A DNA stretch of 58,954 nt from an uncultured Burkholderiales bacterium (GTDB lineage Bacteria; Pseudomonadota; Gammaproteobacteria; Burkholderiales; Burkholderiaceae_C): the NCBI GenBank assembly GCA_902825995.1, contig CADEDE010000008.1:1-58954 (forward strand). Direction: 5' to 3'. Below are positions 1-58,954 of this stretch, piece by piece. Under the pieces are notes generated by a model. It ran no database searches. It was not told the origin of the DNA and saw only the letters and a list, made by a program, of their open reading frames with translations. The position numbers and the translations under genes are program-made. Each line of letters starts with the position of its first letter. The first letter of the stretch is position 1.

Positions 1-53
1 CCTTCGTGCTGCGCACTCCGGTATTCGCCCTTGGGGCGGCCCGGCGGGCTCAT
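1..53 (-). repeat. REP-like start-codon repeat, copy A (left end)
   Basis: Reading on the minus strand this begins ATGAGCCCGCCGGGC and runs to the left edge. It is the exact reverse complement of the right end of the window (58902-58954 region). It contains short hairpins: GCCCG-C-CGGGC, CGCCC-CAA-GGGCG and GTGC-GCA-GCAC. In frame it encodes [18 protein letters not shown] or nearly so. Other copies lie at 8536, 17795-17848, 51920-51976 and 58901. Confidence 0.9.
1..53 (-). CDS. N-terminal fragment of a gene leaving the window on the left
   Basis: The ATG at 53-51 opens a frame that encodes the repeat-derived peptide starting [17 protein letters not shown] and stays open to the edge. Its ATG overlaps the TGA of the preceding small protein (ATGA). 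This fits the next gene of the gua operon carrying a repeat-derived N-terminal extension, as moaE, nadA and the M32 peptidase do. The product cannot be identified; in related bacteria a tRNA adenosine deaminase (tadA) often follows guaA, but that is only a guess from gene order. Confidence 0.45.
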   Translation of the reverse strand, partial: MSPPGRPKGEYRSAQHE

Positions 54-310
54 GACTGCGCGGCGTTACTGCGATCGACGCCTTTTTGCAGTGCAGCATC
101 GGTGGCGTTGCGCACGTTGTTCTGGATCGACCGGGCCTGCGCCGGCACGCTGGCTTCGAGCAGGGTCGGGGCCGCATCGGCCAGGCCCTCGGCCGGTACG
201 CGGGTGGTCGTGGCGCCGGTCTGGCCCAGCGCCTGCAATTGCGCTTTGCCGAGCACACCGACGATGGCCAGCGCCATCAGCAAGGACATCACACCGAAGA
301 TCATTCGCAT
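50..310 (-). CDS. small single-pass membrane protein, unknown function
   Basis: An 86-residue protein starting MRMIFGVMSLLMALAIVGVL. The first 20 or so residues form one hydrophobic segment (signal anchor or signal peptide). The rest is Ala/Gln-rich and hydrophilic with no recognisable domain. The start is chosen at 310 because a GGGAG sequence lies about 14 bases upstream and guaA stops only 7 bases before it. An upstream start at 358 would lie inside guaA. Its TGA overlaps the ATG of the next, repeat-initiated frame. It is probably the third or fourth gene of the gua operon. Homologues next to guaA are seen in related bacteria as hypothetical proteins; no function is proposed. Confidence 0.7.
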   Translation of the reverse strand: MRMIFGVMSLLMALAIVGVLGKAQLQALGQTGATTTRVPAEGLADAAPTLLEASVPAQARSIQNNVRNATDAALQKGVDRSNAAQS

Positions 311-317
311 CAGAGGA

Positions 318-1904
318 TCACTCCCACTCGATCGTCGCCGGCGGTTTACTCGACACATCGTAGGTTACGCGGTTGATGCCGCGCACTTCGTTGATGATGC
401 GCCCGCTCGTCCGCTTCAGAAGGCCGTATGGCAGTTCGGCCCAGTCGGCGGTCATGAAGTCGCTGGTCTGCACCGCACGCAGTGCAACGACGAAATCGTA
501 GGTCCGGCCGTCGCCCATCACGCCGACGCTCTTGACCGGCAGGAAAACCGCGAAAGCCTGGCTGGTCAACTCGTACCAGCTCTTGCCCGAATTCGGTTCA
601 ATGGTCGAACGCAGCTCGTCGATGAAGATCGCATCGGCGCGGCGCAGCAGGTCGGCATAGTCCTTCTTCACCTCGCCGAGGATGCGCACGCCCAGGCCCG
701 GACCCGGGAACGGATGGCGATAGACCATGTCGTGCGGCAGGCCGAGCGCGACGCCGAGCTCGCGCACTTCGTCCTTGAACAGATCTCGCAGCGGTTCGAG
801 CAGTTTCAGCCCCAATGTTTCGGGCAGGCCACCGACATTGTGGTGACTCTTGATCGTGGTCGCTTTCTTGGTCTTGGCGCCGCCGCTCTCGATCACATCC
901 GGGTAGATCGTGCCCTGGGCCAGCCACTTGGCATTGGCGAGTTTTTTCGCCTCGCGCTGGAAGACTTCGACAAATTCTCGGCCGATGACCTTGCGCTTGG
1001 CTTCGGGATCGGTCACGCCCTCGAGATGGCCGAGGAACTGGTCGGCGGCATCGACGTGAACCACCTTGGCGTGCAGGCGGCCGACAAACATCGCCATCAC
1101 CGCTTCAGCCTCGTTCAGGCGCAGCAAGCCGTGATCAACGAAGACACAAGTCAGCTGGTCGCCGATGGCGCGGTGGATCAGCGCCGCAGCGACACTCGAA
1201 TCGACCCCGCCCGACAGACCGAGGATCACCTCTTCGCTGCCGACCTGATCGCGGATCTTCGCCACCGCTTCGGCAAGGTGGTCGCGCATGACCCAATCCG
1301 GCGCGGCGGCGCAGATGTCGAGCACGAAGCGATCCAGCATCACCCGGCCCTGCACCGTGTGCGTGACCTCGGGGTGGAATTGCACGGCGTAGTAGCCGCG
1401 CGATTCGTCGGCCATGCCGGCGATCGGGCAACTCGGGGTGCTGGCCATCAGCTTGAAGCCGGGCGGCAGGGCGGTGACCTTGTCGCCGTGGCTCATCCAG
1501 ACTTTGAGCATGCCGTGGCCCTCGGGGGCGACGAAATCCTGCAGGCCTTCGAACAGGCGGGTGTGGCCGCGCGCGCGCACTTCGGCATAGCCGAATTCGC
1601 GCTGCGTCGAGGCCTCGACCGCACCGCCCAGCTGCACCGTCATCGTGAACATGCCGTAGCAGATGCCCAGCACCGGCACGTCGGCCTGCCACACGGCCTG
1701 CGGCGCGCGCAGATCCTGTTCTTCGTAGGTGCTGGCGTGGCTGCCCGACAGGATGATCCCCTTCGGCGCGAACTTGCGGATGAAAGCGTCGCTGACGTCG
1801 TTGGGGTGGATCTCGCAATAAACATGCGCCTCGCGCACGCGGCGCGCAATCAGCTGCGTGAGCTGCGAGCCGAAATCGAGGATCAGGATCTTGTCGTGGG
1901 TCAT
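318..1904 (-). CDS. guaA: GMP synthase (glutamine-hydrolysing)
   Basis: Converts XMP to GMP using ATP and glutamine, the last step of de novo guanine nucleotide synthesis. The protein is 528 residues, normal for the family. The N-terminal class I glutamine amidotransferase domain has nucleophile Cys82 in GICYGMF and catalytic His177 and Glu179 in QFHPEV. The ATP pyrophosphatase domain starts with the PP-loop SGGVDS at 231-236, followed by the dimerisation domain and the C-terminal TIEWE end. The start ATG at 1904 overlaps the TGA of the upstream MFS gene by 4 bases (ATGA), so the two are likely translationally coupled. It shares an operon with guaB, with a transporter gene interposed. Confidence 0.98.
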
Positions 1905-3169
1905 GTCTGGGCCGGGTGCAGGGATTTCAGGGCGCGCTCGCGGGTGAAATGGCGCAACGCAATCAGCATCGCCGCAGCTTGCAGCGCGGCGCAGAAATAG
2001 TACGGTGCACCGATGCGCCAATCGCCCTGCGGCAAGTGCGATACGAAGGCCAGCATCGCCGCGCCGATGACCGGCGCGATCACGGCCATCAGACTGTTCA
2101 ACGACGATACGGCGCCCATCGTGCGACCCTGCGTCGTTTCGTCGGCGGCGTTGGAGACGATGCCCTGCATCGCCGAAGCGACCGCAAAGCCGAGCAGGTT
2201 GAAGCCGATCACCACGATCATCATCCAGCCCGCCGGCGCCAGGCCCCACGCCAGGTAGCACAGCGACGAAGACAGCAAGCCCATCACCGCCAGCCGCTGC
2301 GCCGAGAAGCGGCGCAACAGGTGCTTGAGCAAGACACCCTGCACCAGGGTTGACATCACACCCACCGCGAACAGGGACCAGCCGTTGTGCAGCGGCCCCC
2401 AGCCGAACTTGAACGCGGTATAGAGCACCCAGGTCGAGTGCAGCACGAACTGCGCCAATGCCGACAAGGCCAGCACGATCACCAGCGGCCCGATGCCCTT
2501 CAACCCGGCCAGCCCGCGCAGCGAGGCCAGCGGATTGGCCTTGCGCCAGTGGAACGGTGAGCGCCGATCGGCCGGCAGCGACTCGGGCAGCACGAAATAG
2601 CCGTAGGCCAGGTTCAGCAAGGACAAGCCGCCGGCGACGAAGAACGGCAGGTGCAAATCGATGTTGCCGAGCAATCCGCCCAGCACCGGGCCGAGGATGA
2701 AGCCCAGGCCGAACATCGCGCCGAGCAAGCCGAAGCGCCGCGCGCGTTCCTCCGGCGGCGTGATATCGGCGACATAGGCGTTGGCGACCGCGGCATTGGC
2801 CATCAAGGCGCCGCTGAACAGGCGCACGACGATCAACATCCACAGCGCCGTCGCGATCGCGGTGACGAAGAAGCTCAGCCCCAGGCCGGCAAAGCCGACC
2901 AGCAGGATCGGGCGGCGGCCGTAGCGGTCGGACAGTGCGCCCAGGATCGGCGAGCCGAAGAAGTTGGCAATACCGAAGGCGAACATCACCGCACCGAACC
3001 AGAAGGCCTGGTCGGCCTGGCTGGCCGTGAACGTACCCACCAGCGGCGGCAGGACCGGAATGATCAGGCCGATCGAGACCATGTCGATCAGCACCGTGAT
3101 CAGGATAAAGGGCATCGCCGCCCGCGTGGGCGCCGACGTCGCAGGCAGGGCGGCAGGCGTGGAGGACAC
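1901..3169 (-). CDS. MFS efflux transporter, TetA-like (DHA1), within the gua operon
   Basis: A 422-residue major facilitator protein with about 12 hydrophobic segments. The loop 2-3 signature [14 protein letters not shown] is typical of drug:H+ antiporters, and the segment after TM4 ([26 protein letters not shown]) resembles the TetA/DHA1-12 motif. The start is a GTG at 3169, three bases after the guaB stop, and the gene ends in an ATGA overlap with guaA. Placement between guaB and guaA suggests co-transcription and perhaps export of a purine-related compound, but the substrate cannot be read from sequence. A tetracycline-resistance role should not be assumed. Confidence 0.85.
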
Positions 3170-3172
3170 GCG

Positions 3173-4642
<1,470 letters not shown>

Positions 4643-4669
4643 GGGAAAAAGCTCCAGACGCAAAAGTCG

Positions 4670-4675
4670 ATTATA
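4670..4675 (-). promoter_or_regulatory. -10 element upstream of guaB
   Basis: A perfect TATAAT on the minus strand, 27 bases before the guaB start. No good -35 hexamer is seen at 16-18 bases upstream. The region 4643-4757 separates divergent genes, so it should also hold the promoter of the DUF4124 gene on the plus strand. Confidence 0.55.
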
Positions 4676-4757
4676 GAGAGCGTGAATTTGCACCGCGTCG
4701 CAGTCGCGGGTGGCGCACTAAACTGCCAGTCGCCTTCGCTGCTCCTTTTTGTTGACC

Positions 4758-5258
4758 ATGCGCCATGCCAACCACCTTGTTCCCGCCCTGCTCGTTGCGC
4801 TGGCCTGCGGCAGTGCGAATGCACAGTGGAAATGGCGCGATGCCAACGGCCGCATCACCGCCAGCGACCTGCCGCCGCCGGCCACGGTGCTCGAACAGAA
4901 CATCCTCGCCCGGCCGGCCGATTCACGCCGCGCGGCCACTGGCGCCGCTGCGGCAACGGCCGCGTCGGCAGCGATGGCCAAGGCGCCGGCCGGCAAGGAC
5001 AGCATCGACCCCGAACTCGAAGCCCGGCGCAAGCGCGCCGCCGACGAGAAAGCCGCGCAGCAACGCCAGCAACAGGATCGCGAAGCCGCCGCCCGCGCCG
5101 AAAATTGCACCCGCGCAAAGGGCAACCTTGCGGTGCTCATCGACGGCAAGCGCATCGTCCGCACCAACGCCCAAGGCGAGGTCGAGGCCATCGACGACAA
5201 AGGCCGCGCCGAAGAAATTCAGCGCGCACGCGCCACGATCGCCAGCGAGTGCAGGTAA
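4758..5258 (+). CDS. DUF4124-domain secreted protein (paralogue 1)
   Basis: A 166-residue protein with a signal peptide (MRHANHLVPALLVALACGSANA, cleavage near AQW). It is followed by the DUF4124 signature WKWRDANGRITASDLPPP, an Ala-rich spacer, and a charged Gln/Arg-rich helix (about 75-120). The C-terminus is conserved, with NAQGEVEAIDDKGRAEEIQRAR. DUF4124 proteins are small periplasmic proteins common in proteobacteria and of unknown function. The ATG at 4758 is chosen because it begins the signal peptide directly; a TTG at 4749 is in frame but unneeded. It is tandem with a paralogue 130 bases downstream. Confidence 0.85.
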   Translation: MRHANHLVPALLVALACGSANAQWKWRDANGRITASDLPPPATVLEQNILARPADSRRAATGAAAATAASAAMAKAPAGKDSIDPELEARRKRAADEKAAQQRQQQDREAAARAENCTRAKGNLAVLIDGKRIVRTNAQGEVEAIDDKGRAEEIQRARATIASECR

Positions 5259-5388
5259 GCCGTCGGCGCGCGCCCGGCAGATCCCCTGAATAGGGTGCCG
5301 CGTCGGCAGCGGGCACCTCTGTGCGTCGATGCCGACGCTAAACTCGAACTCCCTTCCGCCCTGCCGGGATCGATTGGACGCCCGTACC

Positions 5389-5904
5389 ATGCGCCAGTTG
5401 CCGTTCACTGTCGCCCTGTCTGCCGCGCTGGCAGTGACCACGGCAATGGCGCAAACCGTGCCGCCGCCAACGGCGTGGAAGTGGCGCGATGCCAGCGGGC
5501 AGATCAACCTCAGTGACCTGCCGCCGCCGCCGTCGGTGCCGGCCAAGGACATCCTCGAGCACCCGCCGATTGAGCGCAAGGCGGCCGCGGCGACGCCTGC
5601 CGCCGCATCCGCGGCACCCGCGCTGCAGCAGGCCCTCTCCAGGCCGCACACCGACCCGGAACTGGAGGCGCGGCGCAGGCGTGCCCTGGACGATCAAGCC
5701 ACACAGCAGCGCCAGCAACACCAACGCGACGCCCTGGTGCGCGCCGACAATTGCAGCCGCGCGCAGGCCGCACTGGCCCTGCTGAGCGACGGGCAGCGCA
5801 TTTCCCGCACCAATGCCCAGGGCGACCGCGAAGTCATCGACGACAAAACCCGCGCCGACGAGACACAGCGCGTTCGCGCCGTCATCGCCAGCGACTGCCG
5901 CTGA
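5389..5904 (+). CDS. DUF4124-domain secreted protein (paralogue 2)
   Basis: A 171-residue protein with the same architecture as its upstream neighbour: signal peptide ending in TAMAQ, DUF4124 motif WKWRDASGQINLSDLPPPP, Ala-rich spacer, DPELEARRRRA helix, and C-terminal TNAQGDREVIDDKTRADETQRVR. Similarity to paralogue 1 is high at both ends and low in the spacer, which indicates a tandem duplication. The gap 5259-5388 shows no recognisable gene. An upstream in-frame ATG at 5329 would put a non-signal segment before the signal peptide and is rejected. Confidence 0.85.
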   Translation: MRQLPFTVALSAALAVTTAMAQTVPPPTAWKWRDASGQINLSDLPPPPSVPAKDILEHPPIERKAAAATPAAASAAPALQQALSRPHTDPELEARRRRALDDQATQQRQQHQRDALVRADNCSRAQAALALLSDGQRISRTNAQGDREVIDDKTRADETQRVRAVIASDCR

Positions 5905-5972
5905 TCAACCTGGTTGGCTTGCGGCGGCACACAGTGCGGTCAGCACAGCGTGACCGGCCAGGCCAGCGCGTG

Positions 5973-7214
5973 TCATGCGGTCACCGCACGTGTCGTGCCC
6001 AGGCGCAGGCCGATCATCGACGCACACACGACCCCCAGCGCCAGCGCCAAGGCCGCGCCGAAGAACACGCCGCCAGGGTGGCCGCCGTCGAGTACCGCAC
6101 CGAATACCGGCGCGGCCAGCGCAAAGCCGAGATCCAGCCCTGAATAGACCGTGCCATAGACGCGCCCCGTCGCGCCTGGCGGCGCGGCACGCTTAATCAG
6201 CATATCGCGCGATGGGCCGGCGAGCCCCGCTCCGAGCCCGGCCAGCGCAGCCACGCCGATGGCCACCCGACCTGGCAGCCAACCCGTGCCGACCAGCGCG
6301 AGCAGTGCGGCCGAGCCGGCCAGGCAGATGCCGATCAGCCGTTCCAGGCGCTGCGCGCGCGCGGCCTGAAAACCGCCCAGCAACATGCCGGCAATGCCGC
6401 AGACCATGTAGCCGGTGACGACAAACGACGCCTGCTCGAGCGGCAAGCCGTACAGCTTTTGCAGCGCGGGACCGGCAAAGCTGAGGATCACGGTCAGCGC
6501 GCAAGTCGAGAAGAAGAAAAAGCAGAAGCACAACCACACCGAAGGCAGGCGCAGGAAAGCCAGCGCCGGTTCGGCCGCCGCCACGGTGACGCGCTTGGCG
6601 TGGCCGCCCTCGTTTGCCCGATCGTCAACTGCATCCCGCTGCCACAGCATCAAGGCCAGCACCGCCAGCGCCCATAACGCGCAGGCGGCCATGGCCCAGC
6701 GCCAGGAACCCGTCAAGCCGCTGACGCCGAGCAGAACCAGCGGCGCGACCGCCCACCCGAGATTGCCACCGACGCCATGCACCGCGAAGGCGTGACCCAG
6801 GCGCGGTTGCGATACGCGCTGGTTGAGGATCGTGAAATCAATCGGGTGGAACGGTGAGTTGCCCAAGCCGGCCAATGCCGCCGCCAGCAACAAGCCGCCA
6901 TAGCCTTGCGCCAACGCAGCACTCGCCGCAGCAACCACAAAACAGCCAAGCGCGGTGAACAGCACCGGGCGCGCGCCAACACGGTCCACCAGAAAACCGG
7001 CCAGCGCCTGGCCAATCCCCGAGATGACAAAAAACAAGCTCACCAGCAGCCCGAGTTCGGCGTAGCTGAGCCCGAAACTCTCTTTGAATACCGGGAACAG
7101 CGGCGGCAGCAGCAGGTGGAATAAATGTGAGGTGCCATGCGCCAGACCGACCAGCGAAATCGTGCGCAGGTCTTGCCTGCGGATGACAGGGTCGGCGCTA
7201 GAGGTAGGGCTCAT
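5973..7214 (-). CDS. MFS transporter, fosmidomycin-resistance (Fsr)-like
   Basis: A 413-residue membrane protein with about 12 predicted helices. The N-terminus is LVGLAHGTSHLFHLLLPPLF followed by VFKESFGLSYAELGLLVSLFF, a pattern of the Fsr/YfnL-type branch of the MFS; the loop 2-3 motif is GFLVDRVGARPVL. The start MSPTSSAD at 7214 is chosen over an in-frame start at 7286 because the extra residues are hydrophilic and unlike the family. It is divergent from the unknown gene at 7377. The substrate is unknown; the family name reflects one characterised member only. Confidence 0.8.
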   Translation of the reverse strand: MSPTSSADPVIRRQDLRTISLVGLAHGTSHLFHLLLPPLFPVFKESFGLSYAELGLLVSLFFVISGIGQALAGFLVDRVGARPVLFTALGCFVVAAASAALAQGYGGLLLAAALAGLGNSPFHPIDFTILNQRVSQPRLGHAFAVHGVGGNLGWAVAPLVLLGVSGLTGSWRWAMAACALWALAVLALMLWQRDAVDDRANEGGHAKRVTVAAAEPALAFLRLPSVWLCFCFFFFSTCALTVILSFAGPALQKLYGLPLEQASFVVTGYMVCGIAGMLLGGFQAARAQRLERLIGICLAGSAALLALVGTGWLPGRVAIGVAALAGLGAGLAGPSRDMLIKRAAPPGATGRVYGTVYSGLDLGFALAAPVFGAVLDGGHPGGVFFGAALALALGVVCASMIGLRLGTTRAVTA

Positions 7215-7376
7215 GGCGCAATGGTAGCGAGGGAGCCCGGGTGGCCCACGATGGCGACCGAATGTGACAACGGTGACAGCCCGCACCGGCCGACCCAGGC
7301 CCGTTGCGGGTGGGCACCGACCGCCCCACCTGATTCGTTAGCCTACCGGGATCTCGACGCTACAACGAGCGGAAAA

Positions 7377-8507
7377 ATGTTGAAATCCCTCTTCGGCGAA
7401 CTGACCGCCACGCCCTTGAAGCCCGGCAGTCCGGTGCCGGCCTTTGCCGCCACCGCCGTGCTCGAAAGCACCGACACCCACCTGGCCGACGACGGCCGCA
7501 TGCTCGACCGTCACCAGCAGGATCTTTTCGTCACCGGCTCACCGGCGCAGGCCATGCGCGAACACCTGGCCCAGGCCCAGAGCGGCACCGACGTACGCAC
7601 GATCACCCTGCTCGACCCGTCGCGCCTGTGGGCGCCGAGTGTGGTCAAGGCACTGTCCGATGCCACCGGGCAACCGGTGGAAAAGCTGCACCTGCGCGAA
7701 CAGGCGTCGCTGCGCATCCTGGCCACGCTCGAGCGCACCGTGGTGCCGCGACGCGGCGACGCCACGCTGAAGATCTACCATGCCGACCTGCGCGTGGCTG
7801 AAGGTGAAAACCTGCGCATTCCGTTCGTGCTGATGGAGCGCAGCCAGATGTCTGCCGTGATCGTCGGCCCGATGCAGGCAGCCGAGGTCGAGGGCCTGTT
7901 GCTGGCGCTTCACGCCGCCGTGCGCGAGGCGAATTGGCGTTGCGAATCCCTGATCTTCCTGTTGCCGCCCAGCGGCGCCTGGATCGCCAGCAAGATTGCC
8001 AGCCTCGACTGGCCGCGCACACTGCAGGTCGAGGTGCTGGACGAGCCGCTGGTCGGCACCTCGTCGGTGTGGAACGCCTTGCTCGCGGCGTGGGACCGCC
8101 AGCATGGGCCGAGCGAACTGCCCGCCGACCCGGCGGCACTCGAAGCCCGCGCTGTGGCGCGCCAGTTGCGCACGCTGATGCACACCGACGGCGTGCTCGG
8201 CTGCGGCCTGGTCGATGCCACCGACGGCGACCTGCTGGCCGGCGAATCGCGCGACGCCGGCACCGGCCTGGCGCGTGCTGCCGCCGCGCTGGCACCGGTG
8301 CTGCGCGCGCATCGGCAGGCCAGCGAGGCGATGTCCATGCCGGGGTCATTGGACGAAATCGCCTTCGTCAATGGCGGCGTTTGCCATCTGTTGCGCCCGC
8401 TGCGGCAACGGCCGAACCAGTTCCTGTTCGCGCGCATCGACCGCTCGCACGCCAACCTGGCACTGCTGAAGTTCAAGCTCGCCGAAGCCGAGCGCAACCT
8501 CGGCTAG
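7377..8507 (+). CDS. unknown protein with C-terminal roadblock/LC7-like domain (paralogue 1), upstream of nadA
   Basis: A 376-residue soluble protein. No name is recognised. Residues about 1-250 form an alpha/beta region ([15 protein letters not shown] ... TITLLDP ... [23 protein letters not shown] ... [11 protein letters not shown]). About 265-376 resemble a roadblock/LC7 fold ([24 protein letters not shown], then CHLLRPL ... [25 protein letters not shown]). The protein at 11433-12773 shares both parts, so they are paralogues. The start at 7377 has a GAGCGGA sequence just upstream; a longer in-frame extension to 7137 would overlap the divergent MFS gene. It ends 28 bases before the repeat that precedes nadA, so an operon with nadA is likely. 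Function unknown. Confidence 0.75.
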
Positions 8508-8535
8508 AAATTTTCGGGCCGGCTACCATTGCCGG

Positions 8536-8588
8536 ATGAGACCGCCGGGCCGCCCCAAGGGCGAATACCGGAGTGCGCAGCACAGAGA
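8536..8588 (+). repeat. REP-like start-codon repeat, copy B, before nadA
   Basis: Begins ATGAGACCGCCGGGCCGCCC and shows one substitution in the first hairpin; the GTGC-GCA-GCAC hairpin is kept. It is in frame with nadA and would add 20 residues beginning [16 protein letters not shown] if its ATG were used. Confidence 0.88.
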
Positions 8589-8595
8589 TTGCCTG

Positions 8596-9708
8596 ATGAA
8601 CCCAATACTGTTCGACTACACCCGCCAGGATGCCAGCGGCGCCAGCCGCACCGAGCAGGCCTGGGCCCGCGTCCCGCTGGCGCCGCCGCCGGCCGAGCGA
8701 AAGGCCGCAAAGGCACGGGCTGCCAGGTTGCTGAAGCAGCACAACGCCGTGCTGGTGGCGCATTACTACGTCGATGGCGACGTGCAGGATCTGGCCCTCG
8801 AAACCGGCGGTTGTGTCGCCGACTCGCTGGAAATGGCGCGCTTCGGCCGTGACCATGCGGCGCAGACCCTGGTCGTGGCCGGCGTGCGCTTCATGGGCGA
8901 GACCTCGAAGATCCTGTCGCCCGCCAAGCGCGTGCTGATGCCCGACCTGGAAGCCAGCTGTTCGCTCGACCTCGGTTGCCCGCCCGACGAATTCGCGCGC
9001 TTTTGCGACGCCCATCCCGAGCGCAAGGTGGTGGTTTATGCCAACACCAGCGCCGCGGTAAAGGCGCGTGCCGACTGGATGGTGACCAGTTCCTGCGCCC
9101 TGGCCATCGTGCAACACCTCGAGGAGCAGGGCCAGAAAATCCTCTGGGCCCCCGACCGCCACCTGGGTCGCTACATCCGCGACCAGACCGGCGCCGATAT
9201 GCTGCTGTGGAACGGCGAGTGCATCGTGCACGACGAATTCAAGGCCCTCGAACTCGATCTGATGAAACGCGAGCACCCGGGCGCGCTGGTGCTGGTGCAT
9301 CCCGAGTCGCCGGCCGGCGTGGTGGCGCTGGCCAATGTGGTCGGTTCGACCTCGCAGTTGATCCAGGCGGTGGTCGATGGCAGCGCCAGCACCTATATCG
9401 TCGCCACCGACAAGGGCATCCTGCACCGCATGAAGCAGCTTGCACCAGGAAAAACCCTGCTCGAAGCACCCACCGCGGGCCAGAGTGCAACGTGCAAGAG
9501 TTGCGCCCATTGCCCCTGGATGGCGATGAACGCGGTGCAAGGGGTGATCGATGGCCTCGAGCACGGCCACGGCACGATCGTCGTGCCCGAGCCGACACGC
9601 GCCCGGGCGCTGGCCTGCATCGAGCGCATGCTGGCCTTCGTCGCGGCCAATCCGGCGAGCATTGCCCAGCCGCGGCGCGGCTGGGCGCCCAACATCGGCA
9701 GCGCCTGA
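8596..9708 (+). CDS. nadA: quinolinate synthase
   Basis: Condenses iminoaspartate with dihydroxyacetone phosphate to quinolinate, the second step of de novo NAD synthesis, using a [4Fe-4S] cluster. The protein is 370 residues from [11 protein letters not shown]. Cluster ligands are Cys122 ([10 protein letters not shown]), Cys209 ([11 protein letters not shown]) and one of the cysteines in CKSCAHC (300-306). The substrate motif [13 protein letters not shown] is at about 55. The start at 8596 gives the family N-terminus. The repeat immediately upstream provides an alternative in-frame ATG at 8536 that would lengthen the protein by 20 residues. It converges on nadB with a 1-base gap. Confidence 0.97.
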
Positions 9709-9709
9709 A

Positions 9710-11332
9710 TCAGAACCCGCTCATGCCGCGGATCAGCACGGTCGGAAAACTCACCGGCAGCGTTTGCGGATAGTCGCGGCTGTAGTGCAGCCCGCGGCTC
9801 TCGTGGCGCATCAACGCCGAGCGCACGATCAGCTCGGCGCAATCGACCAGATTGCGCAATTCGAGCAGGTCGCGGCTGACGCGGAAATTGGCGTAGTACT
9901 CGTCGATCTCGCCCTTCAGCAGGCCGATGCGGCGCAGCGCGCGTTCGAGCCGTTTGGTGGTGCGCACGATGCCGACGTAGTTCCACATCAAGAGGCGCAA
10001 CTCGTCCCAGTTGTGCGCAATCACGACCTGCTCGTCGGCGTTCTCGACCTGGCTTTCGTCCCACGCCGGCAGTGCCGCCTCGGCCGCGATCGGGGCCGCG
10101 CCAATGGATTCGGCGCAGGTGCGGCCGAGCACCACGCATTCGAGCAAGGAATTGCTCGCCAGCCGGTTCGCACCGTGCAGCCCGGTGTAGGCGGTTTCGC
10201 CCACCGCATACAGGCCCGGCAAGTCGCTGCGGCCCTCGAGGTCGGTGACTGCACCGCCGCAGGTGTAATGCGCGGCCGGCACGACCGGGATCGGCGCCTT
10301 GGCGATGTCGATGCCCAGCTTCAGGCAGCGCGCATGGATCGTCGGGAAATGCTCCTTCAGGAAGGCTTCGCCGAGATGCCGCCCATCGAGCCAGACGTGA
10401 TCGACGCCATGTTTTTTCATCTCGAAGTCGATCGCGCGCGCGACGATGTCGCGCGGCGCCAGTTCGGCGCGCGGGTCGTGACGGTCCATGAAGCGCTCAC
10501 CGAAACCCTTGCCATCCTTCGCCGGCAACAGCAGGTACGCGCCCTCCCCGCGCAGCGCTTCGGTAATCAGGAGACTGCGCTCCTGCGGGTGGTACAGGCA
10601 GGTCGGGTGGAACTGGATGAACTCCATATTGCCGACGCGGCATCCGGCGCGCCAGGCCATCGCAATGCCGTCGCCGGTGGCGGTATCGGGGTTGCTGGTG
10701 TAGCGATAGACCTTGCCGACCCCGCCGGTGGCCAACACCACCGTCGAGGCCTTCAGGGTTTCGACGCGACCGCCGTCGATGTCCAGTGCATAGACGCCAT
10801 AACAACGTATCGGCTCATCGCGCTTCAAGTGGCGCGACGTAATCAGATCGACCGCCATCCAACGCTCGCGCAGCACGATGTTCGGGTGCTCGCGCACCCG
10901 ATCCAGCAGAGCGTTGTGGATCGCCCGGCCGGTCGCGTCGGCGGCGTGGGCAATGCGGCGCACCGCGTGACCGCCCTCGCGCGTGAGGTGCAGGCCGAGC
11001 GGCCCGTCGGGGTCGGCCGAGAACGGCACGCCCTGCGCCACCAGCCATTCGATCGCCCGTGCGCTGTGCTTGGCAATAAAGCGTGCGGTGTGTTCATCGA
11101 CCAGCCCGGCGCCGGCATCCCGCGTATCGCGCACATGCGATTCGATGCTGTCGTCCCGACCGAGAACGCCGACGATGCCGCCCTGGGCCCAGGCGGTGGC
11201 GCCTTCGCCGAGATTGCGTTTGGCCAGCACAACGACCGCCCGCTTGGCGGCGAGGTGCAAGGCCACCGTCAGCCCCGCCAGGCCGGCGCCGACAATCACC
11301 ACCGGCGCATGGGCGGGCTGCTTGTGTTCCAT
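9710..11332 (-). CDS. nadB: L-aspartate oxidase
   Basis: FAD enzyme that oxidises L-aspartate to iminoaspartate, the first step of the NAD pathway continued by NadA. The protein is 540 residues. The dinucleotide-binding GxGxxG lies at 15-20 (GAGLAG), the ATAWAQGGI loop follows, and the active-site segment is [18 protein letters not shown]. Residues TCGGA and [11 protein letters not shown] are the usual C-terminal FAD contacts. The start at 11332 gives [17 protein letters not shown]; an extension to 11461 would run into the divergent neighbour. A TAGAAT hexamer ends only 7 bases before the start codon, which would make the mRNA leaderless. Confidence 0.97.
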
Positions 11333-11432
11333 GCACGGGATTCTAGAAGCCTGTCGGGTACCGACCCCTCGCACAGGGGGTGGGCCGTACACTGTGCTTG
11401 ACGTTTTCACAGCCGCGCCCGCGCTCCGCACC

Positions 11433-12773
11433 ATGGCCAAGCCGATACATGAAATGTCCACCTGGGAAGCCTCTGCGCAGCCCGCGCGGGACTATGACGA
11501 ACAAGACGAGGAAAGCTGGGAGGCCACGCGCCAGCAAACCGGCCTGGCCACGCAATTGATGCGCGACAAGGACGAGTATCTGGCGCAGGCCCAACGCAAC
11601 GTCGGTCGCCAGGTCGGCCAGTCGCAGTGGGAATTGTTCGTCGTGACCGACCCGGCCGAGGCGCTGCGCCAGCAGTTCGAGTTGCTGCAGCCCGAGTACA
11701 TCGCGCTGCACGACATCGGTACCCTGTCGTCGCGCCGCATGCTCGCCGGCCTGGCCGTGGCCACCGGCCGGCCGGTACACCAGTTGCACATCCGTCGCCA
11801 AGGCCTGGGCATGCCGCTGGCGCGGCTGGAGTTCGTTGAACTGCCCGTAGCAGCCGGTCAACCCGTTCTGCGCCTTTACACCACCGAGATCGACGCCGAT
11901 ACCCAGCAGCGACACCGCCTGTCGCACCTGCTGCTGGCCTACAGCCGCCTGGCGGTGGTGATTGTCGGCGACTTGCCGCCGCATGCGTTGGCCACCGCGC
12001 TGCTGCCACTGCACGACGCCATCAAGGCCGGCCCGTGGCCCAACCGCGAATTGTTGATGCTGCCGCTGGCCGGTGCGGCGGCGCTGGCCGGCCAGGCTTC
12101 GCACCTGGCCATCGGCAGCCCCGTACAGGTGCGCACGACGCCGCGGGTCACGCGCCCGGCCGAGGCCTGGAACTACCTGCGCGGGGCCTGGAACAGGATC
12201 TGCGGGCAATGCCGGGGCCAGGCCATCCACCTGTCCGAGATTCTGGGTCCGCTGGCACCACCGCCGGTATCCACGGCGGCCCCTGCACCGCACAGCGCCG
12301 GCTCGCCGCTCGAATCGGCCACCACACCGCCGCGGCCACCGCTGCCGATGCAGCCGATGCCGGCTTTGCGCGCCACAACTACGCCTGCCGCCGCAGCCAT
12401 CGATCCGGCCCTGGCAACCTATATTCGCAAGTGCGGTGAGTTGAAAGGCATGTTCAGCTGCTGCGTCTTCGAGCTGGCCACCCAGCGCACAATCGGACAC
12501 ACCGGCACGCGCCCCGGCCCGGCCGCGCTGGCCTCGCAGGGCGCGACGCTGATGGCCTCGATGGCCGAAGCCGCCCAGGCACTCAACCTCGGCGAAGCCG
12601 CCCCGGATGCTGCCATCACGCTGGGTCGCCATCACCAGTTGCTGCGCGCCGTGCCCGGCCGCCCCGGCATGGCCCTGCACGCCGTGCTCGACCGCAGTCT
12701 GGCCAATCTGACCCTGGTCCGGCTGCAGTTGCAGCGCCTCGATTTGCTGCTCGAAGACGGCGATACGGCCTGA
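11433..12773 (+). CDS. unknown protein with C-terminal roadblock/LC7-like domain (paralogue 2), divergent from nadB
   Basis: A 446-residue soluble protein paralogous to the gene at 7377-8507. An acidic leader of about 50 residues ([11 protein letters not shown]) comes first. The shared alpha/beta domain is at about 60-275 ([18 protein letters not shown] ... [14 protein letters not shown] ... [24 protein letters not shown]). A Pro/Ala-rich linker spans about 280-340, and a roadblock-like C-terminus about 345-446 ([20 protein letters not shown] ... [34 protein letters not shown]). The start could also be the ATG at 11454; neither has a clear ribosome-binding site. The two paralogues bracket nadA and nadB. 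Function unknown. Confidence 0.72.
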
Positions 12774-12782
12774 CCATCCGTC

Positions 12783-15383
12783 TCAGTGAACCACGCGCGA
12801 GAACAAGAACTCGCCGCCCTCCACATCGACCGGAATCACCGCCTTGGGCGCGAAGCGGCCTTCGAGGATCAGCTTGGCGACCGGGTTCTCGATGCGCTGC
12901 TGGATCGCGCGCTTGAGCGGCCGCGCGCCGAAGACCGGATCGAAGCCGACCTTGGCGATCTCGGCCAGGGCTTCGTCGGAAACCTCGAGCTGCAAATCCA
13001 TCTTCGCCAGGCGCCCTTGCAGGATCTTCAACTGGATCGCGGCGATTTCGCGGATGTTGGCCTCGCTCAGCGCGTGAAAGACCACCTGCTCGTCGATGCG
13101 GTTCAGGAACTCGGGGCGGAAATGCTGCTTGACTTCGACCTGCACGGCCTCGCGGATCAGCGCGCTGTCGGCGCCGGCCATCTGCATGATCATGTGCGAG
13201 CCCAGGTTGCTGGTCATCACGATCACCGTATTCTTGAAATCCACCGTGCGCCCCTGGCCGTCGGTGAGGCGGCCGTCGTCGAGCACCTGCAACAGCACAT
13301 TGAAGACATCCGGGTGCGCCTTCTCGACCTCGTCGAGCAGCAGCACGCTGTAGGGCTTGCGGCGCACGGCTTCGGTGAGGGTGCCGCCTTCGTCGTAGCC
13401 GACGTAGCCGGGCGGCGCGCCGATCAGGCGGCTGACGCTGTGCTTCTCCATGAACTCGCTCATATCGACGCGCAGCATGTGCTCCTCGCTGTCGAAGAGG
13501 AAACCGGCCAGGGCCTTGCAGAGCTCGGTCTTGCCCACCCCCGTGGGGCCGAGGAAGAGGAAGGAGCCCAGCGGGCGGTTCGGATCGGACAAGCCCGCGC
13601 GTGAACGGCGGATCGCATTGGCCACGGCGCCAATGGCTTCGTCCTGGCCGACCACGCGCTCGTGCAATTTCGCTTCCATCTGCAGCAGCTTGTCGCGTTC
13701 GCCCTGCATCAGCTTGGAGACCGGAATTCCGGTCGAGCGTGAAACGACTTCGGCGATTTCCTCGGCGCCGACCATCGTGCGCAGCAGTTGCGGCCCGGCC
13801 TTGCCCCCCGCCTTGCCCTTCTTGGTTTCCTTGGCCTGCGCATCCTTCAGGGTCTTTTCGAGTTCGGGCAGCTTGCCGTATTGCAGCTCGGCGACCTTGT
13901 CGAAATTGCCCTTGCGCGTCCACGCCTCGATCTGGTGCCGGATGCGGTCGATCTCTTCCTTCACATGCGCCGAGCCTTGCGCGGCGGCCTTCTCGGCCTT
14001 CCAGATTTCTTCCAGATCGGCGGCTTCGCGTTCGAGCTTGCCGATCTCCACTTCGATCAGCTCGAAGCGCTTTTTCGAGGCTTCGTCCTTTTCCTTGCGC
14101 ACCGCCTCGCGCTCGATCTTCAATTGGATCAGGCGGCGATCGAGCTTGTCCATCGCCTCGGGCTTGGAGTCGATCTCGATCTTGATCTTGGCCGCGGCCT
14201 CGTCGATCAGATCGATGGCCTTGTCGGGCAGGAAGCGGTCGGTGATATAGCGATGGCTGAGTTCGGCCGCTGCCACTATCGCCGGGTCGGTGATCTCTAC
14301 GCCGTGGTGAACTTCGTACTTTTCCTGCAAGCCGCGCAGGATGGCGATCGTCGCCTCGACTGTCGGCTCGGCGACCAGCACCTTCTGGAAGCGGCGCTCG
14401 AGCGCGGCGTCCTTCTCGACGTACTTGCGGTATTCGTTGAGCGTGGTCGCGCCGATGCAATGCAACTCGCCGCGCGCCAGCGCCGGCTTCAACATATTGC
14501 CGGCGTCGATCGCGCCCTCGGCCTTGCCGGCGCCGACCATGGTGTGCAACTCGTCGATGAACAGGATGATGCGGCCTTCGTCGGCCGAGACTTCCTTCAG
14601 AACAGCCTTCAGGCGCTCCTCGAACTCGCCCCGGTATTTGGCGCCGGCCAAGAGGCCGGCCATATCGAGCGACAGCACGCGCTTGTCCTTCAGCGTCTCG
14701 GGCACTTCGCCGCTGACGATGCGCTGTGCCAGGCCTTCGACGATGGCCGTCTTGCCCACGCCGGGCTCGCCGATCAGCACCGGGTTGTTCTTGGTCCGCC
14801 GTTGCAGCACCTGGATCGCGCGGCGAATTTCGTCGTCGCGGCCGATGACGGGATCGAGCTTGCCTAGGCGCGCGCGCTCGGTGACATCGACGGTATATTT
14901 CTTCAAGGCTTCGCGCTGGCCTTCGGCTTCCGCCGAATCGACCGTCTGGCCACCGCGCACGGCTTCGATCGCCGCTTCGAGCGCCTTCCTGGTGAGACCG
15001 TGGCCGCGCACCACGCCGCCGAGGTCGGTCCTGGCATCGGCCAGCGCGAGCAGGAACATCTCGCTGGCGACGAACTGGTCGCCGCGCTTGCCGGCTTCCT
15101 TCTCGGCGCCTTGCAGCAGCGCAATCAGATCACGCCCGGGCTGCACCACCTGGCCCTGGCCCTGCACCTGCGGCAGACCGGCCAGCGCCAACTCCATCGC
15201 CGTCTTCAGCGCGGCGGTCTTGGCGCCGGCGCGGTCGAGCAAGGCCTTCGGGCCTTCGGCCTGCGCCAGCATCGCCGCCAACAGGTGCGCCGGCTCGATA
15301 TACGGGTTATCGCGGGCGACGGCCAGGCTCTGGGCGTCGGCCAGGGCCTGCTGGAAGGTGCTGGTCAGTTTGTCGATGCGCAT
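12783..15383 (-). CDS. clpB: ClpB disaggregase (Hsp100)
   Basis: Hexameric AAA+ chaperone that extracts proteins from aggregates together with DnaK. The protein is 866 residues. Clp N-terminal repeats occupy about 1-145. AAA-1 has Walker A GEPGVGKT at 205-212 and Walker B LFIDELH. The coiled-coil middle domain is at about 405-525. AAA-2 has GPTGVGKT near 606 and pore motif [13 protein letters not shown]. It lacks the IGF/L loop that would bind ClpP, as expected for ClpB. It converges on the unknown gene ending at 12773. It is last in a long minus-strand run; the 102 bases upstream may hold a heat-shock promoter, but no sigma-32 consensus is obvious. Confidence 0.97.
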
Positions 15384-15485
15384 GGTGAGGCTCCAACTCG
15401 GTTATTTGCGATCTGCGGGGCGAAGGCGCAGGTTTCAAGTCGGCTGGTTCAGCGGCACAACCGGGCGGGCCTTGCGGACTTCGAA

Positions 15486-16301
15486 TCAGAAGCGGCGCAG
15501 AAGAAATTCGACCAACGCGCGGTTGAACGGCCCGGGCGCCTCGATGTTGGCCAGGTGGCCAACGCCGGCCAGGCACAGATACTCGACACCGGCGATGCGC
15601 GCCGCCATCTGCTGCATCACCGCAGGCGGCGCATTGCGATCGTGCTCGCCTGCGAGGCACAACACCGGCAGACGCAGCTCACCCAACCGCTCGCGGCGAT
15701 CGAAGCCGGCAATGGCCTGCAGCGCGCGCCGGTACGTGACCTCGGGCACGGCCGACATCAAGACGGCTGCACGCGCCACGGCGTCGTGCGGCGCGGTGGG
15801 CGAGGCCATGCCGAGCGCCAGGCCCGGCGCCAGTGCGGCCATGCCGCCTCCTGCGTCCAGCGGCGCCAGGCGTTGGGCCAGGAACTCGGCCTGCCAGGCG
15901 CCGTCGGGCCGGCCGAAAGCCGGCAAAGTGGCGCTGAGGACCAAGGCCCGCACGCACGCGGGCGAGCGGGCCATCAACTCCTGCGCCACCATGCCGCCCA
16001 TGCTGTGACCGACCAGCGCGCAGGGTTCGACGGACAAGGAGTCGATCAGCGCCGCAACGGCCGCGGCCAGGCCGGCCATGTCGTAGGGTTCGATCGAGGG
16101 CGAGTCACCGTAGCCGGGCAGATCGACAGCGATCGCCGTGAAGCCCGCTTCGGCCAGCGCGCTGCCGGTGCCCGAGATACTGTCGCCCCAGGCTTCGCGC
16201 CCGCCACCCACGCCGTGCAGCAGCACGACCGCACGGCTCCTGCCGTCGCCCCAACGCAGGTGGGCCAAGGGAGCGTCGCGAACGAGGGCGACGGCGCTCA
16301 C
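15486..16301 (-). CDS. alpha/beta hydrolase
   Basis: A 271-residue alpha/beta hydrolase resembling the 3-oxoadipate enol-lactonase group. The oxyanion-hole motif is [12 protein letters not shown], the nucleophile elbow GHSMGG, the acid is in CLAGEHDRN and the base in [11 protein letters not shown]. No ATG fits. A GTG at 16301 gives a normal N-terminus ([20 protein letters not shown]) and leaves a 43-base gap after the flavin reductase. The substrate is unknown. Pairing with a flavin reductase suggests a degradative or detoxifying role. BioH-like activity, missing from the biotin cluster at 40-46 kb, cannot be excluded. Confidence 0.8.
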
Positions 16302-16344
16302 GGCAGTAGCCCGTCGCGCACTGCCGCCCGGCCGTCGTCCCCGA

Positions 16345-16869
16345 TCACGATCCGCACGGCATCCTGCCAGTCGTGTTTGAAAGAACTTCTCCCAGCCAGT
16401 GGTAGTGCCCACCGTGATAGACCAGCGGCGGCACGATTTGGGAAGTGACGGCGACGACGCGGCCGAGATACAGCCGGTGATCGCCCGCCACCTGGTGCGA
16501 GGCGAGTTCGCATTCGAAGGTCGCCGCGCAGCCGGCCAGGACTGGCACGCCGGCAACGCCCTGGCCCCACAGCCCGGCGTCGAATTTGGCCGGCACCGCC
16601 GACGCAAAGCGCCGCGACAGATCGACTTGCGCCTGGGCCAGCACATTGATGGCGAAATGCCCGGCTCCATCGAAGACCGCCAGGCTCGGGCTCGCCAGCC
16701 GCAACGACCACAAGACCATCGGCGGATCGAGCGACAAGGCACTGAAGGAATTGACGGTCAACCCAACCCGCTCGCCCGTCGAAGCACGGCAGGTAACGAT
16801 GGTCACACCCGTGGCAAAGCCGCCAAGCGCCGTGCGCAGCGCGCGTGAGTCGAGCATTCCGTCGTTCAT
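16345..16869 (-). CDS. flavin reductase family protein (HpaC-like)
   Basis: A 174-residue FMN-binding split-barrel protein of the short flavin reductase family. It begins LRTALGGFATGVTIVTCR, has the flavin motif GLTVNSFSALSLDPPMVLWSL, and ends with the histidine-rich YHGGHYHWLGEVL. Such enzymes supply reduced flavin to two-component monooxygenases, but no oxygenase partner is present here. The ATG at 16869 is 32 bases after crcB. The position suggests co-transcription with the molybdopterin genes upstream and the hydrolase downstream. Confidence 0.85.
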   Translation of the reverse strand: MNDGMLDSRALRTALGGFATGVTIVTCRASTGERVGLTVNSFSALSLDPPMVLWSLRLASPSLAVFDGAGHFAINVLAQAQVDLSRRFASAVPAKFDAGLWGQGVAGVPVLAGCAATFECELASHQVAGDHRLYLGRVVAVTSQIVPPLVYHGGHYHWLGEVLSNTTGRMPCGS

Positions 16870-16901
16870 GTCGGCCGGACTGTAAGTTGGCAGCGCTGGA
16901 A

Positions 16902-17300
16902 TCAAGGCCCGACCAAGACCCTGACCGTGGCCAGCCCGAGCAGAGTCAGCAGCAGCGAACCGGCCAGGTGCGACAGCGCAATCGTCGCCGCCCACCCCAC
17001 TTCACCGCGCGCAAAGGCGTTGACCACCTCGGCCGAGAAGGTCGAAAAGGTGGTCAGGCCGCCGAGGAAGCCTGTGATCAGCGCCAGCCGCCACAACAGC
17101 GACAGATCGCTGCGCCAGGCAAAGAAAGCGATCGCCACGCCGACGAGGTAGCCGCCGATCAAGTTGGCCGCCAGCGTACCGAGCGGCAGGGGTGGCAACA
17201 GGCGGTTGAGCGTTTCGCCCAGGGCATAACGCAGGCAGGCGCCGATGCCTGCGCCAAAGAATACGGCCACGAGCGACGAGCCTATCGGTACTGACGTCAT
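16902..17300 (-). CDS. crcB: fluoride channel FluC/CrcB
   Basis: A 132-residue protein with four hydrophobic segments. Family motifs are present: GAGIGACLRY near the N-terminus, LAANLIGGYLVG (pore Asn), and GFLGGLTTFSTFSAE (phenylalanine box and central Na+ site). It works as a dual-topology dimer that exports fluoride. Its ATG overlaps the moaE TGA (ATGA), so it is translated as part of the operon and there is no room for a fluoride riboswitch. The start at 17300 is chosen over 17369, which lies inside moaE. Confidence 0.93.
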   Translation of the reverse strand: MTSVPIGSSLVAVFFGAGIGACLRYALGETLNRLLPPLPLGTLAANLIGGYLVGVAIAFFAWRSDLSLLWRLALITGFLGGLTTFSTFSAEVVNAFARGEVGWAATIALSHLAGSLLLTLLGLATVRVLVGP

Positions 17301-17848
17301 CCCGCGTTGCCGCTCTTCAAACCCCAGCGTTCGAGCGCCGCGTCGTCGGCGACGCACGCATCGACCCACTCGGTCGTGCCGTCCGGGCGCTGCTCTTTCT
17401 TCCAGAACGGGGCCTGAGTCTTCAGGTAGTCCATCAAAAACTGGCAGGCGGCAAAGGCCTCGCCACGGTGTGACGAGCTCACCGCCACGAGCACGATCTG
17501 GTCCTGCGGCGCGAGCACGCCGACACGGTGAATGACCCGCGCAGCGCGCAGGTCGAAGCGCTGGTGAGCGGCGTCGATCATGGCCTCGATCGCGCGCTCG
17601 GTCATGCCCGGGTAATGCTCGAGCTCCATGCGCGCGGTGTTTGCCGGGCCGGTGCCCTCGCTGCGGTCGCGCACGGTACCGATGAAGCTGGCCACGGCGC
17701 CAACGGCCGCGTCGCCGGAACGCAGTTCGGCGATTTCGCGGCCGATATCGAAATCTTCGTGCTGGATGCGAACGCGCGCTGCGGTCAGTGCAGAACCTTC
17801 GTGCTGCGCACTGCGGTTTTCGCCCTTGGGGCGGCCCGGCAGGCTCAT
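17297..17848 (-). CDS. moaE: molybdopterin synthase catalytic subunit, with repeat-derived N-terminus
   Basis: Large subunit of molybdopterin synthase, which transfers sulfur from MoaD thiocarboxylate to precursor Z. It is 183 residues, about 30 longer than usual. The first 18 residues, MSLPGRPKGENRSAQHEG, come from the dispersed repeat. The true MoaE domain starts near VRIQHEDFDIG and includes HYPGMTERAIEAM, SSHRGEAFAACQF and the active-site lysine segment WKKEQRPDG. No ATG, GTG or TTG lies between the repeat and the domain, so the repeat ATG at 17848 is the only ordinary start. A strong GGAGG stands 6 bases before it. It lies 2 bases after moaD. Confidence 0.95.
   Translation of the reverse strand: MSLPGRPKGENRSAQHEGSALTAARVRIQHEDFDIGREIAELRSGDAAVGAVASFIGTVRDRSEGTGPANTARMELEHYPGMTERAIEAMIDAAHQRFDLRAARVIHRVGVLAPQDQIVLVAVSSSHRGEAFAACQFLMDYLKTQAPFWKKEQRPDGTTEWVDACVADDAALERWGLKSGNAG
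17795..17848 (-). repeat. REP-like start-codon repeat, copy C, forming the moaE 5' end
   Basis: Minus-strand copy starting ATGAGCCTGCCGGGCCGCCC and ending CACGAAGGT. It differs from the terminal copies at a few positions (C to T in the first stem, giving a G-U pair; AAAACCGC in place of ATACCGG). It directly abuts the native ribosome-binding site of moaE. Confidence 0.9.
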
Positions 17849-17850
17849 GG

Positions 17851-18102
17851 TCAACCTCCGGTCACCGGGGGAAAGAAGGCCACCTCGGCGCCGTCTTCGA
17901 GCGCTGCCGATTCGTCGGCCAGAACCTGGTTGACGGCGCAGCGCAGCGCACGGCTGCGGCGCAAGGCTTCAGCGTGATGCGGGCTGCTGGCGATCAGTCG
18001 ATCGCGCAAGATGCGAACTGTCGCCGAAGCCGGCAGATGGACGGTTTCCTGCGCGCCCAGAGCCTCGCGCAACGCAGCGAAATAGCGCACGGTGAGCTTC
18101 AT
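17851..18102 (-). CDS. moaD: molybdopterin synthase sulfur-carrier subunit
   Basis: An 83-residue ubiquitin-fold protein ending in the required Gly-Gly (FFPPVTGG), which is adenylated and thiocarboxylated before sulfur donation. The N-terminus MKLTVRYFAALREALG is typical. The ATG at 18102 directly follows the moeA TGA, and moaE begins 2 bases after its stop, so these three genes form one translation-coupled block. Confidence 0.95.
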   Translation of the reverse strand: MKLTVRYFAALREALGAQETVHLPASATVRILRDRLIASSPHHAEALRRSRALRCAVNQVLADESAALEDGAEVAFFPPVTGG

Positions 18103-19365
18103 TCAGGCGCCAATCAACATCGCCAAGGGCCGGTAGGCGAGGACTGCGCCGCGCGCGATGGCCTGGCCGGGGGGGTTGTCAACCAGGCCGTCGGCCCACA
18201 CGGCCGAAGTCAGCACGCCCGAACTCTGGTTCAAAAATAGATCGAGTCCGCCGCCGGCATTGCGGCGCACGCGCAGAAACTCGCGCCGCTGGTCAGGGTG
18301 CGGCCAATCGAAATGGGCCTGCATCGGCAAGGCCTCCGGCAGCGCCACGGGCAGGCCCTGCATGCCACGCAGGAGCGGCGCAACCGTGAGCAGGAAGGTC
18401 ACGAAACTCGACACCGGATTGCCCGGCAGACCAATGAACAAGCACTCGCCGCCGCCTCTTTCATCTGATTCACGGCGCACGGCCCCGAAGGCCAGCGGTT
18501 TGCCGGGTTTGATGGCCACTTGCCACAACTCGACACGGCCCTCGGCAGCGACGGCGGGCTTGACATGGTCTTCTTCGCCGACCGATACGCCTCCCGAGCT
18601 GAGGATCAGGTCGTGCGTCGCTGCCGCACGGCGCAGCGCATCGCGGGTCGCCTCGAGCCGGTCGGGCACGACGCCCAGGTCAGTGACATCGCAACCCGCG
18701 GCCTGCAGCAGGCCGCGCAGCGTGAAGCGGTTGGCGTTGTAGATCGCGCCGGGCGGCAGGGCCGCCGCTGCAACGGCGCCCGGCATCACCAGTTCGTCGC
18801 CGGTGGAAAACAGCGCGACGCGCGGACGGCGACACACCGTCAGCGCCGCCGCGCCGACGCTGGCGGCCAGGCCCAGCGCCTGTGGCGTAAGGCGCGAGCC
18901 GCGCGCGAGCACGATGGCGCCGACGTGAACGTCTTCGCCGCGGCGGCGGATCCATTGGCCGGGCAACGGCGTGACATCGATGCGCACGCCGCCATCGAGC
19001 GCTGCACATTGCTCCTGCATGACCACGGCGTCGGCACCGGCCGGCACCTGCGCACCGGTGAAGATGCGTGCCGCGCTGCCGGCGGTCAACGGCGTGCCGA
19101 CGCTGCCGGCGGCAATACGTTGGCTGAGCGGCAAGATCGCGCCCGGCTTTGACACATCGGCCACGCGCACGGCGTAGCCGTCCATCGAACTGTTGTCGGC
19201 GGGTGGCACATCGATGGCCGAGACCACATCGGCGGCCAGCACGCGGCCGAGGGCGTCGAAGGTCGACACCGATTCGACGTCGGCGATGCGCGCCGCGCCC
19301 GCGCCGGCCGTCAGGCGCGCCAGCACCTCGTCGAGGCTCGACAGCCGCGGCCGATCGTCAGACAT
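18103..19365 (-). CDS. moeA: molybdopterin molybdenumtransferase
   Basis: Inserts molybdate into adenylated molybdopterin. The protein is 420 residues with the normal four-domain MoeA layout. Motifs include LAADVVSAIDVPPADNSSMDGYAV, the MPT-binding-like ILSSGGVSVGEEDHVK (about 250) and GLPGNPVSSFVTF (about 310). The gene overlaps the 3' end of thrC by 8 bases. Linkage of thrC to moeA is conserved in several Burkholderiales and reflects operon structure rather than a shared pathway. Confidence 0.96.
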   Translation of the reverse strand: MSDDRPRLSSLDEVLARLTAGAGAARIADVESVSTFDALGRVLAADVVSAIDVPPADNSSMDGYAVRVADVSKPGAILPLSQRIAAGSVGTPLTAGSAARIFTGAQVPAGADAVVMQEQCAALDGGVRIDVTPLPGQWIRRRGEDVHVGAIVLARGSRLTPQALGLAASVGAAALTVCRRPRVALFSTGDELVMPGAVAAAALPPGAIYNANRFTLRGLLQAAGCDVTDLGVVPDRLEATRDALRRAAATHDLILSSGGVSVGEEDHVKPAVAAEGRVELWQVAIKPGKPLAFGAVRRESDERGGGECLFIGLPGNPVSSFVTFLLTVAPLLRGMQGLPVALPEALPMQAHFDWPHPDQRREFLRVRRNAGGGLDLFLNQSSGVLTSAVWADGLVDNPPGQAIARGAVLAYRPLAMLIGA

Positions 19366-20764
19366 GGGCTTCGATGTAGCACTTGACTGCGTTCACGTCG
19401 GCCGGTAGTACGGCAAAACACTTGGGCAGGGTTTCGATGCCGGCAAAACCCGGCGGGCGCTCGGGCTCGCGGCCGAGCGCTTCACGAATCGTCTCGGCAA
19501 ACTTGGCCGGCAGAGCGGTCTCCAGCACCAGCAGCGCCTGCCCATTGCGCCGATGTTCGCGGCCCACCTTCAGGCCGTCGGCGGTGTGGGTATCGATGAC
19601 CCTGCCGAAGCGCTGCCAAGTATCGCGGATGGTGGCCATGCGGTCGGCGTGGGTGCTCTTGCCGGAGACGAAACCGAACCCGGCGATGCGTGCGAACTCG
19701 TCGCGTGTGAGCGTGAAGCTGCCTTTCTCGCGAAGATCGACATCAAACAGTGTGCGCACGCGCGCGCCATCGCGGCCCAGCAGGTCGAACACAAAGCGCT
19801 CGAAATTGCTGGCCTTGCTGATGTCCATCGACGGACTCGAGGTTTCGTGCGTTTCGGCGTTCGCCCGCGGCCGGTAGGTGCCGCTCTTGAAGAACTCGTC
19901 GAGCACATCGTTCTCGTTGGTGGCGCAAACCAGGCGGTCCACGGCCAAACCCATCATGCGTGCGATGTGGCCGGCGCAAATGTTGCCGAAGTTGCCCGAG
20001 GGCACAGCAAAGCTGACCGGTTGCGAATTCGCCGTCGTCACCCGGAAATAGCCAGCGAAATAATAGACGACTTGGGCCAGCAGTCGCGCCCAGTTGATCG
20101 AGTTGACGGTGCCGATGCGGTACGCGCGTTTGAAGGCCAGGTCGTTGCTGACCGCCTTGACGATGTCCTGGCAATCGTCGAACACGCCGTCGATGGCCAG
20201 GTTGTGGATATTCGCGTCCTGCAGGCTGAACATCTGCGCCTGCTGGAACGGGCTCATGCGACCGTTCGGGCTGAGCATGAAAATGTTGATGCCGCGCTTG
20301 CCGCGCATCGCGTGCTCGGCCGCGCTGCCGGTATCGCCCGAAGTCGCGCCCAGGATATTCAGCGTCTGCCCGCGCCGCGCCAGTTCGTATTCGAACAGGC
20401 CGCCGAGCAGCTGCATCGCCATGTCCTTGAAGGCCAGCGTCGGGCCGTTGGACAGGGCTTCGAGCGCCACACCGGCTTCGAGCGGCTTGAGCGGCACGAT
20501 GGCCTCGCTGCCGAATACCGCGGCGGTGTAGGTCTTGCGGCACAGCGCGCGCAAGTCGCCGGGCGGGATGTCGTCGATATACAGCGAGAGGATTTCAAAC
20601 GCCAGGTCGGCGTAGGGCAGCCCGCGCCATTTTGTCAACGTGGCGCTGTCGATGTGCGGATACAGCGTCGGCAAATAGAGGCCGCCGTCGGGTGCGAGAC
20701 CCTCCAAAAGAATGTCGCAGAAGGCGCGCGGTTTCGCGTCGCCGCGCGTGCTGATGTACTTCAC
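19358..20764 (-). CDS. thrC: threonine synthase
   Basis: PLP enzyme converting O-phosphohomoserine to threonine. The protein is 468 residues, matching the longer proteobacterial/yeast-type enzyme. The PLP lysine lies in NGPTLAFKDMAMQ and the phosphate-binding loop in GATSGDTGSAAEHA. It starts with a GTG at 20764 that overlaps the hom stop (GTGA), so it is coupled to hom. With hom upstream and lysC at 27.4 kb, most of the aspartate-to-threonine route is in this window. Confidence 0.97.
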   Translation of the reverse strand: MKYISTRGDAKPRAFCDILLEGLAPDGGLYLPTLYPHIDSATLTKWRGLPYADLAFEILSLYIDDIPPGDLRALCRKTYTAAVFGSEAIVPLKPLEAGVALEALSNGPTLAFKDMAMQLLGGLFEYELARRGQTLNILGATSGDTGSAAEHAMRGKRGINIFMLSPNGRMSPFQQAQMFSLQDANIHNLAIDGVFDDCQDIVKAVSNDLAFKRAYRIGTVNSINWARLLAQVVYYFAGYFRVTTANSQPVSFAVPSGNFGNICAGHIARMMGLAVDRLVCATNENDVLDEFFKSGTYRPRANAETHETSSPSMDISKASNFERFVFDLLGRDGARVRTLFDVDLREKGSFTLTRDEFARIAGFGFVSGKSTHADRMATIRDTWQRFGRVIDTHTADGLKVGREHRRNGQALLVLETALPAKFAETIREALGREPERPPGFAGIETLPKCFAVLPADVNAVKCYIEAHV

Positions 20765-22092
20765 GCCAGCTCTTCCTTGCGGATGCTGACGATGGGCGCC
20801 AGCACCGTCGGTAGCACCTGCATCTGCGCCAGCGCCTTGCGCAGGCGGCCTTCGACGGTGTCGTGGGTCAGAATGACAAGATCGGTCTGGCGCTCGCCTT
20901 CGGCAGATTCACGTTGCAACACGGCGTCGATCGAGATGCCGTGTTCGGCCAGGATGGTGGTGATCTTCGACAGCACCCCGGCTTCGTCGGCCACCGCCAG
21001 GCGCAGGTAGAAAGCCGTCACCACCTGCTCGATGGCCAGGATCGGCGTATCGGCCATCGCATCGGGCTGGAAGGCCAGGTGCGGCACGCGGTGGTCGGGA
21101 TCGGCGGTTGCCAGGCGCGTGATATCGACCAGGTCGGCGACCACGGCGCTTGCCGTCGGCTCGGCCCCCGCGCCCTTGCCGTAGTAGAGCGTGGTGCCGA
21201 CGGCGTCGCCCTGCACCATCACCGCGTTCATGGCGCCTTCGACATTGGCGATCAGGCGCTTGGCGGGCACCAGCGTCGGATGCACGCGCAACTCGATACC
21301 GTGCTCCCTGCGCTTGGTGATGCCCAGCAATTTGATGCGGTAGCCGAGCTGTTCTGCATAACGGATATCCACCGCGTGCAGCCTGGCGATGCCCTCGACA
21401 TGGGCCTTGTCGAACTGCACCGGCACGCCGAAGGCGATCGCACTCATGATCGTCAGCTTGTGTGCCGCATCGACGCCTTCGATATCGAAAGTCGGGTCGC
21501 TCTCGGCGTAGCCCAGGCGCTGCGCTTCCTTGAGCACGGCGTCGAAGTCCAGGCCCTTGGCGCGCATCTCGGAGAGAATGAAGTTGGTGGTGCCGTTGAT
21601 GATGCCGGCCACCCACTCGATGCGGTTGGCGGTAAGACCCTCGCGCAGGGCCTTGATGATCGGGATACCCCCGGCCACAGCGGCCTCGAAGGCGACCATC
21701 ACGCCGCGCTCGCGCGCCGCGGCAAAGATTTGATTGCCGTGGATGGCCAGCAGCGCTTTGTTGGCAGTCACGACATGCTTGCCCCGGGCGATGGCTTCGA
21801 GCACCAGCGTGCGCGCGATGCCGGTGCCACCGATCAACTCGACGACGATGTCGATGGCGGGATTGGCGATCACGGCGCGCGCATCGGCCACCACCTCGAC
21901 ATGGTCGCCGACGATGCCCTTGGCACGCCGCACATCGCGGGCGGCGACCATCGCGATCTCGATGCCGCGGCCGGCGCGGCGGCGGATCTCCTGCTGGTTG
22001 CGCGCGAGCACCTTGAAGGTGCCCGAGCCGACGGTGCCGACGCCCAGCAGGCCGACCTGGATCGGTTTTAAAGTCGTCGAAGAAGTATTCAC
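20761..22092 (-). CDS. hom: homoserine dehydrogenase
   Basis: Reduces aspartate semialdehyde to homoserine. The protein is 443 residues. The NAD(P) motif GLLGVGTVGSGTF starts near residue 13, the catalytic domain follows, and a C-terminal ACT domain (FYLRLAVADEAGVLSKITTILAEHGISIDAVLQ) is likely to bind threonine as a feedback inhibitor, as in related enzymes. The GTG start at 22092 overlaps the alaA stop (GTGA). Confidence 0.97.
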   Translation of the reverse strand: MNTSSTTLKPIQVGLLGVGTVGSGTFKVLARNQQEIRRRAGRGIEIAMVAARDVRRAKGIVGDHVEVVADARAVIANPAIDIVVELIGGTGIARTLVLEAIARGKHVVTANKALLAIHGNQIFAAARERGVMVAFEAAVAGGIPIIKALREGLTANRIEWVAGIINGTTNFILSEMRAKGLDFDAVLKEAQRLGYAESDPTFDIEGVDAAHKLTIMSAIAFGVPVQFDKAHVEGIARLHAVDIRYAEQLGYRIKLLGITKRREHGIELRVHPTLVPAKRLIANVEGAMNAVMVQGDAVGTTLYYGKGAGAEPTASAVVADLVDITRLATADPDHRVPHLAFQPDAMADTPILAIEQVVTAFYLRLAVADEAGVLSKITTILAEHGISIDAVLQRESAEGERQTDLVILTHDTVEGRLRKALAQMQVLPTVLAPIVSIRKEELA

Positions 22093-23315
22093 TGGTGATG
22101 CCGTTTGCGGTAATGGTCGAGAAAGCGCGCGATGCGGGCGATGGCTTCGCTCAGATCGTCGGAATTGGGCAGGAAAACGACACGGAAATGTTCGTTGTCG
22201 GGCACATTGAAGCCCGAGCCCTGCACGATCAGCACCTTTTCCTCGGCCAACAGCTCATAGGCGAACTGCTGGTCGTCCTGGATCGGGTAGAGCTTGGGGT
22301 CGAGGCGCGGAAACATATACAACGCGGCCTTGGGCTTGACCACGCTGAGGCCGGGAATCTGCGTCAGCAGCGCGTAGGCCAGATCACGCTGGCGGCACAG
22401 GCGCCCGCTCGGCGCGACCAGATCCTTGATGCTCTGGTAGCCGCCGAGCGCGGTCTGGATCGCCAACTGTCCCGGCGTATTGGCGCACAGGCGCATGGAG
22501 GCCAGCATATTCAGGCCTTCGATGTAGTCCCTGGCATGGCGCTTGTCGCCCGACACCACCATCCAGCCGGCGCGGTAGCCGCAGGAGCGGTAGTTCTTGC
22601 TCAAACCGTTGAAGGTCACGAACAACACGTCGTCGGCGAGCGAGGCGATGCTGGTGTGCGTATGGCCGTCGTACAGCGTCTTGTCGTAGATCTCGTCGGC
22701 AAAGACGATCAGCTGGTGCTGGCGGGCGATGTCGACGATGCCTTGCAACACATCGTCGGGATAGAGCGCGCCAGTCGGGTTGTTCGGGTTGATGACGACA
22801 ATGGCCTTGGTCTTCGGTGTCACCTTTTTCCGGATGTCGTCCAGGTCAGGCAGCCAGCCCGCGCCTTCGTCACAGCGGTAGTGCACCGGCGTGCCGCTCG
22901 ACAGCGACACCACCGCGGTGTAGAGCGGATAGTCGGGTGACGGGATCAGCACTTCGTCGCCGGTATCGAGCAACGCATTCATACTCATCGCAATCAACTC
23001 GGAGGCCCCATTGCCGAGATAGACGTCATCGACCGTGACCCCGGCCACGCGCTTTTCCTGGGTGTAGTGCACCACCGCCTTGCGCGGCGCAAACAGGCCC
23101 TTGCTGTCGGTGTAGCCCGCCGCGTGCGGCACGTTGCGGATCATGTCCTGCACGATCTCGTCGGGCGGCTCGAGGCCGAACGCGGCGATATTGCCGATAT
23201 TGAGCTTGATGATCTTGTGGCCCTCGTCCTCCATCTGGCGGGCCTTGTCGAGAACCGGCCCACGGATGTCGTAGCCGACCTTGGCGAGCTTGGCGGATTT
23301 GGTAATGGGCTTCAC
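22089..23315 (-). CDS. alaA: pyridoxal-phosphate aminotransferase AlaA-like (glutamate-pyruvate)
   Basis: Fold-type I aminotransferase closely resembling E. coli AlaA: YDIRGPVLDKAR near the start, NPNNPTGALYPDD, the PLP-lysine segment TFNGLSKNYRSCGYRAGWM, and ASMRLCANTPGQLAIQTALGG. It makes alanine from pyruvate and glutamate. A GTG at 23315 aligns the N-terminus (VKPITKSAKLAKVGYDIRG) with E. coli AlaA. A second GTG at 23354 would add 13 residues and reach the divergent gene. It is the first gene of the alaA-hom-thrC-moeA-moaD-moaE-crcB run. Confidence 0.92.
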   Translation of the reverse strand: MKPITKSAKLAKVGYDIRGPVLDKARQMEDEGHKIIKLNIGNIAAFGLEPPDEIVQDMIRNVPHAAGYTDSKGLFAPRKAVVHYTQEKRVAGVTVDDVYLGNGASELIAMSMNALLDTGDEVLIPSPDYPLYTAVVSLSSGTPVHYRCDEGAGWLPDLDDIRKKVTPKTKAIVVINPNNPTGALYPDDVLQGIVDIARQHQLIVFADEIYDKTLYDGHTHTSIASLADDVLFVTFNGLSKNYRSCGYRAGWMVVSGDKRHARDYIEGLNMLASMRLCANTPGQLAIQTALGGYQSIKDLVAPSGRLCRQRDLAYALLTQIPGLSVVKPKAALYMFPRLDPKLYPIQDDQQFAYELLAEEKVLIVQGSGFNVPDNEHFRVVFLPNSDDLSEAIARIARFLDHYRKRHHQ

Positions 23316-23341
23316 GGAACCGGGCTGGTGACTGAGGAAAT

Positions 23342-23347
23342 TAGAAT
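23342..23347 (+). promoter_or_regulatory. possible -10 element for the Mth938-like gene
   Basis: TAGAAT ends 9 bases before the ATG at 23357, which would place transcription start at or next to the start codon (leaderless mRNA). No convincing -35 is seen. The AT-rich 40 bases here also separate the divergent alaA. Confidence 0.35.
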
Positions 23348-23356
23348 TATCCACGC

Positions 23357-23737
23357 ATGAAGTTCCAACCCGACAGCCTCGCCGGCACCAACACCATCTC
23401 GCGCCACGAGCGCGGCCAGGTGTGGGTCAATGGCGTACGTTGGGGCCACAGCGTGCTGGTGCCCTGGCGCGGCGATGTGCGGCCCTGGCCCCTCGACGAG
23501 CTGTCGGCGCTGGCGGCGACGCACTTCGAGCAAGTGCTGGCATTGAAGCCCGAGCTGGTGATATTCGGCAGCGGCGAACGCCTGCAGTTCGTCGCGCCGG
23601 CGACATACCGCGCACTGATCGATGCCCGCATCGGCCTCGAAACCATGGACACGGCGGCCGCCTGCCGTACCTACAACGTGCTGGCCAGCGAGGGGCGCTC
23701 GGTCGTTGCCGCCTTGCTGCTGCCGCCCAAGCCCTGA
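23357..23737 (+). CDS. Mth938-like (DUF498/NDUFAF3-like) protein
   Basis: A 126-residue protein of the Mth938-like domain family: VNGVRWGHSVLVPWRGDVRPWPL, then LKPELVIFGSGERLQFVAP, and GLETMDTAAACRTYNVLASEGRSVVAALLLP. The mitochondrial relative NDUFAF3 assists complex I assembly; the bacterial role is not established. It is divergent from alaA and followed by a 160-base gap before bcp. Confidence 0.88.
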   Translation: MKFQPDSLAGTNTISRHERGQVWVNGVRWGHSVLVPWRGDVRPWPLDELSALAATHFEQVLALKPELVIFGSGERLQFVAPATYRALIDARIGLETMDTAAACRTYNVLASEGRSVVAALLLPPKP

Positions 23738-23845
23738 ATCGACCACCCCTTAACGTCTGTGGCGGCCCCTGCAAGGGCCCTTGGGATGGCAATCCGCTCA
23801 GGGCGACCCGGTGCTGGGCGCAGGCAAGGGCCATGCCAGCACCCT

Positions 23846-23866
23846 TATAATTGCAGGTTGAACCTG
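23846..23866 (+). promoter_or_regulatory. promoter with overlapping palindrome upstream of bcp
   Basis: A perfect -10 TATAAT at 23846-23851 is followed after 2 bases by a perfect inverted repeat CAGGTT-G-AACCTG at 23854-23866. The palindrome spans the expected transcription start, a typical repressor-operator position. No -35 consensus is visible. It probably drives bcp-phoH. Confidence 0.5.
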
Positions 23867-23898
23867 TTTGCGCAGGTGATCACTGCCACTCGACGCCC

Positions 23899-24375
23899 AT
23901 GACGCCAGCCCTCAACAAAGCCTTGCCGGAATTTGAAGCGCTTGCCACCAGCGGCCTGAAGATCGGCCCGGAGACGTTTCACAAGCAGGCTGTGGTGCTG
24001 TATTTCTACCCGAAAGACAACACCCCCGGCTGCACCACCGAAGCGATGCAGTTCCGCGACCGCCACAAGGATTTCATCAAGGCCGGTGCATTGGTACTCG
24101 GCGTGTCGCGCGACAACATGGCTTCACACGAGAAATTCAAGCAGAACCTCGAGTTGCCCTTCGAGCTGATCGCCGACACCGAAGAAAAGCTCTGCCACAT
24201 GTTCGGCGTGGTTAAGAACAAGATCATGTACGGCAAGAAGGTCAAGGGCATCGAGCGCAGCACCTTCCTGATCGACGCCGAGGGCGTGCTGCGCGGCGAG
24301 TGGCGGGGCATCAAGGTCGCCGGCCATGTGGACGAGGTGCTCAAGGCCGTCACGCTGCTGAAGAAGGCCGCCTGA
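23899..24375 (+). CDS. bcp: thioredoxin-dependent peroxiredoxin (Bcp/PrxQ)
   Basis: A 158-residue AhpC/TSA-family peroxidase that reduces hydroperoxides with thioredoxin. The peroxidatic cysteine is in YPKDNTPGCTTEA. The position five residues later, a resolving cysteine in E. coli Bcp, is methionine or alanine here (GCTTEAMQF), so this looks like a one-cysteine form or one using another partner; a further Cys is in EEKLCHMFGV. The start MTPALNKALPEFEAL at 23899 matches the family; the in-frame start at 23851 overlaps the promoter. Confidence 0.93.
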   Translation: MTPALNKALPEFEALATSGLKIGPETFHKQAVVLYFYPKDNTPGCTTEAMQFRDRHKDFIKAGALVLGVSRDNMASHEKFKQNLELPFELIADTEEKLCHMFGVVKNKIMYGKKVKGIERSTFLIDAEGVLRGEWRGIKVAGHVDEVLKAVTLLKKAA

Positions 24376-24381
24376 CCCGCA

Positions 24382-26019
24382 ATGCCCCTGCCCAAGCCTC
24401 CCGCCCGCAAAGCCACCTTCCTCGCCCCCGCTGACTTCGAAGCCCAGGCCGCCCCCCGAACGCCCCTGCGCTCGACCCAATCGCAGGCCAGTTTCGACGA
24501 GCCGGCCGCTGGCCTGTTCGACAGCGGCGCGAGTGTTGCCGCGCCGCCGTTGCCTTTGCCGATACCCAGCGCCAGCGCGCCCTTGCGGGTGCCACAGGCC
24601 CAGGCCAAACCGCGCAAGCCGCACGGCACCGGCCCGGTCAAGCTCTTCGTGCTCGATACCAATGTACTGATGCACGACCCGACTTGCCTGTTCCGCTTCG
24701 AAGAGCACGATATCTACCTGCCGATGATCACGCTCGAAGAGCTTGACGGCCACAAAAAAGGCATGAGCGAGGTTTCGCGCAATGTGCGCCAGGTCAGCCG
24801 CGATCTCGACGTGCTGGCCGCCGACGGCCTGCGCGACCCCAAGGAAGGCATTCCGCTGGCCAAGACCGGGCACCGCGAAGCCGGCGGGAAACTCTTCTTC
24901 CAGACCACCCTGCTCGATGTGAAATTGCCCGCCGGCCTGCCGCAGGGCAAGGCCGACAACCAGATCCTCGGCGTGGTGATGAGCCTACGCGAGCAACTGC
25001 CGCAGCGTGAAGTCGTGCTGGTGTCCAAGGACATCAATATGCGCGTCAAGGCGCGCGCCCTGGGCCTGCCGGCCGAGGACTATTTCAACGACAAGACGCT
25101 CGAAGACGGCGACCTGCTCTACACCGGCGTGTTGCCGCTGCCCTCGGATTTCTGGGAGCGCCACGGCAAGACGATGGAGAGCTGGCAGCAAGGCGGCCAC
25201 ACTTTCTACCGCATCGCCGGGCCGATGGTGCCGGTGCTGATGGTCAACCAGTTCGTCTATCTGGAAACGCCAGGTGCGGCGCCGCTGTATGCGCGGGTGA
25301 CCGAGATCACCGGAAAGACTGCGGTGCTGAAAACGCTGAAGGAATACACCCACCAGAAGAACGCCGTGTGGGGCGTCACCGCGCGCAACCGCGAGCAGAA
25401 CTTTGCGCTGAACCTGCTGATGGACCCGGAGTGCGACTTCATCACGCTCACCGGCACCGCCGGCACCGGCAAGACCCTGATGACCCTGGCCGCCGGCCTG
25501 GCACAGGTGATGGACGACCGCCGCTACAGCGAAATCATCGTCACCCGCGTCACCGTGCCGGTGGGCGAGGATATCGGCTTCCTGCCTGGCACCGAAGAGG
25601 AAAAGATGGGCCCCTGGATGGGCGCGCTGGATGACAACCTCGAAGTCCTCTCGCGCAGCGATTCGAGTGCCGGCGAATGGGGCCGCGCCGCCACCAATGA
25701 CCTGGTGCGCAGCAAGATCAAGATCAAGAGCCTGAACTTCATGCGCGGGCGCACCTTCCTGAACAAATTCGTGCTGATCGACGAGGCGCAGAACCTGACG
25801 CCCAAGCAGATGAAGACCCTGATCACGCGCGCCGGGCCAGGCACCAAGATCGTCTGCCTCGGTAACCTGGCGCAGATCGATACGCCCTACCTGACCGAAG
25901 GCAGTTCGGGCCTGACCTATGCCGTCGATCGCTTCAAGGGCTGGCCGCACGGCGGCCACGTGATGCTGGCGCGCGGCGAGCGTTCGCGCCTGGCCGACTT
26001 CGCTTCCGAGGTGCTCTGA
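24382..26019 (+). CDS. PIN-PhoH fusion ATPase (PhoH2-type)
   Basis: A 545-residue protein. A Pro/Ala-rich leader spans about 1-80. The PIN ribonuclease domain at about 87-235 has acidic residues in LFVLDTNVLMHDP, LEELDGHK and LVSKDINMRVKA. The PhoH ATPase has Walker A GTAGTGKT at 358-365 and Walker B VLIDEAQN near 464-471. PhoH2 proteins are described as RNA helicase/nucleases. It begins 6 bases after bcp, so the two are likely co-transcribed. After its stop, 26020-26143 has no clear gene or strong terminator. Confidence 0.93.
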   Translation: MPLPKPPARKATFLAPADFEAQAAPRTPLRSTQSQASFDEPAAGLFDSGASVAAPPLPLPIPSASAPLRVPQAQAKPRKPHGTGPVKLFVLDTNVLMHDPTCLFRFEEHDIYLPMITLEELDGHKKGMSEVSRNVRQVSRDLDVLAADGLRDPKEGIPLAKTGHREAGGKLFFQTTLLDVKLPAGLPQGKADNQILGVVMSLREQLPQREVVLVSKDINMRVKARALGLPAEDYFNDKTLEDGDLLYTGVLPLPSDFWERHGKTMESWQQGGHTFYRIAGPMVPVLMVNQFVYLETPGAAPLYARVTEITGKTAVLKTLKEYTHQKNAVWGVTARNREQNFALNLLMDPECDFITLTGTAGTGKTLMTLAAGLAQVMDDRRYSEIIVTRVTVPVGEDIGFLPGTEEEKMGPWMGALDDNLEVLSRSDSSAGEWGRAATNDLVRSKIKIKSLNFMRGRTFLNKFVLIDEAQNLTPKQMKTLITRAGPGTKIVCLGNLAQIDTPYLTEGSSGLTYAVDRFKGWPHGGHVMLARGERSRLADFASEVL

Positions 26020-26143
26020 TTCGCGATCGACCGAGCCGAGATGATTCTGGCTGTCCCAAGAGACGTGTTCAGCCGGCGGTTGGTGGGCTGATCGCTTCGA
26101 GATACATGACAGGAGTCTTCGCCATCGACGCAATGCGCGTGGC

Positions 26144-26350
26144 GTGGTTCAACCGGTAACTCCCGTGACACGCCCATTTCGCCTAGCGCTCTTCGCGGTA
26201 CTAATGCGCTTGGCCGCGCTGACATTCGCGCTCATTGGCGTAGTCGTTGTTCCTGTGTATGCAACTTTCATGGTGGTCTGGATGCACGCGCCTATCGGTA
26301 AGGTGCTTGTCTTCGCCATGATCACGGTCGCAATATTGCTGCGCTCGTGG
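26144..26350 (+). pseudogene. possible truncated small membrane protein
   Basis: A plus-strand frame encodes two strongly hydrophobic segments (RLALFAVLMRLAALTFALIG and VLVFAMITVAILLRSW) and then runs into sequence antisense to the integrase remnant, where it becomes Arg-rich and meaningless. Base composition here is less GC-rich than in the neighbours. It may be the 5' part of a gene cut when the integrated element was lost. It overlaps the non-homologous tail of the integrase frame on the other strand; only one of the two can be real here. Confidence 0.35.
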
Positions 26351-26991
26351 AAGATCGCATCTTCAAAGATCGCATCCAGGCGCTGCCGCAGGCGGCGGAC
26401 GGTTTCCTGCACGCGCTCGCTCTTGAGGTTGCGCGCGCGCTCGTGCGGCTTCACGTCAAGCAACGCCGTCAGCAGTTCGGGCGGCGTGATGGCGCCGATC
26501 GCCTTGTTCCAGATTGTCGGCGGGCCATGGTTCTCCAAGCTGGAAATCCACTGCGCGGCATGCTTCGTGGTCTTCGTCGGCTCAATCACGCGCTCGTGAT
26601 AGTCGCGGGCACAACGCTTCAGCGTCCAGTGGTCGATCGCGCGCTCGGCCTTCTTGGCCTCCTCGGCCTTACGCATGGCATCGCGGTCGTCGTCACGCGC
26701 GTCGATCGGGTCAATGCGGTTGCGCAGCAGTTCGCGGGCGCGGTGCACAGCCTGACGGGCGCAATCGAGTGTTTCGCCGGCCTGCTTGGTGCTGCCGCGA
26801 TGCGCGACACCCAGGCCCATTTCGCGCCGCCGGCCACTCGGCGACGTGTACCGCAAGACCCAAGAGCACCCGGCGTCGCTGACGCGCAGCAACAGCCCGC
26901 CGCCATCCGCATGATCGCCCTTGCGTGCGTTCTGGACCTCGCGCGCAGTGAGCAGGTGGAGCCTTGCAGCGGTCCGCTTTGAAGTCGCCAT
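26149..26991 (-). pseudogene. truncated tyrosine-recombinase integrase (P4 type)
   Basis: From MATSKRTAARLHLLTAREVQ at 26991 the product has the N-terminal arm-binding domain (ADGGGLLLRVSDAGCSWVLRYTSPSGRRREMGLG) and the core-binding region (HWTLKRCARDYHERVIEPTKTTKHAAQWISSLENH) of P4-like integrases. Recognisable similarity stops near 26340 (RLDAIFEDAIFHE). The remaining residues are low-complexity read-through of unrelated DNA. The whole catalytic domain with the R-H-R-Y residues is missing, so it cannot recombine DNA. It starts 178 bases downstream of tRNA-Ser in the same orientation, the classic position of a tRNA-targeted integrase. Confidence 0.85.
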
Positions 26992-27048
26992 GATTTCCTT
27001 TCCCCCAGCCATTCCCCCACCAAATTGCGAGAGCGTGGCGCACGACGT

Positions 27049-27151
27049 TGCACGGTCAGTGCACGATGCTGAGTGTGTGGCGGGGAAAAGATGTCGTCAA
27101 ATCAACGACTTAGGACTGATCCCGCTGCACGTATCTGCACTGTTGTGCACG
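27049..27151. repeat. iterated TGCACG motifs between integrase remnant and tRNA-Ser
   Basis: TGCACG occurs at 27049, 27060, 27126 and 27146, with TGCACT at 27136. Several sit in small palindromes (GTGCAC). The spacing and position, between the 3' end of the tRNA and the integrase start, fit arm-type integrase or excisionase binding sites or an integrase operator, but this is inference. Confidence 0.5.
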
Positions 27152-27168
27152 TTGGGGAAACAGTATCC

Positions 27169-27261
27169 TGGCGGAGTCGGAGGGATTCGAACCCTCGATG
27201 CAGGTTTTGCCCACATACTCCCTTAGCAGGGGAGCACCTTCGGCCACTCGGTCACGACTCC
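27169..27261 (-). tRNA. tRNA-Ser (anticodon GCU)
   Basis: The acceptor stem GGAGTCG pairs exactly with CGACTCC, and the 3' CCA is encoded. The anticodon stem-loop holds CTGCTAA (anticodon GCT). There is a long class II variable arm (GTGGG/CCTGC) and a T-arm GAGGGTTCGAATCCCTC. It reads AGC/AGU codons. It lies after lysC in the same orientation and served as the attachment site of the lost element. Confidence 0.97.
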
Positions 27262-27290
27262 AGTGCGGCGGATTCTAGTTCAGGCTCTCA

Positions 27291-27365
27291 GGCCTGCGCC
27301 GGGCCGCCCCCAGCGGCCTGAGCTCCCCGCGGGGGGCGCGAACGCAGCGAGCTTGGGGTTGTCAT
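27291..27365 (-). repeat. GC-rich ATGACAACCCC-type dispersed repeat at the lysC 3' end
   Basis: Read on the minus strand it begins ATGACAACCCCAAGCTCGC, overlapping the lysC TGA, and encodes a short open frame starting MTTPSSLRSRPPRG. It contains a CCCCGCGGGG palindrome and GGCC-rich arms, and may act as a terminator. Its 5' part resembles the element at 31581-31657 after cysS. I recall similar sequences as intergenic repeats in Comamonadaceae. Confidence 0.6.
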
Positions 27366-28633
27366 GTCGCCGGCTCGCCGTCGAGCTCGAAGGTTCGGTG
27401 CAGCGCCCGCACCGCCAGTTCCATGTACTTCTCGTCGATAACCACGCTGGTCTTGATCTCGCTCGTCGAGATCATCTGGATATTGATGCCCTCCTCGCTC
27501 AGCGTGCGGAACATCGTCGCGGCCACGCCGACGTGGCTCTTCATGCCGATGCCGACGATGCTGACCTTGCAGATGCGCGGATCGCCGGTGACTTCGGCCG
27601 CGCCGGTGGCCGGCGCCACCTGGGACTTCAAAAGATCGAGCGTGCGCTGATAGTCATTGCGGTGCACGGTGAAAGAGAAATCGGTCTTGCCGTCGTGCGA
27701 GACGTTCTGGATGATCACGTCCACATCGATATTGGCTTCGGCGACCGCGCCCAGGATGCGGTAGGCCACGCCCGGCTTGTCGGGCACGCCGAGCACGGTG
27801 ACCTTGGCTTCGTCGCGGTTGAAGGCGATGCCGGAGACGACGGCTTGTTCCATATTGGCTTCTTCCTCAAAAGTGATCAGGGTGCCCGATTTGGCTTCCT
27901 CTTCGATCGGGATATCCCACTCGGTAAAGCTCGACAGAACGCGCAGCGGCACGCGGTATTTGCCGGCGAACTCCACGCTGCGGATCTGCAGCACCTTGCT
28001 GCCCAGGCTGGCCATTTCGAGCATTTCCTCGAAACTGATGGTCGCCAGGCGGCGCGCTTCGGGCACCACGCGCGGGTCGGTCGTATAGACGCCATCCACA
28101 TCGGTATAAATCAGGCACTCGGCGGCCTTCATCGCCGCGGCGATCGCCACCGCCGAGGTATCGCTGCCGCCGCGGCCCAGCGTGGTCACGCGGCCCTGGC
28201 TGTCGATGCCCTGAAAGCCGGTGACGATGACCACGCGGCCGGCGGCCAGATCGGCGCGCACCTTCTTGTCGTCGATGCTCTCGATGCGTGCCTTGGTATA
28301 GGCCGAATCGGTGACGATCGGCACTTGCCAGCCGGCGTAGCTCACCGCTTCCAAGCCCTCGGCCATCAGCGCGATGGCCAACAGGCCCACCGAAACCTGC
28401 TCCCCGGTGGCGGCAAGGGCATCCAGTTCGCGCATCACCGCGGTGCTGGTCTGCGCCGGTTGCAGCTCCTTGGCCAGGCCGAGCAGGCGGTTGGTTTCGC
28501 CGCTCATCGCCGAGGGCACGACCACGATCTGGTGCCCGGCACGAACCCATTTAGCGACCCGCTTGGCAACGCTGCGGATGCGCTCGGTGGAGCCCATCGA
28601 GGTGCCGCCGTATTTGTGAACGATCAGAGCCAT
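27362..28633 (-). CDS. lysC: aspartate kinase
   Basis: Phosphorylates aspartate, the entry to lysine, methionine and threonine synthesis. The protein is 423 residues. The N-terminal kinase signature is KYGGTSMGSTERI, with GRGGSDTSAVA near 150. Two C-terminal ACT domains (VTVLGVPDKPGVAYRILG and VSIVGIGMKSHVGVAATMF) give allosteric control. It is monofunctional, and the length fits the lysine/threonine-sensitive beta/gamma-proteobacterial type. It is last in the run cysS-alkA-accA-tilS-lysC and directly upstream of tRNA-Ser. Confidence 0.97.
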   Translation of the reverse strand: MALIVHKYGGTSMGSTERIRSVAKRVAKWVRAGHQIVVVPSAMSGETNRLLGLAKELQPAQTSTAVMRELDALAATGEQVSVGLLAIALMAEGLEAVSYAGWQVPIVTDSAYTKARIESIDDKKVRADLAAGRVVIVTGFQGIDSQGRVTTLGRGGSDTSAVAIAAAMKAAECLIYTDVDGVYTTDPRVVPEARRLATISFEEMLEMASLGSKVLQIRSVEFAGKYRVPLRVLSSFTEWDIPIEEEAKSGTLITFEEEANMEQAVVSGIAFNRDEAKVTVLGVPDKPGVAYRILGAVAEANIDVDVIIQNVSHDGKTDFSFTVHRNDYQRTLDLLKSQVAPATGAAEVTGDPRICKVSIVGIGMKSHVGVAATMFRTLSEEGINIQMISTSEIKTSVVIDEKYMELAVRALHRTFELDGEPAT

Positions 28634-28669
28634 AGGTAAAACGCGAAACTGAGTCGGCGAAAGCCTTTG

Positions 28670-28675
28670 ATTGTA
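28670..28675 (-). promoter_or_regulatory. possible -10 element for lysC
   Basis: TACAAT on the minus strand in the 72-base gap between tilS and lysC, 36 bases before the lysC start. No -35 consensus. It suggests lysC may have its own promoter besides read-through from accA-tilS. Confidence 0.4.
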
Positions 28676-28705
28676 TCGGCGACCCTCGGCGCGCCCTGCC
28701 TCACC

Positions 28706-29911
28706 TCACGCCGGGCGCACCCACGCCAGCGCACATTGCGCTTCTCCGGGGGCGGCCACGGCGCGTGCATCGATGCCCAGGCCGGGCACGAAGAGCAGGC
28801 GGCCGTCGGCGCTGAACAGCAACGGCGCATCGCGCTGCCAGGCCGGGATACTCGCGGCCTGGAACTGCTTCTTCAGGGCGCGCGGCGGCGTGCCGGCGGC
28901 GCGTTGAAATTGTTCGCCGCCGCTGCGTTCACGCCATTGCGCGTGGCGCAGCACGCTGAGTGCAACACCGCCCTGCTCTACCGGCGTCGATTGCAACGCG
29001 CCGGTGGGCGCCTCGCAAACCAGCCTGAGCCGGCCGCGATAGCGGTGCAGCGTGGCGCCTTCGCAGGGCCACTCGGCCGGGTCCGTGCCCGGCAGTTCCT
29101 GCATCAGGCGCTCGATCAAGGTTTGCGCCGCGCCGCGGCCGAGCTGCCCGCGCAGCCAGGCGCGCAGAGCGTTGCGCCGGCGCGCTTCGCTCAGGGCGCA
29201 CCAGGGCGTCAATCGCAGCGATGCGCCTTCGCCGATGGCCGCCAAATCGGCCTGTGCCACTTCGTCGAGCACGGCCTGCGCCTGCGCGCATTGCGCGGCC
29301 GCTGCCGCCAGCGCGGCCTCGGCCTCGGCAAAGGCTTGCCGCAGGGCCGGCATCACGTTCGCGCGCAGGCGGCTGCGCGCGTAGCGCGGATCGGCATTGC
29401 TCGGGTCTTCAACGAACTTCAGCCGATGGCGGCGCGCATAGGCGGCGATGGCCTCGAACGGCATCTCCAACCACGGCCGCGCCCAGACGATGCCCTCGCG
29501 CTCGGCCTGCACGGGCATGGCCGCCAGGCCCGCCGCGCCGGCGCCGCGCAAGGCCTGGAGCAGAAAGGTTTCGGCCTGATCGCGGCGGTGGTGGGCCAGC
29601 AGCACGAGCCTGGCGCCCGCCGTGCGCGCCATCGCGGCCAGCGACGCATAGCGCCCGCGCCGCGCCCAGGCCTCGACGCTTTCGCCCTTGCCGGGCCTGC
29701 CGGCCAGGCGCTGCATCGCAAACTGAACGCGCCAGCGTGCGCAGATTTTTTCAAGCTGCTCGGCCCAGGTATCGGCTTCGGCCACCAGGCCGTGGTGCAC
29801 ATGCAGCGCGACAACCTCGATGCCTTGTGCCTTGGCCGCGCGCGCAGTGCAATGCAGCAGCGCCATCGAATCGCGGCCGCCGCTGACGGCCACCGCGACG
29901 GTTGCGCTCAT
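28706..29911 (-). CDS. tilS: tRNA(Ile)-lysidine synthetase
   Basis: Modifies cytidine 34 of tRNA-Ile(CAU) to lysidine so it reads AUA. The protein is 401 residues. The PP-loop is [14 protein letters not shown] at about 7-20; [11 protein letters not shown] and [24 protein letters not shown] follow, and then the C-terminal domains with GGEQFQRA. The ATG overlaps the accA TGA (ATGA). Confidence 0.95.
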
Positions 29912-30879
29912 CGGTCTTTGGTATCGCCAAAGCGCCCGTAGGACTGCAAGCGCTGGTAGCGGCGTTCGAGCAGTTCCTTGGGCTTCAAGTCAACCACCTG
30001 GCGCAGCGCATCGCCCAGCGCGCGCTTGAGCGAGGCGCTCATCGCCTTCGGGTCGCGGTGCGCGCCCCCCACCGGCTCGTTGACGATCTTGTCCACCAGA
30101 CCCAGGGCCTTGAGCCGGTGCGCGGTGATGCCCAGCGCATCGGCGGCTTCGGCGGCGCGCTCGGTGGATTTCCACAGGATCGAGGCGCAGCCTTCGGGAG
30201 AAATCACCGAATAGACCGAGTACTGGAGCATCAGCAACTGGTCGCCCACCGACAGCGCCAGCGCGCCGCCCGAGCCGCCTTCGCCGATGATGGTGACGAT
30301 GATCGGCACCTCGAGTTGCGCCATCTCGAAGATGTTGTGGCCGATGGCCTCGCTCTGGCCGCGCTCTTCGGCGCCGATGCCGGGGTAGGCACCGGGGGTG
30401 TCGACGAAAGTGAAGAGCGGCAGCTTGAATTTTTCCGCCAGGCGCATCAGGCGCAGGGCCTTGCGGTAGCCCTCGGGCCGGCTCATGCCGAAATTGCGCA
30501 GGCCGCGTTCCTTGGTATCGCGGCCCTTCTGCTGGCCCAGCACCATGCAGGCCTGGCCGTTGAAGCGCGCCAGGCCGCCGACGATCGACAGGTCGTCGGC
30601 GAAGCTGCGATCGCCATGCAGTTCGGTGAAATCGGTGAACAGCTCGTTGATGTAGTCGAGCGTATAGGGCCGCTGCGGATGGCGCGCGATCAGCGTCATC
30701 TGCCAGGGCGTGAGGCTCGAATAGATATCCTTGGTGAGCTGCTGGCTCTTCTTGTCCAGGCGCTCGATCTCATCCGAAATATCGACGGCCGATTCGTTCT
30801 GCACGTAGCGCAGCTCTTCGATCTTGGCGTCGAGTTCGGCGATCGGGGATTCGAACTCGAGGAAGTGGCGTTTGCTCAT
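29908..30879 (-). CDS. accA: acetyl-CoA carboxylase carboxyltransferase subunit alpha
   Basis: With AccD it transfers the carboxyl group from carboxybiotin to acetyl-CoA, the first step of fatty acid synthesis. The protein is 323 residues. Key regions are [46 protein letters not shown] and [11 protein letters not shown]. The ATG at 30879 is preceded by GAGGAG; a TTG at 30885 is disregarded. The biotin synthesis operon lies 10 kb away. Confidence 0.98.
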
Positions 30880-30891
30880 GCGCAATGCTCC

Positions 30892-31548
30892 TCAATATTC
30901 AACCGGCAGCGGGTCCAGGCTGCGCCAAACGTACCACGTGGCGACCGATTTGAACGGCGCCCAGGCTTCGCCGACTTCGCGCGCCTCGGCGCGTGTGACC
31001 GGCTCGCCGCTGAAATAGTTGACGCTGATGCCCTTGATGAGGCCCAGGTCGTCCAGGGGCATCACATTGGGGCGCAGCAGGTGGAAGATGAGGAACATCT
31101 CGGCCGTCCAGCGGCCGATGCCGCGAATCGCCACCAACTCATCGATGATGGCATCGTCATCCATCGCCTGCCACTCGCGCACATGCACCAGGCCGCTGTC
31201 GAAGTGCGCGGCCAGGTCGCGCAGATATTCGCATTTGCGCGCCGAAAGGCCGGCGCTGCGCATGGTGGGCCTATCGAGCGCGAGCACCCCATCGGGGGCC
31301 AGGCGCCTGGGCGGCGCGGGCAGCAGCGCGGTGAAGCGGTCCCACACCGATTGCGCGGCCTTCACGGAAATTTGCTGGCCGACGATCGAGCGCGCCAGCG
31401 TGGTGAAGGCGTCGCCGCGGCTTTGCAGGCGCGCCTCGCCAAATTGCGGGATCAGCTTTTTCATCACCCGATCCCGCTTGGACAGGTGCTTGCAGGCATC
31501 GTCCCAGTAGCCGGGGGTGACGATGGCGGTGGCGGGCGCGCGGACCAT
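30892..31548 (-). CDS. DNA-3-methyladenine glycosylase (HhH-GPD, AlkA/Mag-like)
   Basis: A 218-residue base-excision glycosylase. The helix-hairpin-helix is LVAIRGIGRWTAEMFLIF and the catalytic Asp lies in NVMPLDDLGLIKG; the N-terminal helix carries LARSIVGQQISVKAAQSVWDRF. It removes alkylated purines. The start at 31548 (MVRAPATAIVTPGYWDDACKHL) is chosen; the frame continues upstream only through the repeat at 31581-31657. It stands 12 bases before accA. Confidence 0.92.
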   Translation of the reverse strand: MVRAPATAIVTPGYWDDACKHLSKRDRVMKKLIPQFGEARLQSRGDAFTTLARSIVGQQISVKAAQSVWDRFTALLPAPPRRLAPDGVLALDRPTMRSAGLSARKCEYLRDLAAHFDSGLVHVREWQAMDDDAIIDELVAIRGIGRWTAEMFLIFHLLRPNVMPLDDLGLIKGISVNYFSGEPVTRAEAREVGEAWAPFKSVATWYVWRSLDPLPVEY

Positions 31549-31580
31549 TTCAGTCGGCGAAGGGCCGCTCCCGAGCAGAC

Positions 31581-31657
31581 TGAGCGCCCCCAGGGCCACC
31601 AATTGGCCCGTCCCGGTCCATGGGGGCAGCCAACGTAGTGAGCGTGGGGGTCGTCAT
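31581..31657 (-). repeat. ATGACGACCCCC-type dispersed repeat between cysS and the glycosylase gene
   Basis: On the minus strand it starts ATGACGACCCCCACGCTCAC one base after the cysS stop and encodes a short frame starting MTTPTLTTLAAPMDRDGPIG. The layout matches the element after lysC: an ATG at a gene junction, then GC-rich arms. I recall near-identical intergenic sequences in Comamonadaceae; copy number cannot be checked here. Confidence 0.55.
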
Positions 31658-31658
31658 T

Positions 31659-33032
31659 TCAGGCTTTCACCCAGGTGGTGCCGGCGGCCGAATCTTTCAG
31701 CTCGATACCCATCTCAGCGAGTTGCTGGCGGATCGCGTCGGCCCGGGCGAAATCGCGCAACTGCTTGGACGCGTTGCGCGCGGCAATCAGCGCAGCGATG
31801 GCACCTTCATCGACGCCGCTGCCGCCCTGCAAATAGGCGCGCGGTTCGAGTTGCAGCACGCCCAGCGTGGCGCCGAGCGCTTTCAGCAACGAGGCGGTTT
31901 GCGGCGAGCGCGTTCGGTTCAGCTCACTCGCCAGATCGAACAGCGAGGCCAGCGCCAGCGGCGTATTGAAATCTTCGTTCATCGCGGCATGGAAGGCCGC
32001 GGCCTGGGGTTGCGCCCAATCGATATCGACACGCGGCGCAGCGACGCCGTCCAGCGCGGTATAGAGACGCCGCAGCGCGGTGCGCGCGTCGTCGAGATTG
32101 ACATCGCTGAAATTGAAGGGGCTGCGGTAGTGCGTGCGCAGCATAAAGAAGCGCAGGGTCTCGCCGTCGTAGCGCTTCAAGACTTCGCGGATAGTGAAGA
32201 AGTTGCCCAGCGATTTGGACATCTTTTCGTTATCGACATTCAGGAAGCCGTTGTGCAGCCAGTAGCGCACGAAGGGGCCACCGCTCGCGCCTTCGCTCTG
32301 CGCGATTTCGTTCTCGTGGTGCGGGAAGGTGAGATCCATGCCGCCGCCGTGGATATCGAAGGGCTCGCCGAGCATGGCGCAGGCCATTGCCGAGCATTCG
32401 ATATGCCAGCCCGGCCGGCCGGGGCCGTACTGGCTTTCATAAGTGGCATCGGCGGGTTCGTCCGGCTTGGCCGCCTTCCACATCACGAAGTCGAGCGGGT
32501 CTTGCTTGCCTTCGAGCACGGCGACGCGTTCGCCGGCGCGCAACTCGTCGAGGCTCTTGCCGGAGAGCTTGCCGTAGCCGGGGAACTTGCGCACCGCGAA
32601 GTTCACGTCGCCGTTCGGCGAACGGTAGGCCAGGCCTTTTTTCTCGAGTTGGCCGATCAGTCCGAGCATCTGCGGCACATAGTCGGTGGCCCGCGGTTCG
32701 TGCGTCGGCGCAACGACGCCTACGGCAGCCAGGTCAGCGTGCATCGCGGCGATCATTTCGTCGGTGAGTTCCCGCAGCGTGATCCTGCGCTCGAGCGCGC
32801 GCTTGATGATCTTGTCCTCAATGTCGGTGATGTTGCGCACATAGGTCACCTCAAAGCCCAGCGTGCGCAGCCAGCGGTAGATGACGTCGAAGGCCATCAT
32901 CATGCGCAGATGACCCATGTGGCACAGATCGTAGATGGTCATGCCGCACACGTACATGCCGACCTTGCCGGCACACAAGGGAACAAACTCTTCGAGCGAG
33001 CGGCTCAGGGTGTTGTGAATGCGCAGAACCAT
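31659..33032 (-). CDS. cysS: cysteinyl-tRNA synthetase
   Basis: Class I aminoacyl-tRNA synthetase of 457 residues. The HIGH-type motif is [10 protein letters not shown], and the KMSKS motif is KMSKSLGNF. Zinc ligands are the Cys of [14 protein letters not shown], and the His in PHHENE. The start [16 protein letters not shown] at 33032 matches the family; a longer frame to 33185 overlaps the divergent promoter region. Confidence 0.97.
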
Positions 33033-33088
33033 CGATGCAAGAAACGTGACAGCGGCCTCGGTGCAGATGAGTGCAGGAGGCCGCTCGG

Positions 33089-33108
33089 TAGAATCAAAAC
33101 CCAGTATA
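33089..33108. promoter_or_regulatory. divergent -10 elements between cysS and the ppiA signal-peptide start
   Basis: Plus strand TAGAAT at 33089-33094 could serve the start at 33146. Minus strand TATACT (33108-33103) could serve cysS. -35 hexamers are not convincing. Confidence 0.4.
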
Positions 33109-33145
33109 GCGGGCACATGGCCTGCGCCGATGGAGCCGATACCCA

Positions 33146-33283
33146 ATGAAAACCCGTGTTGCGATCGTATTGTGCGCTGCGCCAATGAGTGCCCCAGCCC
33201 TGGATGGCCTCCCCCTCAGCCAGCCGCGCATGTCCATTGCAACTGCGGTTCCAAGATCGTCCTATTGGATGCGCGATGCTTGA
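33146..33283 (+). pseudogene. orphan signal-peptide start, likely the original 5' end of ppiA
   Basis: A 45-codon frame beginning [20 protein letters not shown]. The first dozen residues look like the start of a signal peptide, such as precedes periplasmic cyclophilins. The frame stops at 33283 in unrelated sequence. The gene that should follow, a cyclophilin, is found only from about 34083, as the second half of the chimera at 33315-34580. The simplest reading is that foreign DNA inserted after the signal sequence of ppiA. Confidence 0.45.
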
Positions 33284-33314
33284 CCGGTGTCATCACTCAT
33301 TGTGGGAGAACGGA

Positions 33315-34580
33315 ATGCGCCGGTGCCTTGCGACGATCACTGCGCTTGCGATGAGTGCGACGGCGGCCGCCCAAGTTTCTGGAAGTGGATTCTTCATTAC
33401 ATCGTCAGGCGTTGCCGTAACGAACTATCACGTCATTGAGGATGCCGCGGCGGTCGAGGTCGTCGATGCCTCCGGCGCCAAGTACGACGCAACAATACTG
33501 CGCGTCGACATAGCGAATGACTTGGCTCTTCTTCAAGTGAGCAAGGTAGGCGCCGCGTTTGTCCGCCTTGGGTTCTCTTCGTCCATACGTCGCGGAGATA
33601 AGGTCTTCGCGTTAGGCTTCCCTCTGACGACTATTCAGGGAGTGGAACCAAAGCTTACGGACGGAATCGTGAGCAGCTTGAGCGGAATTCGCGACGAGCC
33701 GCGCACATTTCAGATTACCAATGCAATCCAGCCCGGGAACTCTGGTGGCCCACTGTTTGCTGATGATGGCCAGGTTATTGGTGTCGTTGTCGCCAGTCTG
33801 AATGCCTCGCGAGTACTTGAGGCCACCGGCGTACTTCCGCAGAACGTGAACTATGCGGTCAAGTCGAACTACATACTTGAGCTGGTTGCTTCCGTTGGAA
33901 GCATTCGTTTGCCCGTAGCCGTGCCGCAACGGCAAAACCGGCGGGTAACGGATGTAGTGGCCGACGCTGAGCGTGCGCTCCTACGTATACTTGTGACGAC
34001 AACCAAGTTGCCAAAGGCGCGTGCGCCTTCACCGATTCCGCCAGCGGCCCCACATGTGCCTCGACCCTCCACCTTGAATCCGGAAGTGCGCTTGGCTACC
34101 AGCCTAGGTGATATCGTGATCGAACTCGAAGCGGCCAAGGCACCGAAAACAGTCGACAACTTCTTGCAATACGTCAAGGCCGGCCATTACGACGGCACCA
34201 TCTTCCACCGCGTGATCGAAAACTTCATGATCCAGGGCGGCGGCATGAAGGCCGACATGAGCGAGAAGAGCACGCGCGCGCCGATTCCGCTGGAGAGCCG
34301 CAGCGGCCTGTCCAACATTCGCGGCGCGATCTCGATGGCGCGCACGATGGACCCGAACTCCGCCACGGCGCAGTTCTTCATCAACGTCAAGGACAACCCG
34401 AACCTGGACCAGCCGAATTCGCGCGATGGCAACGGCTACGCGGTCTTCGGCAAGGTGGTGGCCGGGATGGAGGTGGTGGACAAGATCAAGGCGGTGACCG
34501 TCGCCGACAAGGGCGGCCACCAGAATGTGCCGACAACCCCGGTGCTCATCAAGAAAGCTTCTGTGGAGAAAGACAAATGA
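33315..34580 (+). CDS. trypsin-like (S1C) serine protease fused to cyclophilin-type peptidyl-prolyl isomerase
   Basis: A 421-residue predicted periplasmic protein with a signal peptide of 19 residues (cleavage after TAAA). The trypsin-like protease domain at about 20-200 has a complete triad: His39 (VTNYHVIED), Asp69 (IANDLALL), Ser143 (PGNSGGPL). A Pro/Arg-rich linker spans about 205-255. The cyclophilin domain at about 257-421 has [23 protein letters not shown] and [17 protein letters not shown] precedes the ATG. The protease half is visibly less GC-rich than the cyclophilin half and the neighbours, which suggests acquired DNA. It is coupled to ppiB by an ATGA overlap. There is no PDZ domain, unlike HtrA/DegP. 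Confidence 0.9.
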
Positions 34581-35074
34581 AGACAGTTGAAATGACCACC
34601 AGCGCGGGCACCCTGCGCATTGAGCTCGACGATGTGAAGGCGCCCGCCAGCGTCGCCAATTTCCTGGCCTACGCGGCCAAGGGCCACTACGACAATACGG
34701 TCTTCCACCGTGTCATCAAGGGCTTCATGGTGCAGGGCGGCGGTTTCGAGCCCGGCATGAAGCAAAAGCCCAGCGACGCACCGATCGCCAACGAAGCCAA
34801 CAACGGCCTGAAAAATCTGCACTACACGCTGGCCATGGCGCGCACCTCGGCGCCGCATTCGGCCACGGCGCAATTCTTCATCAATGCCACCGACAACGCC
34901 TTCCTCGATTTCAAGAGCGAATCGGCGCAGGGTTGGGGCTATGCGGTCTTCGGCCGCGTGGTCTCGGGCACCGAGGTCGTGGATGAGATCGAGGGCGCGA
35001 AAACCGGACGCAAGGGCGGGCACGACGATGTGCCGCTGGAGGATGTGCTGATCAAGAGCGTGGCGGTCGTCTAG
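34577..35074 (+). CDS. ppiB: peptidyl-prolyl cis-trans isomerase B, cytoplasmic cyclophilin
   Basis: A 165-residue cyclophilin without a signal peptide. Active-site segments are [28 protein letters not shown] and [13 protein letters not shown]. It is paralogous to the C-terminal domain of the preceding gene, and the periplasmic/cytoplasmic pair is common in tandem. The start overlaps the upstream stop (ATGA). Confidence 0.95.
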
Positions 35075-35086
35075 GCCCGCTCTCCG

Positions 35087-35854
35087 GTGCCGCCTTTCCA
35101 TGAGTTGAAGGCCGAGCCGTCATGGCGGCTGATCGAATTCATCTCCGACCTGCACCTGAGCGAGCTGCAGCCGCGCAGCGTGGCGGCTTGGGCTGACTAT
35201 TTGCGCGGCAGCCGCGCCGATGCGATCTACATCCTCGGTGATTTGTTCGAGGTCTGGATCGGCGACGATGCCCGCCAGCCCGGGCGCTTCGAGCAGGCCG
35301 CCGCCGATGTGCTCGCGCAAGCGGCGCAACGGCGCGCGATCAGCTTCATGGCCGGCAACCGCGATTTTCTCCTCAGCGACGAAATGCTGCGCGCTTGCGG
35401 CATGAGCGCCCTGCCCGACCCGACCGTGCTCTGTGCGTTCGACCGGCGCGTATTGCTTACGCACGGCGACGCACTTTGCCTCTCCGATACGGCCTACCAG
35501 GCCTTTCGCACGCAGGTACGCGGCGACGCCTGGCGCGCGGATTTTCTGCGCCACCCGCTGGCCGAGCGCGAAAACCTGGCACGGCAGATGCGCGATGCCA
35601 GCGAAGCCAACAAGCGCGGCAAGCCGGTGGCCGATTGGAGCGACGTCGATGCCGGCGCCGCCGCGGCCTGGCTGCGCGCGGCAGGCAGCCAGGAAATGGT
35701 TCACGGCCACACCCATCGGCCCGGCAGCGAGGCGCTGGCGCCAGGCTTTACCCGCCATGTGCTGAGCGACTGGGATTGCGACGTGTCGCCGGCGCGCGCG
35801 CAGGTGCTGCGCCTCACGCGCGAGGGCTTCGCGCGCATCGACCTCGTGCCGTGA
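35087..35854 (+). CDS. lpxH: UDP-2,3-diacylglucosamine diphosphatase
   Basis: Metallophosphatase that cleaves UDP-2,3-diacylglucosamine to lipid X in lipid A synthesis. The protein is 255 residues. Metal-binding motifs in order are SDLHLSE, GDLFEVWIGDD, AGNRDF, LTHGD and HGHTHRPG. A GTG at 35087 gives MPPFHELKAEPSWRLIEFISDLHL and follows ppiB by 12 bases. It ends in a GTGA overlap with mtfA. Confidence 0.94.
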   Translation: MPPFHELKAEPSWRLIEFISDLHLSELQPRSVAAWADYLRGSRADAIYILGDLFEVWIGDDARQPGRFEQAAADVLAQAAQRRAISFMAGNRDFLLSDEMLRACGMSALPDPTVLCAFDRRVLLTHGDALCLSDTAYQAFRTQVRGDAWRADFLRHPLAERENLARQMRDASEANKRGKPVADWSDVDAGAAAAWLRAAGSQEMVHGHTHRPGSEALAPGFTRHVLSDWDCDVSPARAQVLRLTREGFARIDLVP

Positions 35855-36654
35855 TCGCGCGCTGGTGGCGGGCACGCAAGGAGCGCCGATCCTTGGAGCG
35901 GCGGGCGATCGGCGACGAGTTGTGGCAAGAGGTGCTGGCCCAACTGCCCTTCCTGGCCAGCCGTTCCAGCGACGATCTGGCGCGCCTGCGCCGCATGGCT
36001 AGCCTCTTCCTCGACCGCAAGGAATTCAGCGGCGCGGGCGGTTTTGTCGTCGATGACGCGACGGCGCTGTCGGTGGCCGTGCAGGCCTGCCTGCCGGTGC
36101 TTGAACTCGGCATCGAGCAATACGACGGCTTCGTCGGCATCGTGATGCATGCCGACGCGGTGGTGGCCGAGCGCGAGTTCACCGATGCCGATGGTGTCGT
36201 GCACCGCTACGACGAGGTGCTGGCCGGCGAGGCGATGGAAGGCGGGCCGGTGATGCTGAGCTGGGCCGATGTGCGCGGTGTCGGCGCCGAAGACTCAACC
36301 AGCGCCTACAACGTCGTGATCCACGAGTTCGCCCATGTGCTCGATATGCGCGACGGCCAACCCGATGGCGTGCCGCTGCTGGCGAGCGCTGCGGCGCGCG
36401 AAGCCTGGCTCGCGGTACTGATGCCCGAATACGACCGCATGCGCGAGCGCGTGGTCTGCGGCTACGAGACCGTGCTCGATGCCTATGCCGCCGAATCGCC
36501 CGACGAGTTCTTCGCCGTCGCGTCGGAGGCCTTCTTCGTCACGCCGCGCGAGCTGAAGGAAGAACAGCCGGCCCTGTACCGGCTGCTCGCTTCGTACTAC
36601 CGCCAGGATCCGGCCGATATGGCTCCCTCTCCCCTTGGGAGAGGGTTGGGGTGA
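35851..36654 (+). CDS. mtfA: MtfA-type zinc peptidase
   Basis: A 267-residue M90-family peptidase. E. coli MtfA binds the repressor Mlc and so affects glucose PTS expression. The zinc site is VIHEFAHVLDM, with the downstream acidic ligand in ESPDEFFAVASEAFF. The start is a GTG at 35851 overlapping the lpxH TGA. The last residues, MAPSPLGRGLG, and the stop codon are supplied by the CCCTCTCCC repeat at 36625; the normal protein would end near YYRQDPA. Confidence 0.92.
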   Translation: MIARWWRARKERRSLERRAIGDELWQEVLAQLPFLASRSSDDLARLRRMASLFLDRKEFSGAGGFVVDDATALSVAVQACLPVLELGIEQYDGFVGIVMHADAVVAEREFTDADGVVHRYDEVLAGEAMEGGPVMLSWADVRGVGAEDSTSAYNVVIHEFAHVLDMRDGQPDGVPLLASAAAREAWLAVLMPEYDRMRERVVCGYETVLDAYAAESPDEFFAVASEAFFVTPRELKEEQPALYRLLASYYRQDPADMAPSPLGRGLG

Positions 36655-36736
36655 GGGCTGGCCGGGCTCCCGCGGGCGCCGACAGCACTCCATCCTCCAC
36701 CGCGCCCTCACCCTGCCCTCTCCCAGAGGGAGAGGG
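36625..36736. terminator. inverted pair of CCCTCTCCC/GGGAGAGGG hairpin repeats between converging mtfA and clpA
   Basis: Two perfect 9-bp stem-loops with 3-base loops lie at 36625-36645 and 36716-36736. They are inverted copies of one element: GGGTGAGGG follows the first and CCCTCACCC precedes the second. The arrangement could fold as one large structure and probably terminates both converging transcripts. The same GGGAGAGGGTTGGGGTGAGGG element is widely dispersed in proteobacterial genomes. Confidence 0.75.
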
Positions 36737-36745
36737 GAAATCCAA

Positions 36746-39049
<2,304 letters not shown>

Positions 39050-39406
39050 TTAAGCGGACTCCATGATGCATTGCAGCGGGTGCCCGGCGCGTTTGGCGGC
39101 GGCTTGCACCAGTTCAACCTTGGTCGCGGCGATATCCCTGCTATAGACGCCGCACACCCCACGCCCTTCGTGGTGGATTTTGAGCATGATTTGCGTCGCC
39201 GTGTCGATATCGCGCAGGAAGTATTCCTGCAAAACCAGAACCACGAACTCCATCGGCGTGTAGTCGTCGTTGAGCAACACCACCTGGTACAGCTTGGGCG
39301 GCTCGACGCGCTGCTCCTGGCGTTCGGCCAAAACCGTTCCCTGGCCGTCGTCGTGCCGGGGCACGCTGGGCGTTTTGGGGGGCGGCGGCGGGGGCTCGGC
39401 GGACAT
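39050..39406 (-). CDS. clpS: ClpS adaptor
   Basis: A 118-residue adaptor that binds N-terminal Leu/Phe/Tyr/Trp of substrates and passes them to ClpA. A Pro-rich flexible N-terminal tail ([13 protein letters not shown]) is followed by the core [18 protein letters not shown], then [19 protein letters not shown] and the C-terminal helix. It is adjacent to clpA with no gap. Confidence 0.96.
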
Positions 39407-39548
39407 GGCGAGATTCTATCGAGTCGCATTCAACGCGGCCCCGTTCGGGTCGGGTCGACGTTTCGTCTGTGTACAGTGTGGCCATCGCCGGCCCGGTAAG
39501 GCAGGGCCATTCGGCCCGATGCGGCGAACCATCACTCCAACCTCGGTC

Positions 39549-40118
39549 ATGTCTTCATTCGGTCAGCAGACGCTTCTGCGTCAGCGTTTCCACCACCTGT
39601 CGGATGCGCCGGCGCAGGCCAAGCGAGCGCGCGCAATGCTGCAACTGCTGCTGTGCCAGGACGGATCGACGACCCGATTGTGCGAGGCGATCGCCGCAGA
39701 ACCGGTTTCGCTAGAGGTGCTGGAACAGCGGGTCGTGCATGCCGTGCCGGCCGAAGTCCGTAGCGCGCTGCCGGGCACGAGCTTCATCGAGCGCATCACC
39801 TGTCTGGCCGCGCACGGCCAAGTGATGATGGACAACCTGTCGTACATCGCACTCGAAGGCCTGCCACCGGACCTGCGTGGCGACATCGAGGGCGGAATAA
39901 TGCCGATCGGCCATTTGCTGGCCCGGCTGTGGGTGCGCCGCTCATTCGTCGCTGCGGCCCCGGTATTGTTCGAGCGACTCTGGGGCGTCGTCGGATGGCC
40001 TGACCTCGACGCCTCGCGGGCCTACTGCATCGTCACGCCCGAGGGGCCGCGCATGCTGATCGCCGAAACCTACCGCCGCGGCATGCTGATGGAACGAGGC
40101 CGTCCGTTCAGCGCCTGA
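39549..40118 (+). CDS. chorismate-lyase-like (DUF98/UTRA fold) protein, provisional
   Basis: A 189-residue protein. The pattern LLLCQDGSTTRLCEAIAAEPVSLEVLEQRV, then IERITCLAAHGQVMMDNLSYIALEGLPPDLRGDI, EGGIMPIGHLLARLW and a terminal RMLIAETYRRGML resembles chorismate lyase-like proteins, which release 4-hydroxybenzoate from chorismate. I assign this by eye and with caution. It converges on the cytochrome P450 of the biotin operon with a 6-base gap. The start MSSFGQQT is uncertain; an in-frame ATG at 39519 adds 10 residues. Confidence 0.6.
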   Translation: MSSFGQQTLLRQRFHHLSDAPAQAKRARAMLQLLLCQDGSTTRLCEAIAAEPVSLEVLEQRVVHAVPAEVRSALPGTSFIERITCLAAHGQVMMDNLSYIALEGLPPDLRGDIEGGIMPIGHLLARLWVRRSFVAAAPVLFERLWGVVGWPDLDASRAYCIVTPEGPRMLIAETYRRGMLMERGRPFSA

Positions 40119-40124
40119 TACCCA

Positions 40125-41405
40125 TCAGAGCGCAGCGGCAATGGCCTGACGCACCGGCAACGCGCTCAGACCGCGATACACCGCATTGCCGCTCCAGTGC
40201 GGCTGGGCATCAACCAAATACAAGCGCGGGAATCGGCGCAGCAAGCGGCCGAAGGCGATTTCGGCCTCCATCAGCGTCAGGCCGGCACCGATGCACACAT
40301 GCGGTCCGGCGCCGAAGGACAACAAGCCACGCGAGCTGCGCGCGATGTCCAAGTGATCGGCGTGCGAATAGCGAGCCGGGTCGCGGTTGGCGCAGCCGAT
40401 CAGCGCGACGACCAGATCGCCGCGCCGCAGCTGCTGGCCGTGCAACACCAGGTCGGCCGCGACGCGACGGCCGGTGTACTGCACCGGGCTGTTGAAGCGA
40501 AGCAGCTCGCGCACCGCACCCGGCAGCAGCCCGGGCTCGCGCTGCAGGCGCTGCCACTGCTGCGGATCGGCGAGCAGCGCCTGCAGGCCGTTGCCGAGCA
40601 GGTTGCGCGTGGTCTCGTGACCGGCAAACAACAGCATCGCGCATTGGGCGAGCAGTTCGGCACCGGGCCGGACTTCGCCTGCCGCCTCGGCCCGCAGCAG
40701 CCGACTGACCAGATCGTCGCCCAGTGCATTTCGGCGCTGCGGCACGAGCCGCTCGAAGTAGCCGCTCATCGCCAGCAGGCTGGTCTGCGCGCGGCGCGCC
40801 TGCTCAAGCGACGGCATCGTCGCGCCGATGAACGCCGCCAGGTCGTCGGACCAGGTGATGAAGTCGCTGCGGTCGGACGCGGGAATGCCCATCAGCACCG
40901 CCATCACATCGGCCGGCAGCGGCCGCGCCAGCGCCTGCATGAAGTCGAAGCCCGCCTCGGCGTCCACCGCGTCGAGCAGGGCATCGACGCCCTGCTCGAT
41001 GGCCGGCACGAGCCGCTGCAGCACGTCGGTCCGAAACCCCGCATTGAGCACGCCGCGGATGCGCGCATGGTCCGGCGCATCGAGGAACGGCAGCGCGCGC
41101 GCAAACAACTGCTGGAAGCCCTTCAGTTCGCCGCGGGCGGCTTGGCTTTGCATCACCCAGCCGCCGGTGCGTTGCGCCGAGAAGCGTGCCGAATCGCGCA
41201 GCACCGCCGCCACATCGGCATGGCGGGTCAGCAGCCAGGCTCCGCCGAAGAACTCTTCGCTCCAGTGGATCGGTCCGGCCTCGCGCAGCGCGGCGTAGGT
41301 CGGGTACGGGTCGGCCAGGAACGCGGCGTCGATGATGGCTTGACCGGCCGGCCAGGATCGTGGCGCGGGGGATCTCAACGAAGACCAGGCCGCCGTCGAG
41401 CTCAT
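40125..41405 (-). CDS. cytochrome P450, BioI-like by context
   Basis: A 426-residue soluble bacterial P450. The I-helix oxygen-binding motif is FAGHETTRN (about 260-268), the K-helix ExxR is VRELLRF, and the heme-binding loop FGAGPHVCIGAG has axial Cys371. Its ATG overlaps the bioD TGA (ATGA), so it is translated as the last gene of the biotin operon. In Bacillus, BioI (CYP107H1) cleaves acyl-ACP chains to pimeloyl-ACP. The position and the absence of bioC/bioH here suggest a similar pimelate-supplying role; sequence alone cannot prove the substrate. Confidence 0.9.
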   Translation of the reverse strand: MSSTAAWSSLRSPAPRSWPAGQAIIDAAFLADPYPTYAALREAGPIHWSEEFFGGAWLLTRHADVAAVLRDSARFSAQRTGGWVMQSQAARGELKGFQQLFARALPFLDAPDHARIRGVLNAGFRTDVLQRLVPAIEQGVDALLDAVDAEAGFDFMQALARPLPADVMAVLMGIPASDRSDFITWSDDLAAFIGATMPSLEQARRAQTSLLAMSGYFERLVPQRRNALGDDLVSRLLRAEAAGEVRPGAELLAQCAMLLFAGHETTRNLLGNGLQALLADPQQWQRLQREPGLLPGAVRELLRFNSPVQYTGRRVAADLVLHGQQLRRGDLVVALIGCANRDPARYSHADHLDIARSSRGLLSFGAGPHVCIGAGLTLMEAEIAFGRLLRRFPRLYLVDAQPHWSGNAVYRGLSALPVRQAIAAAL

Positions 41406-42160
41406 TCGAGATCCAGGGGCGCAGCGGGTGCACCGCTCTCTCGGCGGCCGAACGCCGATCGCAACGCCGCGTCGTTCAGATGGGCGGCAATAGCCTGCGG
41501 GCAGGGATTGCCGAGCCAGGGCACCACGCCCAGACACGGTGCCTGCTGGCGTTGGCCCAGTTCATGCTGCAGCGTGAACAGGGTCTGCGCCGGATACGCC
41601 ATGCCCGGATCGATGCTGTTCACGACCCAGCCGGCCAGCGGCAGGTGGCGCGCCTCGATCGCCTCGGCGGTCAGCAGCGCGTGATTGAGACAACCCAGCC
41701 GCAGGCCGATCACCAGGATGACCGGCAGCGCCAGACCGCAGGCGATGTGGCTGCTGTCCCAATCGGGGCCGAGCGGTACGCAGAAACCGCCCACCCCTTC
41801 GACCACCAGGAAATCGCTGCGCGCCAGCAGCGCGCGGCCCGCCTCCAGAATCGCCTCGCGGTCGATCGATCGGCCTTCGAGCGCGGCGGCGATATGAGGG
41901 GCGCAGGCAGCGTCGAATTGGAAGGGGCCGACCTCCCCATCGGTGACGTTGGCCGAGCTCGCCTCGCGCAGCCTGCGCACGTCCTCGTTGACACGCCTAC
42001 CCTCGATCAGGCTCGTTCCGGCGGCGACTGGCTTGAAGCCGGCCGCGATCTGCCCGCCCAGGGCCATCCAGTGGAGCAGCGCGGCGCTGATGCGCGTCTT
42101 GCCGACCCCCGTGTCGGTACCGGTCACGAAGCAGCCTTTGGGCAAGGTGCGCGCGTTCAC
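41402..42160 (-). CDS. bioD: dethiobiotin synthetase
   Basis: ATP-dependent carboxylation of 7,8-diaminopelargonate to dethiobiotin. The protein is 252 residues. The P-loop is GTDTGVGKT near the N-terminus, with KPVAAG and VEGVGGFCVPL following. The GTG start at 42160 overlaps the bioF stop (GTGA). The frame continues upstream inside bioF but has no family similarity there. Confidence 0.95.
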   Translation of the reverse strand: MNARTLPKGCFVTGTDTGVGKTRISAALLHWMALGGQIAAGFKPVAAGTSLIEGRRVNEDVRRLREASSANVTDGEVGPFQFDAACAPHIAAALEGRSIDREAILEAGRALLARSDFLVVEGVGGFCVPLGPDWDSSHIACGLALPVILVIGLRLGCLNHALLTAEAIEARHLPLAGWVVNSIDPGMAYPAQTLFTLQHELGQRQQAPCLGVVPWLGNPCPQAIAAHLNDAALRSAFGRRESGAPAAPLDLE

Positions 42161-43389
42161 GCCAATGCCTTCGCCGCATGTTCGAGACTGTCGGCCAACT
42201 TCAACACATCGTGCGCACTGTGCGCAGCGCTCAGCGTGATGCGCAGCCGCGCCGAACCGGCCGGCACGGTCGGCGGCCGGATCGCCGGCACCCACAGTCC
42301 GCGCGATTCGAGGGCCGCGGACAGCGCCAGCGCGGCCTCGTTGCCGCCCACGATCAGCGGCTGGATGGCGGTGGACGAATCGGCCAGCGTCCAGCCCCGC
42401 TGTGGCGCTGCCGCGACGAACTCGCCGAGCCGTTGGCGCAGCAGGGCGATCAGGGTGGTGAGCTGGGCGCGTCGACGTTCACCCTCTTCGCCGCGGATGA
42501 GCTGCAGGCTGGTGCGCAGCGCATGCGCGATGGCCGGCGGCGCAGCAGTCGTGTAGATGTAGGTGCGCGCCGCCTGGATCAGCCACTCGACGATGGTTCC
42601 ATGGGCCGCGACGAAGGCGCCGGCAACGCCAGCCGCCTTGCCAAGCGTGCCCATGTAGATCAAGCGCTCGCTGCGCAGGCCGAAGTGCGACAGTGTTCCA
42701 CGACCCTGCTCGCCCAGCACGCCAAAACCGTGGGCGTCGTCGACGATGAGCCAGGCGTCGAAGCGTTCGGCCAACGCCAGCAGCTCGGGCAGCGGCGCCA
42801 GATCGCCGTCCATGCTGAACACCGCATCGGTCACGATCAATTTGATCGGCGTGCTGCAGTGTTCGAGCTGGTTGGCCAAAACATCGATGCGGCCATGCGC
42901 GTAGCGCTGCATCGGCGCCTTGGCCAGCAAAGCGCCGTCGATCAACGAAGCATGGTTCAGCTTGTCGGCGAAGATCGTGGCCTTGGCGTCACCGAGCGCC
43001 GTGAGCAGCGCCAGATTGGCCATGTAGCCGGTGCAGAAGCCGAGCGCCCTGGCCTTCGGAATGCACGGTTCCAAAAACTCGGCAAGATCGGTTTCGAGCG
43101 CTGCATGCACGCGAGAGTGGCCGCTGATCAGGTGCGAGGCACCACTGCCGGCACCCCAGCAATGAGCGCCTTCGGCCAGCGCCGCGCCCAGGGCGGGATG
43201 ACTTGCCAGGCCGAGGTAGTCGTTGCTGCAGAAGGCGAGCAGCGGGCGGGCGTCGCGCCCAACGCTTGCGACCGTCAAATGCGGCAAACACGGCGCCTCC
43301 ACCACGCGGCGGCGGCGGCGCATCGACTGCGCATCGCGCTCACGCAGTTGCTGGCTCAGGTGCTGGATCAGCATGGGGATCGCCTGCAT
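42157..43389 (-). CDS. bioF: 8-amino-7-oxononanoate synthase
   Basis: PLP enzyme joining pimeloyl-ACP (or pimeloyl-CoA) with alanine. The protein is 410 residues. Motifs include FCSNDYLGLASHPAL, GSGASHLISGHSRVHAALE, VDDAHGFGVLGEQGRG and a PLP lysine in YMGTLGKAAGVAG. The start at 43389, or the in-frame ATG at 43374, lies inside the 3' end of bioA, giving a 35-50 base overlap and likely translational coupling. Confidence 0.96.
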   Translation of the reverse strand: MQAIPMLIQHLSQQLRERDAQSMRRRRRVVEAPCLPHLTVASVGRDARPLLAFCSNDYLGLASHPALGAALAEGAHCWGAGSGASHLISGHSRVHAALETDLAEFLEPCIPKARALGFCTGYMANLALLTALGDAKATIFADKLNHASLIDGALLAKAPMQRYAHGRIDVLANQLEHCSTPIKLIVTDAVFSMDGDLAPLPELLALAERFDAWLIVDDAHGFGVLGEQGRGTLSHFGLRSERLIYMGTLGKAAGVAGAFVAAHGTIVEWLIQAARTYIYTTAAPPAIAHALRTSLQLIRGEEGERRRAQLTTLIALLRQRLGEFVAAAPQRGWTLADSSTAIQPLIVGGNEAALALSAALESRGLWVPAIRPPTVPAGSARLRITLSAAHSAHDVLKLADSLEHAAKALA

Positions 43390-44740
43390 GGGTCAGCGCA
43401 TCGAGGGTTGCCATGACACGCTCGCCGAGCCAGCCGGACAGCGCGTCGTCGAGCACGTAGGGCGGCAGCAGATAGACCGTGCGTCCGATCGGACGGATCA
43501 ACAACGCCTGTGCGCGACCGGCAAGATGGAAACGCTCGGCAAAGCGCGGACCCGCCGCTTCCTCCCGCACATCGAAGGCCCAGATCATGCCGAGCTGACG
43601 AAAATGCTCGATGCGGGGATCGATCTTCAGCGCCGACAAGGCCTGGGTCAGCGCAGCCGCGCGCTGCCGGTTGACACGCAGCACGTCGTCCTGCTCGAAG
43701 CGGTCAAGCACCGCCAGCGCGGCGCGGCAGGCCAGCGCATTGCCGGTGTAGGAGTGCGAATGCAGGAAACCGCGCGCCACGTCGTCATCGAGGAATGCGT
43801 CGTAGATCCGGTCGCGCGTCATGACCAGCGACAGCGGCAGGTAGCCGCCTGTGATGCCCTTGGACAGACAGATAAAGTCCGGCCAGACGGCGCCGTCACC
43901 CGGCAACGCGGCCTGCTCGAAGGCAAAGAAGCTGCCGGTGCGTCCGCAGCCGACGGCAATCTCGTCGGCGATCAGGTGCACCTCGTATTCGTCGCACAGC
44001 GCGCGCAACGCGCGCAGGTAACTTGGGTCGTGCATCGCCATGCCGGCCGCACATTGCACAAGGGGTTCGACGATGACGGCGGCGATCTGGCCATGGCTTG
44101 CTTCGAGCCGCTCGCGCAGGTCGGCAGCGGCGCGCGCCGCGACTTCTGCCGGCAACTCGCCGGGCAGCGCCTGGCGTGCGTCGGGCGACATCACCGTGTG
44201 GGCCCGCATCAACAGCGGGTCATACGCGTCGCGGAACACGGCTACGTCGGTGACCGCCAGCGCACCCAAGGTCTCACCGTGGTAGCCCTGGCGCAGGCAG
44301 ACGAATTCGCGCTTGGCGCGGCGTCCGACATTGCGCCAATAGTGAAAGCTCATCTTGAGCGCGATCTCCACCGCCGATGCGCCATCGCTGGCAAAGAAGC
44401 AGTGGCCCAGCACGCCACCCGTCAGGGCCGACAGGCGCTCGGCGAGTTCGACGGCCGGCGCGTGGGTACAGCCGGCCAGCATCACATGCGGCAGGCGGTC
44501 GAGCTGGTCCTTCAGCGCGGCGTTGATGCGCTCGTCGGCGTGGCCGAACAGGTTGACCCACCACGAACTGGTGGCATCGAAATAGCGCCGGCCCTCGTAG
44601 TCTTCCAGCCACGGGCCCTGACCTCGCACGATGGGCAGCGGCGGCAGCTTCATCGCTCGCTGCATCTGCGTGCAGGGATGCCACACGTGGCGCAGGCTGC
44701 GGCGTTGCCAATTCGCGTTGCCTTGGGTCGAGGTCGTCAT
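43340..44740 (-). CDS. bioA: adenosylmethionine-8-amino-7-oxononanoate aminotransferase
   Basis: Transaminates 8-amino-7-oxononanoate using S-adenosylmethionine as amino donor. The protein is 466 residues. Features are HVWHPCTQM, FFASDGASAVEIALKMSFHYW, LIADEIAVGCGRTG and the PLP lysine in ICLSKGITGGYLPL. The start [22 protein letters not shown] at 44740 fits the family. Confidence 0.97.
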   Translation of the reverse strand: MTTSTQGNANWQRRSLRHVWHPCTQMQRAMKLPPLPIVRGQGPWLEDYEGRRYFDATSSWWVNLFGHADERINAALKDQLDRLPHVMLAGCTHAPAVELAERLSALTGGVLGHCFFASDGASAVEIALKMSFHYWRNVGRRAKREFVCLRQGYHGETLGALAVTDVAVFRDAYDPLLMRAHTVMSPDARQALPGELPAEVAARAAADLRERLEASHGQIAAVIVEPLVQCAAGMAMHDPSYLRALRALCDEYEVHLIADEIAVGCGRTGSFFAFEQAALPGDGAVWPDFICLSKGITGGYLPLSLVMTRDRIYDAFLDDDVARGFLHSHSYTGNALACRAALAVLDRFEQDDVLRVNRQRAAALTQALSALKIDPRIEHFRQLGMIWAFDVREEAAGPRFAERFHLAGRAQALLIRPIGRTVYLLPPYVLDDALSGWLGERVMATLDALTHAGDPHADPAPEPATA

Positions 44741-44820
44741 GCGGCCACCCGCCTGGACAGGCCAGCGGTGTGCATCGGGGGCAGGCGGTGCAGGGTCATC
44801 GGTTGACGATTCGCGCTCAT
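44737..44820 (-). CDS. 27-codon frame between panD and bioA
   Basis: An open frame starting [20 protein letters not shown] overlaps the panD stop at one end (ATGA) and the bioA ATG at the other. It could couple translation of the two genes or be chance. There is no similarity to known leaders and no run of regulatory codons. Confidence 0.25.
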
Positions 44821-45203
44821 GGCGCGAGCGCTTGCACAGCAACCGTGCGCTTGAGTTCGGTGGCCCGATTCTCGGCGTCGACGAAGACCAGGCGCGGCAA
44901 GTGGGGCGCGGATTGCGAATCCGACACCATCCCGAACGCCGCGATGATCACCAGGTCGTCCACCGAGGCACGCCGCGCCGCCGAACCGTTCAGCGAGACG
45001 ATGCCGCTGCCGCGCTCGGCGCGAATGGCATAGGTGACGAAACGCCCGCCGCTGTTGACGTTCCAGATGTGGATCTGTTCGTTCTCGCGAATGTCGGCGG
45101 CGTCGAGCAGGTCTTCGTCGATCGCGCACGAACCCTCATAGTGCAACTCGCAGTGCGTGACGGTGGCGCGATGGATCTTGGATTTGAGAAGATGACGAAA
45201 CAT
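44817..45203 (-). CDS. panD: aspartate 1-decarboxylase
   Basis: Makes beta-alanine for pantothenate and coenzyme A. The protein is 128 residues. The self-cleavage site Gly24-Ser25 (HYEGSCAID) generates the pyruvoyl cofactor, and Lys9 and Tyr22 are present. The start [20 protein letters not shown] is canonical. It is unusual in lying between bioB and bioA in a biotin operon. Confidence 0.96.
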
Positions 45204-45244
45204 CGGAGTACACGGTTCGATGGCGGGCCGCGGCGCGGCATCCT

Positions 45245-46249
45245 TCAGGTGCGCGTCTTCAGGCCCAGACGCTCGAACAGCGCGCGGTCGCGCGCGGTCT
45301 GCGGATTGCTCGTGGTCAGGAGCTTGTCGCCATAGAAGATCGAGTTGGCGCCAGCGGCGAAGCACAGCGCCTGCAGCGCCTCGTCCATTTGCTCACGCCC
45401 GGCCGACAGCCGAACCATGGCTCGCGGCATCGTGATGCGGGCGACCGCGATGGTGCGCACGAATTCGAACGGATCGAGCGGCTCGACGCCGGCCAGCGGC
45501 GTGCCCTCGACCTGGACCAGGTTGTTGATCGGCACCGACTCGGGACAGGGGTCGAGGTTGGCGAGCTGCGCGATCAGCCCGGCGCGCTGCGCGCGGCTCT
45601 CACCCATGCCGACGATGCCGCCGCAACATACCTTGATACCGGCGTGGCGCACATGGGCCAAGGTGTCCAGCCGATCCTGGTAGCTGCGCGTGCCGATGAT
45701 TTGGCGATAAAACTCGGGCACGCTGTCGAGGTTGTGGTTGTAGTAGTCGAGCCCGGCGGCGTCAAGGGCCTGGGCCTGTTCGGCATCCAGCAGGCCCAGT
45801 GTCATGCAGGTCTCCAGGCCCAGCGCCTTGACCTCGCGGACCATCTCGGCCACGCGTTCCATGTCACGCGCCTTCGGGCTGCGCCAGGCGGCGCCCATGC
45901 AAAAGCGCGTGGCGCCCTGGGCCTTTGCGGCCCGCGCCGCTTCGACCACCTCCTGCAATGGCATCAGCTTGCTGGCCTCGACGCCGGTGTCGAAATGCGC
46001 GGACTGCGGGCAGTAGCCGCAATCCTCCGGGCAGCCGCCGGTCTTGATGGACAGCAGCGTGGACAACTGCAGCTCGTTCGCGTCGAAGTGCTCGCGGTGC
46101 ACCTGCTGCGCGCGGAACAGCAGATCCATCAACGACAGCGCAAACAAGGCTTCGACGTCGGCGCTGAGCCAGCGTGCCTCGGTCAAAGCCGGAGCACGGG
46201 CGGCCGTGGCGCACACGGCGGACAGGGGGATGGTGGAAATCGAGGTCAT
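45245..46249 (-). CDS. bioB: biotin synthase
   Basis: Radical-SAM enzyme inserting sulfur into dethiobiotin. The protein is 334 residues. The [4Fe-4S] motif is Cys73-x3-Cys77-x2-Cys80 ([12 protein letters not shown]); the second-cluster cysteines and Arg lie in [17 protein letters not shown] and [13 protein letters not shown]. The start [12 protein letters not shown] at 46249 is chosen over a longer frame to 46423 that covers the promoter region. It is the first gene of bioB-panD-bioA-bioF-bioD-P450. Confidence 0.97.
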
Positions 46250-46394
46250 ACCGGCTCGCGGGCAACAGGTGCAAGAGCGCGCCGCGTCCGGCCTTCGCGA
46301 GGCGGCGGGCGCTTCGCTGTCCCGACAGGCGACGACAACTCGATGGGGCGCTTGGTCATGCCGATTCGCTTGGTGAGTGAATGCCGATGGATTA

Positions 46395-46431
46395 TGCTGC
46401 AACGCAGCACCGGACTCGATCAAAGTTGATC
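46395..46431. promoter_or_regulatory. two palindromes upstream of bioB, candidate operator
   Basis: Perfect inverted repeats TGCTGC-AAC-GCAGCA (46395-46409) and GATCAA-AG-TTGATC (46418-46431) lie 145-185 bases upstream of bioB. Neither matches the BirA, BioR or BioQ operators as I recall them. A CATAAT-like hexamer next to the first palindrome on the minus strand could be a -10. Confidence 0.4.
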
Positions 46432-46490
46432 ACCGCCGGCGCACCGGCGAGCGTCGAGCGGCGCCCCAGCGTCCGCTCCAACGCGAGCAA

Positions 46491-46521
46491 CAAAACCGGC
46501 GGCAAAGCCGTCCGGGTTTTG
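46491..46521 (-). terminator. rho-independent-like terminator after the fatty acyl reductase
   Basis: An imperfect hairpin AAAACCGGCGGC-AAA-GCCGTCCGGGTTTT lies immediately after the stop codon at 46522, with A/T-rich outer arms giving a U-run. It separates the reductase gene from bioB. Confidence 0.65.
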
Positions 46522-48516
46522 TCAGAAATGGATCCCCCGCATCATCTGCGCCATCGCCACCGCCTCCGGCGACAAGGTCGGCTTGGCCAGCTTCTCACCC
46601 TTGGCCGCCGCGCTGTCGGGGAACATGCGGAAGGTGGTGTTCATGATGATCTGCGTAATGCGCGGCGCGGCGGCGTGCAGGGTGGCGCCGAAGATGCCCA
46701 GGCGCGTGGCCACGCGCACCGGCTTGTCGATGCAGGCCTGGATGATCAGGTCGGCGGCTTCTTCGGGCTTCAACAGCGGCATGTTCTCGTAGATCTTGGT
46801 CGGCGCGGTCATCGGCGTGCGCACCAGCGGCATGTTGACGGTCGTGAAGGTCACGCCCTGGTCGGCATATTCGCTCGATGCGCAGGCGGTCCAGGCGTCG
46901 AGCGCGGCCTTGCTGGCCACATAGGCTGAAAAGCGCGGCGCATTCACCAGCACGCTGATCGAGCTGATATTGACCACGTGGCCCTTCTTCTTGGCGACCA
47001 TGCCGGGCAGCAGGCCCATCGTCACGCGCAGGCTGCCGAAATAGTTGAGCTGCATGGTGCGCTCGAAATCGTGGAAGCGGTCGTAGCTGGATTCGATGGC
47101 GCGGCGGATCGAGCGGCCGGCGTTGTTGACCAGGAAATCGACGCCGCCATGTTCGGCGTTCAGCTTGGCGACAAATTCGGCGCAGCTCGCGGCGTCTGAA
47201 ATATCCACCGAGTAGCTGAAGACCTTGGCCTCCTTGCCGGCGTAGGCCTTGATCTCCTTGACCGCGTCGCCGAGCTTGTCTTCACCGCGCGCGCAAATGA
47301 TGGTGATGGCGCCAGCCTCGGCGAAGCGCAACGCCGCCGACAGGCCGATGCCCGAGGAGCCGCCGGTGACGAGGACCACCTTGCCGCCAACGGTGCCTTT
47401 GAGCGAACGATCGACGAACAGCGCCGGGTCGAGATAGCGCTCCCAGTAATCCCACAGGCGCCAGGCGTAGTCGTGCAGGTTCGGGCACTCGATGCCGCTG
47501 CCCTTGAGCGCGGCATCGGTTTCGCGGCGGTCGAAGCGCGTCGGGTAGTTGACGAAGGTCAGCATGTCCTCGGGCACGCCCAGATCCTTGATCACCGCAT
47601 TGCGGATGCGCCGCACCGGGGCCAGCGCCATCAGGCCCTTCTTCACGCTCTTCGGGATGAAGCCCAGCAGCGCGGCGTTGATGAAGAGGTTCATCTTCGG
47701 CGCATGCGCGGCCTTGCTGAAGATATCCAGCACATCGCCAATGCGGTAACCCACCGGATCGACCAGGTGATAACAGCGGCCGCTGGCATGGAAGTGGTGG
47801 CTGATGTGATCCAGCGCGGCGACGACAAAATCCACCGGCACGATATTCACCCGCCCGCCTTCGATGCCGATGCTGGGCAGCCACGGCGGCAGGATCTGGC
47901 GCATGCGCTGGATCAGCTTGAAAAAGTAGTACGGGCCGTCGATCTTGTCCATCTCGCCGGTCTTCGAGTCGCCGACCACCATCGCCGGGCGATAGACCGT
48001 CCAGGGCACCTTGCACTCCTTGCGCACGATTTTTTCGCTCTCGTGCTTGGTCATGAAGTAAGGGTGGTCCAGGCCCTCGGCTTCCTCGAACATATCCTCG
48101 CGGAAGACGCCTTCGTAAAGGCCCGCCGCCGCAATGCTCGAGACGTGATGGAAGTGCTTGGCATCGATAGCCTTGGCAAATTCGACCGCGCTGCGCGTGC
48201 CTTCGATATTGACCTTGACCTGGCTCTCTTCGTCGGCCGAAAGGTCATACACCGCGGCCAGGTGGTAGAGATGATCGATGCTGCCTTTGAGGGCCTTCAC
48301 CTCATCGGCGGCGACGCCGAGCTTCTTGCTCGTCAAGTCGCCATAAACCGGCACCGCGCGCGCCTTGCCCACGCCCCAATAGTCGAGCAGTGCAGGCACC
48401 TTGCCCTCGCTCTCGGGCCGCAGCAGAAAATAGACGACGGCGCCTTTGCGCGCGAGCAAGGTCTTGACCAGGCGCTTGCCGATGAAGCCGGTGGCGCCGG
48501 TGACGAAATACTGCAT
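46522..48516 (-). CDS. two-domain fatty acyl reductase (alcohol-forming), Marinobacter FAR-like
   Basis: A 664-residue cytosolic protein of two short-chain dehydrogenase modules. Residues about 1-360 are an extended SDR with TGATGFIGKRLV, HLAAVYDL, VSSIAAAGLYEG and YFMTKHESEK. Residues about 375-620 are a classical SDR with TGGSSGIG, NNAGRSIRRAI and YVASKAALDAW. It ends with MMRGIHF. Order, length and many segments (IDGPYYFFKLIQ, IEGGRVNIVPVDFVV, FERTMQLNYFGS) match, from memory, the Marinobacter fatty acyl-CoA reductase that makes fatty alcohols for wax esters. No wax synthase is in this window. It is divergent from the phasin gene. Confidence 0.9.
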   Translation of the reverse strand: MQYFVTGATGFIGKRLVKTLLARKGAVVYFLLRPESEGKVPALLDYWGVGKARAVPVYGDLTSKKLGVAADEVKALKGSIDHLYHLAAVYDLSADEESQVKVNIEGTRSAVEFAKAIDAKHFHHVSSIAAAGLYEGVFREDMFEEAEGLDHPYFMTKHESEKIVRKECKVPWTVYRPAMVVGDSKTGEMDKIDGPYYFFKLIQRMRQILPPWLPSIGIEGGRVNIVPVDFVVAALDHISHHFHASGRCYHLVDPVGYRIGDVLDIFSKAAHAPKMNLFINAALLGFIPKSVKKGLMALAPVRRIRNAVIKDLGVPEDMLTFVNYPTRFDRRETDAALKGSGIECPNLHDYAWRLWDYWERYLDPALFVDRSLKGTVGGKVVLVTGGSSGIGLSAALRFAEAGAITIICARGEDKLGDAVKEIKAYAGKEAKVFSYSVDISDAASCAEFVAKLNAEHGGVDFLVNNAGRSIRRAIESSYDRFHDFERTMQLNYFGSLRVTMGLLPGMVAKKKGHVVNISSISVLVNAPRFSAYVASKAALDAWTACASSEYADQGVTFTTVNMPLVRTPMTAPTKIYENMPLLKPEEAADLIIQACIDKPVRVATRLGIFGATLHAAAPRITQIIMNTTFRMFPDSAAAKGEKLAKPTLSPEAVAMAQMMRGIHF

Positions 48517-48650
48517 GCGGTTCTCCTTGCGGGCGATCGAATGGGTCATTTTTCCCCCAAAGCCGAGGCGCCACGCTGCGCGCTTACCCCAAGTCCTTGC
48601 ATAGAGCCCTCTCACTAGAGAAAGCGCTGCGCGCCGCAGGTGGGCGCTCC

Positions 48651-48656
48651 TATAGT
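48651..48656 (+). promoter_or_regulatory. possible -10 element for the phasin gene
   Basis: TATAGT, 38 bases before the phasin start, in the 177-base divergent gap to the acyl reductase. No clear -35. Confidence 0.35.
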
Positions 48657-48693
48657 TGCCCTTCGTCGATCCGCGACGACAAAGGACAGCACC

Positions 48694-49194
48694 ATGGTCA
48701 AGAAGCTCCAGAAGATGGCGGAGAAGAAAACCGCCTCGGCCGCCAACCTGCTCGACAGCCAGTTGGCGCATTCGGTCAAGGAATCGGCGCAGCAAATCTG
48801 GCTGGCCGGCATGGGCGCATTCGCCAAGGCGCAGGCAGAGGGCGGCAAGGTTTTCGAGGCCCTGGTCAAGGAAGGCGTGAGCCTGCAGAAGAAAACGCAA
48901 GGCCTGGCCGAAGAGCGCCTCAGCGCCGTCACCGGCAAGATGACCGCCATGGCCGACGGCATGAGCCACAAGGCCGGCGCCCAGTGGGACAAGCTCGAGT
49001 CGATCTTCGAAGAGCGCGTGGCCAAGACCCTGAACAAGATGGGCGTGCCCTCGAGCAAGGATATCGACGCGCTGATCGAACGCATCGACGGGCTGTCGGC
49101 CAAAGTCCGCGACAAGGCCCCACCGGCCAAGCCGGCTGCCAGGAAGCCAGCGGCGAAGGCGCCCGCCAAACGCGTGGTCCGCAAGGGGCCGTGA
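48694..49194 (+). CDS. phasin (PHA granule-associated protein)
   Basis: A 166-residue protein of the PhaF/PhaI-type phasin family. An amphipathic helical region has VKESAQQIWLAGMGAFAKAQAEGGKVFEALVKEG and a long coiled segment to about 130. A histone-H1-like C-terminus is rich in Lys/Ala/Pro (PPAKPAARKPAAKAPAKR) and could bind DNA. It coats polyhydroxyalkanoate granules. An AAGGA ribosome-binding site precedes the ATG at 48694. It is 2 bases upstream of the patatin gene. Confidence 0.92.
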   Translation: MVKKLQKMAEKKTASAANLLDSQLAHSVKESAQQIWLAGMGAFAKAQAEGGKVFEALVKEGVSLQKKTQGLAEERLSAVTGKMTAMADGMSHKAGAQWDKLESIFEERVAKTLNKMGVPSSKDIDALIERIDGLSAKVRDKAPPAKPAARKPAAKAPAKRVVRKGP

Positions 49195-49196
49195 GC

Positions 49197-50423
49197 ATGG
49201 TGACCCGGCGTGGCGGTGCCAAGCTGCCACGCATTGGTTTGGCGCTGGCCGGCGGCGGACCGCTCGGCGCGATCTACGAAATCGGCGCACTCTGCGCGCT
49301 CGACGAAACACTCGACGGTCTGGACTTCACGCAGCTCAGCGGCTACGTTGGCGTCTCGGCCGGCGGTTTCATTGCCGCGGGCCTGGTCAACGGCATGACG
49401 CCACGCGAGCTGTACGCGGCCTTCATCGAAAACGACAGCCGCGACGATGGCGACCTGTTTCGCCCTTCGCTGCTGATGCGCCTGGCCTGGGGCGAGTACC
49501 TGCACCGCCTGGCCGCCCTGCCCGGCTTGGCCGCGCAGGCCGCCCTGCACTATGCCTTCAAGCGCCGCTCGCCGCTCGAAGCCTTCGAGCGCCTGGGGCG
49601 TGCGTTGCCCGCAGGCCTGCTCAGCGGTGCGGCGATGGAGCGCCAAGTGGCGCGCTTGTTTTCAGCGCCCGGCCGCAGCAATGACTTTCGTCAATTGAAT
49701 CGGCAACTGGTCTTGGTGGCCACCGATCTGGACAGCGGCGACGCCGTGCCCTTCGGCCAGCCTGGCTTGGATGACGTGCCGATCTCGCTGGCCGTACAGG
49801 CCAGCGCCGCACTGCCCGGCCTGTATGCGCCGGTGCAGGTCAAGGGCCGCACCTGCGTCGATGGCGTGCTGAAGAAAACACTGCACGCCTCGGTGCTTCT
49901 CGACGAGGGGCTGGACCTGTTGATCTGCCTCAACCCGCTGGTGCCCTTCGACGCCACCCATGCCGCGCGGCACAAAGTGTTGGGCAGCGGCGAAGCGCGC
50001 ATCCCGCGCCTGGTCGATGGCGGCCTGCCGGTGGTGCTGTCGCAGACCTTCCGCTCGCTGATCCATTCGCGGCTCGAACTGGGTCTGAAAGGCTATGGCC
50101 AGAGCCATCCGGGCACCGATATCGTGCTCTTCGAGCCGGACCCCCGCGACCCCGAGATGTTCCTGGCCAATACCTTCAGCATGTCGCAGCGTCGTTTGCT
50201 CGCCGAGCATGCTTATCAGCGCACACGCGAGTTGCTGCGTTCGCGGCGCTCGTCGCTGGGCGCGCAACTGGCGCGGCATGGCCTGTCGATCAACGACACC
50301 GTGCTCGACGATCCCTTGCGCCGCTTGCTCGGGCGGCAACGGCGCCTGGCGGGAACGCGATCGGCGCGGGCGCTGAAGCGGCTCGACGAGGTCTTGAACG
50401 ACCTCGAACTGGCGCTGGGTTAA
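49197..50423 (+). CDS. patatin-like phospholipase
   Basis: A 408-residue patatin-family acyl hydrolase. The oxyanion loop is AGGGPLGA at 18-25, the nucleophile Ser54 lies in GVSAGG, and the dyad Asp222 is in CVDGVLKK. There is no signal peptide, so it probably acts in the cytoplasm. Its position directly after the phasin suggests action on PHA granules or stored lipid, which is inference. It ends overlapping the stop of the converging M32 gene. Confidence 0.9.
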   Translation: MVTRRGGAKLPRIGLALAGGGPLGAIYEIGALCALDETLDGLDFTQLSGYVGVSAGGFIAAGLVNGMTPRELYAAFIENDSRDDGDLFRPSLLMRLAWGEYLHRLAALPGLAAQAALHYAFKRRSPLEAFERLGRALPAGLLSGAAMERQVARLFSAPGRSNDFRQLNRQLVLVATDLDSGDAVPFGQPGLDDVPISLAVQASAALPGLYAPVQVKGRTCVDGVLKKTLHASVLLDEGLDLLICLNPLVPFDATHAARHKVLGSGEARIPRLVDGGLPVVLSQTFRSLIHSRLELGLKGYGQSHPGTDIVLFEPDPRDPEMFLANTFSMSQRRLLAEHAYQRTRELLRSRRSSLGAQLARHGLSINDTVLDDPLRRLLGRQRRLAGTRSARALKRLDEVLNDLELALG

Positions 50424-51916
50424 GCCAGGTACCGCGCCTCCAGATGCGCCTTGAAAAAGGCCGGATTCAAAACCTCGCCACTGGCGCGAACCGCCAGTTC
50501 GTCGGTGGTCCAGCGCGAAGCCTGCGACCAGATCTTGTTGCGCAGCCAATCGAATACCGAGGCCCAGTCGCCAGCCGAAATCCGCGCGTCCAGATCGGGC
50601 ACCGCGCGCCGCATCGCCGCGAACCACTGCGCCGCATACATCGCGCCGAGCGAATAGCACGGGAAATAGCCGAACAGGGATTCCGGCCAGTGCACGTCCT
50701 GCAACGGGCCGTCCTTGAAATTGTCGCGCGACTCCAGGCCGAGCAGTTCCTGCATTTTCGCGTCCCACAGCGCCGGCACGTCCTCGGCCTCGATCGTGCC
50801 TTCGATCAGCGGGCGCTCGATCTCGTAGCGCAGGATGATGTGCGCCGGGTAGGTCAGCTCGTCGGCATCGACGCGGATCAAGCCGCGCTTCACCCGCGTC
50901 AACAGCTTGTGCAGGTTGCCGGGCTCAAAAGCCGGCTGCGCGCCGAAGGCTTGGCCGAGCAGCGGTGCCACCGCCTGCGCGAAACCCGGATGGCCACCGA
51001 GTTGCATCTCGAACGACAGCGACTGGCTTTCGTGAATCGCCATCGAGCGCGCTTCGCTGACCGGCTGGCCGAGCCATTCGCGCGGGCGGTTCTGCTCATA
51101 GCGGCCGTGGCCGGTTTCGTGCACCGTGCCCATCAGCGCCGGCAGGAACCGGTCTTCGCGGTAGCGCGTGGTCATGCGCACGTCTTCGGGTACGCCGCCC
51201 GAGAACGGGTGCGTGCTGGTGTCCAGCCGGCCGGCCTCGAAATCGAAGCCGAGGCGGCGCACCACCTGCTGGCACAGGGCGCGCTGCGCTTCGAGCACGA
51301 AAGGTCCGACGGGTTCAAGCACCGGTTCGCGCGATTGTTTCTCGATCACGCGCTGAATCAAATCCGGCAGCCACTGCCGCACCGCACCGAAGACGCGATC
51401 CAGCGCCACGCCGGTCATGCCCGGCTCATAACGGTCCAGCAGCGCATCGTATTTCGACAAGCCGGATTGCCTCGACAACAGCGCCGCCTCCTCGCGGGCG
51501 ATCGCCAGTACCGGCTTCCAATGGGCGACGAAACCCTGCCAGTCATTGGCCGGGCGCAGCCAGCGCCAGGCGTGTTCGCAGCGCGAAGTGGCCAACTGGC
51601 GGCGCTGCACCAGCTCGGTCGGCAGCGCATTGGCACTGTGCCAATCGCGCCGGATCTCGCGCAGGTTGGCGCGCTGGTGGTCCGACAGTGGCTCCTGTTC
51701 GGCGCGCGCCAGGCGCTCGGCCAACGTGGTGTCGGTGCGCATGCGGTGCATCAGCGCCGCCAGCTCGGCCAGCGCCGCGGCGCGCGCCTCGTTGCCCTTG
51801 GGCGGCATATGGACCGCCTGGTCCCAGTCGGCGATCGAGCCCAGGTGCTGGAAGTGATGCAGGCGCGTGTAGTGCCTGGCGAGTTCGTTGTAAGCGGGGG
51901 TGGCGGTGCTGCTCAT
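50420..51916 (-). CDS. M32 family metallocarboxypeptidase (Taq-type)
   Basis: A 498-residue cytosolic carboxypeptidase with zinc motif H266-E-T-G-H270 in GTVHETGHGRYEQNRP, then EARSMAIHESQSL and DELTYPAHIILRYEIE. The native start is taken as the ATG at 51916 (MSSTATPAYNELARHYTRLHHF), preceded by GAAGGT from the end of the repeat. The repeat ATG at 51976 would add 20 residues ([20 protein letters not shown]). Confidence 0.93.
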   Translation of the reverse strand: MSSTATPAYNELARHYTRLHHFQHLGSIADWDQAVHMPPKGNEARAAALAELAALMHRMRTDTTLAERLARAEQEPLSDHQRANLREIRRDWHSANALPTELVQRRQLATSRCEHAWRWLRPANDWQGFVAHWKPVLAIAREEAALLSRQSGLSKYDALLDRYEPGMTGVALDRVFGAVRQWLPDLIQRVIEKQSREPVLEPVGPFVLEAQRALCQQVVRRLGFDFEAGRLDTSTHPFSGGVPEDVRMTTRYREDRFLPALMGTVHETGHGRYEQNRPREWLGQPVSEARSMAIHESQSLSFEMQLGGHPGFAQAVAPLLGQAFGAQPAFEPGNLHKLLTRVKRGLIRVDADELTYPAHIILRYEIERPLIEGTIEAEDVPALWDAKMQELLGLESRDNFKDGPLQDVHWPESLFGYFPCYSLGAMYAAQWFAAMRRAVPDLDARISAGDWASVFDWLRNKIWSQASRWTTDELAVRASGEVLNPAFFKAHLEARYLA

Positions 51917-51919
51917 CAG

Positions 51920-51976
51920 GGTACCTTCGGGCTTCGCCCTGCGGAATTCGCCCTTGGGGCGGCCCGGCGGGCTCAT
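51920..51976 (-). repeat. REP-like start-codon repeat, copy D, before the M32 gene
   Basis: Minus-strand copy beginning ATGAGCCCGCCGGGCCGCCC. Its third hairpin reads GGGC-GAA-GCCC instead of GTGC-GCA-GCAC: both arms changed so that pairing is kept. The end CCGAAGGT forms a ribosome-binding-like sequence 6 bases before the native start. Confidence 0.9.
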
Positions 51977-52054
51977 GGCGCGATTGTCGGCCAGCCGATC
52001 GCAACGCCGAGCCAGCGCCGATGCGCCGAACTCCGGAACGTCCAAGCTGCGCCG

Positions 52055-53395
<1,341 letters not shown>

Positions 53396-53430
53396 GGTAT
53401 CGAGCTTCAGACCCGCAGCGTAGCCTGACT

Positions 53431-54651
53431 TCAGGTCTCCAGCGCCTCGCCCGCCCACAGGCTCTCGATCTGCGGGAAGTTCCAGGCCTCGCGCGGCTCG
53501 CGGCCGGCGATGCGTTCGCGGCTGTGGGCCAGGTCGATCGTCTGCACCGGCAGCGGCAGATTGGACTCGGTCGAGAAGAAGGCTTTCACGCTCGGCAGCG
53601 TGGTGGCTTGCGGGTTCTGCCCGACCACCACGGCCAGCTTGCCCGACGCCAGGCGCACCAGCGAGCCGGTCGGGTAGATGCCCACGCTCTTGACAAAGGC
53701 AGCAAACACCGCAGGGTCGAAATGCCCCTGCCACCGCGCCATGCGGGCCATCGACTGGGCCGGATCCCAGCCGGCCTTGTACGGGCGGTTCGAAGTCACG
53801 GCGTCATAGACATCGCAGACCGCGCCCATGCGCGCCAGCAGCGTGATCCGCTCGCCGGCCAGGCCATGCGGGTAGCCGCTGCCGTCGATCTTCTCATGGT
53901 GGTGCAGGCAGACGTCGAGCACCGGTTCGCCCACGCTCTGGCCTTCGCGCAACAGGGCCCAGCCGCGCTCGGGGTGGCTGCGCATGACGGCGAATTCCTC
54001 GTCGCTCAATTTACCGGGCTTGTTCAGGATCTCGATCGGCATCAGCGCCTTGCCCATATCGTGCAGCAGTCCGGCCAGGCCGGCTTCGCGGCAGGCCGCG
54101 TGGTCCAGGCCGAGCGTGCGGCCCAAGGCCACCATCAGCGCGCACACCGCCACCGAGTGCATATAGCTGTAATCGTCGGCGGTTTTCAGGCGCGCCAGAC
54201 TGACCAGCGCTTCGGGGTTGCGAAAGACCGCGTCGGAAATCTCCTGCACCAGGGGCAGGCATTGCTGGGCATCGAGCGCGTGGCCCAGGCGGACTTCGGC
54301 AAACATCGATTTCACGGCGGCGCGCGAGCGCTTGCACAGCTCGGCGGCACGGCGCAACTCGTCGGCCAGGGTCGTCGGCTGGTTGCGCGGCGGGGGTGGC
54401 GCTTGGACCGACGCGGGCTCGATGGCAGCGGCGGCAGGGATCGTGGCGGGCGTGTCGGGTGGTGCCAGATCCAGGCCCAGATCGGTATCGATCCAGCATT
54501 CACGCACTGCGCTCGACTGCGCTGCGCGCAATTCAGCCGCGTCGGCGATGATGAAGCGCACGCGCCAGAATGGGTGATCGATCCAGGCGCCCTCGAAGCG
54601 ATGCAGGTGCATGCCCAGGCGCAGGTCGGCGACAGCGATTTTTTTCAGCAT
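53431..54651 (-). CDS. HD-GYP domain cyclic-di-GMP phosphodiesterase with N-terminal DUF3391
   Basis: A 406-residue protein. DUF3391 is at about 1-130 (KIAVADLRLGMHLHRFEGAWIDHPFW), with a Pro/Ala linker near 70-90. The HD-GYP domain has His197-Asp198 (GLLHDMGKAL), HHHEKIDGSGYPHGL and AVCDVYDAVTSNRPYK. The GYP triplet is intact, so c-di-GMP hydrolysis is expected. The 115 bases upstream (54652-54766) hold no gene. Confidence 0.94.
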   Translation of the reverse strand: MLKKIAVADLRLGMHLHRFEGAWIDHPFWRVRFIIADAAELRAAQSSAVRECWIDTDLGLDLAPPDTPATIPAAAAIEPASVQAPPPPRNQPTTLADELRRAAELCKRSRAAVKSMFAEVRLGHALDAQQCLPLVQEISDAVFRNPEALVSLARLKTADDYSYMHSVAVCALMVALGRTLGLDHAACREAGLAGLLHDMGKALMPIEILNKPGKLSDEEFAVMRSHPERGWALLREGQSVGEPVLDVCLHHHEKIDGSGYPHGLAGERITLLARMGAVCDVYDAVTSNRPYKAGWDPAQSMARMARWQGHFDPAVFAAFVKSVGIYPTGSLVRLASGKLAVVVGQNPQATTLPSVKAFFSTESNLPLPVQTIDLAHSRERIAGREPREAWNFPQIESLWAGEALET

Positions 54652-54766
54652 GTTGGCGACGCCGACTGCGCTGACGCAGGCCGGTGAGCTGCCCGCATTG
54701 TCGGCGCGTCGGACCGGCCGGGATGGCGCAAGAAGAACGCCGAATGGCGGTCAGTTATGGCGGCTG

Positions 54767-55966
54767 TCAGCGGGCCGCGCGCCATGCCAGGCTGCGGCTG
54801 CGCCAGCAGCACAGCGCTGCGGCGGCGGCCACCAGGGCCGCAGCGGCAAACACCGCCTCGAAGCCCCAGCGCTGGCTGATCGCGCCGCCGGCCACACCCC
54901 CGATCACACCCGACAGGCCGTAGCCCAGCGTCGAGTACAGCGCCTGGCCACGGCCGCGCAAGGGCCCGGAAAAATAGCGATCGATCAGGCTGATGCAGGC
55001 CGCATGCTGGGCTGCGAACGTCAGCGCGTGCAGGCTTTGCGCCAGCACCAGTACCAGCCAGGAGCCGCCGAGCGTGGCCATCGCGCCGAAGCGCAACACC
55101 GATGCCAGCGCCGCGGCCACCAGCCAGGTGTGTGCGCTCCAGCGCGCGAACCAGCGGCCCTGGGTCCAGAAAAAGGCAATCTCGAGCCCCACGCTGACAG
55201 CCCACAGTGCGCCGACCTGGCCCTTGCTGTAGCCCAGCGCGTCGAGATAAAGCGACAGGAAGACATAGAGCGAGGTGTGGGCCAGCACGGTCAAGAAGAT
55301 GCCGGCAAAAAACCACGCCACCTCGGGCCGGCGCAGCACCTGCCAGAGGCTTTGGTGTCCCGGCGCAGCCGGCGCAGTGGGCCTGCCGCGCGGTGGTCGT
55401 GGCAAGCGCCACGCGGCAGCGGCGAGCAAACCGAGCACCAGCACCAGCCATCCCGGCAAGGCCGCAATGCCGGTGCTTTGCAGCACCATGCCGAACAGCG
55501 TTACCGCGGCGATGAAGCCGATCGAACCCCACACGCGCACGCGGCCGTAGCGGCCCATGTCGATGCCCTGCCCGGTGGCCAGGCGCTGCGCGACCACGGC
55601 TTCCGTCAGCGGCACCACGGCACCGTTGGCGACGAAGATCAAGGTCACCACCAGCGCCACCGCAACCACGTCGGTCACGGCCAGCAGCCCGAGCGAGACG
55701 ACCAGCATCAGCGCGGTGGCGATGCGCAGCAACTCGACGCGGCGGGCGCCGCGGCCCCAGTGGTCGCCGAGCCAGCTCCAGCCATAGGGCGCGACGACGC
55801 GCGTCCAGGCCTGTAACGAAGCGATCGTGCCGATGGCCAGCGTGGAAAACCCGAGCGACTGGAACCACAGCGGCGCATACGGGTTGAACAACCCGATCGA
55901 CGCGAAATACATGCAGCTCAACGCAGCGTAAGGACGCAGCGAGCCCTGGGGCTCGCCTGGACTCAC
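54767..55966 (-). CDS. MFS transporter, HcaT/MFS_1-like
   Basis: A 399-residue membrane protein of the phenylpropionate-permease-like branch. The N-terminus is [33 protein letters not shown], followed by [28 protein letters not shown] and [24 protein letters not shown]. The start is a GTG at 55966 that overlaps the aroC stop (GTGA). The substrate is unknown. Confidence 0.87.
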
Positions 55967-57063
55967 GGCGCGTTGCCGGGAATCGGGGCCACGGCCAAGG
56001 TCACGTCGGCGCACTGCGCACGCTGGCGCAAGGCATGGTCCATGACCACCAGCGCCAGCATCGCCTCGGCAATCGGCGCGGCACGGATGCCCACGCAGGG
56101 GTCATGGCGGCCGTGGGTTTCAACCGTCGTCGGCTGCACAGCCCGGTCGATCGACGCGCGCGGCAGGCGGATCGAACTGGTCGGCTTGATGGCGATGGCC
56201 ACGCGCAGATCCTGCCCGGTCGAAATGCCGCCGAGAACACCGCCTGAGTGGTTGCTGCGAAAGCCTGCCGGGCTCAACTCGTCGCCATGCTCGCTGCCGC
56301 GCTGGGCCACGACCTTGAAGCCATCGCCGATCTCGACGCCCTTGACGGCGTTGATGCCCATCATCGCGTAGGCGATATCGGCGTCGAGTTTGTCGAACAA
56401 CGGCTCGCCCAGACCGACCGGCACGCCCTGCGCCAGCACCTCGATGCGCGCGCCGACCGAATCGCCCGACTTGCGCAGCGCGTCCATGTAGGCTTCGAGC
56501 CGTGGCACGATGCTGGCATTGGGCGCGAAGAACGGGTTGTTCGAGATCTCGAAAAAGCTCTCGAAGGCGATCTCGATCTCGCCCAGCGCGGCCATCCAGG
56601 CGTTGAACACCGTGCCATGCTTTTCACGCAGCCATTTCTTGGCGATCGCACCGGCGGCGACCATCGGCGCCGTCAGGCGCGCCGAAGCGCGGCCGCCGCC
56701 GCGCGGATCGCGCAGGCCGTATTTGCGCCAGTAGGTGTAGTCGGCGTGGCCCGGGCGGAAGGTATCGAGCAGGTTGCCGTAGTCCTTGCTGCGCTGGTCG
56801 GTGTTGTGGATCAGCAGCGCGATCGGCGTGCCCGTCGTCAGGCCTTCATAGACGCCCGACAAAATCTGCACCGCATCGGCCTCGTTGCGCTGCGTGACAT
56901 GGCGGCTGGTGCCGGGCCGGCGGCGGTCCAGATCGGGCTGGATATCGGCCTCACTCAAGCGCAAACCCGGCGGACAGCCGTCGATCACACAGCCGATCGC
57001 CGGGCCGTGGCTCTCGCCGAAATTGGTAACGCAAAAGAGGTGGCCGAAGGTGGAGCCGGACAT
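55963..57063 (-). CDS. aroC: chorismate synthase
   Basis: Last step of the shikimate pathway: EPSP to chorismate with reduced FMN. The protein is 366 residues. Signatures are [64 protein letters not shown] and [16 protein letters not shown]. The start [10 protein letters not shown] at 57063 fits the family; the frame extends to 57198 without similarity. Confidence 0.97.
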
Positions 57064-57181
57064 GGCACTGGTTGCGATTGGGCAGGGGTCGATTGTGACA
57101 GTGCAAGCGCCGGCATCCGTGCCAACACAGCCATAGACCTTCATGTCATCTCCTGGCAGATGTTCGGGTGGCAGCTTGGCG

Positions 57182-57952
57182 TCAGTCATCGTCATCATGG
57201 TGTCGTTCCGACGAGAACTGCGCTGCCCCCTGGGCCGGGATCAGCCCGTTGGGCGATTGCTGCGATTCCCAGCCGACGAAGGCCACCACCGCGATCAGCA
57301 GCAGGGCCGCCAGCCAGGCGTGGTTGCGTTTGACGAGGTCCGGCCCAGCGCCATCGATGCGCCCGGTCAGCATCGGCCGCGCCTGGTTCTTGCGTCGCAA
57401 CACGCTCAGCCCCACGATGAGGGCGATGTGGCCGAGCACCACGGCCAGGACGGCCTCGCCGAAAAAATCGTGCACGTCTTCGAGCCAGTCACCTCCGAGG
57501 AAGTCGCCCCACTCGTTGTTCGTGCCGTAGCCGCTGAGCGTGAGAGGGACGACCATTGCCAGCAGCGCCACGACCACGAGCGCCATCAGCAGGTTCTGAC
57601 CTTGCCGCCAGTTGATACCGTTGGTTGTGCGGTGGCTGAAGGCTTGCGCGACCGAGCGGAGCCACGTCGGCGCGCTGCCGAGCTTGCGCAACAGGAGCCC
57701 CAGGCCTGCGTGGCGAGGCCCGAACAGGCCGTAGAGCACACGGAACGCGAGCAGGCCGGCCAGCGTGTAGCCCAGCGTGACATGCAACGCACGCCAGCCT
57801 TCGCCGTCGGCCGTGAAGTAGGCGCCGACGAAGCTCAGCGCGAACAGCCAGTGGAACATGCGCGTGGGCGCGTCGGTGATGAGACGCTGCGGCGCGGCGG
57901 CCGTGCATGAGGGTCCGGCGGCGGCCGGTTGAAATGCGGGGGCTGTTTGCAT
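57182..57952 (-). CDS. cytochrome b561-type membrane cytochrome b
   Basis: A 256-residue protein with about five hydrophobic segments. Heme-ligand histidines are likely in [47 protein letters not shown]. An Asp/His-rich tail (ERHHDDDD) ends the protein. It is the membrane partner expected with the diheme cytochrome c and SHP genes just upstream, probably passing quinol electrons to them. Confidence 0.92.
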
Positions 57953-57970
57953 ATGGGGTCTCCTTCGCGT

Positions 57971-58486
57971 TCAGTCGTTCCAGGGCCGGCGCAGACGCGC
58001 GTCCAGCCCCTCGGGGAACTTCAGGTCGTCATCGTCGAAATCGCCGCGATCGGCGCCCGTGTGGCAGGCCGCGCAGTTGGCGGTGCTCTTGACGCTGGCC
58101 AGCTTCCAGACCGAGGGGTCGATCTTTCGGTGCTTGCGCTCGAACCAGGCCGAGCGAGTGATACGGTCCTGAGGAGGCTCCTCGCGCACCCGCTTGTAGG
58201 TGCCGGCATAGGCCTGCAGCCAGGCATTGAGCTGTTGCACGCTCGCCGCGTCGAGCGAGGCATCCGTGCCGTAGTGCTTGTCCAGGCCGCCCATGACGCG
58301 TTGCCATGAGCGCGCGGGCAACATGCCGGGCGGATAGGCCGTGTGGCAGGCCGCACATTCCTGCCTGTACGCAGGGGGTACGTTGAGCGGCATCGGCCTG
58401 CCGCCGTCGGCCTGGGCAGACGTGATGGCGATCAGGCCGAGAACGGCGGCCAGGGTCCAGGTGCGTTGTCGAGGTTGGTAGGTCAT
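57971..58486 (-). CDS. diheme cytochrome c (DHC-type)
   Basis: A 171-residue periplasmic protein with a signal peptide ending near ITSAQA. Two heme sites are Cys44-x2-Cys47-His48 (ECAACHTAYPPGMLP) and Cys138-x2-Cys141-His142 (NCAACHTGADRG). It matches the diheme cytochrome c family that reduces SHP. The start MTYQPRQRTWTL is at 58486; the gene is 35 bases downstream of shp. Confidence 0.93.
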   Translation of the reverse strand: MTYQPRQRTWTLAAVLGLIAITSAQADGGRPMPLNVPPAYRQECAACHTAYPPGMLPARSWQRVMGGLDKHYGTDASLDAASVQQLNAWLQAYAGTYKRVREEPPQDRITRSAWFERKHRKIDPSVWKLASVKSTANCAACHTGADRGDFDDDDLKFPEGLDARLRRPWND

Positions 58487-58521
58487 GGTGGGCTTCGGCG
58501 AGGACCGAACGGCGCGTCGTT

Positions 58522-58902
58522 TCACGGCTTGAGACTGACCAGATAGGCCAGCACGTCGGCCTTCTCACCTGCACTGCACTCGCGCTTGAGCACGTCATTG
58601 CAGTTGCGGCGAAACCACTTGTCCACCTTGGCGGTGTCGGTGAACGCCTTGGGGTTCACGGCCGGCGCCATCGGATCGATGACCTTGCCCGTGCTGGCAT
58701 GTTTGCCCTGTGTCGTCGGCGAGCTGCCGTGGCACGTGGCGCACGACCATTCGCCCCCATGCCGGCTGGTGAAGAAACCGCGACCCCGTTCGGGCTGGCC
58801 AGGCGCCGCAGCCTGTGCGCTCCAGCGCTCGAGTTGCTGCGCGGCAGACGTGTCGGCAGCCTGCACCGCCACGCACATCATGGCCAGACTGGCGCCCGCC
58901 AT
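58522..58902 (-). CDS. SHP-like oxygen-binding cytochrome c (DUF1924)
   Basis: A 126-residue secreted monoheme cytochrome with a signal peptide (MAGASLAMMCVAVQA). The heme site is Cys54-x2-Cys57-His58 (WSCATCHGSSP). WFRRNCNDVLKRECSAGEKADVLAYL is typical of the sphaeroides heme protein family, where an Asn is the sixth ligand and can be displaced by O2 or NO; Asn100 or Asn102 is the candidate. The start at 58902 overlaps the repeat ATG on the other strand (CATG). It is the first gene of shp-dhc-cytochrome b. Confidence 0.92.
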   Translation of the reverse strand: MAGASLAMMCVAVQAADTSAAQQLERWSAQAAAPGQPERGRGFFTSRHGGEWSCATCHGSSPTTQGKHASTGKVIDPMAPAVNPKAFTDTAKVDKWFRRNCNDVLKRECSAGEKADVLAYLVSLKP

Positions 58903-58954
58903 GAGCCCGCCGGGCCGCCCCAAGGGCGAATACCGGAGTGCGCAGCACGAAGGT
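58901..58954 (+). repeat. REP-like start-codon repeat, copy E (right end)
   Basis: Begins ATGAGCCCGCCGGGC and runs to the right edge, ending CACGAAGGT. It is the exact inverse of the left end over 53 bases. It points outward, so it would lead a plus-strand gene beyond the window, divergent from shp. Confidence 0.9.
58901..58954 (+). CDS. N-terminal fragment of a gene leaving the window on the right
   Basis: The frame opens with [18 protein letters not shown] from the repeat and has no stop before the edge. By analogy with the internal copies a gene start should follow immediately, but nothing of it is visible. Confidence 0.4.
   Translation, partial: MSPPGRPKGEYRSAQHEG

What the first reader, a model, noticed from the sequence alone, without database searches (positions are those of the whole stretch)
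1..58954. REP-like repeat located at the 5' ends of genes and in frame with them
Five copies (1-53, 8536-8588, 17795-17848, 51920-51976, 58901-58954) all begin with ATG and all lie immediately upstream of, and in frame with, a following gene where that gene is visible. All encode about [18 protein letters not shown]. The element has three successive small hairpins and ends in GAAGGT, which can act as a ribosome-binding site for the next ATG. So it may behave as a mobile translation-start cassette. I recall similar N-terminal peptides annotated in Burkholderiales but cannot confirm.
Basis: partly seen in the sequence, partly recalled or inferred. Interest (0 to 1): 0.78.

Follow-up and report, generated by a model that had tools for sequence, protein, structure and literature searches.

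The report
MIRU-like repeat inserted at gene junctions
A repeat of about 60 DNA letters, found in many Burkholderiales bacteria, often sits exactly where one gene's stop codon overlaps the next gene's start codon and carries its own mini-gene and ribosome-binding site, so it appears able to spread through operons without breaking the genes on either side.

Summary
The repeat is real: five copies in the window, 30 pattern matches in its genome (reversed-pattern control 0). Two window copies are contig ends, so their next gene is not visible.

A collection scan with a pattern for the 3' stem and SD core gave 80 arrays (capped list); the left end could be placed in 75. In 61 of 75 the upstream gene's own TGA is bases 2-4 of the element's first ATGA, against 75 of 268 element-free co-directional junctions. 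The mini-ORF ends on the next start in 42 of 76 assignable units, fuses in frame in 28, reads past in 6 (12 of 88 unassignable). Orthologous empty sites are bare NTGA overlaps; two of four annotated plasmid copies show the same geometry on both sides. Two stems covary.

This is the architecture described for mycobacterial MIRUs, here in Burkholderiales, with in-frame variants. Mobility is inferred; no mobilising enzyme was found, and Y1/RAYT transposases are not linked. There are no expression data.

The parts
1..53 (-). Element copy 1, read from 53 downwards, cut off by the contig end
50..358 (-). ORF of 102 aa upstream of copy 1; its stop TGA (52-50) is bases 2-4 of the element's ATGA (NTGA overlap)
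   Evidence: ORF 50..358 -; L004, offset +1, modest coding score 0.14
7137..8507 (+). ORF upstream of copy 2; ends 28 nt before it, so not an overlap (no Pfam family at E 0.001)
   Evidence: L005
8536..8599 (+). Element copy 2; fuses in frame with nadA
8596..9708 (+). nadA (quinolinate synthase), own ATG at 8596
   Evidence: PF02445, E 3e-99
17785..17848 (-). Element copy 3; in frame with moaE. No ATG/GTG/TTG at the right junction (CTGA), so moaE may start at the element's ATG; the upstream reading frame stops at -5
   Evidence: (L016)
17297..17848 (-). moaE reading frame including the element-encoded N-terminus
   Evidence: PF02391, E 1.4e-36
51913..51976 (-). Element copy 4; fuses in frame with the M32 carboxypeptidase
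50420..51916 (-). Peptidase M32 gene, own ATG at 51916
   Evidence: PF02074, E 2e-148
52055..53734 (-). Upstream gene (DUF4147/MOFRL); ends 78 nt before copy 4, not an overlap
   Evidence: L006
58901..58954 (+). Element copy 5, cut off by the contig end; next gene not visible

Best explanation
It is a short interspersed element (59-66 nt) that mostly occupies stop/start overlaps (NTGA) between co-directional genes. Left side: the upstream gene's TGA is kept as bases 2-4 of the element's first ATGA, whose ATG opens a mini-ORF of about 20-22 codons. Right side: the element ends in a Shine-Dalgarno-like motif (GGAGG/GAAGG) and an NTGA. The mini-ORF's stop usually overlaps the next gene's start; in some lineages (60-nt units, as in this window) it runs on in frame as an N-terminal extension. 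A ribosome finishing gene A can therefore re-initiate on the mini-ORF, cross the insert and re-initiate on gene B, so insertion costs the operon little. Shown here: the geometry, empty orthologous sites, tandem arrays, conserved frame logic and two covarying stems. Inferred: that copies arose by transposition, that the mini-ORF is translated, and that coupling is preserved. The mobilising machinery is unknown. It works like mycobacterial MIRUs.
For:: 80 arrays, left end placed in 75; upstream stop at +1 in 61 of 75; next gene co-directional in 70 of 73 that could be judged; start exactly 6 nt after the core in 53 of 72. Estimated base rate 75 of 268 co-directional junctions (Fisher p 7e-17). 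The 80 arrays fall into 76 clusters of DNA-similar flanks; of 88 units, 76 assignable: 38 NTGA (-4), 4 TGATG (-1), 28 in-frame fusions, 6 read-past; none with an earlier stop; bamE|dapB, fliF|fliG, M48|phhB and the cysH junction carry the element in this genome and are bare NTGA overlaps in relatives (dapB: G001, G004, G009, G011; checked); public annotation ends the upstream CDS at base 4 of the element and starts the next CDS at its right end. SD-like motif (loose match) in 58 of 66 copies in relatives, left tetranucleotide ATGA in 62 of 66 (8 of the 74 printed were dropped first: L150 of this genome, L093, and six of other 3' types). Covariation. Distribution. Coupling at -4 spacing and the MIRU precedent: PMC12548453 (passages), PMC10666635 (abstract).
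Against: In this genome fewer copies are at overlaps: 13 of 30 by the codon model, plus 3 second units of tandem arrays; nadA, moaE and M32 are not NTGA overlaps. 12 of 88 multi-genus units could not be assigned (5 no left end, 7 no right NTG). Some copies are elsewhere: L003 lies in frame inside an MFS gene, L008 runs into the 3' part of a gene, L002 has no clear downstream gene; L062 is a nest of inverted copies. Two of four plasmid copies abut only the downstream gene. Gain of a copy between near-identical strains was not tested (the within-genus attempt, reached one genome). No mobilising enzyme is known and no expression data exist. Left and right tetranucleotides often differ (left ATGA 62 of 66; right ATGA 29, GTGA 28), so a 4-bp target duplication is not seen. 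In alignment A4 two of the shuffle controls (pairs with double change 104/500, further pair types 289/500) are not exceeded.
Confidence: 0.78

Rival explanations
1. A REP element mobilised in trans by a Y1 (RAYT) transposase; the position at starts is only what selection tolerates.
For: Short GC-rich hairpins, many copies per genome, tandem arrays; 34 of 40 family genomes have a Y1_Tnp match.
Against: No GT(A/G)G head (REP definition: passages of PMC2817692). No convincing element in the 30 fetched Y1_Tnp loci, about 1.5 kb each side (model R1, best E 0.012; further Y1_Tnp places were not searched), nor near this genome's only one (best E 0.53). G021 (8 matches), G024 (11) and G015 (2) have elements but no PF01797 match. 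Arrays are direct, not inverted.
Confidence: 0.1
2. A selected cis-regulatory leader (leader peptide or RNA switch) recruited to particular genes.
For: Covarying stems, open mini-ORF, SD-like motif next to the 3' stem.
Against: The genes next to it look functionally unrelated: nadA, moaE and M32 by Pfam, and dapB, fliG, phhB, cysH, livF, cob and mrpG by my reading of the translations. Few sites are shared: 76 clusters of DNA-similar flanks for 80 arrays (distant orthologues would not cluster). The same genes lack it in relatives.
Confidence: 0.1
3. The encoded peptide is a functional N-terminal extension or targeting tag.
For: In this genome 17 of 23 assignable copies are in frame; in the MoaE copy the right junction has no start codon.
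Against: Stem changes alter the peptide in concert (S,Q,H to R,K,P) while keeping the pairing. In 48 of 76 assignable multi-genus units the frame is not that of the gene, and one element family yields unlike peptides (MSAARPPEGARTAVRSTEVSL* and others).
Confidence: 0.02

Closest known systems
MIRU (mycobacterial interspersed repetitive units; Supply et al. 1997, not held, known here through PMC12548453 and PMC4213456)
   Same: Short repeats (77 and 53 bp in PMC4213456), inserted at start codons with an internal ORF coupled to the next gene at -4 nt, several copies at one junction, apparently mobile; the review also infers minimal effect on the gene.
   Different: Other phylum; PMC4213456 says the senX3-regX3 MIRUs exist only in M. 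leprae and the tuberculosis complex. Here there are two covarying stems, an SD-like motif and 60-nt in-frame variants; whether MIRUs have such stems or motifs was not checked. No sequence comparison with MIRU was made.
REP/BIME elements with RAYT transposases
   Same: Short, GC-rich, hairpin-forming, tens of copies, a genome-wide family.
   Different: No GT(A/G)G head, direct tandem arrays, no linked RAYT found, located on gene junctions.
Rickettsia palindromic elements (RPE)
   Same: Add an in-frame peptide to unrelated proteins; L003 here is an in-frame insert inside an MFS gene.
   Different: RPEs are about 150 bp (PMC10969869, passages). These are 59-66 nt and mostly lie between genes.
MITEs
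   Same: Short, without a transposase gene, many copies, presumably mobilised in trans.
   Different: The two ends read ATGAGC... and ...CCNATGA, not terminal inverted repeats, and a 4-bp target duplication is not seen.

Membership tests
MIRU | Short interspersed repeat at start codons with an internal ORF coupled to the next gene at -4 nt | tested here: met
   Geometry only: 38 of 76 assignable units at -4 and 4 at -1; 28 fuse in frame instead, 6 read past
MIRU | Left end on the upstream gene's stop (DTGA target; recalled from Supply 1997, not read) | tested here: met
   61 of 75; in this genome 13 of 30
MIRU | Several copies at one junction | tested here: met
   L255, L283, L285, L299, L309, L316; C97, C16 and C2 in this genome
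MIRU | Confined to mycobacteria | tested here: not met
   Records named to genus are Burkholderiales genera (my knowledge of taxonomy) plus Zoogloea; some are named only Gammaproteobacteria or Proteobacteria bacterium.
MIRU | Sequence homology to MIRU | not tested
   No MIRU sequence was fetched
REP | GT(A/G)G head before an imperfect palindrome | tested here: not met
   Copies begin NTGAGC; definition from passages of PMC2817692
REP | RAYT gene flanked by, or associated with, the repeats | tested here: not met
   30 Y1_Tnp loci searched, best E 0.012; L031 best E 0.53; not all Y1_Tnp places were fetched
MITE | Terminal inverted repeats | tested here: not met
   Ends read
MITE | Target-site duplication | tested here: inconclusive
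   4-bp NTGA not identical at both ends; a 3-bp TGA duplication is not excluded
RPE | In-frame insertion inside ORFs | tested here: not met
   One case (L003); the rule is a junction or start position
Known RNA family | Match to an Rfam model | tested here: not met
   No match overlapping a copy in the window; nine element-bearing loci gave a single weak hit (mir-598 in L316), not on the element

The most novel reading that the evidence does not exclude
Stop/start overlaps are a general niche for mobile DNA: a second, unrelated class of junction elements has evolved in Proteobacteria, with its own recognition of NTGA, perhaps on single-stranded DNA or on RNA, and a built-in translational relay. 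Different inserts occupy the same bamE|dapB junction in sister genomes, which suggests several such families.
Probability: 0.4. Interest if true: 0.82.

Novelty: new variant of a known kind. Interest (0 to 1): 0.64.

Why it matters
If true, it shows that the MIRU strategy of living in translational-coupling junctions is not a mycobacterial curiosity but recurs in a large environmental order that includes Variovorax, Acidovorax and Piscinibacter sakaiensis. It would give natural insertion/empty pairs for testing how re-initiation works. It affects annotation: start codons and N-termini of a number of proteins in these genomes ([18 protein letters not shown]...) come from a repeat. It also affects assembly, since contigs can break at the copies.

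Tried and rejected
Single-strand folding of three copies gave three different best folds; covariation was used instead. The S1 reading (two successive 5' hairpins) was compared with S2 (an outer 5' stem plus an inner hairpin) on alignment A4: S2 has 12 double-change cells against 9, and a double change in the 5' stem occurs only in S2. S1 is not excluded. Rows were picked by hand: A3 has 14 of the 18 62-nt units (4 of another 5' type dropped) plus 6 units of that type; A4 has 18 of the 27 copies of A1 plus 14 of 24 60-nt units. The 3' stem of the multi-genus rows was fixed by the search pattern, so 3'-stem covariation rests on the other rows.

RAYT mobilisation: searches gave no link.

Phages: 0 exact pattern matches in viral contigs and no match of one 60-nt unit in phage records. 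Plasmids: one 62-nt unit matched 4 of 72,556 records.

A first codon-model run confused strands, probably because long antisense ORFs entered its training; it was replaced and is not used. A simpler GC3 frame test is not counted either. A first count of mini-ORF fate counted ORFs without a stop as 'internal stop'; correct it, and one search shows that the four 'internal stops' are TGATG junctions.

A within-genus survey for G031 reached only one genome and told nothing. A survey of bamE|dapB in 64 genomes (60 plus G001-G004) showed a number of NTGA overlaps and many gapped junctions; by my reading only G000 (this element) and G002 and G003 (other inserts) carry an insert at the NTGA.

Literature: ten searches were answered, on these terms: RSAQHEG; repetitive extragenic palindromic with Burkholderiales; palindromic elements in protein-coding genes; RAYT with Betaproteobacteria; ATGA overlap; Variovorax repeats and MITE (10 of 58 listed); short interspersed repeat with overlapping genes; N-terminal extension; miniature inverted-repeat with translational coupling (10 of 40 listed); DTGA with MIRU. 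No listed title or abstract start shows this family, but most subscription journals are not held.
Full report
Observation. The window is a complete contig of a 2.82 Mb draft genome, and its two ends are both copies of the repeat. The pattern GGGCCGCCCCAAGGGCGAATNC with up to 3 mismatches finds 30 places in this genome (15 forward, 15 reverse) and none when read backwards. A covariance model built from 27 of these copies finds 37 matches at E <= 1e-6 in this genome.

Own genome. Of 30 copies, 28 have a visible downstream side. In 26 of these 28 the best coding frame downstream is co-directional; L028 and L029 are weak, and L003 lies inside an MFS gene in frame. L002 and L008 have no clear downstream gene. 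The upstream gene's stop is the element's own TGA in 13 of 30; three more (L018, L023, L025) are second units of tandem arrays whose first unit lies at the stop. Mini-ORF fate: 17 in-frame fusions, 2 NTGA, 2 TGATG, 2 read-past and 7 unassignable, out of 30.

Wider sample. They hold 88 units in 80 arrays. With a codon model trained on these loci the left NTGA was placed in 75 arrays (5 dropped): ATGA in 70, GTGA in 4, TTGA in 1. The upstream gene stops exactly at that TGA in 61 of 75, ends up to 120 nt before it in 11 (four of these at -61 or -64, which fits another unit upstream), and the best frame is on the opposite strand in 3. The downstream gene is co-directional in 70 of 73 (2 lie too close to the end of the stretch to judge). 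Among 268 co-directional junctions without an element in the same loci 75 allow an NTGA overlap, an estimate that should err high; Fisher p 7e-17. That comparison rests on my simple gene calls. The flanks fall into 76 clusters at DNA level for 80 arrays, so most sites look independent, though distant orthologues would not cluster. The left base is A more often than at native overlaps (70 of 75 against 50 of 75).

Mini-ORF. Of 88 units, 76 could be assigned: 38 stop on the next start as NTGA, 4 as TGATG, 28 fuse in frame, 6 read past the start (5 of them stop within 20 nt), and none stops earlier; 12 lack a recognisable left end or right start. An SD-like motif (loose match) precedes the right start in 58 of 66 copies from relatives (8 of the 74 printed were dropped first). 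In this genome the MoaE copy, L025 and L026 have no start codon at the right junction, so there the element's ATG (GTG in L026) may be the real start.

Empty sites. Orthologous junctions were fetched for genes that carry the element here and read. bamE|dapB is a bare overlap in G001, G004, G009 (ATGA) and G011 (GTGA), checked against the bamE stop. fliF|fliG is bare in G001 (GTGA), while this genome has two units in tandem. The phhB junction is bare in G001, G004 and G008 (ATGA) and in G002 (GTGA). The cysH start is bare in G003 and G009. G002 and G003 carry other inserts at the dapB ATGA, and G003 another at fliG. Gene names other than those found by Pfam are my reading of the translations. 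Public plasmid annotation agrees in two of four cases: in Diaphorobacter pDCB2 and a Variovorax paradoxus plasmid the upstream CDS ends at base 4 of the element and the next CDS starts at its right end; in two other Variovorax plasmids only the downstream gene abuts.

Structure. In 62-nt units a 7-bp stem starting at the G of the first ATG covaries (column 7/27: G-C 9, C-G 8, A-U 2, 1 unpaired of 20). In 60-nt units a 3' stem with a GNA loop covaries (column 39/47: U-A 22, G-C 5, C-G 2, 3 unpaired of 32). In A3 no shuffle of 500 reached the observed pairing or covariation score; in A4 the same holds, but two count measures were not exceeded (104 and 289 of 500 shuffles reach them). Rows were hand-picked and related, so these are not probabilities. 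Nothing here separates selection on RNA from selection on single-stranded DNA. The same stem changes alter the peptide, which argues that structure, not the peptide, is kept.

Mobility. Evidence is indirect: different sites in different genomes, empty orthologous sites, tandem arrays, plasmid copies. Right ends (ATGA 29, GTGA 28 of 66) do not copy left ends (ATGA 62 of 66), so a 4-bp target duplication is not seen; TGA duplication or insertion 3' of NTGA remain. Y1 transposases are not linked in the loci searched. Phage collections gave no match. Gain between near-identical strains was not tested.

Distribution. 31 of 60 genomes, this one included, have a match at E <= 0.001: 27 of 36 in the family and 4 of 24 outside it, the latter weak. 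In a sample of 150 genomes of the order, this one included, 9 match at E <= 1e-6; one of them (G151) matches mostly by the 5' part only. The model was built on this genome's 60-nt type, the searches over many genomes use stricter filters, and other types are missed.

Known systems. A review (PMC12548453, passages) describes MIRUs as apparently mobile repeats that insert at start codons so that an internal ORF is coupled at -4 nt. PMC4213456 (passages) gives 77- and 53-bp units, three in number, at senX3-regX3 and says they occur only in M. leprae and the tuberculosis complex. PMC10666635 (abstract) reports that about 20 nt of spacing nearly abolishes coupling in its six gene pairs, which is why a bare 60-nt insert would be harmful and a relay ORF useful; the review also cites studies where spacing mattered less. 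I conclude that this family works like MIRU; membership is not claimed, because distribution differs and homology was not tested.

Noticed in passing
L003 (G000:C6:10026): An element copy sits in frame inside an MFS transporter-like ORF, between what look like its two halves, adding about 20 residues.
   Followed up: partly
L183 and L182 (G003, G002 bamE|dapB junction); L202 (G003 fliF|fliG): Other hairpin-rich inserts occupy the same NTGA junctions; the G003 ones share the 5' motif GCCGGGCCG(C/T)(C/T)CC with the element, suggesting several related or convergent junction-element families.
   Followed up: partly
L459 and L462: Two Variovorax plasmids carry elements before the same alpha/beta hydrolase (same protein accession) with different 5' halves and the same 3' half, suggesting turnover or recombination of units at one site.
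   Followed up: no
L062 (G009:C23:23271-23334): A nest of inverted partial copies, the only inverted arrangement noticed; the downstream frame there is not convincing.
   Followed up: no
window 1-53 and 58901-58954: Both contig ends are copies of the repeat, so the assembly seems to break there; short contig C118 also begins in a copy.
   Followed up: partly
L273 and L276: Two genera share an element at the same gene, each with a probable older unit about 61-64 nt upstream: an old insertion or a repeatedly used site.
   Followed up: no
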